From Phlyctochytrium arcticum (Eukaryota > Chytridiomycota > Chytridiomycetes > Chytridiales > Chytridiaceae), in NCBI GenBank assembly GCA_025602905.1, contig JAHLKI010000010.1:1-64000 (forward strand): a stretch of DNA of 64,000 nt, read 5' to 3'. The notes below the pieces were generated by a model. It saw nothing but the letters and a program-made list of their open reading frames with translations, was not told where the DNA came from and ran no database searches. Positions 1 to 64,000 of the stretch are shown in pieces (within the stretch, counting starts at the first letter, position 1; each line of letters opens with the position of its first letter). The translations under genes and the position numbers were made by a program.

Positions 1-4
1 GCTA

Positions 5-105
5 AGTAGTATAGGGTGGCCGACGGATTACCCGCATTTTTAACCATAGAGCCGCAATCGAACCAATTAAGCTCAAAAGGGTTAAATTACGGGCATGTGA
101 GCACC
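5..105 (+). repeat. Left terminal inverted repeat of the Polinton
   Basis: The first 38 bases match the reverse complement of the right end (37596-37633) almost perfectly. Identity then falls but continues through the shared words GAGCCGCAATCGA and CTCAAAAGGGTTA. Bases 1-4 (GCTA) are the visible part of the target duplication. Confidence 0.88.
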
Positions 106-551
106 GTCATGAGTCCTCTGTGGTTTTCGACAGAAAACTCCGTCTCCCCCCCCCCTGACGAAACCGTCCAAATCCGGACTAATTACACACGCGCGCCTCC
201 CAGCGCCTCCTCCGCCCGCTTCTCCAGCTTCTCCTTTCCCAATCCGGGACCGTCCAAATCCGGACTAATTACACATGCGCGCCTCCTTTCCCAATCCTAC
301 GAAAATGCCTGTTGAATTCCGAATTTTAAGACAGCGAGAGAGCAAGCAGTAACGACCGCTGATTGGCTCCGCTTAACTGTGCCGCTATCCGCGCTTAACT
401 CCGCCACCGGCTTCTGATTGGCCGCGCTTAACTCGGACGCGCTTAACTAAACCCGTATGTATGGGCATCCTGCCAACCTTTTGCGATCGCCGCCGACTAG
501 CTGGTCGGAAGCTCAACCACCATTTTCGCCACCAATAGTATCTCTCGTCCC
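106..551. other. Polinton subterminal region without a recognised gene
   Basis: This holds a short direct repeat (GACCGTCCAAATCCGGACTAA-like words at 163-184 and 247-270) and a run of GCTTAACT motifs between 368 and 450. I see no convincing coding sequence. It may include the promoter of the cargo gene that follows. Confidence 0.5.
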
Positions 552-1006
552 ATGACTGGAAGTCGCAGCGCGCGCGGCAGTACCTCAACCGCCAGCAGTA
601 GCAGGACGGGCCTGGCTCCGCTCACGCCTCTGTGTAAGGACAAGCTCGTCTGCCCAAGTAAGTTTGCTTTCAAGTCAAGCTATGAAAGAATACCAATTGT
701 CTGCTTTTCAGCCTACTGGGAATCCACGCCAATGTCTGACAGGAACATAAATGATTATGCTCTTGCTTTTATAAACAAGGATCCCTTCCGCGTATCGAAT
801 CCTTTGGAAGTGCGTCGCCAATACTGTTCGGATCTCACGACACTGTCAGATGGACTGGCGTTCAGATCCCATCGCGTAAAGGCCGGTGCGCTTGCACTGA
901 AGGTGATGTGCTCTTTTGCACGGCACTCTGCACGCGGGAACGTGTCAAGTCTATTGTTAAATTGAGGAAGAGAGTGCTTTCATAGTTGTCAAATCTGACA
1001 ACCTGC

Positions 1007-1222
1007 TTCCCGCGTTTTCCCCCTCGTGGATCATGTAGATTGTCGGCGGCTTACAGAGTTCCCGGTGATTATTGGGAAAGATAGCTCGGAATAGATCTGG
1101 CTATTGGCAGGAAAGCTTTCTCTTCCATCAAGCACATTCCCAAGTGAAATTCCCGCGTCGTCCCCCTCGTGGATCACGTAGATTGCCGGCGGCTCGCGGA
1201 GCTCCTGGTGATCATTGGGAAG
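1007..1222. repeat. Diverged tandem duplication in the cargo gene
   Basis: Two copies of an approximately 70-bp block, offset by about 143 bp, share the words CCCCCTCGTGGATCA, GTAGATTG and CGGCGGCT. They lie in a probable intron or untranslated stretch between exon-like blocks. Confidence 0.6.
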
Positions 1223-1759
1223 AGAGTCCGTTGGCATTGTTGCGTTCCATTTAACCAACAAACTGACATTTTCCATCCTTTTTGCTTTGTAGGCCCAGGA
1301 CGAAGCCTACATTTCATCTCTGACCGAGTTCATGAAAACGCCAGAATTCTCAGAGTTAATTGAGGTCATGAGGACGAAGAAGAGCCGTGTGATTTTGAAT
1401 AAACAAGTAGCTTAGACATTTGCTCTGAAGAGATCCTTCACCAACTTACGTGCGACAGCTCACAGATCTTGAGGTGGAGGGACAGATCCACCAGAATCTC
1501 AAGCGAAGAGTGAGACAGTCAGACAATGATGATGATGCTGATGATGATGACGCTTCAGGGATTTGCAGTCCGGTGAGCTGAACCACCGCCCACTCTCTCG
1601 TCTCCCATTTTTGCCAATTAGAGCAGACTTCACAGATTAGCGCACGCAAACGAAGACAAGCGTTAGAAAAGGACGCGTCCACATCGGAGTGGGTGGAAAA
1701 ACACACCGGTATAGTCAATAGGAAAATTTCACTGCTGTTTAACACTCATGAAACATGTG

Positions 1760-1764
1760 CAGAC
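1760..1764. repeat. Left target-site duplication of the nested element (CAGAC)
   Basis: CAGAC stands directly outside the left palindrome and is repeated directly outside the right one at 24524-24528. Removing the element with one copy restores an uninterrupted reading frame in the cargo gene, which supports a true insertion duplication. Confidence 0.88.
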
Positions 1765-1815
1765 TGTGACAGTGCATGGTATATTCCATTATGGAATATA
1801 CCATGCACTGTCACA
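1765..1815. repeat. 51-bp perfect palindrome at the left tip
   Basis: A 25-bp stem (starting TGTGACAGTGCATGG) is followed by a single central T at 1790 and then by its exact reverse complement. The palindrome itself starts with TG and ends with CA. The copy at the right tip is the same with a central A, as expected for inverted ends. Such a sequence could form a hairpin telomere, a resolution site or an integrase/Rep recognition site. Confidence 0.95.
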
Positions 1816-2259
1816 GGGGGTTATTTGGTCTATGTGTAACCCCTCTATACAGGTTATTATCCCACCGTATAACCCCTCTAATTGCCCAATATTACCTCCT
1901 ACATGTCTAACCCCCGAACGGGGCTTACACCGGATTACACAGGATTAAAATAATCCTCTCCATAATCCGACCATCGAGTCAACCCTCCTAAACCGAATCA
2001 TCTCGCTCCATTATTCATCGAGTGCCGCCCCTGGCTCCGCCACCAAGGGAATTCCATTTTAAAAAGTTTATTCATGTATTCACATACTACTATATTAGTA
2101 TACTACTATCCTACTATCCCACTATCCTACAGTGTTCTCTTCAGGACCAAGATCATCAAGAGTATCAAGATGTGCAGGATCATCAGTTTTACCCCCTTCT
2201 TCAAAACTCACAAATTTTTCTAGATTTTATGGACTTGGCCAAAATTGCCCAAATTTCAC

Positions 2260-3230
2260 CAAAGTTTGGATATAGTACCAAACTTCCCACATTTCCTTCT
2301 TATGCGCTCTCTATCATTCATTCTCGGTTTTTCTGGATACTTTACCTCTGCAGTGTGTGTAGAAGCAAAATATCAAATTATCTGTCGAATGCCAAATTTC
2401 ATCGACTTCGTCATTGTGCAAAACTGACATTAGGATACGACAATGCCGCTTTTGCACAATGACGAAGTCGATGTTGCGTTGATGGAAATGGATGAGAAAT
2501 GAAAAGACGCTCCACAGCACCTCTCCATTCATGTACCATTTCAAAAGCCATTTTTTTTCATGTAGAGTGCTTTCTTGGAACTCAATGGAAATCTGCCAAA
2601 TATAACTGTGTCCAAAAACATTCACAACTTTTTCAGCAGGGGGCAATTTTGATACTCCCAACAATCGTGATGATCTTGCCCTTTACGAAAGGGCACAAAG
2701 CCCTTGAAAGCAGGGGGTATTTTCATTGATCTCCACATTATCAAGACTCTCAAGATCATCAATTTTACCCCCTCCCTCAAATGTCCCACATTTTCCAGAA
2801 ATGTACCAAACTTTCCACATTTCCACCTTATACAATCTCCATCATTCTCTTCCGGCTTTTCCGGAAATTTCACATCTACAGTGTATGTAGAAACAAAATA
2901 TCATGTAATCTGTTGAATGCAGAATTTTATCGAGTTCAGTATTCTGCAAATCTGACATTAGGATACGACAATGCCACGTTTGCATAGTACTGAAGTCGAT
3001 GTTGCATTGATGGGAATGGATGAGAAGTAAAAAGACGCTCCGTAGCACCTCTTCATTAGTGAAGAATTCTGAATGTCAGTTTTTTCATGTAGACTGTGTT
3101 CGTTAGAAAACATGGTAAAACAGGGAGATCTCCTGAATATAATTTTGGCCAAAACATTCACAGATTTCAAGAAGGGGGCAATATGAATACTCCTGACAAT
3201 CTTGGTGATCTTGCCCTTGAAAGCAGGGGG
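2260..3230. repeat. Two diverged ~528-bp tandem units
   Basis: The units align over most of their length: GTACCAAACTT near 2275 and 2805, the motif CTGACATTAGGATACGACAA at 2424 and 2952, and AAAAGACGCTCC at about 2502 and 3030. Divergence between the units is far greater than between the two arms, so this duplication is older than the arm duplication. Confidence 0.75.
2400..2473. repeat. Perfect 24-bp stem-loop with conserved 26-nt loop
   Basis: Positions 2400-2423 (CATCGACTTCGTCATTG...) are the exact reverse complement of 2450-2473. The loop (2424-2449) holds CTGACATTAGGATACGACAA. In the second tandem unit the loop is conserved but the stem has several mismatches. It is a candidate origin, packaging or recombination site. 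The function is inferred from structure only. Confidence 0.85.
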
Positions 3231-3292
3231 GTATTATCATTGATCTCCAGATGGGGGTATTATCGTTAATCTCCAGATGGGGGTATTATCAT
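3227..3292. repeat. Tandem 26-bp repeats (GGGGGTATTATC...)
   Basis: Two full copies at 3227-3252 and 3253-3278 are followed by a partial third. Related words occur at 2706-2740. The mirror copies are in the right arm near 22968-23035. Confidence 0.85.
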
Positions 3293-3794
3293 CTCTTTGT
3301 CTTTGCCCAATCGATATGAATTGCATATTGATCTGTGAGTAGAAAGACCTATCGATCTGTCGGCACCTTTAGAATGTGCTGAATATATTGTCAGCAAATT
3401 CTAGCCTTTCAAAAATGCAACAAATGCGACACATTTCTACAAAACCCACCAAATAACCACTTAAACTGTACAAAATGCGGCATTTTTTAGGGGTTCCTCA
3501 TTTCTAGCAATACCTAGCCGTCTTACCACCCATTTTCAGTCCTTTTTCTCAGCCATTTTAAATTTTAAATTCTTTTTTTAATTTTTCTTTCTATGTGGAA
3601 AATGTCCCTAAAATAGAGGCTATACCGGCTAGGTTTTTGCTCTACATAAATTTCTCTTCAATTGAAGAACTTATTAAAATATGTTACTACATCCATCGAG
3701 TGCAAAAAACCTAGCCACCCTTTTGACTAGGACTAGCCCTATTCTCTGCTAGATTTTCACAAAAGTAATGTCTTTCTACATACTTATTCTTTTT

Positions 3795-6304
3795 TTACAC
3801 ATTATTGTTCAATTGTCCTGTGTATCCTGCATAAGAGGTACTTGACATATTCTCTTTCTTTTGCCCCCAATGATCTCGAAGTTGTTTCTTATCCACATGT
3901 TCATATTCTTCATCATCATCTGCTGCTAATTCCCAATCATTTACTAATCTTGCTCCTACCCATCCTCGTACATTCTTTCCAGCGCGATATACCTGTCGAC
4001 GGGGATTTGATGGTGGGAACATTTGATCCATCATTTCATATAAATGTCGAACTAAAGCAGGAGTTTTTGTGATCCCTTGTGACTGGCAAAAGTTGGCAAA
4101 TGCATTATCTGCATTTGCTGTCGTAAGAACAACTTTATCATCGGTGGCAGTTGACACAGAAGCATTTACAAATCGTAGAGGTATGTTCTGTGATTCTTCA
4201 TATCTCTTAACTGTATCCTTGATGATTTGTGGTTGAACCGCTCGACCAACTCCCTCCTGTTTGTAACTTGTAGTGTATGTTTTAATCAATAATGCTAAGA
4301 AAGTGTCGGCACATTGTAGCAACTTTGCCTCGAATCCATCAATGATTTTTTTTTCATTTGGAAGTTTAGGATAATCAGTAAAGGAACACTCAAAAGGAAT
4401 AATAACAACTTTTCTCCAGAAACCTGCAAGTCATTTACAGCAATAAACACTTTTGCCATCAAGTCAATGACAACTTGATCCTTGAACAAGCCTCGACCAC
4501 TTGTTTGATCCCCACCAGCAACCATCTTGAGGAATTCTGTAAATAATACCTTATCTTCCAATTCAGTCAAGAATGCCCCCCGCTTGTGAATAAGTGATAC
4601 TAAACTTGGTGATGCAGCCTGTGCATTAACATTAGGTTTTGTAACTTGAGCAGATGAAATTGTTGCCCCATAATCGCCCAATGCCTTTTTTAGTAACTTG
4701 ATTAATAGGGATTTGCCATTTGCTCCAGGACCCAGGAAGAAGTAAAAAAATTGATCCTTAGTATATCCATCAAGTGAAGATGACATTGCTTTGAGCAAAA
4801 AGTGCTGGAGTGCTGCTCGATCAAGCATAATATCACTGAGAAAGCCTTCTACAATCTGTCGTTTTTCTAATGGATGTTCATCATAAGGTAGAAATTTTAA
4901 CCAAGTGGATAGTTTAGAATAATCTTCAGGAATTGCCTCTCTGAAAACATGTTCATCAAGATTGTAAACCCCGTTAGTACAATGCAGCAGATGTCGATTT
5001 TTGTTAAAAAGGACATCCTTTCGGCCATCTCTCACCAACTCAAACAGGGCTGATAGATGGTCATTTTTCGGGCGAGTCATTGAAAGTGAATATGCAAGTT
5101 TCCCAGCAGCACTTGCTCGCTTCTCCCATATCTCATCCTTATCAATCAAATTATAACAAATAGAATGAAGTTCATTTGCCATTTTGACATACTTATCCAT
5201 CAAGGGTCGTAAAATGACATTCCGAAATTCTTCTCTCCAGATACCTGTATCTTTTTCAAACACCAACCATTGATTTGGTTGATTGGTAGCAAGAACTGAA
5301 TTGTAAAGATCACCATGTATGGTTTCGGATACGGCTCGATTGGTAATATCCATAGTTTCAACAAGTTTTTTGACTGGCATTTGGCAATCATCCCACATCT
5401 TCAAATAATCAATGTCAATAACACGATTGAATCCATTTCCTGGACGACACACAAAGCGCAAGTTACCATGATGACGAACAAGGAAAGGATGGTTTGTATT
5501 CTTAACATGTTCACGTTGACAAATCTTACAATAGTAAGGTGCGGTAGCAGTGATAATGTACATATTGTGCATATTGGGCTGGGGGGAGATCCGAAAGCAA
5601 TCTTGCCAATACTCACTTTCTTTTAGCAATGAGATATCACTACTGACAAGTGCATCATTGGCTGAAGGATTGCTAGTAAAGTATTGTGCAGCGAAATGCT
5701 GCGGGGCTTTCTTCATGGTATCAAGGATATTACCAAGTATCCAGTTTGGAAAGGGTGCCATAGGCGTTTTAAACCCATCTGGATTATCCCATTTGTATCG
5801 TTGACTTCCTTTTATCGAAGGAGGGCACATTACATATCCACCTTTTTTTCGAACATCTACTGCAATCAAACGTCCATTTAGACTCATACACGATGTCCAA
5901 TTCTTCAACGTCTCTTCTCCTTCTTTTCCAGTTAATGAGAAATAGTAATGTTTGCCTCCACTTGGTGTAGAAACTGATAAAGTGGGTGGTAGTTGTTCAT
6001 TTTGTTCGATAAGTGTCTGAAAGTCAAGCATACCATGGTTTGTAGAGTATATTTTCTTATTGCCTCGAATAGCCGGTGGTTTGGCATCCACATCAACTAC
6101 AATGTACTCCTCCGAGACTAATAAGCCAATATTACAGTTTGTTTCCCAAACTTCTCTCTTTGGAAAATCTCGCTCGAATTGATAATTGTTGCCAGACCAT
6201 TTACCTAAAGGGCGCTTGGTAATGGCGGAGGCAGGAATGGGAACGAAAGCAGGATTGGCAATTCGCATCTTCTTTGCAGTTTTAAAAAGTTCTGTTTGTA
6301 CCAT
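3795..6304 (-). pseudogene. Primase-SF3 helicase (D5-like), left-arm copy, frame-disrupted
   Basis: This copy has the same translation as the right-arm copy at 19955-22464, where domains are described. The ATG at 6304-6302 lies downstream of a TATA-like TATATATA at about 6401-6408, and the open frame upstream has no ATG. The frame runs to 4295 and ends shortly after the SF3 motif C (IAVND). The rest of the protein is read in another frame down to 3795, with no shared start codon. The same disruption is in both copies, so it predates the copying of the arms or the arms have been homogenised since. Confidence 0.85.
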
Positions 6305-6441
6305 TTCAATGTTGTAGTAAAATGTTGTCCTACTTGTATGGGACACAATATCTTTAAATAGAAAGAAACGCACATCAGTATAACAGATTTTCGATGCGTA
6401 TATATAAGGAAACAAAGAGGACCGTAATACAATCTTATACA
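6305..6441. promoter_or_regulatory. Divergent promoter between primase and helix-turn-helix genes (left)
   Basis: The interval of about 137 bp contains TATATATA read on both strands and separates the leftward primase ATG (6304) from the rightward ATG at 6442. The identical interval is intact in the right arm (19818-19954). Confidence 0.55.
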
Positions 6442-6564
6442 ATGCCTGCCTCAATTTACGACTATGTAGCAATTGTCCATTTCTTAGGGGAACAAAGAAC
6501 TATTACAGCATCGAGCATTCGTGAACTAGCAAAGACTCTTGGCATTTCTCATGTTACTGCTTGA
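6442..6564 (+). pseudogene. Truncated helix-turn-helix gene at the inner end of the left arm
   Basis: The first 40 codons match the complete right-arm gene (complement of 19614-19817). The arm homology then stops at 6561, and a TGA follows by chance at 6562-6564. The break falls within the predicted helix-turn-helix, just before its last helix, so this copy should be inactive. It marks the exact junction between viral-type arm and chromosome-like core. Confidence 0.88.
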
Positions 6565-6816
6565 AGCTAATCAACTCACTCTCTCCCGCTGATAGAACAG
6601 ATGATCCCAATTTGGTAGCCGGAGCGAAACATTCGAAAGGACTTTGTATCGATCCCTAAAATTGTTTCCCTCACGGTGCTTGTTTCAAAGCGCTCTCCTC
6701 AACACTATACCGGTTCCTTTTGTTCCATGGCTCTTCTAAACCTTTTATCAATTCAGACTTGACAGAATCTTTCCGAAAACTTTTTTCAGAACATTGTTCT
6801 TTTGCATTCCCCAAAT

Positions 6817-8828
6817 CTATTGATCGGATTTAGGTGTCTTTTTGGGGGTGCTTCCAGGTGCTGGCACGGCGGCGGGAGCGGGCCAAGATCTTCTCTTGAG
6901 TACAAGTGGAATACGCTTTCCGCGAATCCCCACTGGCCTGGGGAATCGCAGATTACACTTGTTAGCGAGGAGTGCTTCGTCAAGCAGGTGCTCGGCATGG
7001 CGGACTGCTTCATGTGAGCGGATCATTGCGTGCTTTTTAAGAACGACGGTTACTCCACGGATAGCCCATAATGCCAGCAATATATCAACTCACCCGGCAA
7101 ATCAAGAATTTCTCGGCCATCTCCAGGCCGCTTTCCAAGTCGCCGGCTGGTAGAGAGACATTGGCCCACTCTTGAAAAGCGTACAATTCGCTTCCAATGT
7201 TAAACAGCACTCGGAAGTGCAAAATGCCGTTTGCCGCCTGATAATACGGGCAGCAGACCACTGACAGCATTTCGTCCAGGATGGGACGAATGTTGATAGT
7301 ACTGCCGGCTGTGCGGGCAACGACTGCTGACTTCAAACTTCGTATCTGGGAGATGGAACACTGCGAATGCGCTTCAGCTCTTGCAAAAATAGGAGCACTC
7401 GAGGTGTGGTACACCTACCTTTAAACCAGCGATAAAGTCGCTCTTTGTCAATGCTCGGCGGCTGCTTTCACCCGATCCAAATTCTCGTCCATCGATGATG
7501 TGCAGATAGTCGACATGCTTACCAGTAGAGGAGGACTGTCGCCGCTTCTTGTCGTCGCTGTCCGCCTTGGACTCGCCATCCCCATAGCGAAGTGAGACAT
7601 TATCCATCATCGCGAAAGGTAGGATCCGGTACGCGTCAGTGGTGCGCTCGGTCGGCTTCAACGGTTCCCAGCGAATCCGATCAAGCAAGAACAAATTGGA
7701 GAGGATCCAAAAAGTTTCCTTGTCGTCGGGGTCAATCGACTGGATTTGCTCTCTCAGCGCCCGGACTTGCTCGATGGCCATATCTTCCTCGTCGTCTTCT
7801 ACTTCGCCAATGATTATCTCAAATTTGGCAAGGTATGCTTGTAAAAGTTCCACGATTTTCGGGATTCCTCCCCAAACCATGGCCTTCTGAATGTCCTCAA
7901 GGCGAATCGGGTGAATTCCGCTTCGAGGGTCGCACGTAGAATTGATGCTTTTCGTCACTTCCAGGAGTGCGACGGCACTGGGTGAAATTCTCTTCGTAGC
8001 GTCCTTCAGCAGCTCGTTCACGTGATCGTGAAGTTTGCTGATAGTCTCCGAAGGTAAGAAAGTCTCGCCTCGCTCATTCTCTGGCAAGGGTCCTCCGCTG
8101 TCTGTTGAACGCAAGTCGATTGCCCCCCAGTAGATACTTGATAACGCTTTGTCCTCCGAACTGGACGAGCGAATTTCATGGATTTGGTGAATGACTCTGC
8201 TGAATTCGCCAAAATCGGAGTCAATCGCCTCGAGGACTATGGGGAGTGGAGTCTCCTCCTCTTCGGCAACTGTCAGAAAGAAACAGATCCGAGATAAGGA
8301 CGTGAGACGTTGGTTGGAGTGATCTATCTTACCCTCATCCTCGGGGCTCTCAGGGATCGCGTGACTGTCTCCTGCTTCTGGGTGTTCGCTTTCTACTATT
8401 AAAATATTAACATTCTGTGAATGGGACACACAAGAGAAGATCCTTATCTTACCTTCATCCTCGGGGCTCCTAGGGATTGCGTGATTGTCTCCTGCTTCTG
8501 GGTGTTCGCTTTCTACTACTAGAGTATTAGCATTTTGTGAATGAGGCACACAAGAGAAGAGGGTCGTTAGGCTAAAGAGGGATACTTCCTTACCGTTTTC
8601 GTTGTGAACAATCAATTTAGAGTTTCGATTCACTGCCTTTTCATCGCTTTTCCGACGCTTTGCTGCTTGCACGAAGGACGCTGCTGCTGCTGCAACAACT
8701 TCTGCACCCCCCAAATCTATGTCGACTTGTATGGCTTCAGTTGCTACCCTGGCGAGTTTTTTCTTGTTTGTGAGGGTAAAGTATCGAACCCAGCGTGAAT
8801 CTTGGTCCAGCTTTGAATGGAATGTCAT
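6817..8828 (-). CDS. Unrecognised spliced gene, possible PD-(D/E)XK-like cargo protein
   Basis: A long frame starts at ATG 8828 and continues through several GT-AG introns to about 7414, then through exons at about 7376-7085 and possibly 7045-6817. The middle is acidic and rich in Ser/Glu. Near the C-terminal third there is an HVDYLHIIDGREFGSGESS-like segment. Its Asp, Glu and Glu spacing recalls the degenerate PD-(D/E)XK domains of some fungal protein families, but this is weak. Two short exons (about 8463-8524 and 8339-8402) are near-duplicates of each other. The final splice is not resolved. It lies in the GC-richer core, so it looks like captured chromosomal sequence. Confidence 0.5.
8339..8530 (-). 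repeat. Tandem exon duplication inside the unrecognised gene
   Basis: Two exons of about 64 bp both encode the word ESEHPEAGD(N/S)HAIP. Each is preceded by a related intron end containing CTTCTCTTGTGTG. The duplicated unit is therefore exon plus flanking intron, offset by about 122 bp. Confidence 0.8.
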
Positions 8829-10096
8829 TAGTTATTCGGAAAAAGAAAAAGGTCGGTAAAATACATCCAGGGATTCCGAGAGGCTCTTCGCCCTCTCCAA
8901 AATCCGTTTACAATTCCTTTTATATGGGCTTTTTCTTCCTGTGCCCTGTTGCAGATATTCAACAACCTCTTTTAAAGCCGCTGACAGGGTTTTCCTGGCA
9001 CGATTTTCCTCAGAGGAGTGGTATCTAAAATATTTGGCAAAATTCGCTGGAACAAACGTTTCGCTTGTTATCCGCTCAACAATGTACTTGGCCTCAGCAG
9101 AGCTACAGAGAGCGAGCAGTTAGTCCAACTGGATGATACACAGAGGGGGACCTGTAAATCCATCCAATCTTCCAAATGCTGGTTCGACGGTGAAGCGTGC
9201 TGCTGCGTCATCCATTCATGATACGGTGCAACTTTCCTTGGAGCGATCTCGGACCAAGCTGCACCCATGAGGAATCCACCTACTAAGCTTCTGCATCTTT
9301 TCGCCCATAGGACGCCGTCGACCCCCGACGTCCAGATGCCAAGTGGTATCGCGCACGAGGACTTACAGAAGGATACCCGGGCCGGAATCGCGATTCACAA
9401 CTCTTCCGAGACAATTGGCAACCACTTTGGAACTGAGTGAACGGTGAAGCGTGCTGCTGCGTCATCCATTCATGATACGGTGCAACTTTCCTTGGAGCGA
9501 TCTCGGAGCAAGCTGCACCCATGAGGAATCCACCTACTAAGCTTCTGCATCTTTTCGTCTCAAGGACGCCGTTGCACCCCACAAGACCCAACTGCCAAGT
9601 GGTACCGCGCACAAGGACTTACAGAGGGGGCTCGCGTCTCCGCAGGGTTGGAACTTAGGTTGGTAAGATGGCCAGTTGCACTTCTACTCACCGGGAACCT
9701 GTCATAGCGAAGGGGAAGGATTGCAGTATAGGCTCGTTGGAAAAAGATTGGCAAAGGTGAAGGATTGTAGTATAGAGGCTCGTTAAAAAACGATTGGCGA
9801 AAGTAGGTGACAAGGACGCGGCGACGCGTCGATCTAGATCGGTAGATCCACCATTGGTCCATTGCCATGCCGACCACTCATCATTGGTGACTCATACTGA
9901 AGTTCAGAAGAATTGAAAATGAAACAGGCTATATTAGGACAGATTGCTCTTTCTCAAGGGTTAGTGTTAGTAATGGGGACGGAGATTGGGGAGGGGGACG
10001 ACTGAGAATCTTAGCTGAGAATCCTATTTTGTCATCTTTTTGTATTGTTTTTCTTTTTAAATCGAATAGAACTACCGCTGAGAATCGCCAAAACCA
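8829..10096. other. Gene-poor stretch with internal direct repeats
   Basis: No gene is supported here. A 117-bp near-perfect block occurs at 9187-9303 and again at 9441-9557, and weaker similarity continues about 70 bp beyond each copy. A smaller repeated word (GAAGGATTG.AGTATAG) occurs near 9715 and 9760. Confidence 0.6.
9187..9557. repeat. Direct repeat pair, 117-bp units 254 bp apart
   Basis: Units 9187-9303 and 9441-9557 start ACGGTGAAGCGTGCTGC and end CTGCATCTTTTCG with very few differences. Confidence 0.88.
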
Positions 10097-10447
10097 TTGC
10101 CAGAACAACTGCTAAAAATCGCTCGCGGAACCGTGTGCGCACCCATAGCGCGCACTCGAAAGAGCAATCTTACCACGTATTATGTGACATTGCGTGATTC
10201 GAAGAAGAGAAGACTGCCACCAGTCGACCGAAAAATAGGTCATCAAGCAACGATTTTGGACTTGGTTGAGGGAATGCCGGTTCAATTTACTCGCAACATG
10301 GCAGGAAACAAAATAGTCAATGTCACGTTGGGAATCATTGTCAAAATCGAAAGCCCATCCAATGTTATGACGGAACGTACTATGGATGGCACCGCTTTTC
10401 AAGAATGCTCCAAAATGCCGAGCAAAGTTTACGTTCAACTACTGTAG
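10097..10447 (+). pseudogene. Possible remnant of a PIF1-like helicase C-terminus
   Basis: An open frame of about 116 codons has no ATG at its start. Its segment GMPVQFTRNMAG...VNVTLGIIVKI resembles the C-terminal 'GxPVMLTRN...VNGTLGxV' signature of PIF1/RecD-like helicases. Nothing of the Walker motifs is present. I treat it as a fragment at most. Confidence 0.25.
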
Positions 10448-10623
10448 ACCAGAGAACATGCGTTGTCAACGCGTCTCAGTGCGCGTTGCGCGTTTCCAGA
10501 ATCGCACCAGATGCTAGGCAGAAGGCCGCAGAACTTTGGGACGCTCTGGCTTCTTACAAGTTTGGAGAATTGAACTTCAGAATATGGTAGGCAGCCCAAA
10601 CCACATGTATAGACGCAAATCAG

Positions 10624-12250
10624 TCAAGAGAGAAGTACACGGATCCTCAAATATTTACAATAAAAATGCAGAGGGAAAATGTGAACAAGAAATGACACGA
10701 GGAAAAGGTTCGGCGGGAGATCGGTCACTTTCGCCGATAGAAGGAGAGGGAGTCGGCACATTCCGCCGACCGACAGCCCGCAGCATTCCCGCAACAGCAG
10801 GCATTCCTTGACCAGCTCGCCGAGTAGCGCCCAATCCTCCATTCGAGAGGGAATAGTAGCTTTCGCAATCTGATCAATGGCGACTTGCTGTTGAACCCAC
10901 TTGGCCCCGTAAATGTGAAGGCTACGCCCCGCCACAACGAGACCGAAGGCGCTAATCCTGCTCAGCGCGACCTTCTCCTTTGCTGGAGCGTAGTTGCAAC
11001 TTTCTACCATCTTGGCCTGGACGTGAACGGCCAAGCTCATCGCCTTACAAACGTTCTTTGTGTCGCTTCTATGTTTTGCCTTATCCAGGGCACCGACACC
11101 TCCAACGACTTCCAGGAAGACTACGTCTAGCCGCACTTCGGAACCGACGGCTATCGATCCCAAACCGTCATGCTTCGGAGACGCGACCGCGGACGATCTC
11201 TCTCGTACGACAATCTCATTCTGCAACTCTCCAGTTGTCCAATCCAACCAGGGGGCGGCCATTGTTCTTTGGAACAAACGGTCAATGAAGTTTGACCGGT
11301 ATTCAAACTCTGCCGTACCATCAATGGCCAAAATGTTCTGAAGCGTTCCGGCCACAAACATTTCATAACATCGCAGCGCGATGCCGACAACACTAGCGGT
11401 CTTGGAATGCTCATCAATATTCCAGGGACTGCTTTAACCAGGGATTCCCCCACGACATCCTTGGCCAGCTGCTCTGGCTGTGGTAAGGGTGAACCAGGGC
11501 GACGATAGATGGAGAAGTCGTCAGAATCGGAAGAAGATGAGTCTCGATCGGCAAGGGGGGCTACAAAGATCTCACCCCAGATGGCGGCAGCATCACTTTG
11601 CCGCCACTCCCCTTCTGCCATTTTCTCCAGCGAAAGCCTTGCTTCATGCTCCCGCCGGAAGGGACTGTCAGCAGGAACGAAACCTGCCTTGCCCAAGAAG
11701 GGATAAGCGTTTGTGACAAGAAAGACTAAGCGATATCGAGCCATCCATTGGCTCGGATCTAGCCCGTCTTCCTTCTCGAGCTCTACCAGAAAACAATTGT
11801 TTTTCGGATCCGCCTCCGGAACCTTCCTCTTTCTTTCTTGCTCGCGGAGTTTCGCTTCCTGGGTTGCAAGGTCTACCCCTACTAGAGCTAGCTCTCGGGA
11901 CCGGACCTCCAACCGGGAATCGAATTTCAGGTCGCGATATGTAGTGGAAAATGCCTCCGTGATAGCCCCTGACTACGATCGCCGTTGTTAGTTCAAACCT
12001 TTGCAGCACAGTATGATAGACTTACGAAATGCTTGATCATCTCGATCCTCGCAAACTTCTCTACTTGACTGATACTACCATCTTCCTTCCACTCCACAGC
12101 CTTGGTGGTGCAACGGTTCCACCAGATATCTGCCGGTGTTGCCTTCACTTCTTGGAGGCCAATCTCGTCTGTAATACATTTCAACCAGCTGCTTGGATCA
12201 GCGGCCTCGTCTCCAAGGACAAAAAATTTCGACGAGGCCTCCTTCCACAT
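10624..12250 (-). CDS. Unrecognised spliced gene in the captured core
   Basis: The first exon starts at 12250 (MWKEASSKF...). A GT-AG intron (GTAAGT...GTAGTCAG, about 12034-11971) leads into a long exon that is charged at its N-terminus and has a Ser/Asp run (DSSSSDSDD) near 11540. A second splice or shift near 11400-11430 is needed to join the final exon, which ends at 10624. That exon contains a VRLDVVFLEVVG segment, a possible degenerate nuclease-like core, but no catalytic Lys is seen. I do not recognise the family. The second junction is unresolved, so a lesion cannot be excluded. Confidence 0.5.
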
Positions 12251-13577
12251 GTTACGAAGCAGAAGAGATACTGGTTGACGATGGGCCGATTAAGCGTGAT
12301 GAAGCAAGTTCTGAGCACGTAGACGAGCAAGTTGAAGCGAGTTGATGATTGAGAGAAGAAAGAGGTTTGTAGTTCTACTTATAGAAATGTGAAGGAATTG
12401 TGGTAGGTAGATCAGTGGATCTGGTCAGGACCTCCTGGCCGCAGCGAGATTAAGCTGTACACACGCTACCCCGTGGCGTGTGCAAACAGTGCTGAGGGTT
12501 TACGTCGGCCTTTACTGGGGTATCTACTCTATACCACCAAGCAGCGCTGGGATAAGTAATACCGAAGTGATCCGCGTAGAGATGAGTTGGGTGAGTTGCG
12601 CTATCCATGAAAGGAAGATCGTCGCGGAATTTGATGACGATGTCTTTTGTGCCACTACTTAGACATCGATGCCGTGCGCACGCACAATTCCCACGCTCGG
12701 GCGGATTGGTGAAAAGCAGGGGATGGTGACTTCGTGTAATGCCGCAGTCATGGCAGAGACGATGAGCCATGTCGGAACTGGATTTGAAGCCCAAAACTGA
12801 CGTTCGGCCAGGGCACCATACCCATATCTAGCAGTGGTTTTGTGTATTGATCGTTCATCTCGCAGATGATCTTCGACAGTAGTGGATGTTTGAACCAGAC
12901 TTGCACCGCTGTGGCAACACTCACGAAGGGTAGCGGCTCTGAAAGTCCCGAAACCGGTATTCGTTGGACCTTGATGAGGGCGGCAATGATCTTGTTGGCC
13001 CTACGCTTGGCTGTATTCTGGCTGACTGGAAGCACTTCTTCAGCTCCAAGGTCTTGGATAACTTGAAGTTCGAAGGTGCTAATGAATGAGTTAACTGGTC
13101 AGCTCGGTTTTGACCTGGTCATCAAATTACATCAATCCTCAGGATTAAGAGGATACTGATAAAGAAACAGCTGCTTGAATCTCCGGCCCCTCTCCAGCAT
13201 TTCAATTGGGAGCCACAGATCCTGCAACTGCCAATTTCTTCTGGTGTCTTCTGGCGTCGATCTTTTGATACCGATTCTACCCTTTAATCAAGGTCGTGTG
13301 TCGTCTTTGCGAGTTTATAGTAGGAATTTGCCGACTGGACCTGGGTCCAAATGTTGCTATATTGGCTCTTGATCGCCGTGGTCGCTTTTGACCCAACGTT
13401 CAAGTTGAAATTTCAAATTCAGCGCGTGGGGCACAGCGGGGTTTGAGTTCCCAACTTCCCAACGCTCAGAACATTTCTCGCGAGCGATCCGGAAACCTAC
13501 TTTATGCACTACCTTCTTTAAAGACGACGACTCTCGCCCAGTACACACAGAAAGGCAGCAGCGAGAGTGAGAGAATC
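12251..13577. other. Chromosome-like stretch, small unrecognised frames on the minus strand
   Basis: Overlapping minus-strand frames at about 13083-12748 and 12794-12450 look somewhat protein-like but shift against one another, with no clear start or splice pattern. They may be remnants of one gene. A TATA-like sequence is not evident for the CENP-C gene that starts at 13578. Confidence 0.35.
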
Positions 13578-16275
13578 ATGCTCTCGAGTGAGGAGGATCG
13601 GCTGGATCTGGCCGCGAAAGCGCCAAACAAGGTAGGATGCAGCATGACGGAAAATGAAACGTTTCACCCATCAATACTCTAGCAAGAGCGATGGCAAAAG
13701 GAGCCTCGTCCAAACAATTTTCATGAAGTTGGACTCAAAGGCCGGTAAGTTTTTCATATTTGTTGTACCTCTGTTTGCCACGAAACTCACAACCGCCGCA
13801 GGAAAACAGGAATAATGGCCCCGTCAGCTGTGGAACGGGATGCCGACGGTCTTATGAATGTCGGAGACTGGTTCAGAGATGAGGACGAGGAAATCACAGA
13901 GCTGACGCGCGGAATATCAGGTCAGCAGTGAGCAAGCAGACTAGCCATACTCCAGCTGACGTTTCCAATGATTGATAGAAGAATTCCCAACTACCCCAGT
14001 CAAAGATGCCCCACTTCAACCCAATGATACGGAACTCTCGCAAAAAACTTCACCATCGACACCCCTCCCCCCTTCCCCATCCCCTGCCATGAAACAGCGC
14101 GTGTCTGTACGAAGAGTCGCCAATAACGCCATTAGTCGGTTACCCGTCCATCTATGTTCGACTTACAGCTGGATAGCCCTTTACTGTCGACGCCAGTGAC
14201 ATTTAACGTCACTACCAATCCATTCATGTCAGACAAGGAGCTGCGTCCGTCCGTGTCACCGACCAAGAAGAGATCTAGGCGTGACGCACCAGCGGATCCC
14301 GAACTGCTTGCATCTGAGGCAATACTGACGGAGGATCTCGACCAGCTTGCATTTGGAAGAATACCGACAGAGGATCTCAACCAGCTTCCATTAGAAACAA
14401 TAGCGACAGAAGATATCCACCTTGCATCTGAGACAATGCAGACAGAGGATCTTGACCTGCTTGCATCTGAAACAATACAGACCAAGGCTTCATTTAATGT
14501 GTTCGGTCATGTTCTGGACGACGGCGAGAAAGAAATCACGGTAAATAAGAAATTTTCCGCGCAGTACGCCTCAGAAAGGTCGAATGGCCTGGAAACGGAG
14601 CGAAAATTACGCCCCGAATTGGATTCCGAGCCAGATCAGCAGCAAGAACTGGACGATTCTATACAAAATAGCGAACCGTCGAGCGAGGCGGATGAAACAC
14701 TGAGCATAAAACCCATCAAGAAGCCCATGAAGAAACCAGCCAAGAAGGCAAACGTTTCCAAACACGGTAAATATTTTTCAATTTTATATATGACCAGCCT
14801 TTAATTAATGATATCCAAAAGCCCGTGCTGAAAATCGCGCTTCAAAGGACAGCTTGGAAACTGAGCCAGAATTACGGCCCGAACCAGAATCCGAGCCAGA
14901 CCAGCAACAAGAACCGGAGGATCCTTCACAAGATAGCGAATCCCCAAGCGAGATGGCCGAAAAGCGACAAACAAAGTTCATGAAGAAGCAGCCCCCCAAG
15001 AAGCCAGCCAAGAAGGCAAGCGTTTCCAAGCGCGGTAACTACTTTTCATTTTTATATGACGGACCTCTAACTAACGATATCCAAAAGCCCGTTCTGAAAG
15101 TCGCGCTTCAAAAGAGTCAAACAGCCTGGAACCTGAGCCAGAATCGCGCCCCGAACCGGAATCGGAGCCAGGCCAGCAACAAGATTCGGACGACCCTTCA
15201 CAAGATAGCGAATCCCCTAACGAGGTGGTCGAGAAGCGGAACACAAAGCTTGTCAAGAAGTCACTCAAGAAGCCAGCCAAAAAGGCAAACGTTTCGAAAC
15301 GCGGTAAGTAGTTGTTTTCAAACTCGTATGACCAACCTTTTTTTAATGGGATCCAAAAGCCCGTTCTGAGGTACCACAGGACTCTTACAATCCAAGTTCA
15401 GACTCAGAAGATCATGATGGCCATAAATCAAACGGTCGTCGCAGCAAGCGGGTAAAGATGAAGCCACTCAAGTTCTGGGCAGGGGAACCGGTTGTAGTGG
15501 GACGGCGCGAGTCAGGTACAGACATGCAACGGAATGCTTCGCTCAGACGCTAATCTTCACCTACAAAAAGGGTTTTGTCCGGTCCCTGTCATCAAGGAGG
15601 TTATTCGCATCGACAGCGATGAAGAGGCGCTGGACAAGCCAGCCCCGGCGCGAGCAATGCGTAAGTCGCAAAAAGATATCAAACCAGTGGTACAGCCGCT
15701 TGTACCTGTCATGAACATCGTGACGGGCAAAGAGGAAACTCAACGTGGGTGTAGTACATATACCATTTCGAGCATAACCGATATTTACCACAGCTTCAGG
15801 CATCGTTGCCACGCCCGATATGTTGAACCCTCGCCTGATACAATCAGGAGACTACAAGTTCCAGAAAACCTTTAGTGAGGCTGACTTCATTGCCGCCGGC
15901 GTGATTGTACTACCCAAGGGCTCTGAAAAACCAAACAAGAACTCCAATAGCTCAACATTGGTATGTTAATATCCATCTTGTTTGGTATCTTCTAACCAGT
16001 TTGCAGGTCTTTTATGTCATATCTGGAGAGGTTCAAGTACAAGTACACAAGACAATATTTGTGGTCAAGACCGGATCGCAGTTTTTCGTCCCACGAGGTT
16101 GGAGTCGTTATATCTCTTGCACCATCCTTCAGAGCCATAACAGAACATCTCTTATCTCTCTACAGGAAACCAATATTTAATTCAAAATCAAACTAATCGG
16201 GAGGCAAAACTGTTTTTCTGCCATGGGCGAGAAATCGTGGTAGCCCCAAGTGAAGATCCGACATCCACAAAATGA
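13578..16275 (+). CDS. Kinetochore protein CENP-C/Mif2 homologue, complete 12-exon gene
   Basis: Exons that I can join in frame: 13578-13631, 13683-13744, 13802-13920, 13979-14100, 14169-14766, 14822-15034, 15088-15303, 15360-15515, 15571-15744, 15800-15960, 16007-16097 and 16166-16275. They total 2,076 nt, or 691 aa. Near the N-terminus is NNFHEVGLKGRKTGI, the Mif2 N-terminal 'GRKTGI' signature. Near residue 500 is SKRVKMKPLKFWAGE, which matches the CENP-C motif that binds CENP-A nucleosomes. The C-terminus is a cupin fold (VFYVISGEVQV, FFVPRGNQY, AKLFFCHGREIVV) that dimerises the protein. Three acidic/basic repeat blocks precede the motif. All splice sites are GT-AG and no lesion is seen. 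It should link centromeric chromatin to the kinetochore. Finding it within a mobile element is highly unusual. Confidence 0.88.
14580..15360 (+). repeat. Three tandem exon repeats in the CENP-C homologue
   Basis: The end of exon 5, exon 6 and exon 7 each encode an acidic block (EPE.RPE.ESEPDQQQ) followed by a basic block (KKPAKKA.VSKRG). Each is followed by a similar phase-1 intron ending in GATATCCAAAAG or GGATCCAAAAG. Exons and introns were duplicated together. Confidence 0.85.
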
Positions 16276-17625
16276 AGAGGATCCCGCTGTCAACACTGTA
16301 CATAATCGATAGAATCGTCTTCAGAGCGGAAACATATTTTCTCAGTGCTTTTTTTCAAAGCTTGCAAATTCTAGTACTTGTATCTCCGCATTCATCTACT
16401 CTTGATTTGGGTGAACCAATACGCAAAACTTTCCTTACTAAATGCCATAACGAGTGAATGGGTATCGACCTAGTGCTGATCACGGACAACCTACAATTCG
16501 GCAACAGCCCCTGCCAAATGTACATCTTGAGCAGCGGCGCTCGTAGAATGAAATCCAAATGCAGACACAAACCAAAACTGGAGCAAAGGCCTTGCACGAC
16601 TCCCTCCACCGTACCCCGCTCAGTGTTTCTTACCCAACGTTGTCGGGCAAAGCACCTCGCGGCAAATGGTGGTGTCCAGGTTGCCGAGATCGGTAATTAC
16701 CCGCGGTAGCAGACATTGTAAAAAAATATGTTTTCCATTGACAAAGCCGACTCGACTTTCCCACGCCACTCTCTCGTCGTCTCTCGCCCTCTACCTCAAC
16801 CTCTCGCGCTCTCTCGCCCCTTGCAACCATGGGCAAGATTCAAACTCACCAAACAGGAAAAGCGGACTCTCGACGACAATGGCGACGAGACCTTGACTTG
16901 CTGCCCCGTTGCGCGACAACATTGTTTGCAAAAAAAACAACTTTTGCCCAGGACTCGCTGCATCGGCAGGCGCCGCCCGAACCGCAACATCAACGCGGCC
17001 GACGCGTGCGTGACATCGCCAACGCACCCGCCTATATCCCTGACCAACTGAACCAGTCTGATTGCCGGGGCGCGCGTCTTCCAATCATGATTGCAAACCT
17101 CTGCGCACCCTAGGGTTTCATCTCTGATGTCCTTGTGGTTCTCGAGTCAAAATGCACATTGACGAACCCCCCAAACTCATTGCCCCAAGCTTTCACTGTC
17201 AACAAGTTGAAAATTCGGTTTGGCGAAACAATCGCTCAGCGCTTTGAACCGTCATGATATTTCCTCAAGCAGTATCTCAGAATCGGTTCTCTTCTTGCTA
17301 CTTTCCAGAATGCCTGTCCTTGCCAATTGGGTCACACTCCACAATTTTTTTGGGCCAAAAGCGTAACTCCAAAAGTCCCTATAAAACAAACTAGTATTAG
17401 AACCCTTGAAGCGATAAGACTACTTGCGACCTATATAGCAATACTGCATTTTACCTTTTCTAAATAGTTTCCTGGCAATTGCAGATTTGCTGCTGGAAAA
17501 TGTCTTTTGTGTGCGGAGTTTGCGAAATGCCAAAAATGACAAAGCCTTGCCGCTCTGCCTGTACAACACCATGCAAAAGCGGCGGAGGGCCTCCGTATAC
17601 CTGTATTCTTTTCTAGACTCTCCCA
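16276..17625. other. Chromosome-like stretch without a supported gene
   Basis: Short frames around 16728-17113 overlap in several phases and none has recognisable domains. A CTCTCGC-rich pyrimidine tract lies at 16760-16830 and an ATG in good context at 16829. I cannot support a product. Confidence 0.4.
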
Positions 17626-17643
17626 ATGTCGAGCAGTCCGGGT

Positions 17644-17676
<33 letters not shown>

Positions 17677-18102
17677 AAGGTGGTTTTCGTCGGGGATGAG
17701 GGTGCCGGCAAAACGTCTCTTATAGCTGCCTACTTGGGATTGCCCTTTACGGATCAACATTACCCCACCCTGTGCGAAACCTACGAGTCGGCAGATAAAG
17801 CCTTGGAATTATGTGACACGGCTGGAGCCCCAGAACTGGATCGGCTACGACCTCTCAGTTATGACGGAGCAGATCTCTTTGTTATTGTGTTTTCGATGAA
17901 TAGTCTGTTTCTTTGGTTTCAGGCCTCTCAAGCACGAAAGAAGGCATTGAGGAAGGGATGGATAAAGGAGGATGAGTTGGAAATCCCAGATTTTGGTAGC
18001 GAGGGGGATTATGTCGAGACAGTGAAGAGTTACTTGGATGGTGTCATGGCGGCAGGGGTTAGTGGGAGGGAGGTGGATCCGGATTCTTTATTATCCCTCT
18101 AA
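17626..18102 (+). pseudogene. Rho/Ras-like small GTPase fragment
   Basis: The ATG is followed by a polyalanine run encoded by (GCA)n, then by the P-loop GDEGAGKTS, the switch I YPT and the G3 motif DTAG. The usual G4 (T/NKxD) and G5 (SAK) motifs and a CaaX tail are absent. After about residue 100 the sequence no longer resembles a GTPase. The stop at 18100-18102 sits at the transition from GC-rich core to AT-rich arm. The gene is probably cut by that junction, although a spliced or divergent form is possible. Confidence 0.55.
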
Positions 18103-18543
18103 TTATTTTTGGTTGAGGAAATCGCCAAAGACCCAAGAATAATTGAAGAATTGGTTCGAAAACTTCAAGAAGCACGTGGATTTTCCATTGATGCAGGGGT
18201 TGCCGTGAAAGGTATCAACATTGAGGCACAAACTGTTGGATTTCGTCTGTTGGATAAGAACAATCAAGGGGTCTATCTCACTATCATTGAACCAAATTGC
18301 AAAAAAGGATACGGAAGAGGCTTTATACGTTACGTTGAGAACCAAAACCTCCTCTCCAATAAAATAGAGTTCATTTTCATTGTTGGAACAGATAAGAATT
18401 TAGGATTCTATGAAAAACTGGGGTACTATGTATTGACTTTCAAACAACGTGACTCTGGTATGGATGCTCTACTTGTTGAAAGTCCGATGCAAATTGCATA
18501 TATAAAAATGAGTGTTTTACCCCATCGAGTACACGAACACTAA
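18103..18543 (+). pseudogene. GNAT-type N-acetyltransferase, 5'-truncated
   Basis: The frame opens immediately after the GTPase stop, in the same phase, and has no ATG in its first two thirds. The segments GYGRGFIRYVEN and FIVGTDKNLGFYEKLGYYVL fit the acetyl-CoA-binding GNAT core (GxGxG/A-like loop and the N..FY.K.GF strand). Composition is AT-rich like the arms. The missing start indicates that the arm was cut just upstream, at about 18100. The next gene follows after a 3-bp gap. Confidence 0.6.
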
Positions 18544-18546
18544 AAA

Positions 18547-18921
18547 ATGGACGTTATACAGATAATGCAGCAATACGACGAGACTGGAAAGTACTCACTT
18601 TATAGCAAAGTTAAGGCACTTTGTGCAAAATTAACATGTTCTAGAGTTCAATCATATGAGAATAACTCTAACCGAAGCATTTATGAAAAGTATGGAGGGA
18701 ATGATTTCGACAGGTATGAACAATACCTCATTGAGAACAATCGGATATCGACAAAAAACGTTTGTGGGAATTGTTATGCCATTCCAAAGCAATGCACATG
18801 TGGCAAATACGATAAAAACAAGCGAATAAAGCGGAAAATCGTCAAAGATATCAACGTTTACAAGGTTGATAAAAGCGAACGCTTGCGCCAAATTGAAAGT
18901 ATAGTTGGTGAATACTTGTAA
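18547..18921 (+). CDS. Small cysteine-containing arm protein, unknown
   Basis: It encodes 124 aa from ATG 18547. A CGNC...CTC cluster near residues 77-90 may bind zinc and is followed by a strongly basic segment (KNKRIKRKIVK). No family was recognised. It is intronless and AT-rich, in tandem with the GNAT fragment, and belongs to the viral-type part of the right arm. It is not duplicated in the left arm, which ends earlier. Confidence 0.6.
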   Translation: MDVIQIMQQYDETGKYSLYSKVKALCAKLTCSRVQSYENNSNRSIYEKYGGNDFDRYEQYLIENNRISTKNVCGNCYAIPKQCTCGKYDKNKRIKRKIVKDINVYKVDKSERLRQIESIVGEYL

Positions 18922-18939
18922 ATGATGGACCATCCATAT

Positions 18940-19375
18940 TACATTTGTTATCGACGGGGTAAAGTACTCATTAATTAGAAATGAGTAGAAAAACCTGTCG
19001 ACTACAAGGTCATTGAAAACCCTTGTATAATGTTCACTGAATTTCACCTTTTGCCCAATTATGCCCAATTATGTATGAAATTGATACATAATTTGTGAAT
19101 GAAAACCGTTTATCGCTGTTTCCGGTATAAAATGCTGAGATGTTAGCCATTCAGTTTCAGGATCTGTTCCCTTCAAGTTGTATTTTGTTATCGACGGGGT
19201 AAAGTACTCATTAGTTAGAAGTGAGTAAAAAAACCTGTCGAATACTGTGACACTCAAAACCTTTGTATATAATTTACTGAATTTCACCCTTTGCCCGATT
19301 ATGCCCAATTATGTATGGAATTGATACATAATTTGCAAATGTAGCCGTTTATTGCTGTTTCCGGTATGAAATGCT
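18940..19375. repeat. Two ~240-bp direct repeats, each with two hairpins
   Basis: Units begin with TTGTTATCGACGGGGTAAAG at about 18946 and 19186, offset 240 bp. Each contains a nested inverted repeat (TACTCATT...AATGAGTA inside TCGAC...GTCGA) and a second hairpin (AATTATGTAT...ATACATAATT). They sit between convergent genes, so they may be terminators. The exact conservation of the stems also suits a recombination or replication site. Confidence 0.75.
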
Positions 19376-19379
19376 GAGG

Positions 19380-19580
19380 TTAGTGGGTCTTCTGTTTATA
19401 CAATTCAAGACCGCAATACGCACACAATTTTGTCCAACTTTGACGTTCTTTAGGTACTTTCCCAGTACATCCAGTTCCTTTATTATCACAAGGAATGAAC
19501 AAATTCCAGCAATCATCACAATATGTCCTGGCATTACGAATCATCTTTTCACACTTTGTACTTTTACACAATTTGGGCAT
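19380..19580 (-). CDS. Small zinc-ribbon-like protein
   Basis: It encodes 66 aa from ATG 19580. Cysteine pairs CKSTKC, CDDC, C...GC and CAYC suggest a compact double zinc-binding fold. No family was recognised. It lies downstream of, and in the same direction as, the helix-turn-helix gene, 33 bp apart, suggesting co-transcription. Confidence 0.6.
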   Translation of the reverse strand: MPKLCKSTKCEKMIRNARTYCDDCWNLFIPCDNKGTGCTGKVPKERQSWTKLCAYCGLELYKQKTH

Positions 19581-19613
19581 CTTTGTATATTGTTTTACTA
19601 TAGAGTCAATCCT

Positions 19614-19817
19614 TTATATAGCACGGTTTTGTTTTGGCTTCTTGAAAATCTCTGCATGAATGAGTGTCTTCCTTTCGGGATATTGCAGCATCTTGTGAGC
19701 AGTAACATGAGAAATGCCAAGAGTCTTTGCTAGTTCACGAATGCTCGATGCTGTAATAGTTCTTTGTTCCCCTAAGAAATGGACAATTGCTACATAGTCG
19801 TAAATTGAGGCAGGCAT
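19614..19817 (-). CDS. Small helix-turn-helix DNA-binding protein
   Basis: It encodes 67 aa from ATG 19817. An in-frame ATG at 19865 precedes the TATATATAAGG box and is therefore unlikely. SSIRELAKTLGISHVTAHKML is a typical helix-turn-helix, and the tail is basic (KKPKQNR). It is transcribed divergently from the primase gene and is probably a regulator of that pair. Only this right-arm copy is complete; the left-arm copy is cut at codon 40. Confidence 0.7.
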   Translation of the reverse strand: MPASIYDYVAIVHFLGEQRTITASSIRELAKTLGISHVTAHKMLQYPERKTLIHAEIFKKPKQNRAI

Positions 19818-19954
19818 TGTATAAGATTGTATTACGGTCCTCTTTGTTTCCTTATATATACGCATCGAAAATCTGTTATACTGATGTGCGTTTCTTTCTA
19901 TTTAAAGATATTGTGTCCCATACAAGTAGGACAACATTTTACTACAACATTGAA
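19818..19954. promoter_or_regulatory. Divergent promoter between helix-turn-helix and primase genes (right)
   Basis: TATATATA at about 19851-19859 serves as a TATA-like box for both directions. The spacing to the ATG codons is 34 bp leftward and about 96 bp rightward. Confidence 0.55.
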
Positions 19955-22464
19955 ATGGTACAAACAGAACTTTTTAAAACTGCAAAGAAGATGCGAATTG
20001 CCAATCCTGCTTTCGTTCCCATTCCTGCCTCCGCCATTACCAAGCGCCCTTTAGGTAAATGGTCTGGCAACAATTATCAATTCGAGCGAGATTTTCCAAA
20101 GAGAGAAGTTTGGGAAACAAACTGTAATATTGGCTTATTAGTCTCGGAGGAGTACATTGTAGTTGATGTGGATGCCAAACCACCGGCTATTCGAGGCAAT
20201 AAGAAAATATACTCTACAAACCATGGTATGCTTGACTTTCAGACACTTATCGAACAAAATGAACAACTACCACCCACTTTATCAGTTTCTACACCAAGTG
20301 GAGGCAAACATTACTATTTCTCATTAACTGGAAAAGAAGGAGAAGAGACGTTGAAGAATTGGACATCGTGTATGAGTCTAAATGGACGTTTGATTGCAGT
20401 AGATGTTCGAAAAAAAGGTGGATATGTAATGTGCCCTCCTTCGATAAAAGGAAGTCAACGATACAAATGGGATAATCCAGATGGGTTTAAAACGCCTATG
20501 GCACCCTTTCCAAACTGGATACTTGGTAATATCCTTGATACCATGAAGAAAGCCCCGCAGCATTTCGCTGCACAATACTTTACTAGCAATCCTTCAGCCA
20601 ATGATGCACTTGTCAGTAGTGATATCTCATTGCTAAAAGAAAGTGAGTATTGGCAAGATTGCTTTCGGATCTCCCCCCAGCCCAATATGCACAATATGTA
20701 CATTATCACTGCTACCGCACCTTACTATTGTAAGATTTGTCAACGTGAACATGTTAAGAATACAAACCATCCTTTCCTTGTTCGTCATCATGGTAACTTG
20801 CGCTTTGTGTGTCGTCCAGGAAATGGATTCAATCGTGTTATTGACATTGATTATTTGAAGATGTGGGATGATTGCCAAATGCCAGTCAAAAAACTTGTTG
20901 AAACTATGGATATTACCAATCGAGCCGTATCCGAAACCATACATGGTGATCTTTACAATTCAGTTCTTGCTACCAATCAACCAAATCAATGGTTGGTGTT
21001 TGAAAAAGATACAGGTATCTGGAGAGAAGAATTTCGGAATGTCATTTTACGACCCTTGATGGATAAGTATGTCAAAATGGCAAATGAACTTCATTCTATT
21101 TGTTATAATTTGATTGATAAGGATGAGATATGGGAGAAGCGAGCAAGTGCTGCTGGGAAACTTGCATATTCACTTTCAATGACTCGCCCGAAAAATGACC
21201 ATCTATCAGCCCTGTTTGAGTTGGTGAGAGATGGCCGAAAGGATGTCCTTTTTAACAAAAATCGACATCTGCTGCATTGTACTAACGGGGTTTACAATCT
21301 TGATGAACATGTTTTCAGAGAGGCAATTCCTGAAGATTATTCTAAACTATCCACTTGGTTAAAATTTCTACCTTATGATGAACATCCATTAGAAAAACGA
21401 CAGATTGTAGAAGGCTTTCTCAGTGATATTATGCTTGATCGAGCAGCACTCCAGCACTTTTTGCTCAAAGCAATGTCATCTTCACTTGATGGATATACTA
21501 AGGATCAATTTTTTTACTTCTTCCTGGGTCCTGGAGCAAATGGCAAATCCCTATTAATCAAGTTACTAAAAAAGGCATTGGGCGATTATGGGGCAACAAT
21601 TTCATCTGCTCAAGTTACAAAACCTAATGTTAATGCACAGGCTGCATCACCAAGTTTAGTATCACTTATTCACAAGCGGGGGGCATTCTTGACTGAATTG
21701 GAAGATAAGGTATTATTTACAGAATTCCTCAAGATGGTTGCTGGTGGGGATCAAACAAGTGGTCGAGGCTTGTTCAAGGATCAAGTTGTCATTGACTTGA
21801 TGGCAAAAGTGTTTATTGCTGTAAATGACTTGCAGGTTTCTGGAGAAAAGTTGTTATTATTCCTTTTGAGTGTTCCTTTACTGATTATCCTAAACTTCCA
21901 AATGAAAAAAAAATCATTGATGGATTCGAGGCAAAGTTGCTACAATGTGCCGACACTTTCTTAGCATTATTGATTAAAACATACACTACAAGTTACAAAC
22001 AGGAGGGAGTTGGTCGAGCGGTTCAACCACAAATCATCAAGGATACAGTTAAGAGATATGAAGAATCACAGAACATACCTCTACGATTTGTAAATGCTTC
22101 TGTGTCAACTGCCACCGATGATAAAGTTGTTCTTACGACAGCAAATGCAGATAATGCATTTGCCAACTTTTGCCAGTCACAAGGGATCACAAAAACTCCT
22201 GCTTTAGTTCGACATTTATATGAAATGATGGATCAAATGTTCCCACCATCAAATCCCCGTCGACAGGTATATCGCGCTGGAAAGAATGTACGAGGATGGG
22301 TAGGAGCAAGATTAGTAAATGATTGGGAATTAGCAGCAGATGATGATGAAGAATATGAACATGTGGATAAGAAACAACTTCGAGATCATTGGGGGCAAAA
22401 GAAAGAGAATATGTCAAGTACCTCTTATGCAGGATACACAGGACAATTGAACAATAATGTGTAA
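19955..22464 (+). pseudogene. Primase-SF3 helicase (D5-like), right-arm copy, frame-disrupted
   Basis: From ATG 19955 the first frame gives 669 aa. Residues about 59-200 match an archaeo-eukaryotic Prim-Pol domain (IVVDVD, TPSGGKHYYF, then a DVR...GGYV...PPS segment). CKIC and a later Cys near residues 259-286 may bind zinc. A D5_N-like region precedes the SF3 helicase: Walker A GPGANGKS (about 525-532), LTELED, KMVAGGD...R and motif C IAVND (about 621). Straight after motif C the frame changes near 21833. The segment expected to lead into the arginine finger is missing, and the conserved WRK...IPFE stretch and C-terminal tail are read in another frame to 22464. A short deletion is the simplest reading, and a programmed shift is less likely. 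The function would be replication initiation and unwinding. Confidence 0.82.
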
Positions 22465-24472
22465 AAAAAGAATAAGTATGTAGAAAGACATTACTTTTGT
22501 GAAAATCTAGCAGAGAATAGGGCTAGTCCTAGTCAAAAGGGTGGCTAGGTTTTTTGCACTCGATGGATGTAGTAACATATTTTAATAAGTTCTTCAATTG
22601 AAGAGAAATTTATGTAGAGCAAAAACCTAGCCGGTATAGCCTCTATTTTAGGGACATTTTCCACATAGAAAGAAAAATTAAAAAAAGAATTTAAAATTTA
22701 AAATGGCTGAGAAAAAGGACTGAAAATGGGTGGTAAGACGGCTAGGTATTGCTAGAAATGAGGAACCCCTAAAAAATGCCGCATTTTGTACAGTTTAAGT
22801 GGTTATTTGGTGGGTTTTGTAGAAATGTGTCGCATTTGTTGCATTTTTGAAAGGCTAGAATTTGCTGACAATATATTCAGCACATTCTAAAGGTGCCGAC
22901 AGATCGATAGGTCTTTCTACTCACAGATCAATATGCAATTCATATCGATTGGGCAAAGACAAAGAGATGATAATACCCCCATCTGGAGATTAACGATAAT
23001 ACCCCCATCTGGAGATCAATGATAATACCCCCCTGCTTTCAAGGGCAAGATCACCAAGATTGTCAGGAGTATTCATATTGCCCCCTTCTTGAAATCTGTG
23101 AATGTTTTGGCCAAAATTATATTCAGGAGATCTCCCTGTTTTACCATGTTTTCTAACGAACACAGTCTACATGAAAAAACTGACATTCAGAATTCTTCAC
23201 TAATGAAGAGGTGCTACGGAGCGTCTTTTTACTTCTCATCCATTCCCATCAATGCAACATCGACTTCAGTACTATGCAAACGTGGCATTGTCGTATCCTA
23301 ATGTCAGATTTGCAGAATACTGAACTCGATAAAATTCTGCATTCAACAGATTACATGATATTTTGTTTCTACATACACTGTAGATGTGAAATTTCCGGAA
23401 AAGCCGGAAGAGAATGATGGAGACTGTATAAGGTGGAAATGTGGAAAGTTTGGTACAATATCTGAAGTTTGGTACATTTCTGGAAAATGTGGGACATTTG
23501 AGGGAGGGGGTAAAATTGATGATCTTGAGAGTCTTGATAATGTGGAGATCAATGAAAATACCCCCTGCTTTCAAGGGCTTTGTGCCCTTTCGTAAAGGGC
23601 AAGATCATCACGATTGTTGGGAGTATCAAAATTGCCCCCTGCTGAAAAAGTTGTGAATGTTTTTGGACACAGTTATATTTGGCAGATTTCCATTGAGTTC
23701 CAAGAAAGCACTCTACATGAAAAAAAATGGCTTTTGAAATGGTACATGAATGGAGAGGTGCTGTGGAGCGTCTTTTCATTTCTCATCCATTTCCATCAAC
23801 GCAACATCGACTTCGTCATTGTGCAAAAGCGGCATTGTCGTATCCTAATGTCAGTTTTGCACAATGACGAAGTCGATGAAATTTGGCATTCGACAGATAA
23901 TTTGATATTTTGCTTCTACACACACTGCAGAGGTAAAGTATCCAGAAAAACCGAGAATGAATGATAGAGAGCGCATAAGAAGGAAATGTGGGAAGTTTGG
24001 TACTATATCCAAACTTTGGTGAAATTTGGGCAATTTTGGCCAAGTCCATAAAATCTAGAAAAATTTGTGAGTTTTGAAGAAGGGGGTAAAACTGATGATC
24101 CTGCACATCTTGATACTCTTGATGATCTTGGTCCTGAAGAGAACACTGTAGGATAGTGGGATAGTAGGATAGTAGTATACTAATATAGTAGTATGTGAAT
24201 ACATGAATAAACTTTTTAAAATGGAATTCCCTTGGTGGCGGAGCCAGGGGCGGCACTCGATGAATAATGGAGCGAGATGATTCGGTTTAGGAGGGTTGAC
24301 TCGATGGTCGGATTATGGAGAGGATTATTTTAATCCTGTGTAATCCGGTGTAATCCGGTGTAAGCCCCGTTCGGGGGTTAGACATGTAGGAGGTAATATT
24401 GGGCAATTAGAGGGGTTATACGGTGGGATAATAACCTGTATAGAGGGGTTACACATAGACCAAATAACCCCC
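22465..24472. other. Right-arm non-coding repeat and stem-loop region
   Basis: This mirrors 1816-3794. It has one additional 11-bp tandem copy (GGTGTAATCC) near 24340 and one additional block of about 19 bp containing GATATTGTACC near 23450. No gene is apparent. Confidence 0.65.
23805..23878. repeat. Perfect 24-bp stem-loop, right-arm copy
   Basis: It is the exact mirror of the structure at 2400-2473, with the same stem length and the same 26-nt loop. Confidence 0.85.
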
Positions 24473-24523
24473 TGTGACAGTGCATGGTATATTCCATAAT
24501 GGAATATACCATGCACTGTCACA
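24473..24523. repeat. 51-bp perfect palindrome at the right tip
   Basis: It has 25-bp arms around a single central A at 24498, and is the inverse of the left tip. Confidence 0.95.
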
Positions 24524-24528
24524 CAGAC
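24524..24528. repeat. Right target-site duplication of the nested element (CAGAC)
   Basis: Matches 1760-1764 exactly. The cargo gene frame resumes at 24529 (CTT TTA CCG). Confidence 0.88.
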
Positions 24529-26214
24529 CTTTTACCGTCTGCTTTAGTCACACCACAAAAGACACATCAGCATGAGAAGTCTTTTTCCGACGATGAGTTT
24601 GAAGAATCATCCTTCTTGCAACCTCATGATATTTCACGTTTACGAGTGAATGTGGGGGATACAACGGTATTGCTGCTTTCCAATTCTTACATCCAGCTTC
24701 AGCCACTAATTTAAATATTGATTGAAGGTCAAAGTTGTTGGGGGAGTCGATTTAGCCGCCATAGTACGTGACGTGCAGTCAAATTTACTCAAAGGTTTTA
24801 TTCAGAAGGAAGACACGGCGACTGTTGCGTAAGTTTCGGGCGCCCCTGCATCATTTTCATCATCGACTCAGCAGTGTGAGCAGCGCCATCTTTTCCGTTG
24901 TTTTAATCAGTCGCGGCCCACCGCCGGCGTACCAACATTATCTGATGGCGAACTTTGATAACGCAGAGAGGATTTGGCACGCAGTGGTAACGGATCTAGA
25001 GAATCGCTGCATCATTCCCTACGATGACACGCAGTATGTTCGTCAAACCGTGAAAGACGCAACGGATGCCAAGCGCAACGGGGATATGCTATGGCTTCTT
25101 ACGCGTTGTGATTTGAATGATCAGCACGCATTCGTTAATGTTTTTACCGCGATGTCAATCGCGCAGTGGTAAGATCACTCCAATAGAAGACATAAACGTT
25201 CAACTCAAATCTTTTGGCTATTTGAAGTTTTTATAGAGCAAATTGTTTTTTTGGAACCGGCATAAATGAAGCGACGTGGATCAACGTGTATGTTGTACCT
25301 TTTCTGGGATCATGCTTTGACCCCAATATTCAAGTCAAGATGTGGGAACTTTGAGTCCGGCTGTGTTCGAGCGCATCTATTCACATCCTTCCTCAGAGAT
25401 TACGCGGCTGTTCCTCCCAAGCGACCAGATGTAGTATTTTCTATTAACCACCAACACATATCCAGATCTTTATTTATTGCGGAAGTCAAGACGCCAACGG
25501 CGACGGTTCAAAGTCGCGCCAAAGAGGTTGGCAGATTAATCCGCCGCGGCGTAGAGATCTTGAAAGCCGATGTCAACAACTTCGACCACGGCGGGCAAGC
25601 CCCCACGATGTTGCTTGCACGGATAGATGGTACGTCAGCCCGATGATCGAACGGGTTCTCCCCGCATCGTTGATAACTGTTTATACTTAGGTTTTGATGT
25701 AACTGTGTATGAACTGTCTTTATGGCAAAAACTCTTCATGTGTCAACAAATTGGTTCTTGCTCGCTGCCCCGAGCTTTTCTCGAAAGCTCAGTGGATGAT
25801 TTCTGCAAAGCTATCCTGTTTTCGGCTAGCGTGATGGTATGTGACTTTACTTCCATTGATAGATAATGTATTCTTTCCTTTCTATGCTAAAACCGGCCAT
25901 GATCCGCAGAAGCGCGTGTTGCGCTTACGCAAGAACTATATCAAGATGCCAAGGAAGGTACATCCACCTTCTTGCCAGCTATTACCCTTTACACCCCCAA
26001 AAAACGGAGCGAAACAGCAAGCTTAACCAACCAGGAAGCCCTGATGCTATTTTTGCAATTGTCAGGTCAAGATAGGACATTGGTTACGATCTCCGATTAT
26101 GGTGTTGCCTTCCGTCTTCTTACTCAGCTCAAGAGTGTTTTTGCGCGCCCATCGCCAAAAAATCCACAGCTCACAGCACCATATAGTTCAAGCCCACTTC
26201 AACTCCACACCTGA
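24529..26214 (+). pseudogene. Cargo gene, 3' part with PD-(D/E)XK nuclease-like domain
   Basis: The interrupted exon continues to about 24690. Further exons with plausible GT-AG introns run to a stop at 26214: about 24734-24830, 24876-25170, 25196-25235 and 25247-25298, then the nuclease exon (about 25343-25628), 25692-25836 and 25909-26214. The motif RPDVVF...LFIAEVKTP gives Pro-Asp and Glu-x-Lys, the catalytic signature of PD-(D/E)XK nucleases. Several fungal host-directed or anti-invader families carry such domains, and the role here is unknown. No frameshift is required in this half, so the insertion of the nested element may be the only serious lesion. Exon borders are my estimate. Confidence 0.6.
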
Positions 26215-26937
26215 GGAAGCGTTTGCTCCACAGCCGCCAGCTGGGCCACATACATCCTTATATCAATTCGTAAGTTCTCGTCGGTTTTGTCGCCTTGACT
26301 TTGGATGAATAACACGTCTTCTCGTTGAAGATCGATAATTTTTGATTGATGGTCAAACATTTGTGTAGTCATCAGCTCCTTGTAATGAAATATAGCTAGA
26401 AACTAGCGAAATGATCTTTAAACGTGGATGAAATGATGTGTTATGCCCAGAGTCCGAAACATGAGTTTTCCCGGGAGTTTTCTCCATCTGTCCACAGTTT
26501 CTGAGTGACTCAGACATCTGCGCAGCATTACAATACTGCGCTGCTGCGCACGACAATGGGACATCGGCTTTGATCAAAGCAAACACACAGAAAAGGGTGT
26601 TGAGTAAAGTTGGGTCCAGGTTGGGTCGTCCTTTGCGTAATATCTGGCGTGTTACACGGCCAGCAAGCTGCATACGCATATCATCGGATTCGGAAAATCA
26701 TATGTGGCGCATCCATAGATGGCTGAGCCAATTGGCCAATTGCCTCCGCGTATGCCACGCACATCTCAACAATGCCTATGATTGCATGTGCCAATTACCG
26801 ATGCTGTACATATGCATGCACATACGCAGACATACGCTCAGCATATGTTATTGAGAAAATGTATGCCCATCATATAGCTGTCAGTGGGTGTGGAATGGAA
26901 TCAAAATATTAAAATGGGATCAAAACGCTCTTTTTTA
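26215..26937. other. Polinton intergenic stretch
   Basis: No supported gene. ATGCATATG-rich words occur between 26790 and 26850. The interval lies between the cargo gene and a small inverted-repeat element. Confidence 0.5.
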
Positions 26938-27601
26938 GGCCAGCCGTTCGCGGACACCGGGTATTTGATTCGCGGACACCGGGTGCGCCTTTTCATGACT
27001 GTGCCTTCGCTATTATTTTCGCATTTCTGCCTGCGTGGGAAAGTTGGGGAAAAGATGTTTGTAGATTGCCCAATAAGAGTCCTACGTTCACTTGATAAGA
27101 TAAATAAGTTACAATGTAACAGCAGAAGTAGAATCCTATTGTTCTGTTCAACTGTTGTGACCTCTTCATTCCAGGTTTCAATAATATAAACATTTCCTCT
27201 CTTGATCTTGATCCCTTTATTTCACCGCACCCACGCCTGGCAGGGACTGATGAAGCCGTAGCATTCTCAACTGGACCTACAGCATTAACCACGGCTTTGA
27301 CATGCTCAAAAGCGGACGGATCTTCTCTTCTAGATAATCGCTGGCGGTGATAGCCTTCTTCAGTTCCCTGTGACAAGCATGGTGTTTTTAATGTACTAAA
27401 AAGCGTGTGGGAAACGCTCAGTAGGCGTGGGAAAAGGGTCTGTTCTATTTCTTTTAGAATCATAAGAGAATCATATATACATCCAAAAGCAAGTGCAGCG
27501 AATAATGCGAATTTCCATTGCGAATAAATCGGCGGCACAGCGAAGGAAGGGCGCACCCGGTGTCCGCGAATCAAATACCCGGTGTCCGCGAACGGCTGGC
27601 C
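26938..27601. mobile_element. Small inverted-repeat element (MITE-like, ~664 bp)
   Basis: Both ends carry about 52-bp inverted repeats starting GGCCAGCCGTTCGCGGACAC. Each contains two direct copies of CGCGGACACCGGGT separated by ATTTGATT. A long minus-strand frame crosses it but has no recognisable domain. T/A runs flank the ends, and no clear target duplication is visible. Confidence 0.65.
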
Positions 27602-27613
27602 AAAAAAAATCAT

Positions 27614-28094
27614 CTAAACACCAAAGATTCCTGAATAAAAAATTCTATTTCTCTTGACCGGCTGCTCAGGAGGAGGCATTGCTTTAGCAATTGGTTTATA
27701 TGTCTTTTTTACTGGCAATTCTTCTTCAAGTTCGTCAGTATTCTTCTTACGTTTAGTCGAAGATAAGCCAGACGTATCCTGGTCTTTGTTGGAGTTCTTC
27801 TTTATTTTCTTTATCACTGCTTCTTTCTCTGCTTTCATGAGATCCTTTATTCTTTTCCTTTCCAGTTTCTCCAATTGTTTTTGCCGTTTCTCCTCTTCGG
27901 CTTTCTTCTGTAGTTTGCTTTTCTGCTTTTTCGAGTGCTGCTCGTTGCTTGTCTGTTAATTCGCGTTTTTTTTTTCGGCTTCTCTGAGGTCTTGGACTCT
28001 ACAGAGGTTACAGACTTATCTGCAAGTTTTACAGACTCTGTAGATTCAGTAAGGGGTTCTGTAGGTTCTGCGGTTGTTCTGTAGTATCAGACAT
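27614..28094 (-). pseudogene. Degraded Lys/Glu-rich Polinton gene
   Basis: An ATG at 28094 (MSDTTEQP) is followed by a protein-like frame that must shift at least twice to reach the C-terminal 86 codons ending at 27614. One shift coincides with an A10 run at about 27966-27975. The predicted product is highly charged with helical K/E repeats and ends in a hydrophobic FYSGIFGV. No family was recognised. Broken. Confidence 0.5.
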
Positions 28095-28166
28095 TTTCTA
28101 CAATTAGCTACACAAAAAAATTTGCTTGTTAGTCCTGCGGATGCCGGCAACGGCATTGGCATCTCA

Positions 28167-28898
28167 TCACAGTCTGACAACATCTTCATATTCGTCAGCA
28201 ACGGCAAGCCTAATGTACATTGGAGACCTTGTTTCGAGAGACTTGTGCGTTTGCCCATCTATAAGTGATAAATCAAGTTGAGAAACAGTAGTACCACAGT
28301 AAATCCAATCACTATCCTGCTGATAATGAATGATGTTGCCGCTTTGCACATTCGGAATCATTGTGAGAACATTCATACTGCCTTGGTTTGCGTGGTAGGT
28401 AATGTACTTACTATTTAGTGATGTGGAACACAGCAGAAGGACAGATGTATTGCTTAAATCAACTTGGTAAGGAAAAGTGTAGGATGTAGCCTTGTTTGGT
28501 GAATTATCCTTCTCTGATCCGAGAACTCGCCATGCAGTTGTTCCACTTTGCGAATTCCCAATCTTGAAAGGTGCATCGGAAGTAATTGTCAACTTTTTGG
28601 TAACATTGTCGAATGTAATATCATAACCTTGATCACCGACGTTTTCCATTGCTGTCTTGAGTGTTGGTACAATGTTTACACTATTATAATACCCATTAGG
28701 AATCGATGCGGTTCGTTTAGAACCGTTGTCCTCATAGAGAACAAGTTTGTTGTTTGTTTCATTAACCGTGTAGACACTGCTACTAGGAATAATGACTTCC
28801 TTTATTTTAAACCACTGAACATTCAGATTTGGAAATATCCATGTAGGTTCTGTTGGTGATGAAGCAAACGAACTGTTTAGAATAATCTCATGAATCAT
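28167..28898 (-). CDS. Minor capsid (penton-like) protein of the Polinton
   Basis: It encodes 243 aa, uninterrupted from ATG 28898. The arrangement fits the penton-base/minor-capsid jelly roll of Polintons, adintoviruses and virophages: an N-terminal IPSSSVYTVNETNN strand, a YYNSVNIVPTLKTAM helix, the centre VDLSNTSVLLLCS, then a conserved VLTMIPNVQSGNIIHY segment and a C-terminal LIDGQTHKSL...SPMYIRLAV strand pair. It would form capsid vertices. It is transcribed divergently from the ATPase gene with 32 bp between them. The call rests on overall pattern, not on a catalytic motif. Confidence 0.7.
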   Translation of the reverse strand: MIHEIILNSSFASSPTEPTWIFPNLNVQWFKIKEVIIPSSSVYTVNETNNKLVLYEDNGSKRTASIPNGYYNSVNIVPTLKTAMENVGDQGYDITFDNVTKKLTITSDAPFKIGNSQSGTTAWRVLGSEKDNSPNKATSYTFPYQVDLSNTSVLLLCSTSLNSKYITYHANQGSMNVLTMIPNVQSGNIIHYQQDSDWIYCGTTVSQLDLSLIDGQTHKSLETRSPMYIRLAVADEYEDVVRL

Positions 28899-28930
28899 GT
28901 TATAAGTTTTTTAGTTCTTCTTTTTAAAGA
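28899..28930. promoter_or_regulatory. Short divergent promoter between capsid and ATPase genes
   Basis: Only 32 bp separate the two ATG codons. The sequence is AT-rich with TTTTTAAAGA near the ATPase start. Confidence 0.4.
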
Positions 28931-29650
28931 ATGGTAATAGAAAAAATGTCACAAACTTGGAAGGTTGAACCAATTAAGATACCTAAAGGTTTGCAGCGTC
29001 AACCAAGGGACAAAAGTCGTAACACCGGGTTGCCTGAAATGTTCAGCAATATTTCGATTATAGGTAATGTTCGATCAGGTAAAACGACATTACAAACGTT
29101 TCTAGCGGAGAAGTTGATTCCTTTCTATGCTAAAACTATTGTGATTAGTCCCAATATCTCAACCGATGAGAAATGGAAAGCACTTTCACTCAAATTTCCT
29201 GACAAACTCATCATGAAATCATCTATATCCAATGACATCCTAGACACAATTATAACCAAACAGCGAGAATGTTTTGAAGAGGACGTCGATAATACCTTAC
29301 TTTTACTTATTGACGACTATGGCTCCCAGGCAAAATATCGTAAGGAATACGGTGCTGCGCTTGACAGTTTGGTGACCATGTATAGATGGGAAGGTATAAC
29401 CCTCATTAATTCGTTCCATGCATTCAAGCAAATGAGTGCTACACGACGTCTACAGACTTCACAATGGTTCATTTTTCGTACCACAGACGTTGAACTCAAG
29501 AAGATGACACCCGAACTTCGTGCGCACTTGTCTGATTCTGAGTTTGAGAACTTAGTAAAAGAGGCTACTTTGAAACCGTTTTCTTTCTTGTATATCAACA
29601 TGAAGGCACCATCCAACGAGGGTGTCTTCCATAATAATGTGATAGGATGA
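28931..29650 (+). CDS. A32/FtsK-HerA-like packaging ATPase
   Basis: It encodes 239 aa, complete. Walker A is GNVRSGKTT (about residues 45-53) and Walker B is LLLLIDDYG (about 122-130). A downstream polar segment, INSFHAFKQM, could hold the sensor residue. Length and motifs match the genome-packaging ATPases of Polintons and related viruses, which pump DNA into the capsid. A second in-frame ATG at 28946 is an alternative start. It is one of the few Polinton core genes here with no lesion. Confidence 0.88.
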   Translation: MVIEKMSQTWKVEPIKIPKGLQRQPRDKSRNTGLPEMFSNISIIGNVRSGKTTLQTFLAEKLIPFYAKTIVISPNISTDEKWKALSLKFPDKLIMKSSISNDILDTIITKQRECFEEDVDNTLLLLIDDYGSQAKYRKEYGAALDSLVTMYRWEGITLINSFHAFKQMSATRRLQTSQWFIFRTTDVELKKMTPELRAHLSDSEFENLVKEATLKPFSFLYINMKAPSNEGVFHNNVIG

Positions 29651-29704
29651 GTCTGTGACTCCGTACAACTTTCTTCAGCTTCACTAGTAACATCATCGCA
29701 GGCT

Positions 29705-30743
29705 TTAATCACCACGAACCTTTTGCGTCTGTTTTCGTATCCGAGGATGATCGTTCTGAGGTAATACTGTAAAGATTGAATTTAACGCTGCTTGTTCTCT
29801 TGCAAATAAGGGTGTCTTTGATACAGAGTCAATCTTTTGCAATTCATACCACTTCCTCGTTCGCGATTCAAGATTCCCACTATGATTGTATAATTCATAA
29901 TTATACCCTTTTATCCCACCAATGATATACGTTTTTGTTGTATATCTAGGCGCGTATCCTTTTGTAAAGATGTTTTTGTCTAAACGAACTCGTACTACAG
30001 CTCCGATTTGAAAAGATTGAAACTTTTCTAGTGCTGGAAGGTTTTGTTCCATAGGATTTTTTCTCGATCCTTTCGTCACAGCCTTTGGTGCTACCCCTAT
30101 AGTTCGGTGAATTTGTGAATTGTAGTTTCTCACAAATGATGGCAGGATATTTACCCATGTTGTCGCCCCTGTGGAAGTGAAGTACCTTGACAAGTAAGAT
30201 TTTAGAGTTCTATTGAAGCGTTCGATAATTCCTAGGCGTTCATGATCTCCCGCTTGTGCAGTCTATTGAGTAATGTCGTATTTTTTCAACAATCGGTCGA
30301 TGTTAACGTTGACAAACTCGCTACCGGCATGAGAAGAGAAGGTAGATAATGGTCGTCGTCCACCGGCAAACAAAGTTGTCAAGGCTTTAGATACGGTTTT
30401 GCCTTGTTTGTCTTTTAGCGGAACACAGAAAGCGTACCTAGATCGAATAGACGTCGATAACGGTTAGAATATAGCGAAATCCATTGTTGCTACTTGCTAA
30501 TTTAGGAAACTCAATGAGATCAGCCACCCATCTTTCGTCTAGATCTTGAGCAACGGTTCTGAGAAAGTCTCGTTCTTTTCGACTGTTTTTATGTATCTGA
30601 ACAACTTGTTGTTTCGAAAGAAAATCCTGAACCTCTTTGTGAGAAACATTGAGCCCTTTACTTTTTGCAATCAATCGAAGTCGGGCGGCTGACACGTATC
30701 CTATTTCAGGATCGTAGTATATTTTTTCAAGTTCTTTTTCCAT
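29705..30743 (-). pseudogene. Retroviral-type (rve) integrase of the Polinton, inactivated
   Basis: From ATG 30743 the N-terminal helical domain leads to the first catalytic Asp (WVADLIEF) and GFRYILTVIDVYS. A frameshift follows near 30440-30447. The frame then resumes, with an in-frame TAG at 30263-30265 and a long intact C-terminal part ending at 29705. The third catalytic residue, Glu of GIIERFNRTL, is present. The second catalytic position, normally Asp in (S/T)DxGSEF, is His (codon at 30329-30331). The enzyme that inserted this element is therefore dead in three independent ways. No chromodomain was recognised. Confidence 0.85.
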
Positions 30744-31227
30744 TGACTGAACTTATGAATAGTAAGTCTAAAAAAAGTTCGTGCGCACGAACTATGTGTT
30801 TACGGGTAATTTACACCGCTTTCTTCCTTTTTGAAAAGGAAAAGACTTTTGCCGTACAATTCGCCTATGCCGACACGGAGTGTTAATGTCGGCAACGACA
30901 TGCCTGCACTCTGCAACGGCATATAAGAATAACCCACTCTCACATCTCTCTCCTCACTCATCAATCTGTAGGAACCTGTAGGAACCATGGGAAAACCTGA
31001 AGCAGCTAAGCGATTTGTTATGAAGATAGGATGCGTCCCGCACACTGTGACAGTTAAGAAAGGGACAAACTCTTATGAGAAGACCTTGCCTTTCCATTGT
31101 CACCCACCACCCTTACAACGAGAAGATTCAACTGTCACTGCCTTCAGTTTGTACCAGCAGGCATCGAACACTTTCTCTGGTGCACCATCATTCCATGTAT
31201 TGGCAACAAGGCAAACGTCTGGTTGAA
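30744..31227. other. Intergenic region and unresolved 5' end of the next gene
   Basis: An ATG at 30987 opens a frame that ends at 31226, while the next gene is open in another phase from 31075. The translation between 30987 and 31227 looks protein-like in more than one phase, so the true start of the following gene may lie here with a frameshift. Confidence 0.4.
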
Positions 31228-32139
31228 ATGTTTGACTCTAGAACAATCACCGCAGAAGAAAGATTCAAAGAAACTCAAATTTTGATTGCACAGGCTGAAA
31301 GAGAAATTGTTCAGGATTTTCCAGACATCCCACTCTCTGACGCCAGATACAAGAGTCAGTTCAAGGCTTTTCGGGATTTCGAGTCAACTTGTAGACGACT
31401 CTATGAAATCACTCGTTACTTAGGAGTCGGTGTCATTGGGTGTGAGGAAAATTGCAAATGGGGTAGAGCTTCAGCATACCTTGAACTTACCCGTACCGAA
31501 AGAAAGAAAGGAGCACTAGTACAAGGAGAGTTTGAAAAAGTTCTAGATATGATTCGGAATGGTTGCTTGAGAGTTCCAAGCTCTGTGAATGATGAAGCTT
31601 ACGAAAATTATCTCGGTATTGACGATATTCACTCTTTTTACCATCCTTATTATTTTTACGTGGTTGCACCGCATCGGAAACAACTCTTCATTACCTGGAC
31701 TCCTCAGGACAGAACCCTGATGGATATTAACACGCAACAAGTTCCATCTGTGATAGCGATCCCTGCAGGTTCGACCATTGATGATGTTCCTATCATCGAT
31801 AATGATATAGATTTTCCCGAATTTGAATTCGAGGAAGAATCGGAGGAAGACGAATTCGACTCTGCACCATCAACCGGATCACCCACCCCAGCACCTTTAC
31901 CGTCTTCAGCATGGGTACAGCGTGAGGATCGTCGCAGGGGAAAACAATGCTCTGAATGTCACCTCGCTATCTCCAGCCACGAGAACTTTGAGAAACACAT
32001 TCGGCTCTATGGACAGTATATCAATCACAATGTGTGTTTGAAATGTGGGAAAAAATCAAACATTCGAGAAGATACTACTTCAAAACGACGAGACAACTTT
32101 ACTTGTGGTACATGCAAGAATCCTTTCACTAAGAAGTGA
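31228..32139 (+). CDS. Polinton protein with acidic linker and C-terminal zinc ribbons, unknown
   Basis: From ATG 31228 it encodes about 303 aa, with an N-terminal helical part (FKETQILIAQAEREIVQDF). An acidic run (FEFEEESEEDEFD) and a Pro/Ser linker follow. At the C-terminus CSECH...CLKCGKK...CGTCK has three CxxC-type pairs, a zinc-ribbon arrangement suitable for nucleic acid or protein binding. No family was recognised. The frame may have begun further upstream in an ancestral version. Confidence 0.55.
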   Translation: MFDSRTITAEERFKETQILIAQAEREIVQDFPDIPLSDARYKSQFKAFRDFESTCRRLYEITRYLGVGVIGCEENCKWGRASAYLELTRTERKKGALVQGEFEKVLDMIRNGCLRVPSSVNDEAYENYLGIDDIHSFYHPYYFYVVAPHRKQLFITWTPQDRTLMDINTQQVPSVIAIPAGSTIDDVPIIDNDIDFPEFEFEEESEEDEFDSAPSTGSPTPAPLPSSAWVQREDRRRGKQCSECHLAISSHENFEKHIRLYGQYINHNVCLKCGKKSNIREDTTSKRRDNFTCGTCKNPFTKK

Positions 32140-32213
32140 GTCAAGCTGACAACCGCACGCGGGCATATCTTTCAATTAAAAATCAACTGTCTTTTCTAAA
32201 AAAAACCAAAAAT

Positions 32214-32549
32214 ATGTTAAATTTTGCTTCTTGTAATAAAATTTCAGATCCTCTGATCGAGACATTTAATAATGAAAACAACAATGAGTTCAACACTCTT
32301 CTTGATAACTTTGCTAACCTGTTAGGAACCAAACAGTTTTCCCTGTCATGGGCGGAACCGAAACCTGTCTACATTAGTATTGCCTTTTTCAAAAAGAAGG
32401 ATCACCTCGTCACAATCTGTCTAACAAAAAATAAGATAATCAACAAAACTGAACACACAGACGATGCTATTGTGATGCTACAGAAAGATAACCAGACGAT
32501 CCTAGATAAACTACGAGACCATATAAAATTGAACTCAACACACAACTAG
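32214..32549 (+). CDS. Small Polinton protein, unknown
   Basis: It encodes 111 aa from ATG 32214. The frame is open from 32136, overlapping the preceding stop, so translational coupling or a longer form is possible. Contents are a Lys-rich start, an Asn run (FNNENNNEFN) and no recognised domain. It converges with the polymerase gene, and the two stop codons overlap. Confidence 0.45.
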   Translation: MLNFASCNKISDPLIETFNNENNNEFNTLLDNFANLLGTKQFSLSWAEPKPVYISIAFFKKKDHLVTICLTKNKIINKTEHTDDAIVMLQKDNQTILDKLRDHIKLNSTHN

Positions 32550-35500
32550 TATAAGGGTTTTGTCCTACGCTTATCATCCAGTAGAACTCGCTTGTCTTGT
32601 CTGAAACTCAGCCCTTTCTTACCTTGCATGTATAGATGTAGTAAGGTGTTATAAACTCGAAATCCACTATTGGTGACAGGAATTTTGAAGTCTAAATCAG
32701 TTTGACTTTCGTCGTAGACCTGTTTGTAATTTTCGTAGGTTAAGAGGCTCTTGTTCTGTTCGCGGTTGACACCCTTGCTAGAAAATTTATCACCGGTATC
32801 AGCTCCGAGAGCATAATACATCTTTGGTGCTAAGGCAATGACAGCCTGTCCTTCCCATTCTTTTTTGAACAATCCAGGAGTTCTCTTGTCAAAGTCGGTT
32901 GTAACTAACCATTCTTTCTTGACTTTGTGATACTCTTCCCGTAGTTCCTCTTTGACAAGATCATCGATGTTAACACCATATATAGTGAGTCGGTGTCCAT
33001 GAAAAGAATTTCAAAGTCTTCCCGTGATAGGTAAACGTCCAAAAAATCATAGTAAAACTGAAGCATACGTAGTTTTGCGTACCCATAGACCATGAAACCA
33101 ATCTGGAAAGGTAGATGTTGTTCGTACTTCTTCTTGGCAAACTCCATTTCTGCCATGTCATTCAAGACTTCTATATTTCGGTATCGACCAGATCGTACTT
33201 TCTTTGCCACTTGTGACTTATGTACAATCCGTACATCACTATGTTTCTCAAAATTTGTGATTGTCTTTCCGTACGAAGTGTTCAGCATGAGTTTTGCCAT
33301 CTCGCTGACAATATCTGACTTTTCACGATCTCCCTTGCGACGTTCCTCTGCAAAGTAATCTACGAACCATTTGAAGCACTTGACAGGTTGGTCGTAAAAG
33401 ATGCCTATAGAGATATTTTCAACCAACAATCCGTGTTCCGTGTACCACTTGAGTAAGGGTGTGCAAACATAAATCTGCTTTGCTGACGTTGTACTAATCA
33501 ACTTGACTGATTCCTCACCATTTCGATCCTCAGCAGAAGCATTGTGAAAGACAGGGCAAAACTCTGAAAAATAATCCTTGGACAAACAATATCACACTTG
33601 ACGAATCCAAATAACTTGTCGTTCACCACACCATCGAGAACTTCTGTCGGAACGGCTCCGTCGAAAATTAAAGAGTCTCCCGCTGGCATCAATTGACTCA
33701 TAGCCCAGGGGTATAGTGAGTTTGCATCGAATCCTTGCACAGATTTGCAAATCTTGTTACTGTCACGAATACGTGTCTCCTCAACCCGCGCGTAGTGTGC
33801 GAATACGATAGCCGCCCCCCCAACACATGGCTCCCTTGTAAATGTCATGGTAAATATCCGCATGTTCTGGTGACCATCTTGAAAAAGACCGAGCAACTAT
33901 AGGTTGATCTTTCAATCCGTTGAACAATATGATGTTTGCTGCTCCCGGTAACGAAATACACTGCTTGTGAATGTCTACACCGAGTTCAGAAAAGCGCGAA
34001 TGATGTTTCGAGATGGCTTCAAGCATAGGAAATACATCCGTGTTGTTGTACTCTCTCAGATACTCGTAGATAGTCGTTTCACCATGTGTGGCCATCAGGG
34101 TGTCAAAGTCGTTTTGTGAAATCGTTATATTACCACCTAGATCTGTGTAATTTTCCATACCGACTCCTGAAACTTTGACATTCCGCAACAAGTACGCTAC
34201 ACCTTCTTCTTTGATTCTCTTCTTGAATGACTGATTCCGCTCAATGAAACTGTTGAAATTACTGGTAAACTTATGTGGAAAATGCATCTTCTGCATTGAG
34301 GATGTGTACAACTCCATAAACTTCGCCAGAGAAGCCAACGGACTCAAGAACGCCTTGATGTCTTTGAAGTGAAAGTTTCCACTGTTTAAAGAACGATACG
34401 AATTTCCGCTTTTGATAATTCCGTTGATGGATCCCCACTGTTTGCCTGTTGCCCTTTGTCCTACTAACCAATCACATTCCCAGACATTCGTAACGCTCCA
34501 TCCTAGTTCGGTTAACCTTTTGGTTCGCCACTGGGTCTGTGCATATTTTTTACCGAAAGTCGAGTCCTTGTAAGTAGGGTGTTGCTGGTTCGGATCAAAA
34601 CACTTAGGACATCCGTGCCAGTAACATCCTAGGAATTCGTATATCTTTTTTTCTTCTAGAATTGCAAAATCGGGTTCAAATGTCTTTCGGCTCCCTATAT
34701 TTATCTCAAGTTTCTCAACTGTGTTGCTTTCCTTGTCTTGTATTTTGAGATTTCCACACCGTATCTTCTCCGCCGGATATTTCTTTAGTAGTTCTTTCCC
34801 AAATTGTTGCTCTGCTAGTGATCTGACGCCCTTTGTTTTCTGAAATTCTTGCAAAATCTTAAGTAGATCATGTTTCACAACATTCATATCGAACGATGAC
34901 GAATTGAATCCGTAAACAGGAACCTCCTCTATCCACCTCATAAGACGATCAATCATCCTGTAAGCAGACTTCTCATCCTCTCCATAGTGTATCTTGATGT
35001 TCTGAATGACCTGTTCAAAATCTTTCATGATAATTGCGACACATATTCCGCGGCTGTATGTCATCTTGTTAACAAATCGACGCAAGACATTCTCACTGTC
35101 TAAAGTCTTTCCTGGTTCGTCCGCAATTGAAAAGAATTCCGGTTTCGAGATAACACCCTTGAAAGAGTAAGCAAACGATACACTCATCAACGACAAATAA
35201 CCTAGTTTCTTCAATCCGTAACCTTCTTTGCTTCCGGCATCCCAGCCGGGTCCGGTATCTTCTACTACGTACGTCTCCGTGTCGAAACCATAAAACAATG
35301 GATAGTCTGTGTAGGGAACCTCAATGTTCAAGTCTTGAATTTCTTTCATGATGTTACGCGAGGGAGTGTAGTAACCATCCTCAAAGACAACCTTTGCTTT
35401 TGCTATGCAGTTTTAAAAATGAGTGCTGAGATCTCGATAGTTCTTGAGAACTTCCTGACATTTATCACATTTGTATCCATTTGCGAAGACATTTCTCTTT

Positions 35501-36501
35501 GTAATGAGTGCAAAATGATGTTTTTCAGACTCCTCCTCGGTAAAATATGCTAAGTGGATTTCTGTTCCTTCAGTACGTTCAGGGCAACGAAGCATTTTTA
35601 TCGTCTTATTCTCATAAACTTCATTCACATAGATCCTACAATTGAACTTTGCCTCCGCTTTACTCAAATCTGCATATTGAAAGCCTTCATACTCGTTGTT
35701 GAATTTCTTCTTGTTGTAATATTGTTTCCATTGGAGTTTTGCTTTTGCAGTGTATCTGTCATAGTCTTTCTCTGTCCCATTGTCCAATCCAGCAGCAACA
35801 CAAGCCCAGAAACATAGGTTGTATGGGATCTTTGCAAAGCAGGCAAGCGACTTACTTGAAAGTGCCCAGTTGGGAATGATAGTACCACAACCTATGCGTT
35901 GATCCATTGCAGTTCGATAAACAAACACGTCATTCAACCGGATAAAACGATACTTTGTGTTAGGTCTTGGTACATTATCACTGATCTCATTGACATACTC
36001 CCAGAATCTGTTCATAGCAGTTCTGTGATCGACATCATTCAAAACAGCAAATGCCGTACGGAATACCTCAGTGTTTGTGCTAGGATAGTAGACTTTAAAC
36101 TCTTTGGTTTCGGTGTTCTGGAGTGTGTATGCAAACGAGAAGTTGATCTTATAGGCAAACATCATTTGTTGGTGTATTCGTTGTAGACGTTGAGTTACTG
36201 CATTCTTGCCAATGTATGGTACTCTAATGATTTCAAACCCCATGTTATGTAATGTGTTTTGTCGAATCGGTTGTTGTCTGGCACGATATTCCCGAAGGGC
36301 ATTCAACTGATTTCTGATTTCTCGTCCTTCTTCGACATCGTAAATTTGTCTGGTTCTGTCAACATTACTTCTTCTTTCTTCCATTCTTCCCTGTCGTTTT
36401 TTCGCCGCCGTTATAATCTCATGCTGTATTTGTTCTTGCATTAGTTGACGCTGACGTTTGTTTTTTTTTGTCATTGATTCCTTCCCTTTTCTCTTTGCCA
36501 T
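32546..36501 (-). pseudogene. Family B DNA polymerase of the Polinton, four lesions
   Basis: ATG 36501 opens 362 codons containing NLCFWACVA, typical of the N-terminal part of Polinton polymerases. An in-frame TAA (35411-35413) interrupts it. Next come the exonuclease motifs Exo I FDTET, Exo II NSSSFDMN and Exo III YNNTDVFP, with a nuclease-like insert (FLGCYWHGCPKC...VWECDW) between II and III. Then come polymerase motif A (DANSLYPWAM), motif B (KLMLNTSYG) and motif C (MDTDSLY). Single-base frameshifts lie at a seven-G run near 33815-33825, near 33580-33590, and just after motif C near 32970-32985. All catalytic residues remain recognisable, so decay is recent. The enzyme would replicate the element by protein priming. 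Confidence 0.9.
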
Positions 36502-36694
36502 TTTCCAAGAATGGCGCCCATTAACCGAGAATATTTATATCTGAAAATACCCGCATTTCAGTATTTATATTGTTTAAAGTGCGCTCAATTGATCGATCGA
36601 GATTCAGTCATCTTTTCCTCGATAGGTAAGGAACGATTGAGTCTTTTGTCATCTTTTATCGATAGATGCGACGTTTTGCCATTATATAAGGAAG

Positions 36695-37297
36695 ATGCCT
36701 CGCTTTGAATTTTCCCTTCCACATTTCTCATCACTACAGCGGTTTGTGAAGTTCCCTATCATGTTTTATCTGAATGAGGAGGACTACCAGTCACACGGTC
36801 TCAGAAATCTTCTCTCTGCAGTTATTGATAAGATTTTCAAAACACATAAAACTCAGCTTGCTCAGCTTTCTGATCTTGGTGAATTTTCAAGAGAAAAGCT
36901 TTTCATTGATACAATGCTAACAAGCCGACTGCATATGTTAGAGGAGTCTTTAACATCTTTCCTGGAAGATTACGAGTTTGACGTGAGTCTTTATCATGTA
37001 CCACAACATTCTTTGTACAAAGACGATGCCGGTGTACTGAGTTGGGGGCGCTTAGAAGATAAGATTGTGAGTCCCCGTATGATCAGTATATTAGGGACAG
37101 ATTGGGTCAATTTTATTAGGAATGTAGGGCTAACACAGGATGCAGAACTTCGTTCTCAAGCTTTAGACTTTCTTAGAAACTCTGAACGAGTAACTAAGGC
37201 TTTACAAAATTGGAAAGATGAAATGTGGCAACCTCATGGAGTCATGGCAAGAAAAGGTTGGGAAGAGAGTCAGTTACTAATCAAGATGAAACATTAG
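36695..37297 (+). CDS. Conserved-looking Polinton protein, unknown
   Basis: It encodes 200 aa, uninterrupted, with ATATAAG about 10 bp before the ATG. It is mostly helical in appearance, with no Cys cluster, membrane segment or catalytic motif that I recognise. It is the last gene before the right terminal repeat and is divergent from the polymerase gene. Integrity in an otherwise decaying element is notable. Confidence 0.55.
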   Translation: MPRFEFSLPHFSSLQRFVKFPIMFYLNEEDYQSHGLRNLLSAVIDKIFKTHKTQLAQLSDLGEFSREKLFIDTMLTSRLHMLEESLTSFLEDYEFDVSLYHVPQHSLYKDDAGVLSWGRLEDKIVSPRMISILGTDWVNFIRNVGLTQDAELRSQALDFLRNSERVTKALQNWKDEMWQPHGVMARKGWEESQLLIKMKH

Positions 37298-37529
37298 TGA
37301 TGACCAAGCTAGTGTGTTAGATTAGCTCTTAGTTGGGTTTGTAGTTGTATCTTGTAGTTGTATATTATACAAATAGTAGCGGGATTGGTCTACGGACGCA
37401 GTAACCCCAAGAGGTTGCATTTACCATGTACTTAAACCGTTTAGGAGCTTATGGAGTCCAATGATATGTCCACAGGTTGCACTTGTCACATGGAGTAATA
37501 TAACCCTTTGGAGGTAAATTGGATCACGG
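37298..37529. other. Right subterminal region of the Polinton
   Basis: Non-coding. Two copies of a 54-bp repeat (CACAGGTTGCACTTG... and CACGGGTTGCTCATG...) start at 37471 and 37525; the second runs into the terminal repeat. Confidence 0.6.
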
Positions 37530-37633
37530 GTTGCTCATGCCACATGGCGTAATATAACCCTTTTGAGGTAAATTGAATCGATTGCGGCTCGATGCTAAAA
37601 ATGCGGGTAATCCGTCGGCCACCCTATACTACT
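37530..37633 (-). repeat. Right terminal inverted repeat of the Polinton
   Basis: Its reverse complement begins AGTAGTATAGGGTGGCCGAC, as does the left end at position 5. Confidence 0.88.
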
Positions 37634-37639
37634 AAGCTA
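37634..37639. repeat. Right 6-bp target-site duplication (AAGCTA) of the Polinton
   Basis: The last four bases, GCTA, match the first four bases of the window, which lie directly before the left end. The two missing left bases are outside the window. Confidence 0.75.
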
Positions 37640-37786
37640 AAAATTTCTAAGTCCGCAAAAAGGTGCCAGACTATGGCGAGACTATATGTGTGCAAACTAC
37701 AATACTATATAGATATGTTGATTATGAAAAACAGCAGGACGAGCTTTTTCTACTAATATATACCTTGATAGTGTTCCCCTGACGGT

Positions 37787-39871
37787 CTATCTAGTTAGGC
37801 TTTGAGTAGTTGGTGTCGAAAACGTCCAGGTTTTGCATGATTCTTCCGTAACAAAACTTTCCAGATTTTCAATGAATTGAGTAAGTCGCTCGGTGGCAAA
37901 CGGATCACCTTCCGTAACTTTGTCCTCGAGCCGGAAGTAGTGATTCAGCAGTCTTTCCTCCGCTTCTTTCACTTGACGCTTTCTGTAGTTTCTGTAGATG
38001 TCGACTGGGCTGACCTCTTCTCGTTCCACTGCTACGCGAACCTTCGTCTCATATACCTCAAAACCACACTCATCAAACAAAAGTGCAAACTGATCCCAAA
38101 CCTCATCGGTCAATATGGTCTCCTCTGCAAACATATCAGCATGAAAGGTATGTTTACATGGCAACAGGTATTGCCTGGCAAAGAGGCAGTTACAATCCAG
38201 AGTATCGTAGTCAGGGGCTGGCTTGCCTTTTGCGAGTCGGTACTCCACCGCCCTGTACTGGTCGATCAAAAGGCGTTGAATGGGCAATGGGAATCGAGCT
38301 ATGTTTGGATGGTCTTCAGTATCCTTCAGAACCTTTGACCTAAACAAGATCTCAGCACGATCTGCCTCCAGGCGGCGCTGTGTATTGACTTTGCACAAGC
38401 CAACACAAGCTTTCTGAATACTAGAGATCCTTCCACAGTTAGTGTCTGCTTTGACCAATCGGTGATAGGACTCCAAGGGGTTTGTCGAGGTCACTTGTAG
38501 CAGGGTTGGCGAATGTTGCCGTGCGGCCATCGTGCAGCAATCGAGCTCGGCGGGGTTTGTCCAGTTCTTCTCGAGGTAATCTGCAAGTTTTTCGGGAGCG
38601 TCCCTGATTGCCTCACGCAACAATCCGGTGGCTCCAATCATCGTGGTCTTGTTGATTGCCTGAAGCATTTTCGCATACGTTGGCTTGTGCGTACCTATGC
38701 GCCGCATGAGAGTGCGGGCGACATGAACCTATGATAGTTCAAAGCATAGAAATGCGTTCTTTCACTCGGATCAAAACATTACCTTACAATACCGAACTTT
38801 GACCTCCTCTTCTCCCGCGGACATGCCAGGGAAAGCAAGCATAATCCCATTCTTCTCAATGTTTGATTGATCAACCTGCATGTTTCGCGGCTGCCATTCG
38901 ACCCCGCACACCTCCACTACCATTTCTCTAACTTTCTCCAAGCCCTGGAATACTGCATCCCCATTTTCGTTACTGACAAAGAACTGCGCCGCTGGTAGCC
39001 AACTGCCTTGTTGGTTTCTGATCATGCATGTAAATAGTCTCCAGTCGTATCGGTTCGTTTTATGGGTGGAGTCTAGTAAAACCAAATAACTACAGCTGGG
39101 AAGTAGTTTCAATGGTTCCTTTACTGCAAATGCAAACCCTTCAGCGGCTTGTTCGTCAGATCCATCCGTTAAGAACCTCTTGACGATGTAACCTTCAGCC
39201 GACAAGTAGTCAATAGCATGCATCGCGTCCTCCGCTAGCGAACCTGGGGGGGCCGCCTGCTCCTGACGCTCTCTCCAACGAGCGTTGTACACAGCACGTG
39301 CAGAAATGCGATCTAGACCGAGGGCGCTGGCACGGTTGGGGGATGTTGAACGTTTAATAATCAAGGGTAAAGCTTTTGCAACGTCTTTATGAGCATAGGG
39401 CGATTCTGCTTCCGCCTTGGTAAGGTCGCATGCGTGGCCACATAAATGACGGTCATCAGCATCCCCAATGTCGTGTCCTTCAGAGTGTTCGGCATATCCT
39501 GTTGGATGTTGGAAGGTCACCATCTTGGTGTAATTGTTGAAGAATACATCCAAGCGTGCGGTGCATGGAATTTGACTGAAAACGCTTGTAATCCTTCTCT
39601 TTTTTTGCGGAGCGCCTTCCTTGTCGGGTCGTTTACCTTTGGATTGGCGATGCTTGTCAAATTTGCACTTGTAACTTATCAACTTGTTCCCATTGCGTTT
39701 ATAATTGTAGACATTGTATTGCGTCCAGAAGTTGTCGCCAAGTTTCCACTCTGCCTCAAACTCCTCGATGGGGATTTGGACGGCAGTGACGGGATGAAAG
39801 AGTCGTTCGCGGCGATAGTACAAAGACGAATTTCTTGCACGAGCATAGTTGGCGGCACGAAGCTGAGACAT
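37787..39871 (-). CDS. Mutator-like (MULE) transposase with SWIM zinc finger
   Basis: Two exons, 39871-38783 and 38728-37787, are joined by a 54-bp GT-AG intron and give 676 aa without lesions. The first catalytic Asp is in VLLDSTHKTNRYDWRLF and the second in MQVDQSNIEKN, matching the MULE DDE domain; the third acidic residue is probably in the LLREAIRDA region after the intron. A SWIM zinc finger (CNC...CKH) lies near residue 560. No terminal inverted repeats were identified, so it may be a domesticated gene or an element whose ends I could not see. It lies 147 bp from the Polinton's right boundary. Confidence 0.8.
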
Positions 39872-40135
39872 TTCAGACTGAAGATCCGGGGTTTTTGCAA
39901 GAAGAGGCAGGGGGGCTGAAGTCTCACAGTTGGGGAACTGGATTTATCGAAGTACTGGATGCTCTGACTCCGAGAAAAGAGTTTGAAGGGAAACACGATC
40001 TGAGAAGATCTGCAAAAGTTATAAGTTTCAGATGCGACTGAGACGCGGCAGAAGTGGATCGAACCAAATTCCACAGCGCCCGATACGCACCCACAACATC
40101 CCCGAATATCCCACAACAAAAAACCAAAAAAAGTG
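39872..40135. other. Upstream region of the transposase gene
   Basis: No gene is supported. It separates the transposase ATG from a tRNA gene. Confidence 0.4.
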
Positions 40136-40207
40136 AGGTCCTACCGAGATTCGAACTCGGGTCGCAGCATTCAAAGTGCTGAGTGCTAACCACTACACCA
40201 TAGAACC
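40136..40207 (-). tRNA. tRNA-Gln (anticodon UUG)
   Basis: Read on the minus strand, a 7-bp acceptor stem GGTTCTA/TAGGACC, a D-arm GTGTAGTGGTTAGCAC, the anticodon arm CAGCA-CTTTGAA-TGCTG with anticodon TTG, and a T-arm with GTTCGAATC are all present. A T-run follows the 3' end, as expected for RNA polymerase III. No intron. Confidence 0.95.
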
Positions 40208-40485
40208 TTGATGAATAGCACTGCTGCTTTGCTACCTATAATCAATTTCTTTCTTAGGACGAAACACCAAAAGAACTTGCTCACGACCAGCGACAAGAGC
40301 AGAGTTGATGAAGAAATGAAAAGAAATCCGGCGGTATTAAAGAGAGTGTAAGAGAGCGTGTGTATATTGTTTCTTTTCAAAAAAAAATAAAAAAAGAGAG
40401 AGAGAGAAGATACAAAAAACAAGAGAGAAAGAGAAAACATCCAAAAAAAAAGAAAAAAACGTCAGAGAAAGTAAAGAAAAAAAAA
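40208..40485. other. 3' flank of the DUF1752 gene
   Basis: Purine-rich AGAGAGAG and A-run sequence, probably the 3' untranslated region of the leftward gene ending at 40486. Confidence 0.45.
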
Positions 40486-41937
40486 CTACCAAAATCCATC
40501 TTCATGATAGACATCCGTTCCACCGGTTCCACCGCGAGCATAGCGCATATTGAGTGGCATCATGCGTTGTTCGGTGGCCAAGTTTTCCCGTAGGGACTCG
40601 GAAATGTCTGAGCAGATGAGGGCGGTCGTGGTGGGTGGTGAGGAGGGTGACATGTTGGAGGAGGAGGAGGAAGCCATGGCGTTGAGGTTACGGAATTGAG
40701 AGGGTTTCGCGCGTTTCAGACACGAGCCTTGGCGGAGGGCGACCGAGAGGAGGGAGGGTTTGGAAGACAGGGTGGAGCGGGTGGAGGCGGCCGAGGCGAG
40801 ATCGACTTTGCGAAAGAGTTGGGCGTAGATGGCTCGCGAGTGACGGTCAGATTCGGATTCGTACGTTTCTCCTTCTTCGTCAGAGTACGTGTCTTCGGAA
40901 TCGGAGAAATCTGAACTGAAATCCGAGTCGGAGAAATCCTCGTCGTCTTCGTCCGAGTTATACGAGTCGTACGCGGTTGCCGTGACATTTGACGCCGTCT
41001 CAATGGTATTCTTGTCCAGTGTCGCGACCGTGGCTCTTGCTATTGACTGAGATGTGGTGGTGGGAGGTAAGGGGCGAGCGGGAACGAGTGGAGCCAGTTT
41101 TGAGGCGACGGGGAGGGGACGGGGGTGTTGGAGGGCGACGGCATCGGGCGACTGGGATTGAGAAATGAAAAACTTGACCTTTGGCTTTTCATCTGCTGCG
41201 TGTGCATGGTGGTTGAGGTACGGTTGACGATGTTTATGGAATTGTTGGGGAGCGGCGGGGGCAATGTGGTGGGGTTGTGGGGTATTACATGCCGAGGGAG
41301 TGTGAGGAGCCGTGTAGTGTCGAACAGGTCTTGGATGAAACAGAACCGGTGAAGGTCCTTCCTTTTTGACGTTTACGGCCTGCTGAATCACTGGTTCAAC
41401 TACAACTGCTGGCGTTGGAGTCTCGACGACGACGTGCGGTATTGAGCATGGGATGATGGTGGATGTAGTTGTGGTGGTGGTGGTGGTGGTGGGAACAGCG
41501 ACGGATGATGGGCTAACGACGGGAAGAACAGGCTTGCGCTGGGGAGTCTCTTGGGCGGCGGTTTTGAGGAGGCGGTTGAATGATTCAGGCGAGACATGGG
41601 GGTACTTTAGGCGTGTCGTTGGTGTTGTTGAAGTGGGTGAAGTGGTTGAAGTGGTTGAAGTGGGGACGGGAGCAGGGGGAGTAGGAGGAGTGAGGAGGGG
41701 GATATCAGAGTGATGAAGAAAGAGAAGAGAATCGTCGTCGCGAGGAGCATGGCCATGACAGGAGCGGTACCAAAGCCGCCAGCTAATGTTTTCCAAGCGC
41801 CGGCCGTTTTCCAAGTTGTCCTTGCATTTGGTAAAGACGTTCCAGATGGTTTGAAGGTCTGATTCGTTGATGGAGGTGAGTTTCTGGATGTTTTGAAAGG
41901 CGACCGTCAGCACGGGTTCGGCGAGCTGTCCGGGCAT
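40486..41937 (-). CDS. DUF1752 (AreA GATA-like N-terminal domain) regulator
   Basis: It encodes 483 aa in a single open frame from ATG 41937. Residues about 28-56 (LQTIWNVFTKC...GRRLENISWRLWYR) fit the DUF1752 domain at the N-terminus of fungal nitrogen regulators and related proteins. The middle is low-complexity Pro/Thr/Ser with His runs. An acidic DEDDEDFSDSDFSSDFSDSED stretch lies near residues 320-345. The C-terminal ISESLRENLATEQRMMP is a conserved short motif in these proteins. No GATA zinc finger is present. A likely role is a transcriptional or signalling regulator in nutrient response. Confidence 0.7.
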   Translation of the reverse strand: MPGQLAEPVLTVAFQNIQKLTSINESDLQTIWNVFTKCKDNLENGRRLENISWRLWYRSCHGHAPRDDDSLLFLHHSDIPLLTPPTPPAPVPTSTTSTTSPTSTTPTTRLKYPHVSPESFNRLLKTAAQETPQRKPVLPVVSPSSVAVPTTTTTTTTTSTIIPCSIPHVVVETPTPAVVVEPVIQQAVNVKKEGPSPVLFHPRPVRHYTAPHTPSACNTPQPHHIAPAAPQQFHKHRQPYLNHHAHAADEKPKVKFFISQSQSPDAVALQHPRPLPVASKLAPLVPARPLPPTTTSQSIARATVATLDKNTIETASNVTATAYDSYNSDEDDEDFSDSDFSSDFSDSEDTYSDEEGETYESESDRHSRAIYAQLFRKVDLASAASTRSTLSSKPSLLSVALRQGSCLKRAKPSQFRNLNAMASSSSSNMSPSSPPTTTALICSDISESLRENLATEQRMMPLNMRYARGGTGGTDVYHEDGFW

Positions 41938-43168
41938 CGTCTTTCTGGTGAGTGAGTGTGTATGTACTTTGATGCGATGCGCAAGCGAGAGAGGGAAAGA
42001 AGGAAGAACGAGGGTATATATAAAGTCCGGTGGGTGAAGGAGGAGTTTTTTGGGGGGGAAAGCGAGCCTGGTGACTTGTAAAATTCTGCGTGCGCGGGGC
42101 GGAGGGGGTCAGCCGGGTCTTTTGTTGGGAGTCTTGTTTCCTGATTGTTCCGAGTGCCGTGTGCTGTTTGGGAGTCTTGTTTCCTGATTGTTCCGAGTGC
42201 CGTGTGCTGTTTCCGGTTGCTGCTGCTGAGTTGAAGTCTGGGTAGGGGAGTGCGAGTACGTGTAGTAGTCTGGGGAGTGAGAGTATAGTCTGGGATGTTG
42301 CGAGAAGGAGAAGAGCTTCTAGAAGGGCTAAGAATAGCGCTGATTGATTGATTTGCCCAACAAACACACGCGCGAGTGAATCCCGGCTTCTTCCGTTCGC
42401 TGATTCCCTGCAGATTTCTCAGTAGCTGTCCTGCAGCCTGGGCTGTTTGTTGCTCGGCGGTTGGAAAAAAGTCAGGCTGCTGCTCCCGAAAGTCAGGTTG
42501 AATGAAGGCAATCCCCCGCTACAAAAACAAACCCCCGAAATCACCCGAGCCTCCGCATCGATTGCTTATTTTTTTTCGCGCGCGGCGTTGCAGCATGAAT
42601 TGATTGATTGCCCAAGCATGTGACAACCAGGGTGCCAATCATCCCCCGGATCGCTCCGTTTTTCTTTTTCGGGCATTGAGATTTTATCTCTGCCTACACC
42701 TTCCATTGACAATTCTCGCTCTGCTTCATAGCCTAGCCTTCACTCCGCTTCACACATGTATTAATTACGGTAGGTACTCTCTGCATGCATGAAGCATGAA
42801 TTCATCCAAATGCCCCGGGTCAGGTCAGTCCGTTACTGGGATCGCCGCTCTTTCCAACAGAATCCAACCATCGATGAAAAGATGCAGACCATATGACTTT
42901 TTAGCCAACGACCCTGCTGACCCCGCCCTGTGCTGCCTGACCCAGGTTGCTGACCGACGACCGGGCCGCGGCTTGACCCATGCTGCCTATTCGTGTAAAT
43001 TCAGTCGTTAAATTTGACCTCTCGCCTGACACTTTCACTTCTTCACATGGGTGATTCCCCTCTCTTAAATCTTGAAAACGTTCTGTTGTACCAGTACACA
43101 CATCCGATTGTCTTTTGTAGGAACCATACGATATCAGTGACTGCACACCGCAGAACTCTCACAGTTCA
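41938..43168. other. Intergenic region
   Basis: A 45-bp direct duplication (TTTGGGAGTCTTGTTTCCTG... near 42120-42165 and 42166-42211) lies in the 5' region of the DUF1752 gene. Otherwise nothing recognised. Confidence 0.5.
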
Positions 43169-43240
43169 GGTTCTATGGTGTAGCGGTCAGCACTCAGCAC
43201 TCTGAATGCTGCGACCCGAGTTCGAATCTCGGTAGGACCT
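43169..43240 (+). tRNA. tRNA-Gln (anticodon CUG)
   Basis: Same fold as the gene at 40136-40207, with anticodon loop CTCTGAA (CTG) and D-arm GTGTAGCGGTCAGCAC. Only a few bases differ between the two genes. A T7 run follows. The two tRNA genes are in opposite orientation, about 3 kb apart. Confidence 0.95.
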
Positions 43241-44541
43241 CATTTTTTTGGTTTTCCTCTACTCACACTTTTGCTCTGTGATTTTTCTCTTCTTTGTGAA
43301 AAAACTACCATATCTATCTATTATAGATGTGCATTATAGCTGGCTTTTCATCTCTCTGTTGTCCGAGACCAAAAATCTCCTTTTTCTTTTCATGTGCGTG
43401 TGGGTTATTCCGTTGTTTGCGTTGCAGTCGTCAAGAGGTGCTATTACCCCACTTTCCCATTCCTTGGTCCATTCCAGAGAATATGGCGATTTTCCCACAG
43501 TCCTTTGGAACGCGTCCAACAAATTCGCGATGGCTGGAAAAAAATTCGGTCCTAACGCGGGCATGTATTTGCGGAGTATGAGAAACATTGGATGGATTTG
43601 GGGTTGGATATAGTAAGATGTAAGGCCTATTGCATTCAAAAAATAATTTATTAGTTTATTTTCCCTTGCCTTACTTGAAATCGGAAATCGGTCATATATA
43701 TCGGACTACGAAGGGGTTGGGCCTAATTCCCACCAAAACAGCCCTTTTTCACACACCCACAAGGCGTCCGAGGATGGATGGGGAAATCGTAGATATCGAG
43801 TTTCGTTGTATGCGAGAGAGGCTGTAAATGTTTTGTGATTGGTTTTAACCCTGCTATGTTTCAAAAAAAAATTCCCCACGGCGCTCTCTCCCCAAACGTC
43901 GGCGAAAATGTATAATCGTAAACGTATTCCCACACACTCGGGGGTATAATACATCGAGTTGAGAGGGTGGATAGTTTTTTGTTTTTTTTGAGAACGGGAA
44001 CGTCTACTATTTCATGATAGGTCCCCAAGACACACTGAGGTTCACATAAAAAAAATTGTTGATTGCGTAAAATGTATGTCTGTCTCTCTCATATCCAGCC
44101 TGGCCCCCAACTATACCCGCGGGTGGAAACCCGACCCTCAGGCCCAAGAAACGCGGTGTAACCCTAGGCGGGTAACGAGATTTCTTGGGCCTGAGATGCT
44201 GCGCTTGGGCCTGAGTCCCGCCTGACTCCCGCGTCCACCACTTTTTGTCGACCCTCAGGCTCAAATTTGGCCGCATTGGGCTACACCGCGGTTGACAGCC
44301 TTGCCAGATCCAAAGTCCGCTCAAAGTCCGCTTGCCCACACTATCCTTTCCTGCACACGCTGCAGACGACCGCCCTCACAGACCTTACCCCAAAACCCAC
44401 ATACACACAGAAGACACCACTGACGGTCAGAGTTTAACTCGCCACAAGAAGCAGGCCTTCTCCCAGTAGGAATTCGTCCGCATTGCTTTGTTTATTTTGG
44501 ACGCTAATTCAAATATCGTATCTAGCACTTACTTGACTACC
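43241..44541. other. Intergenic region with a 15-bp hairpin
   Basis: CTCAGGCCCAAGAAA (44137-44151) and its exact reverse complement (44181-44195) form a stem with a 29-nt loop, followed by another CTTGGGCCTGAG copy. No gene is supported. The hairpin lies about 350 bp upstream of the Crypton frame and may belong to it. Confidence 0.5.
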
Positions 44542-47176
44542 ATGGCTCAATACAACAATCAAAATCATCCCGCACATTACATGACGGGTCAAGAGCTGGC
44601 TGCGGCAGGAGTCCCAGCTTCTCTCTTCGGGGCGACCCCAGCACCTCCCGTCGCTTCTGGTTCAGGCAGCGCAAGCACTGGCAGCCCTGTCGAAGGTTCT
44701 TCCTCGGACTTGCAGCAGCAGCAACAACAGGAACAGGACAACGAGGTGTATGAGCGCAACATGCGCAAAGCCATTTTGAGCCATTTGGATTCTCTCGCAC
44801 CATCAACCAAGGCTACGTATCAGAACATTATCATACGCTTCCGCAAATGGTGCGCCAAGATGAACTTTGCCGATGGCGATACAGTCCACATGCAGAAAGC
44901 CGTTACCTATTTGCAAGAAGAGATGATTGCCAAGGGGAAAATCCTCGACGGCTCTCCATATTCGGTCGGTTCATTGCGCCAGCACATTAAGGCCATTATG
45001 TGTTTGCACGCTCAGCAACCACTCAACACGTAAGTATTGACGAAGCGATCGCCATGGAAGATCAGATGTGTTAATTTTATCGATCGAATACATTTAGGAA
45101 CCCCCACATCAAGAAAGACAGTCGACTCATTACTAGCATTATTCGCGGGATGAAAACCCACACGTACCAAAACATGAAGGATACTTACGCCGACCGCGGC
45201 GCGGGCACGATTCTTGACACGTATGATGAAGACGAACGGGTGGAATTAGCCAGATATTTCATGAACCGTAATTTTACTAACGGTCTGGGTCTTCGTGACC
45301 GAGCTGTTTACCTACTAATGCGCGCCACCTGCTCACGAGGAGAGACGTTGCGACAAATGCAACTGTGTGATATGTGGTTCCGGAACTTGACAGGAGATGA
45401 GGGGCCGACCACCCCCTGCAATGTCCTCGGCTTCACGATCAGGCAAGGTAAGACGACCAACGCAGAGAAGGCCGAATTTAGAGGGGTGATGAGGCACAAG
45501 GATGTGGAACTCTGTGGAGTGGGGGGGGACTGCACTTCACTTCTTCTGGATGTGGCACATTAATAACGAGCCGATGCCAAACACTTTACGCCGCGAAGAC
45601 TGGTATGACATATATTTCTTTCAACCTGCGCCAAGGTACCGCCGAGTTGATGCCAAAGGTACGAGGCGCATCCTGGGTTAAAATTTCTTTGTGAACCTAT
45701 ACCGATGCTCGTTCTTAATAGGAAAGCCGATGCAGATCGACTACGATCAACATCACAAGATAGTCAAGGCCGCTCTCAATCACTGTGGCATCCGATCGGC
45801 CAAAGTCACCCATCTCATGCGTAAAGTAAGCGCACAAGAAGCTGAGCTCGCAGATGTCGACGCTGATCAATTAACGCGTGCCGCCGGCTGGAGTACGGGT
45901 GTCAAGAATGCCCACTACACCATCGACCTTCCCCGTCAAGCCATGCGTGCTCTTGGGAGTTGGCCAACCAAGGGCCGGGATTACTACTTGCCACGCGCCG
46001 CACTCCCTCCTCCCGAGAGTCTAGTCGAGCAGATCTTCCCATTTGCCGCTACCCAGCTTCCCTTACTTGAGCCCGGGCATATTGCCGCCGAAAAGTTCTG
46101 TAAGCTTTTACTGGAACTACGCGTTGTCCTCCTCCAAGACGCCGTATTCCTCCAACCCACCTGTCCCGACCATCGCATCTGGACCCATCCAATTTTCCAG
46201 GTATGTGTGGTCAGGTTTTGGGCAGGTCGAACCTGACTGATTAACTCACCTTCGTGTACCTAGTCGAATGAATTCAAGGAATACGCAGAACGTTTGCGAG
46301 CATCGTGTTTGTCTGCTCCCGACCCTACAATTGCCACGTTCATGCACGTCGTGCCCGAAGTAGCAACGGCTATCTCCGTGAGTGCAGTACCCGGGACTGC
46401 ATCAATGCAGGAGTGTTAGATATGCAGAAACGGATGGAAAAGATGGAGCAGGCCATGGCTGCCCAAATTGCATTACTTGAAGCGCAACAGGCCAGCATGC
46501 GAGCTCAGCTGCGTCTGATGCATGACATGTATACACAAGATCGGGTATGTCAGCTCTTTGTTCTTGCGATATTGGGTTACATGTATTCTCATCGCTGTCT
46601 CGGGATGCGTTTCAGATGCAAAGCCAAAGTTCGACACTCGACCGTATTGGGCAGATTGAGCAGGAGGCTCGCACTGCGTCTTCAAGTGCTCAAGCAGCTT
46701 CCGAGGCGGCCGCCCGGACTCAACAGGTAATTGTAGGCGCGATGCGCAATGCTCTGAATGAATTCGAAGCGGGCGCTGTTGCTACTGCTGCCCAGACCAC
46801 CCCGACATCTTCCTCTTCAGCCGCATCATCATCCTTAACCGCCCCCCGCCCACCATGCACCATGGAACGAAGTTTGACTACCGTGGAGGACACCTGGAAA
46901 GAGTACGACCAGGGTCGCAATGGTCAGGTCTCGGTGCGGTTCATGGAGAACAAGTACGGTGCCACGTGGCGAGCATCGAACGCAGACAGAAAGTTTTTTA
47001 ACTTTCGGCGACCCCTATATGCGGCAATTGAAAAGCTGAGCCTCGAGAGGGGTGTGTCCACGGAGAGTATTGCCAAAGAAATGGATAGGAGCAGAATGTT
47101 CACTGAATCTGGAAGTGTGCGCGTCCCACACATTACCCTCCACAAGTTTATCGAAGGCCTTTCTCAAACAGAGTGA
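44542..47176 (+). mobile_element. Crypton: tyrosine recombinase with GCR1_C domain, one frameshift
   Basis: ATG 44542 is followed by exons 44542-45029 and 45098 onward, then further exons to a stop at 47176. The recombinase core shows the first Arg in ATCSRGETLRQMQ, His-x-x-Arg in THLMRKVSAQE and the catalytic Tyr in KNAHYTIDLPRQAMRAL, matching Crypton/Ndc10-like recombinases. A helical segment (KRMEKMEQAMAAQ) precedes a C-terminal GCR1_C-type DNA-binding domain (VEDTWKEYDQGR...KYGATWR). The frame breaks at a G8 run (about 45521-45528); beyond it the next frame carries the expected FFWMWHINNEPMPN. Either a recent mutation or a homopolymer sequencing error. No terminal repeats are expected for this class. 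Confidence 0.82.
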
Positions 47177-49960
47177 TACGGTAAGCGGATGTTTCTGGAT
47201 GTCAATTTTCGGCGGATTTCTAACTCTTCCCGTGGTCATAGTATCGTGCATCATTTTTCACCTTTTGTCCTTCTTTCTACCTTTCTTTCTCTCGCGCACA
47301 TCAGCGCACACATCAGCGCACACATTTGTCAATTTGTCATGCAGCGTATTGTTTGGCGTACTTTGTTCGTTTTTCTCTGTTCGTTTTCCTCTGTTTTCTC
47401 TCGTCTTCATCCTCGCCTTAGCTTAGTTAGTCTAGTGTTTGTTCTATCATATTCTTCTCCTTCCTTTTTTTAGTATAGTTTTTCGTCTCTTCTGTTGTGA
47501 TCGTCTTTTCCGTTGTTTATCTCAAAAAACTATTTATCATCATCATCACATCTCGAACGCACATCTCGAACTAACCACAACGTGGCATCAACAATGCCAT
47601 TGCATGGATGACCATAGATCAGAGATAGGCGAGGCAAGCTCTAACTTTGACAAGTACGTGTAAATGTATGGAGTAGAGTGAAGAATATGTTGAAAAAGAT
47701 CCCACTTCTATATACAGGCCTGTCAGTCTGAAGCATCAGAGCACCTTGGAAGGCGAGAACTAGTACCGTCCATCATAGTAGGAAGGCACCAACGCGGTTA
47801 CCTCAATTGAGGGTCAGGTGACCATAATGGACTCGAGGTCGGCTTACCTACCTGGTATCCGACACGCACGAGGTTCGACAAACGCGTCAAAGTTCATGTT
47901 GGCGCGGGTATTCTATACATTAAAATAGAATCCGTCCGAACCACGTGCCCCACGTGACCTGTTCGGACTCCAAAATCTTTGGGCAAATCCTCGAGGCCGT
48001 ACATGGACATCAATTGTTCTCATAGATGCAAAATTTCTCAAAGTAATGAGAGAGGATATATGCGTCAAAGTTACTTTCACCTACAGGATTGGGCTTAGCC
48101 CCATCCCTGGCATATCCTCGTCTATATAGTACAGTAGCAGTTGTCCGAAAACACGTGCCCCACGTGACCTGTTCGGACTCCAAAATCTTTGGGCAAATCC
48201 TCGAGGCCGTAGGCCGAGTCCCAAAGCCAAATTTGCTACACATGAGCGTGGGAAATCACATTGCATCTTGGCATGGCAGTTGGTAAGTGATAGAGTGCCT
48301 TGAGCTGAAATCTCTGGGCAAATTCTTGAGGACGTAGGCCGACTCCGAAAGCCAGATTACATCTTGGCATGGCCTGAGCGTGGGAAAATAGATGGCATCT
48401 TGGCATGGCCGTTTGTGAGTGATGGAGGGAATGAGTATCAATGGTGGAATGGCATTGGCTGGGCGGGTATTGCACACAGCCTTGATTTCCAAAGCCAACC
48501 CAAGATGGGAGGGGGGTTTGCACACAGCCATGGTTTTAGAGGAGCGCTCAATGGAATTGGTGGTGAGAATGACCAGGGGCATTCTGTATATGGAAGCTCT
48601 GCCATTTTTTTGCAGACTTCTTCTGTGTTTGGTTTACAGTACATTCGTCTCTGTATTGGGCTTAGCCCCATACCTGGCATATCCTCGTATACATAATATA
48701 ATGGGATAATGTGAGAGCGCTACGCGTATGACAAAAAAAATGTTTGGGAAGGTTACAGGAGAGTGGGCGCGCTGGGAGTGTGCCCACTCTGCTTTTTTAG
48801 GGTTAGTTCTATGTATCGAGACACAATCTTGGATCATCAACCAAATTACAAAGGATTGTTGGTTTTAACATCCCCAAACTAACCATTGTCAAGAGTTGGG
48901 TTTGGGTCTTCCCAACCTATCCTAACCTAACCCATTTCTTAACGATCTTGAACATAATTCAACACCCTAACGCTGGGGCCATCTAGGCCAGGAAAGCAGA
49001 GTGGGAACTCTCCTGTAAACCTTCCCATAATTCTCTGACTGGGATAGATATATATATACTGTATATACATAAACTGCGTACTTGCACTTACAATTGGCGG
49101 GTGTTTTGTGGACTCGGTGTATACATCATGTTCTGTAGTGATTAGAAAACATGACCTTTAACAAACGTTCACAAACCTAATCCCTCCCCTTTTTCCGATA
49201 CATGTTTTGATAACGCGAGTGTGGGAAAAACGAGAAGGGACACGAGCATTGTCATAAACGTGAATTTTTAGTAGAGTTTATAAAGGACTGATTTAGGGAT
49301 AAAAAAGAATAACAGGGATGGCACATGATACAGCACCTCTAAAAATATGTAGTGGCAGTACTTGCACATTCTTGGTCCCGTTTTTGGTGATGTGTATATA
49401 CTGTAGCAGTGTGATTTTTTTAAAGGATGGATAGGGACACTCTTGACAGGTTTTTGTTAGTTTCATCCAACGTAGGTTACCTTTTTTTTGGGTTACTCCC
49501 CATGGTATATTTCTTCTTCGTATATCAAAAAATAGCCCCCCCCAAACCAAAATGTTTCCCACGCGTTTGACTTTCTATAACAAACATATCTCGAGTATAT
49601 AATTCCAAGCGAATACGTCAACGATATTCTTTTGTTGATTCACCCGACAGCTGATGAGTTGTACATTGAGACACCACACATCATGCACTTTGGCCACACA
49701 GAATGATACAATCAAGTTGATGTAAGAGCGGCCATCGACTGCGCTGGTTACTTTTGCCTGATCACCGCCGTCCATGTTGACAAAACCAGAATAGTGGAAC
49801 AAGTTTAAAAAAACACACAGATACATACAAAATATCCTGTACAAGTTACACCACAAAGATTGTCATAAAAAAACAAACTAAGCAAACACAGACCACAACA
49901 AACAAACAAACTAAAATACAAGAAAAAAAAAGGCATAATCGCCCCCACACATATATACTT
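47177..49960. other. Gene-poor region with dispersed direct repeats
   Basis: A 60-bp exact repeat is at 47942-48001 and 48152-48211, with a diverged third copy near 48305-48360. TTGGGCTTAGCCCCAT.CCTGGCATATCC occurs at 48087 and 48652. An inverted pair related to GAGAGTGGGCGCGCTGG...AGAGTGGG and AGGAAAGCAGAGTGGG lies near 48770 and 48993. No coding gene supported. Confidence 0.55.
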
Positions 49961-51831
49961 TTACCCCCGTCCTCGTAACAATTTCCCCCATTTCCTCGTC
50001 ATGGTTCCTTCCTGTCCCCCACCTGCACTGGTAGCAGCAGCCATAGACTGAATCTGAAGTTGTGCTTCTCCGGTCGACAAACCGTCACATGTCGGACGAA
50101 TCATTGTGAGTTGGTCGGAGCGGTTGAATGTTGCCAGGAACGACCGGCGTTTGGGCAGGGTAGGTTGGTGGTTTTGGTGGTCCGGAGAGGGTTTGGCTGG
50201 GATTTGGGGGGGTGGTGGTGGTGTTGGATCCAAACATCCGGATACTACAGGAGGTGGGATATGAATCACCGGGAAATCATTATTTGACGATGCCGCCGAC
50301 GACGACGACGACAAACTCAGAGACGACTCGACCGACTCGGCAGGCGGTATACTCGGATCAATCGGCCTCCTTTTCTCCACTTCAACAAGTGATAACGGGG
50401 TCGGAATCATATCCGGATGATGAGCGGTAGACGGCGGACTGGGCGGATGCGTTGCCGCATCAATGTTGGTGGATTGGGCATAGGCCGGCGGCGAATCTGG
50501 AATCCTGGGTGGAATATCGACGGACCGTGTTGTTTTTCGTTGGCCCATCATCCCCCCTCCACCACCCTTCAATTTCCCAATCGGATCCTCGGCACCACTA
50601 CTATCCTCCCCCCCATCAAAACAGGGTAAACTCTCTTCAGCTTGCTGCTTCTTGGCGACAAAACTGACGTTGTTGAGTTTATACAGCGTTGATGTTGATG
50701 ATGCGATATCATAGGATGCGCGTTTGCGAAGAAGCTGCCGGGGTTGTGGGGGTTGCGCGTCGCGGATAGAGTCGAATGAGCGTCGGGTGGGTGATGGTAT
50801 GGATGTCGGTATCGCCATCACTGGTTGCTGTTGTTGCATAGGAGCGTCAACGTACATATCGGATGTGGACTCTGAAGAAGAAGCATGATGGTCGTCAACG
50901 ACAGCAGATCCCACATCATTGCAACAACTCCGATTCGACTCGTCATGTTCGCGCCATATCGTATCATTCCCAAAACTGACTTTCTTGCTTAAAGAGCGTC
51001 GAGACGGTTTGTTGCCTGATGATGGGTGGTGGTGGTGGGTCAGGTACGGGTGTTTAGGGGTAGATCGGCGAGATGAGAGGCTGCTCTTGGTTGGTTGTTG
51101 TTGTTGTTGTTGCATGGAGCGGGTTGGATGGACATACAGTGGACGATTTGAGGAATGTTGCAGGAGTACTACGTCTTGGTGAGGATGATGAGGAGGACGG
51201 GGTTGCATGGAGTTTATCGCCTGATGGACTGATTTTGGTCAAACTTTCCGAGAGTGCCGAATCGGTTGGTGTATCAGTCATTGGACGCCCCGCCGACGAT
51301 GACCGCGGACTTGTCATTACTTGGACACAGTTGCCGTGACGTAAAGAAGAGCAAAGATGCGTCGTCGATCCATTATTCGACCCCTTCATGTCCGCCAACG
51401 CTCCAGTCATAACCCGTATAGCAGCCTCCACCTTCTCTTCCGCATCCCTCAGCGCACATTGCAATACCCGTTTCTCGGTCTGCCAGTCTGCTTCCTGTCT
51501 CGCAAACTCTTTGCGCAACTCTTCTTCATCGTGGAGTAAGGAGGAAGGGTAGGAATGGGCGGATGCCGACTCACAGGCTTCGTAATCGGTTGAGCCGCTG
51601 CTACTCGTACTGGCCGTTTCATCGTATTTGCCGCCGGGATGTTTGATGGTGCCGCTAGTCAGTGATGGTCTCCGGGAATGTGGTGTAAGACGGTCGCTCC
51701 ATACACGGGGTAAGCGGCCCGACCGTCGACGGGCAAAAAGTCGGAAGGCGTCCCAGTCGCGGACATCCGCCAAGAAGGCTGATAATGCGTGGGTATTACC
51801 GGCCAATCGAGCCGCCATGCGTTGGGTCAGA

Positions 51832-51862
<31 letters not shown>

Positions 51863-52910
51863 GCCGTTGCCCTTCTGCTACTGAGTCTTCCGAGTCGGGG
51901 CTGGCCCCACTGGCATTACTGTGAGCTCCCGATTCTTCACTACTACGTATCCTATCACTGCTTCCGTGTCGTATTATCCCCCCATCCCCACCTCCACTCT
52001 TCCTTGAGCAAAGTTTATCCTCGTCGAGTAATGTTCCCTCATCATCCTCTTCCAGCATCTCATCCCCAAACACACACCAAGCAAATTCCCGAAAACAGAG
52101 TTCGCCGGGTGCCAATTCATCCCAGAATGCGCGTAGAGTCGTGAGGGCCTGATGCGTTTGCGCCGTCGCGGCATCTAGGACGGTACAGTCCTCGCAGACG
52201 GCCCATTCTACGCGCCGGTCACCTTGGTAGCCGGGGAGTGCGCCGCGGATGGGTGGGGAAATGGAAATTTTGAGTGAGTGGAATTTTTCGTTTGGACTGG
52301 TGGTGGTGGTGGAAGAACTGGTGGAGAGGGCTGTGGTACTGGTCGTTGGTATGGCGGGCTTGGTCTTGACATTTGAAGCGGGATGTTTCTTGGTGGGTGC
52401 ATGGGTGGTGGATGTTGCAGACCCCTTTGCTCTCGTCGACGACAAGGCATCGGGTTGCCGCACACTAGGTTCATTTACAGCAGGGGTATTTTGGACATGG
52501 TCGGCTTCGGCAGAGGACTTCCGACTCCGTGGGGGTATAACAATAGGTTTATCGATTGACTCTTCATTCGACCGAGGCGGCGATGACACTGTGCCTTGCT
52601 GATACTGTCGCTTGGCCCGCTCATGAGCCTGCAACTGCTCTAAATGCTGTTGCGAAAACGGGAAATCCAGTAGTCGGGAGCCCGGCGTTTGGTAGTTGCT
52701 GCTGCTGCTGCTGGAGGGTTGACCCTCACGCGTGGGTGATCTTGACCTTGGTGTTTTGTTGGCCAGAGACAACGAGACGTCTTGAGGTTGAGGAGACCCC
52801 TGGGGCGAGGAAGAAGACGGCAGAGTCCCGAGCATATTTTCGTTCCGACAAAACAATTTCAAAAAAAGCGAAGGAATTCCCGATCCGAGATTTCCCAAGA
52901 TTGCTTCCAC
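49961..52910 (-). CDS. Large Ser/Pro/His-rich protein with a coiled-coil segment, unknown
   Basis: Exons 52910-51138 and 51085-49961 join through a 52-bp GT-AG intron (GTATGT...CCAAG), which exactly corrects the phase; total about 965 aa. A folded patch (ISPPIRGALPGYQG...VEWAVCEDCTVL...LRAFWDELAPGELCFREFAWCVFGDE) is followed by a second patch (RMAARLAGNTHALSAFLADVRDWDAFRLFARRRSGRLP). A probable coiled coil (EEELRKEFARQEADWQ... to ADMKG) comes next. The rest is disordered with Ser, Gln and His runs. ATG 52835 is an alternative start. I do not recognise the family; a cytoskeletal, polarity or signalling scaffold is possible but unproven. Confidence 0.65.
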
Positions 52911-53965
52911 CGAGATCTTGAAAGTACAAAAGGAAATATGCGCGCGCTTTTCCCCTTTCCCTTTGCTTTACTTCAAAAGGTTATCCCCAAGAATACTGTC
53001 TTGTTGTTTGATACAGCTGCTGCTACTCGTAAAGCTTAAAGAAAAGCTCTGATATGAACCCGCCCAAAACGAGGAAACCCGGAAATGTGTTTGTTGCCGG
53101 CGGCGGGACAGAGGAGAGAAGAACCCACGGGTCTTGAAATACAAAAGCTAAAAAGGGCGGGATATGCAGTCAAGCTGCGCTCACTTCTTTTCGTTTGGTG
53201 GTTGGTTGTTGGGAAGGAGTGTTTTCTGAAGGGATAAAGAAAGGTGTTTGCTCAGGGGCTCAAAAGATCTGTGGAAGGGGTATATATATATTATGTGAAA
53301 GGCGAGGGGGACCACCACGAACGACCACTTGTTTGCCGGGACGCAAATGAAAGGGTTTATACTTTCCTCTATTATTGCTCAGGCTCCCCACAGGCCATCA
53401 AACCCTGCGACAACCTCCAGGTCAACAACGACCACGGCGACCACGGCGACCACGGTTTGGAGAGCAGGTCATCATCCAAAACTCCCCAAAGATGATATCA
53501 TTTTCGATGTGGTCTCGGTATAAGTTCCGTATAACGCCGATGTGGTCTCGGTATAAGTTCCGTATAACGCCGGTAACGGGCAAAGGCTCCGGCCCCCGGC
53601 TCCGAAGTTTAGGCCAAGGTTCTACATATATAGATCCTGCTCGTAGGCGCGTCCCGACTTTGGGAACCGCCCGTTCACAAAATGTCATCAGCTACGTCTT
53701 GCCCTTGTCCTTTTCTTTGATCTCAACGTCACGAGATGAAGACATCGCCAGGATTTGCTTCGAAAGATGGATCGGTTCCAAAACACACGTAAAATGTCAT
53801 GGCAAGCTTCTGCCCCCTTTCAAGAACGAAAAAAAAATTAAGATCTATAAAAGCTACAGGGAAAGAGAGACATCAAATACACGAAGAGAGATAGCAAAAA
53901 GTATAAAAAAAAACAAGAAAAAACAGATGGAGAGAATGGAGAGAATATAAAGAAAAACTTTTTTC
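52911..53965. other. Intergenic region with an exact 33-bp tandem duplication
   Basis: GATGTGGTCTCGGTATAAG... is repeated exactly at 53506-53538 and 53539-53571. ACGGCGACC triplets near 53430-53455 form a small tandem array. No gene supported. Confidence 0.6.
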
Positions 53966-56599
53966 TCAAAGCGTATTCCCAACCTCATCAAACCAGTCCG
54001 TTTCCAGATTGTAGCGATCTGTCGCGGGAAATGGTTAGCTTAAGATATAAGCAAGTGAATACCAGCTCTTACATTTGACAAGATCTGCGCCGTAAGGCTT
54101 GGGGCGGAGGCAGTAGAGGGTATGGAGTGGAACACTGAGCGTGGGCATCTCATCCAGCGGCACGCCCACAAAGTAACTCAACAATGTTCTCAGAATCTAA
54201 AAAAAAAAAATCAAACCCAGTTCAAAATCCGTGTTTCTCCTCTCCGAAGCTTGTAAAACTCACCACTTGATGCGTCACAATCAATACGTTGGTTTGCATG
54301 CGTTCCAATTCAATGATAATGGGTCGCAAGCGCTCAATGACATCCACGTAGCTTTCGCCGCCGGGGCCGGGGTACCGATAGATGAGCTTGTTCTTTTGTC
54401 GAGCATAGTACTCTTCCGGGAACGCGTCTTCGATTTCGGCATATGTCATGTCTTCATACAGACCTTGGAAGACGAGAATTAGAAACATTGCGATAAAAGA
54501 ACATTGTGAAGGAAACAAAGATGGGGTACCGGCATAAATCTCATTCAAGAATTTGATTCGCTTCAAGTCATAATCTGCATCGTCAAAGTAGGCGACTGTT
54601 TCGACTGTTCGTCGCAAAGTGGATGTCCAGATACTCAATGTACTCCGCCGGTCCGTCCCAAAATTATCGTCCAGTTGCGCGGACGGGAACCGCGTCATGT
54701 GTCGATCCGCCGCTGCTGTAGCATCGGACGTGGCCGGCGATGTCGACATGGGGGTTCCACTGTCGGATGGGGTGGGGGGTTGAAGGTCGGATTCAGGTGG
54801 ATGAAAGGATTTGAGGAAGCGGGCCAGGGCATCGGCGTAGCGTTGGCCGTAGGGTGTGAGTGGCGGGTCCCCACCGATACGGCCATTGACATTGTATTCT
54901 GACTCGCCGTGACGGGTTAGCCAGATGGTGCGTGGTCGAATATGCATTTGCATGAGATAAAAAACGCATTGGGATTCCAAGTAGCCATGCACGTTATGGG
55001 CAATGATGGTCTTTCCTACATTGACCAATTTGATGAATCTACCGATCAAAGAGATTAAGACACATAAAATAAAAAGTATTATGCCGAGTGAAATTTTACC
55101 CGAGGTCACCACGATCTTCGGCTTCTTCGTCAATGGTCTCGTACGCGCGTTCATAATATGCGGTCCGGGCCAGGAAATCTCGCATGGCTTCTTGCGGTGG
55201 CATGTTCTTGTAATCAGGACCTTCCAGTTTCATCCGAATATTTTCTTCCAGGACGCGTTTATCGGTACAAATACTCTCTGTTCAACAAAAGGAAATAAAC
55301 AAACCCCAAATAAATCAGTCGATCGGTTTTTTTGGTTTTTCCTCAAATACAATTCGCTTTCCTCACCAATGAACATGGCCTTGACCCCCTTTTCCCGCTT
55401 GGCCCGATCCAATAATGCCCTTCGCCGCTTAATCGTCGAATTGGTCGCATCATGAATGGCAACTTTGCCACCCCCCGTCTTTAACCAATCAAAAATCTCT
55501 TCCAGGGTATCCAGCGCCAATTTCTCGCGCACGGCTTTGGCTTCCGGGTTATCCGGGTCAAAAAATTTGGCGTCGTGGGTCGTGCTGCCCACGGGCGCGG
55601 GGACGATGGGGGACGGGCAGGGCTCGGGAACGGGGCCATTGTAGCCGTGGAATTTGGAACGGAGGAGTTGGGCGATCGAGGAGGGTTTTAGACTTTTGGG
55701 GATGGGGGCGTGGAGGTGAGGGAAGGGAGACGTGGATGGGGAATGGGTAGGAACTGGGCCGTTTGTTGCAGGAGGAGGGGTATTCGCATCAGCGGCCTCG
55801 TTTGGGCTCGCTGTGCTGGGAGGTGGGGTCTCTCCGCGTTCATCTGGACCATCGTTAGGTGGCGTGACATTCACTTCTGGGTGGCTATGTCGAAGTGGGT
55901 GACCTTCCCGGGTTGAAGAAGATGAGGATGAGGGAGGATTTGCATTCGCCGCATCCGGTAGCGATATTTTAGCCTCGGACGCCTCTCGGGATGGTGAATT
56001 GGACGGTCCGGATGCCATGACGCGTCGACGGTTGCCGACATTAAACACTCGTGTATTGAATCCACTCCATGATAAATCTGACGCAGATTGTCAATGTTAT
56101 GCAATCAATGAACCCTCACATTTGCCCTCCACACTCACATCTAACCAGTTTCTTGCAAATGTCTGGTAAGTTTAGTCGTTAGTCTCATTGTTCATCAAAA
56201 TCCGCGATACCTCTTCATCACATACATGACTTGCCCCGTGCAGGTAGCCCAACCTATCAGTAACCACCCATTCATGTTTAGCCACCAGGATCAACCGGCA
56301 TTCGCTCACTCGCCCCACCCACCATGAATATCACCAATTTCGGTCCCAACTCATTCTTTTGCTCCAAAATATCTACCACAACCGCATCAGTTTCCCCAAA
56401 AAAGTAAACTGAGGAATGAATGATCCATCGTACCTTTTGGCGTCTTGGCTCCCGGCGCCGACGCATCCCGCTCAATCGGCGGGCCCATCACTCTCAGCAT
56501 CGCCGCAGAGGTAGGCGCCGGCTTGGTCGTGACGGATAGCACATTCTTAAAGTCTTGGGCGGTTGTTGTGATGGGATGGGCGAGTGTATCATCCGACAT
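53966..56599 (-). CDS. 6-phosphofructo-2-kinase/fructose-2,6-bisphosphatase
   Basis: Multi-exon gene from ATG 56599. Across short GT-AG introns the kinase domain reads KLVIFMVGLPARGKSYI with Walker A GLPARGKS, then FNVGNRRR. A Ser/Pro-rich insertion of about 110 aa comes before HDAKFFDPDNPEAKAVR and FDWLKTGGGKVAIHDATNS. The phosphatase domain has RHGESEYN with the phosphorylated His, an expanded Ser/Thr linker after it, GPGGESY and the second catalytic His in IVTHQV. The last exons end DRYNLETDWF-like and stop at 53966. Both domains look complete, so the enzyme should make and degrade fructose 2,6-bisphosphate, the activator of glycolysis. The kinase insertion is unusual. Confidence 0.9.
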
Positions 56600-56904
56600 G
56601 TTCTTTCCTTTTGTTGAGCAGATCTCTAGTTCTTGGGATTTGCGTTGGGAGTTTCGGTTTTTTTTGTGTGCCAACGGGATCGTTTTTTCCCTATAGATTG
56701 GAAACGTGCACTTTCAACCCTTTCCAAAACGTCATGAGGATTACCCAAGCATGAGTCACGGATCCAGGAAATTTTGGAAATTTCGAGTTTTCCCAATTTC
56801 AAGTTTTCAACGTTGGATTCAAAGCAAAGAGATCTGCCCTCTCCACTTCAAGCTCATCACTAACGGGATACTGGGCATCCAAGGGAGAGGAGGATTCCCA
56901 ACAA

Positions 56905-57936
56905 ATGTCTAGTCCCACAAAACGGTTGCCGATCCTCCTGGTCCTGGACATTAACGGCACTCTCCTCGAACGACTTACCAAAAGCGAACAACGCATCCTA
57001 GCAAAAGCCAACCCGCAACTTCCTCCCTCCTGCCATTTCCATCTCAGCAGGGCCCAGTACGTACTAGACAAAATAAGTCCTCTCATCTACCATTCACATT
57101 CTAAAATTGAATCATTTAGGGGATACCTCCGCCCATACCTGGATACATTTCTCTCCCATGTATTCCGACATTTCCACGTAGCAGCCTGGACATCCGCTAC
57201 TCCCAAAAATGCCTTTCCGATGTTTGACTACGTCTTTGGTAGCGCCTATGCCCCGCATCTGACGTTTGCGTGGACGAGAGACCAGTGTTGTCAGATTGGG
57301 GGACGGGCGAATGGGTTTGAGGCCAAAAAGGATTTGAGGAGGGTGTGGACCAACCAAGAGTTTAATTCTTTGCAGCAGTTTACACAGGTTTGTTTTTCGC
57401 ACAAACGACCATGGAATACATCCCATCTGACTAGTGATTTTTTATATATATAGAAAAACACCATCCTTCTTGACGACTCGATCGGTAAAGCAACCCTCAA
57501 CCCCCTCAACGCCCTCCACCTCCGCACCTACACAGTCACCGACCCGTCCTTTCCCTGCCAAGACGACCCAACCCTCCTCTCCATCATCAAATACCTCTCG
57601 GCCTTAGCCGACTCCCAACCGGGTGATATCCGAGACTACCTCGCCACCCACCCCGCATTCACCTTTGATTCAACAGGAGTGGCAGAGGTGGAAGAGCCGT
57701 GGAGGGTGGATGTGAGGACAGAGTTTAGGGGCATACCTAAAAATCGGCCGTATACTGGCCTTCAGCTGGGTGAACCCTCACCGCAGCAGCAGCCGGCCCG
57801 GTCACCCCGGGCTCCTATATCCCCCCAAGAAGCTTTGAGGAGAAAAGAGCAGGCAATGGCGAGAAAGCAACCCAAGAGTCCCGTCAAGAAGGTCAAAAAG
57901 GGCTCAAGCCGCTCAGCACCAGCGTCGGCGTCATGA
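56905..57936 (+). CDS. FCP1/HAD-like phosphatase-fold protein
   Basis: Exons 56905-57387 and 57454-57936 (intron of 66 bp) give 321 aa. The N-terminal LVLDINGTLL fits the HAD/FCP1 motif I, but the second Asp of DxDGT is Asn, as in some fungal and plant FCP1-like subfamilies. FHVAAWTSATPKNA is motif II, and ILLDDS after the intron carries the motif III acidic pair. The C-terminus is basic (KQPKSPVKKVKK) and may direct it to the nucleus. The Asn suggests altered or lost phosphatase activity. The role is unknown; related proteins include CTD phosphatases and mitochondrial TIM50. Confidence 0.75.
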
Positions 57937-58546
57937 CACACACACACACACACACACTCTCTCTCTTGAACCCCAAACATCAGCCATACAAAACACCAAA
58001 CGGTATAGGAACCACTTTTGGGATCTGGTATACCTCAAAGAAAGTTGTTGGAAAGAACCCCAACACGGCCCTCACCACCAGTGTCATCCTGGATCCGACC
58101 CTAGAGCCCTAGAGTCTGCCCTATAATCATGTGTCATGACAAGGCAGTTAGTTCCCTATTCACTACAGAGGACCAACATCCCGCATCCCCACCACCTTAT
58201 ATACCTCTCCTCTCACCTCTCACACATCCCATACCCCAATCTTGTTTTCCCTTCAAAACAGCCGCACACGTACACACACAATCATACACAAAAAAAAATG
58301 TATTATTAAACTCATACCCCTCCCAAAACAGAGAGATACGAAAAAAAAAAGAATGAATCAACCCAGAAGAAGAAAAAATTAAAAAAGAGCAATGGCAAAC
58401 TCCAAGAAAGTATTAGTTGTAGTAGTAAGATAATATAGTAAGTAGTAGAGTATGGAAAAAAAAGCGGGGAGGGGGATGGAATTAGTGGGGTGATATATAT
58501 TGGCGGGGGTTCGATGAAGGTTGGAAAGGGGTATATAGTGGGGTTT
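57937..58546. other. Intergenic region between convergent genes
   Basis: A (CA)n run follows the stop of the preceding gene at about 57937-57956. The remainder is A-rich with no supported gene. Confidence 0.5.
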
Positions 58547-58585
58547 TCAAGAGTTGTAGGCCGAGACGGGTGGGGATAAAGTTCG

Positions 58586-58629
<44 letters not shown>

Positions 58630-60338
58630 GGAGAGTGTGGGGGTGAGGAGATGTAGGCATGGTCATGGACGGATGTTGTTGATGATGCTGATGCTGATGG
58701 TGGTGCATCATGGGATGATGAAGCGGTTCACCCCCCAACACACTTCTCAACCCGGCAATCCGTCCCTCCAATTCCCGGCGCTGGTTGAGTAAGAACCGGA
58801 CATAGTCTACAGCTTTTTGGAGAATAATGGCTTCGGAGCGATGACACTGGTTCAACGTTGGAACGATTTCGACGAGTTGGTCAAAGCCGGTCCGGATATT
58901 ATGCCGCCGCTTTTTTTCGGATTCAATGTGGTTGGCCCGCTTTTCTTCGTCGGTTAGGAGGTGTTTGGTTGAAGGGGTGCGGGTTGAGGCGGGGGTGGGG
59001 GTTGGGGTGGAGGAGTCGTTGTCGGGGTCGAGGTTGGCGGTGAATGCTGGGAAGGGGGGTGGAGACGGGTGGTTTTGGGGTGGGTGCGAGGCAGAAGTTG
59101 GGGGTTGAGAGGTTGCAGAGAGGGTGGATTTCGAGATGGGAGTGGATGAGCTGGTAGCAGAGGTACGACGTTTAGAGGTTGGTTCTTGAGTGTCCTGCTC
59201 CTGCTGCTGCTGCTGCTGCTTCGAGTGTGACTGCTCAACATTTTGGGCAAGGGCATGAGATCCCTCTGGCGCCGAAATCGATTTCCGTTTATTTCCACAT
59301 GCGGGTGTTTGTCCGTCGTCCATTTCTCCTGAGCTAACAGCTGGAGACGTCACCTCGGATTTGGCAGACTGGTGTTCGAACGATGTCTTAACAGTCAATG
59401 GCAGAGCCGGTTGTTTTTGATCCTGTTGTTGATGTTGTCGCTGGTAAGCCCCCTGCCGACGCTGTTGTTGTTGCTGCTGTTGCTGGGCATGTTGCATTTG
59501 CAAATGCAGTTGAGCCTGCTGCTGTTGTTGCGAATGAAGCAGTTGCGCCTGCGCCTGCTGTTGCTGCTGCTGTTGTTGCTCTTGCTGATTCCGCTCCATA
59601 TGCTTCATGATCACGTATTCTTGGGGCGAGGGGTGGCCATGCACGGACACGGTTGCATAAGCGGTGGGCAAAGGGTTGGACAAGGCAATATGGGTCGGCA
59701 TTGACCGGGGTTGTTGCTGTTGATTCAGATGTTGGTGTTGATGGGGGTGGTGCAGCGAGCTGGGAAACGAAGGTTTTACAGGTTGAGAGTAATGGGAAAA
59801 GGAGGGGTATTGGGGTGGATAGCGGTCGATGGGAGATGTGGCAGGAATGACAATGGAAGAGCGATCGGCCGAGAGAAACGGGGGCAGATCTGAGGATGAG
59901 GGCAGTGGGGGTGGGGGTGGTGGAGCCCAGGCGAGGTCAGCGGGTAACATGAATGAACCTCCACCGGCGCTGGCCGCATTAAACATGACTGTTCCATGAC
60001 CGATCCCACTGCCGTACGGGAACTCGCCGTACTTTTGGACCCCAGTAGGAGGATGGCTCAACAGAGATTCTGATGCGCAACTACTGGGTGACGGGCCGGA
60101 ATCCGAGTCTGGATCAGTGCTGAGTTGGTTGAGGAAATTGGCAAACTCGCGCTGTTCGGCCTCGGACAGCAGATGGGATTCGTAGCTTCCGTCGTTCAGG
60201 GAGTAGATGAATGGGTCATCTAGGGAGTTTTATTTTAGCTTTGGGACGGATGGTGTGAGATGACAAAAGATGATTTTTACCTGATGCCAACGGGATAACT
60301 GCAGGAGCAGAAGAAAACACTGTAGAGTCGAGCGTCAT
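58547..60338 (-). CDS. bHLH transcription factor, glutamine-rich, Mlx-like
   Basis: Exons 60338-60281 and 60219-58547 give 576 aa; the 61-bp intron fits phase. The start DDPFIYSLNDGSYESHLLSEAEQREFANFLNQL may be an activation or contact region. The middle is glutamine-rich, with several runs. The bHLH lies near residues 440-500: basic region HIESEKKRRHNIR, helix 1 TGFDQLVEIVPTL, helix 2 SEAIILQKAVDYVRFLLNQ, followed by a short leucine-zipper-like helix. The Glu and Arg of the basic region predict E-box binding. It resembles Mlx and fungal bHLHZip regulators of metabolism. Poly-Gln near the C-terminus is encoded by CAA repeats. Confidence 0.85.
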
Positions 60339-62339
60339 CTTTGATGAGTTTTTGAGGTTCTTACGCAGTTTTGTGAGTTGACTTTGTGGGTAAGCTTTGT
60401 CGAGCACAAAGTGCAGCAGCGTTTCGCTGACAGGTAGGGGGTTTTGGTTGTTTTTTAGAGTTGGCGTTCAGTGGGTGCGACTGCTGGTTTGCATTCCCGA
60501 CGAGATGAGATTGCCCAGCAACAAAGCGAGACTTTTTCTCTTAGCGCAAGCGTTTGTCGTCGTCGTCGTCGTCGTCCGTTCCGTCTTGGGGTTTATAGTC
60601 AGGAGTGTTGGGTCTTGTGAGGTCTTTCAGAGATGCTGTCACACTCTCGGCAACCTCCACAACTTTTTGTAGTCTCAGACTCCTACCGGTACTATAATAC
60701 GGTGGTAGCTATATATAGGTCGCGGCTACTGTCACCGTCGGTTAAAGTGCTTTGAGGTAGGTGCTCGTCGAGAGATGGAGACCGAGATGGAGGCGAGATG
60801 TGGTTTTTGGGAAAAGACTGTTGGTTGCGATTTGACTCGTCCGCCGGTGGTGCTGAGCCCACAACAAAAAGGGGTAGGAAGTGCAAGGTCCGGGGGGAAA
60901 GAGCGGCGGCGTAAATTATTTCCAGGGCTGCTCGACAGATATATACACCAACAAAATGCTTGGTTAAACACCGGAAAATGTGTGTTATATGTCTGATACT
61001 CTGTAACAAGTGGGACGGAAGATGGCAGTTTTTGACGGAGATGGGAAAGGGTCTTGTTCTAAATAATCGGCGGCGGCAAATTTGACGTCCGTCCGGTCGT
61101 CGTCGTCGTTCGTTCGCTGGTTGCTGGTTTGCTGGCCCAAAGCGGGGTCCGTGGTTGGGTGGGCTGGTGGTGGTTCGGTTCGTCGCTTTTGTCGGTCGTG
61201 GGTGATGCGCGGAAAAAGTGGGTGTATGGATCGACTTTTTTGTGGGAGAGGGATCCGTGTTATCTTAGAAGACTTGGTGCACTGGCGGTGTTTATATTGA
61301 TTTACTAATGGCCGTCAACGAAAAAAAAACCCCCGCAGCGATCCGATTCAGATTCTTTTCACGGTGAGCATCTTTTGTGGGCTCGATCGAGGTATTTTGT
61401 CGTCGCGTGACTCGATGTTTAACCATGTTTAACCGGCTGGATCCAGCCCCTCACCGCCGCCACCGCCGCTCGCGTGCGCCACAACACGGAGATGCGAAGC
61501 GTGTCGTGTGACGCTGCTCGTTTGGGCAAAAATGCGATGTCCTATCGCTCGTGCGCGAGACTTTCATCTTCAGCTCGTGATCTCAGCTTTCTGCGTTATG
61601 AATTATCCTCGGGTTTATTTTTATGATAGCGCGGGTTTCGTCTGGGTCCGGCGGATCTGCTGGCTTTGACAGGGGACCCTGTCCAGAGACATCCCAGATG
61701 CACTTCCAGGATGCACTCGTTGAGGCAGGCAGAAACGAGGCTCCTTATTTAATTCATTTGGGCCTCGCAGATCTCAGAACAGATCCCGCCGGGATACATG
61801 AAGCGCCAAGGGTCAATCAATGGTCAAGGCCAAAAAAAAAAAAGACGAAACAAATAACGGGAACCCCAAAACAGAAACAACATCAAGATCTCTCGGCTCG
61901 GCCGCCGCCGTGATCAGTTGTGTGTGGCTGGATCCGTGGGTTTCGAGAATATTGGATATACCCCACACACAGTCTTTTCCCTTTGGCCTTTTTTTTTTCT
62001 CACATCACCTGACTGATAACAGACTGATAACTCGGCCCACATTTTGCCGAAACGGGACTATTGTTTAGCCCGCCTTCAGCAAACTGCGCAGCACTGTGGC
62101 GAGGCGACGGAGGGTCATATATTGTGAAACTATCGTATTACTACTCGTATACAGATCAGAGTCCAGAATTTATACTCGAGTTACCGGAACATGGAGAGTC
62201 TTCATTACTCGAGTACACGAGAGACATGATGGATGGTGGATGAGCCGGGACATTATTCAGATGCGGGGACGACAGTTATGGCCCACTCCGCGGCAGGGAT
62301 CATCGTCGGAGGGCGAGCGACTTGGGGGATAAAGTAGGT
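60339..62339. other. Long intergenic region
   Basis: A GTCGTC-type triplet run lies at 60557-60580 and again at 61093-61115. It contains the upstream region of the bHLH gene. Small open frames here have no recognisable domains, and I support no gene. Confidence 0.45.
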
Positions 62340-62588
62340 TCAAAGTAGGGGGCGACACTCGCGACAGCAGGTACAGGACCCGGAAGTTGCTGATGGACGA
62401 CGGGGAAATCTGATTTTGTAATCTACAATCATGTAGGCATGCCTCTGACCCCCTGAATGAACTCTGGTAGCGTATCCGGGCAAAGGACCACGCACTTTCA
62501 CATTACACATTTTGCACCAAAGTTTTCCATCTTCCCGTATCTCGTAATGCGACTCGTCAATCATCAAGTTCTTGGTTTCGTCGGCCAT
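62340..62588 (-). CDS. Small protein with U1-type zinc-finger-like pattern
   Basis: It encodes 82 aa from ATG 62588. WCKMCNVKV followed by VHSGGQRHAYM gives Cys-x2-Cys and His-x5-His, the spacing used by U1/matrin-type fingers that bind RNA. The C-terminus (SGSCTCCRECRPLL) is cysteine-rich. A short exon of a larger gene is an alternative. Confidence 0.4.
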   Translation of the reverse strand: MADETKNLMIDESHYEIREDGKLWCKMCNVKVRGPLPGYATRVHSGGQRHAYMIVDYKIRFPRRPSATSGSCTCCRECRPLL

Positions 62589-63382
62589 GTTTGGTTTAAG
62601 TAGTACTACTCAGCGATTAGCATGGGCTCACTAACGAAATAGCGGGTCAACAAAGAAAAGGACCATACCTTGGAGTATTGCTTTGTGTGTGTCAGATTTA
62701 CGAGCGTTATCAAGTTGGGATTTCAATTTTCAAAAAAGTTTGGCATTTAAACCATAAAAGGTAACGTACATTTGGGCAAAAAAGTTCTCACATTCGGATA
62801 AATTGCCATGTTGGGAGGGTCTACTTGGCCTCTCTCCGTGTGTGAGTGTCTGAGGCTTGTCCCAGTGGAAAGCTGGGGCAATACACTCTACTTGCTTCAA
62901 ATTCCGTACGCGCGTCATAAGTTGATCCGTGCAGATAACTGCCTTCACGCAGCCCTCGGCCGAACCTTCTCCAAGGTGTGTTGAGGCGGCGGATGGGCGG
63001 AGAGGAGTGGCGACGGAGGGTAAACAGAGGGCAGGGCGAGTGTGGAAAGCAGCCCGCTGCGGGCAGCGGAAACGAGTAACGAGCATGGTACTGAGTTTTC
63101 TTTTGAGTCGTGATCTTACCAGAGAAGGGCAAGACGCGCGGACGGTAGGTATCTTGTGTGGGTGATCTTAGGTAGTGGAATGTTAAAGAACGGCGGACAG
63201 TCGAAATTATTAGCAGAAAACTCACAGCAAGAAACAAAAAAAAATACGCATGCACAAAGCGAACGTCGAGGGGGAAAGGGCCAGCCCAGTGGTTTTTGCT
63301 CAAACTCAAAGCAAAGCGAGAAACATCACGAGGGAAGAGGAGTCGTGAGAAAATGTCGAGCACAGCAAAGTGACTCATACAG
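62589..63382. other. Intergenic region
   Basis: Minus-strand frames between 62730 and 63378 overlap in different phases and look unsupported. No recognised feature. Confidence 0.4.
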
Positions 63383-63927
63383 TTAAGTTAACTGGGCAGC
63401 AGTGGCAGCAGCCTTCGCCTGGTCGTGTCCGTCAAGTCTGGCTGCCAGATCCGTCAGGAGTTGCTTCATCCGAGCCATGCGACCGGCCGAACAAAAGACA
63501 GATGTACTTGGTAATCCAAGATGGCTCCGTAAGTTCCATTTGCGGGTCAACGTTAAACAATCCAAACCTGGACCATCGTAGCCATCGCCTCCCCGCCAGA
63601 AACGACGTTGGCATAGTTGATATGTGCGTCACCCATTGTCGCATCGCAAGAGTTCTCTCGTTATCCAGATTGAGGACGAAATGAGTTTCGTCTATATTCT
63701 CGTTTCCGTTTTCGTAGCCATGGAACTTGACCCAATCCCTTTGCTCACAATGCCCAAGTTGGAATGCGCCAAAAACTGGTGGATCTAGCCCACGGTGGAT
63801 CTTGAAGATCAACTTGCCTTTGCATTGAAGATGAGGGTAATTTTTTAATGAGCTGTCCAATACGGGCTACTCTTACCTTTTTAAAGTGTTGCAAGTGCTG
63901 CATTATGTCTGCCCCCAGTTTTCCCAT
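63383..63927 (-). CDS. Unrecognised spliced gene near the right edge
   Basis: ATG 63927 opens a short exon (MGKLGADIMQHLQHFKK) with a good donor GTAAGA at 63876. A protein-like stretch follows from about 63850 to 63600 (KLIFKIHRGLDPPVFGAFQLG...), with a likely further intron and a final exon ending at 63383 (MARMKQLLTDLAARLDGHDQ...). I cannot resolve the acceptor phases, and no domain was recognised. It may extend beyond the window on its 5' side. Confidence 0.4.
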
Positions 63928-64000
63928 CTGACAGATTAGTTCTATCTGTCTGTGAGCCTGGGAATCCTGTGGACTGTTCGCGGGCAGGTTCGCGGGTGCG

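Follow-up and report, generated by a model that had tools for sequence, protein, structure and literature searches.

How could what appears to be a mosaic of mostly host DNA come to be enclosed by two inverted copies of one primase-bearing element end, and, as seems most likely, enter a genome as a single block? The question is raised by a unit at positions 1765–24523 of the window, the 64,000-nucleotide stretch that was analysed, which belongs to contig 10 (C10) of the 31.5-Mb assembly of the chytrid Phlyctochytrium arcticum. The features on which the argument turns are as follows.

1760–1764, no strand: target-site duplication CAGAC, left copy, identical to 24524–24528
1765–1815, no strand: left palindromic tip, 51 bp, TGTGACAGTGC...GCACTGTCACA, from self-pairing and DNA folding
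1765–6561, plus strand: left arm, one element end, which stops at 6561 by arm-versus-arm alignment
4295–6472, minus strand: Prim-Pol/SF3 primase-helicase ORF, 725 aa, frame disrupted relative to the C8 copy (PF09250, E=1e-19)
6562–17906, no strand: host-like core, from GC and genome comparison
7374–8828, minus strand: cargo ORF, 484 aa, the longest in the core, with relatives at 36–40% in Spizellomyces punctatus and Gaertneriomyces
17626–18102, plus strand: ORF for a Ras-like GTPase (PF00071, E=2e-12), at the core's right edge and spanning the 17906 joint
17907–18477, plus strand: block 98–99% identical to C54 (whole), C25 (to 18458) and C39 (to 18158), including part of a GNAT-like ORF
18479–24523, minus strand: element end, right copy, which extends further than the left arm; homologous to the C8 unit from about 18479 on
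18547–18921, plus strand: ORF of 124 aa, Cys motifs seen by eye, also conserved in the C8 unit (dN/dS 0.14)
19380–19580, minus strand: 66-aa Cys-rich ORF, zinc-ribbon-like (by eye), conserved in the C8 unit
19787–21964, plus strand: primase-helicase ORF, right copy, with the same 725-aa frame and the same disruption by sequence comparison
24473–24523, no strand: palindromic tip on the right, matching the left tip exactly as its reverse complement
24524–24528, no strand: target-site duplication CAGAC, right copy, identical to 1760–1764

The anatomy described in an earlier, sequence-only reading of this DNA (51-bp tips, 4.8-kb inverted arms, a 5-bp duplication and a GC-richer core) was recovered in full by remeasurement. 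Each tip consists of 25 + 25 paired bases with one centre base between them and folds as DNA at −27.3 kcal/mol, with z scores of −11.7 and −13.1 and no shuffle as good. The inverted arms, 1765–6561 and 19698–24523 (~4.8 kb), are separated by 1 substitution and 2 indels (10 and 19 bp), and the proposal that the unit holds two inverted copies of one element end is borne out. Only the left arm ends at 6561; on the right, element-derived sequence shared with the C8 relative reaches inward to ~18479, and neither inner end (6561 or 18479) carries a palindrome. The core has a GC content of 0.47–0.53, ~10 points above that of the arms (about 0.36–0.40), while the immediate right flank lies at 0.42–0.46 and much of 38–64 kb at about 0.5. 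As in a composite transposon, the duplication CAGAC is present only at the outer ends of the two inverted copies, so that the check for separate arm insertions, each with a duplication of its own, came out for a single insertion. When the C10 flanks are rejoined without the unit, 1 of the three forward frames is open across the joint, for 106 codons. This open frame, the matching outer duplication and the existence of other like-tip units with outer 5-bp duplications make insertion as one unit, as first supposed, the most likely event.

The arms were said to encode a Prim-Pol/SF3 helicase; the left copy does give a PF09250 match, and both frames are disrupted relative to the C8 copy. The two C10 copies lose the frame at one common place, as judged against the C8 copy, which is open for 908 residues. 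A public gene model (P0002, 824 aa) skips residues at this disruption, the intron being that model's reading, and along 87% of its length the C10 ORF matches a Phlyctochytrium arcticum protein at 100% identity. Among solved structures, the primase finds weak matches to poxvirus D5/E5 and ASFV C962R (E about 2e-4 to 3e-3), proteins of viruses with hairpin ends; the resemblance is a suggestive hint at hairpin-ended viruses and falls short of proof. When the C10 unit is compared with the C8 unit, the first 620 primase codons show a dN/dS of 0.17 and the 124-aa ORF one of 0.14, low values that point to purifying selection on both for part of their history. Other ORFs adjoining primases in the genome match SET, D12 adenine methyltransferase, and HNH with AP2.

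The core was taken to be chromosomal DNA; it does include a chytrid gene, but it is not one host segment, as its C15 and C54/C25/C39 pieces show. The segment 13077–17910 matches C15:16313–20732 in pieces at about 82–93%, with 16634–17479 unmatched there, and 6562 to about 13077 is without a close copy over most of its length. At the 17906 joint, two core pieces overlap by 4 bases. As far as these alignments can tell, the core is a mosaic of mostly host DNA. The cargo ORF is assigned as a chytrid gene because of its relatives in Spizellomyces punctatus and Gaertneriomyces, and no second copy of it was found in P. arcticum, which counts against capture by copying, since copying would leave a second copy. 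No integrase match lies in the C10 unit among the 150 of 222 retroviral-type (rve) candidates (PF00665) that were scored, nor does any of the 39 places in the genome that match the packaging ATPase (PF04665). With no such match and with disrupted primase frames, the C10 unit is best described as a defective, dependent derivative with two copies of one end, which was probably moved in trans.

The tips belong to a family that is spread through the genome. A pattern built from the 11 outermost bases, position 6 being C or T (TGTGAYAGTGC, 15–45 bases, GCACTRTCACA), finds 57 palindromes, which start with TGT and finish with ACA, against 0 for the reversed pattern; the tip-based tests that follow cover 50 of the 57. 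Among those read with their flanks, 26 of 27 pair throughout save for up to three centre bases, and one at C18 has a changed base. Eight different stem sequences occur in this set and are still self-paired, which indicates that both halves of the palindrome changed together. As the sequence-only reading had proposed to check, palindromes do lie beside primase homologues: 12 of 38 primase-helicase places have a tip within 7.5 kb, where about 0.9 would be expected (50 of 57 tips; 7 of 45 primase matches dropped as second pieces of the same gene), three of the 12 being in the C10 and C8 units themselves. A host subtelomere repeat was considered, as arm-like matches cluster at contig ends, and was rejected: the tip points outward from the arm at the 11 tip loci with arm matches that were read, and three tandem copies of TTAGGG have no match. 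Where contig ends fall in arm-like repeats, we think that the assembly probably breaks inside these elements. In IMG/VR, a search for free viral copies gave 0 matches to the tip pattern, one weak match to the primase alignment, on a contig that is phage-like by eye, and no match to the ATPase queries.

The centres of the tips are found in both orientations in three families, as AAC/GTT (GTTGTTC family), CTT/AAG (ACCCCC family) and T/A (the family of the C10 unit), the inner side of each tip being assigned by a run of G that agrees with arm matches wherever these exist. Palindromic ends with both centre orientations, a trait of hairpin replicons, are thus present here as flips between copies, and we count them for hairpin or fold-back replication. 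Within a unit, both ends are alike in C10 and C58 (2 of 2 clear asymmetric cases), an agreement that counts against free flipping of the centre. Strand switching while a palindrome is replicated in the normal way can produce short centre flips as well.

Both ends were readable in six pairs of like tips (50 of 57 tips), and perfect 5-bp duplications flank four of them: CAGAC at C10, CTGAC at C32, GAGCC at C58 and TTGTG at C4:875379–900156. The unit on C32 has 660-bp terminal repeats at 100%, and that on C58 lies within a tandem repeat, where a duplication weighs less. In the fifth pair, C4:900741–925880, TGGTG faces TTGTG, with 4 of 5 bases alike. The sixth, C8, shows no matching duplication; its two sides are in different genes (by eye), and at its right end the palindrome is present and the arm absent. 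The C8 unit is of the same tip family as the C10 unit, and unrelated DNA is joined to it at about the same element base, 18479. A further locus on C5 has tips of two families and no duplication.

What the parent of these units probably carried can be read from the two tip-bounded units on C4, of 24.8 and 25.1 kb. Each has a primase-helicase match near one tip, then an rve integrase, then an A32-type packaging ATPase, and the primase match is at one end only. The primase is 68% identical over most of its length in the first unit; in the second the match is confined to the helicase part, at 23%. The integrase matches (PF00665, C4:891107 and C4:908135) each fall within a 453-aa frame, and the ATPase (PF04665) is inside both units. 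The ATPase piece of the second unit is 60% identical to the 'FtsK' of Powellomyces chytrid fungus MELD virus 2 and is also similar to proteins of other chytrids. The same order recurs elsewhere, with the integrase 4–8 kb and the ATPase 8–11 kb on from the primase: rve then ATPase follow on the same side at 12 of 38 primase-helicase places, compared with about 0.1 expected under independent placement of 150 rve matches. Of these 12 sets, only the two on C4 have a tip within 7.5 kb; a third has one at 13 kb, and the rest have none near (50 of 57 tips). Tips are thus established for only a minority of this gene family; the other sets either have other ends, are cut short or have tips outside the pattern. 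On C28, conversely, two tip-primase segments occur with no integrase or ATPase match within 20 kb (62 of 150 rve matches, six of the 62 chosen for their nearness to known loci).

Judged by these matches, the long C4 units have most of the genes that an integrating polinton-like virus would be expected to carry. The features of that family found here are an A32-type ATPase, an integrase, and terminal inverted repeats with 5–6-bp target duplications. As such, the suggestion of a virus-derived element is strengthened by relatives with a primase-helicase, an rve integrase and a packaging ATPase, whereas the statement that no named class fits is overturned by the integrating polinton-like or MELD virus genes in those same relatives. 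Judged on primase, integrase and ATPase, the parent is most likely an integrating polinton-like (MELD-type) virus with palindromic ends, from a chytrid branch. Other assignments were tried and rejected. A tyrosine recombinase of Crypton or Starship type (PF00589) has 5 matches in the genome and 0 in the six tip-bounded units. A Polinton in the same window has an integrase with 17 matches, and neither the C10 unit nor either C4 unit contains one of these. Elements with PolB occur apart in this genome, one of them decayed, at 28.1–36.5 kb of the window.

We regard it as probable, if not strongly so, that the C10 unit is a defective derivative of a polinton-like (MELD-type) virus in which host DNA was capped by two tips and inserted as a block. 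When its ends replicate, the parent virus would pass through a fold-back hairpin; a genome that lacks a protein-primed PolB could complete its ends in this way, and the tip centre would be inverted. On a linear form or a broken chromosome, the primase-bearing end may then have been copied or joined to both sides of a mostly host mosaic, so that two tips would cap it. An integrase acting on the tips could insert the capped piece as one unit with a 5-bp duplication; as none was found in the C10 unit, we propose that an intact relative supplied it. Near-identical arms that share one frame disruption are counted for this explanation, and the C8 composite with no duplication and the unlike tips of C5 are points against it, as are the primase-integrase-ATPase sets with no tip near, the helicase-only match in the second C4 unit and the two C28 segments. 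What we infer from this pattern is that the ends are hairpins closed covalently, that a free linear form exists and that capture came before integration.

The order of capture and integration could also be the reverse. An ordinary element may have inserted with CAGAC and lost its middle; the break would then have been patched with host pieces, and break-induced replication between inverted repeats would have overwritten one end with the other, in which case the core was never mobile. In favour of this are the mosaic core with its 4-base overlap at 17906, the primase match at a single end of the C4 units and a cargo ORF with no second copy found. We hold this course of events to be possible, if rather doubtful, in view of C8: that in a second unit of the same tip family, too, unrelated DNA is joined at ~18479 is easier to explain by a process that recurs on free ends than by a single accidental repair. 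Nor need a free viral intermediate have existed, if two partial end copies already flanked the genes elsewhere and an integrase moved the whole segment by its outermost tips. Two outward tips would be enough for the integrase, and cut-and-paste leaves the cargo in single copy, as found; yet arms near-identical over 4.8 kb with the same frame disruption must have been one sequence recently, and no donor remnant was found, which together make this composite-transposon route improbable.

Inverted arms might, finally, be the product of a chimeric long read or of misjoined repeats, and at least nine contig ends of the assembly do lie inside arm-like repeats. The C10 unit, however, has different flanks, a matching 5-bp duplication and an open frame across the rejoined flanks; its arms differ by a substitution and two indels, and units on C32, C58 and C4 likewise have inverted tips and outer duplications. 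An assembly artefact is accordingly the least credible of these accounts, and we give it very little weight.

Capture by tips on free ends, our preferred explanation, invites a broader proposal, offered tentatively and, taken whole, unlikely to hold in full: that this chytrid family comprises integrating small DNA viruses with covalently closed hairpin telomeres. The ~6-kb tip-plus-primase end would then be a transplantable telomere, such that any DNA capped by two of them becomes a linear, replicable and integrable passenger, and genes could be shuttled around, or between, fungal genomes. Terminal repeats are a known trait of the small integrating viruses of this group, and protein priming is the presumed way in which members with a polymerase complete their ends; hairpin telomeres have so far been associated with large viruses. 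Ends that are self-paired, vary in their stems and occur with two centre orientations, in units with no PolB match, suggest hairpin telomeres as another solution to end replication. If so, end replication would join the primase and the packaging ATPase as a link between small integrating and large viruses. Should two such ends be able to cap host DNA and insert it, early-diverging fungi would have a concrete route by which viruses move chromosomal genes. The same genome supplies material for a test, with 57 tips, two long tip-bounded units and two or more composites.

Among known systems, bacterial composite transposons have two inverted element copies around passenger genes and one outer target duplication. 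The C10 unit differs from them in that neither flanking copy appears mobile alone: each arm is tipped only on its outer side, its primase is disrupted, and no integrase match lies in the unit. Poxviruses, ASFV and the chlorovirus PBCV-1 have linear genomes with hairpin ends, and they are named in passages of PMC12085832, which discusses such ends in giant viruses. These genomes resemble the chytrid units in their palindromic or fold-back ends, both centre orientations and D5-type primase-helicase. They belong to large viruses that are not known to integrate by an rve enzyme, and closed ends are putative in the chytrid units.

Polintons and Mavericks share with the chytrid elements an rve integrase, a packaging ATPase and terminal repeats. 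They have PolB, in the strict sense of the class, whereas of 15 PolB matches (PF03175) in this genome 0 lie in the six tip-bounded units. The mavirus-like EMALEs of Cafeteria come closer in this respect, for PMC8547959 describes mid-GC types with an rve integrase and a long primase-helicase and no pPolB. Its shortened EMALE copies have terminal repeats that 'must have regenerated', a precedent, as far as that text goes, for one end copied onto the other. EMALE duplications, unlike those here, are mostly 3–5 bp and variable, and no host-DNA core appears in the passages of PMC8547959 on these elements. Closest are the polinton-like and MELD viruses (Powellomyces chytrid fungus MELD viruses 1–6; Spizellomyces punctatus PLV, PMC7805220), with an A32-type ATPase, a primase-helicase, an rve integrase, terminal inverted repeats, 5–7 bp duplications and integration in a chytrid genome. 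Neither palindrom nor hairpin occurs as a word in the main texts of PMC7805220, PMC10120064, PMC12220804, PMC9952930, PMC4642659 and PMC12721341, or in that of PMC8547959. The C10 unit departs from these viruses in carrying host DNA with no integrase or ATPase match, between palindromic tips. Relative to the polinton-like and MELD viruses in these texts, the novel features are the palindromic ends and the host-carrying composites.

Two groups of repeats lie in the core of the C10 unit, the host-like mosaic between its two arms, and parts of both groups also match the C15 copy, the sequence on another contig that corresponds in pieces to part of the core. Elsewhere in the window, a decayed Polinton-like element occupies 28167-36501, and a MULE-type transposase domain is encoded on the minus strand.

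Features of the window
14290-14487, inside the C10 core: repeat group, five units, spacing 36-39 bp
14567-15369, inside the C10 core: repeat group, three units, spacing ~270 bp
within 28167-36501: PolB (PF03175), in pieces, profile match
within 28167-36501: rve-integrase piece, by eye
within 28167-36501: A32-type ATPase, by eye
within 28167-36501: minor-capsid-like ORF, by eye
38771-39871, minus strand: MULE-type transposase domain (PF10551)

For the integrase piece of the Polinton-like element, C12:506364-506849 is a 99% match; its PolB has an equally scoring counterpart at C12:503104.

Across the whole assembly, TTAGGG x3 found no match and at least nine contigs end within arm-like repeats; the chromosome ends are therefore probably missing from the assembly. 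C28 has two near-identical tip-primase segments (C28:136967 and C28:170289) that share one orientation and are separated by 33 kb; the outer five bases at one are the reverse complement of those at the other. The unit at C5:1119671-1128805, which carries tips of two different families without a target duplication, is possibly a recombinant of two elements.

The C8 unit, a relative of the C10 unit with the same tip family, contains a copia-like retroelement, recognized by eye, and in its element arm the following ORF.

L009 (a sequence of the C8 unit) 2378-2851: HNH-AP2 homing-endonuclease-like ORF

In its core, two adjacent ORFs span 2978-4981 of L010, a second sequence of this unit; by eye, the first resembles a ubiquitin-like domain and the one after it a Crinkler-type ATPase.
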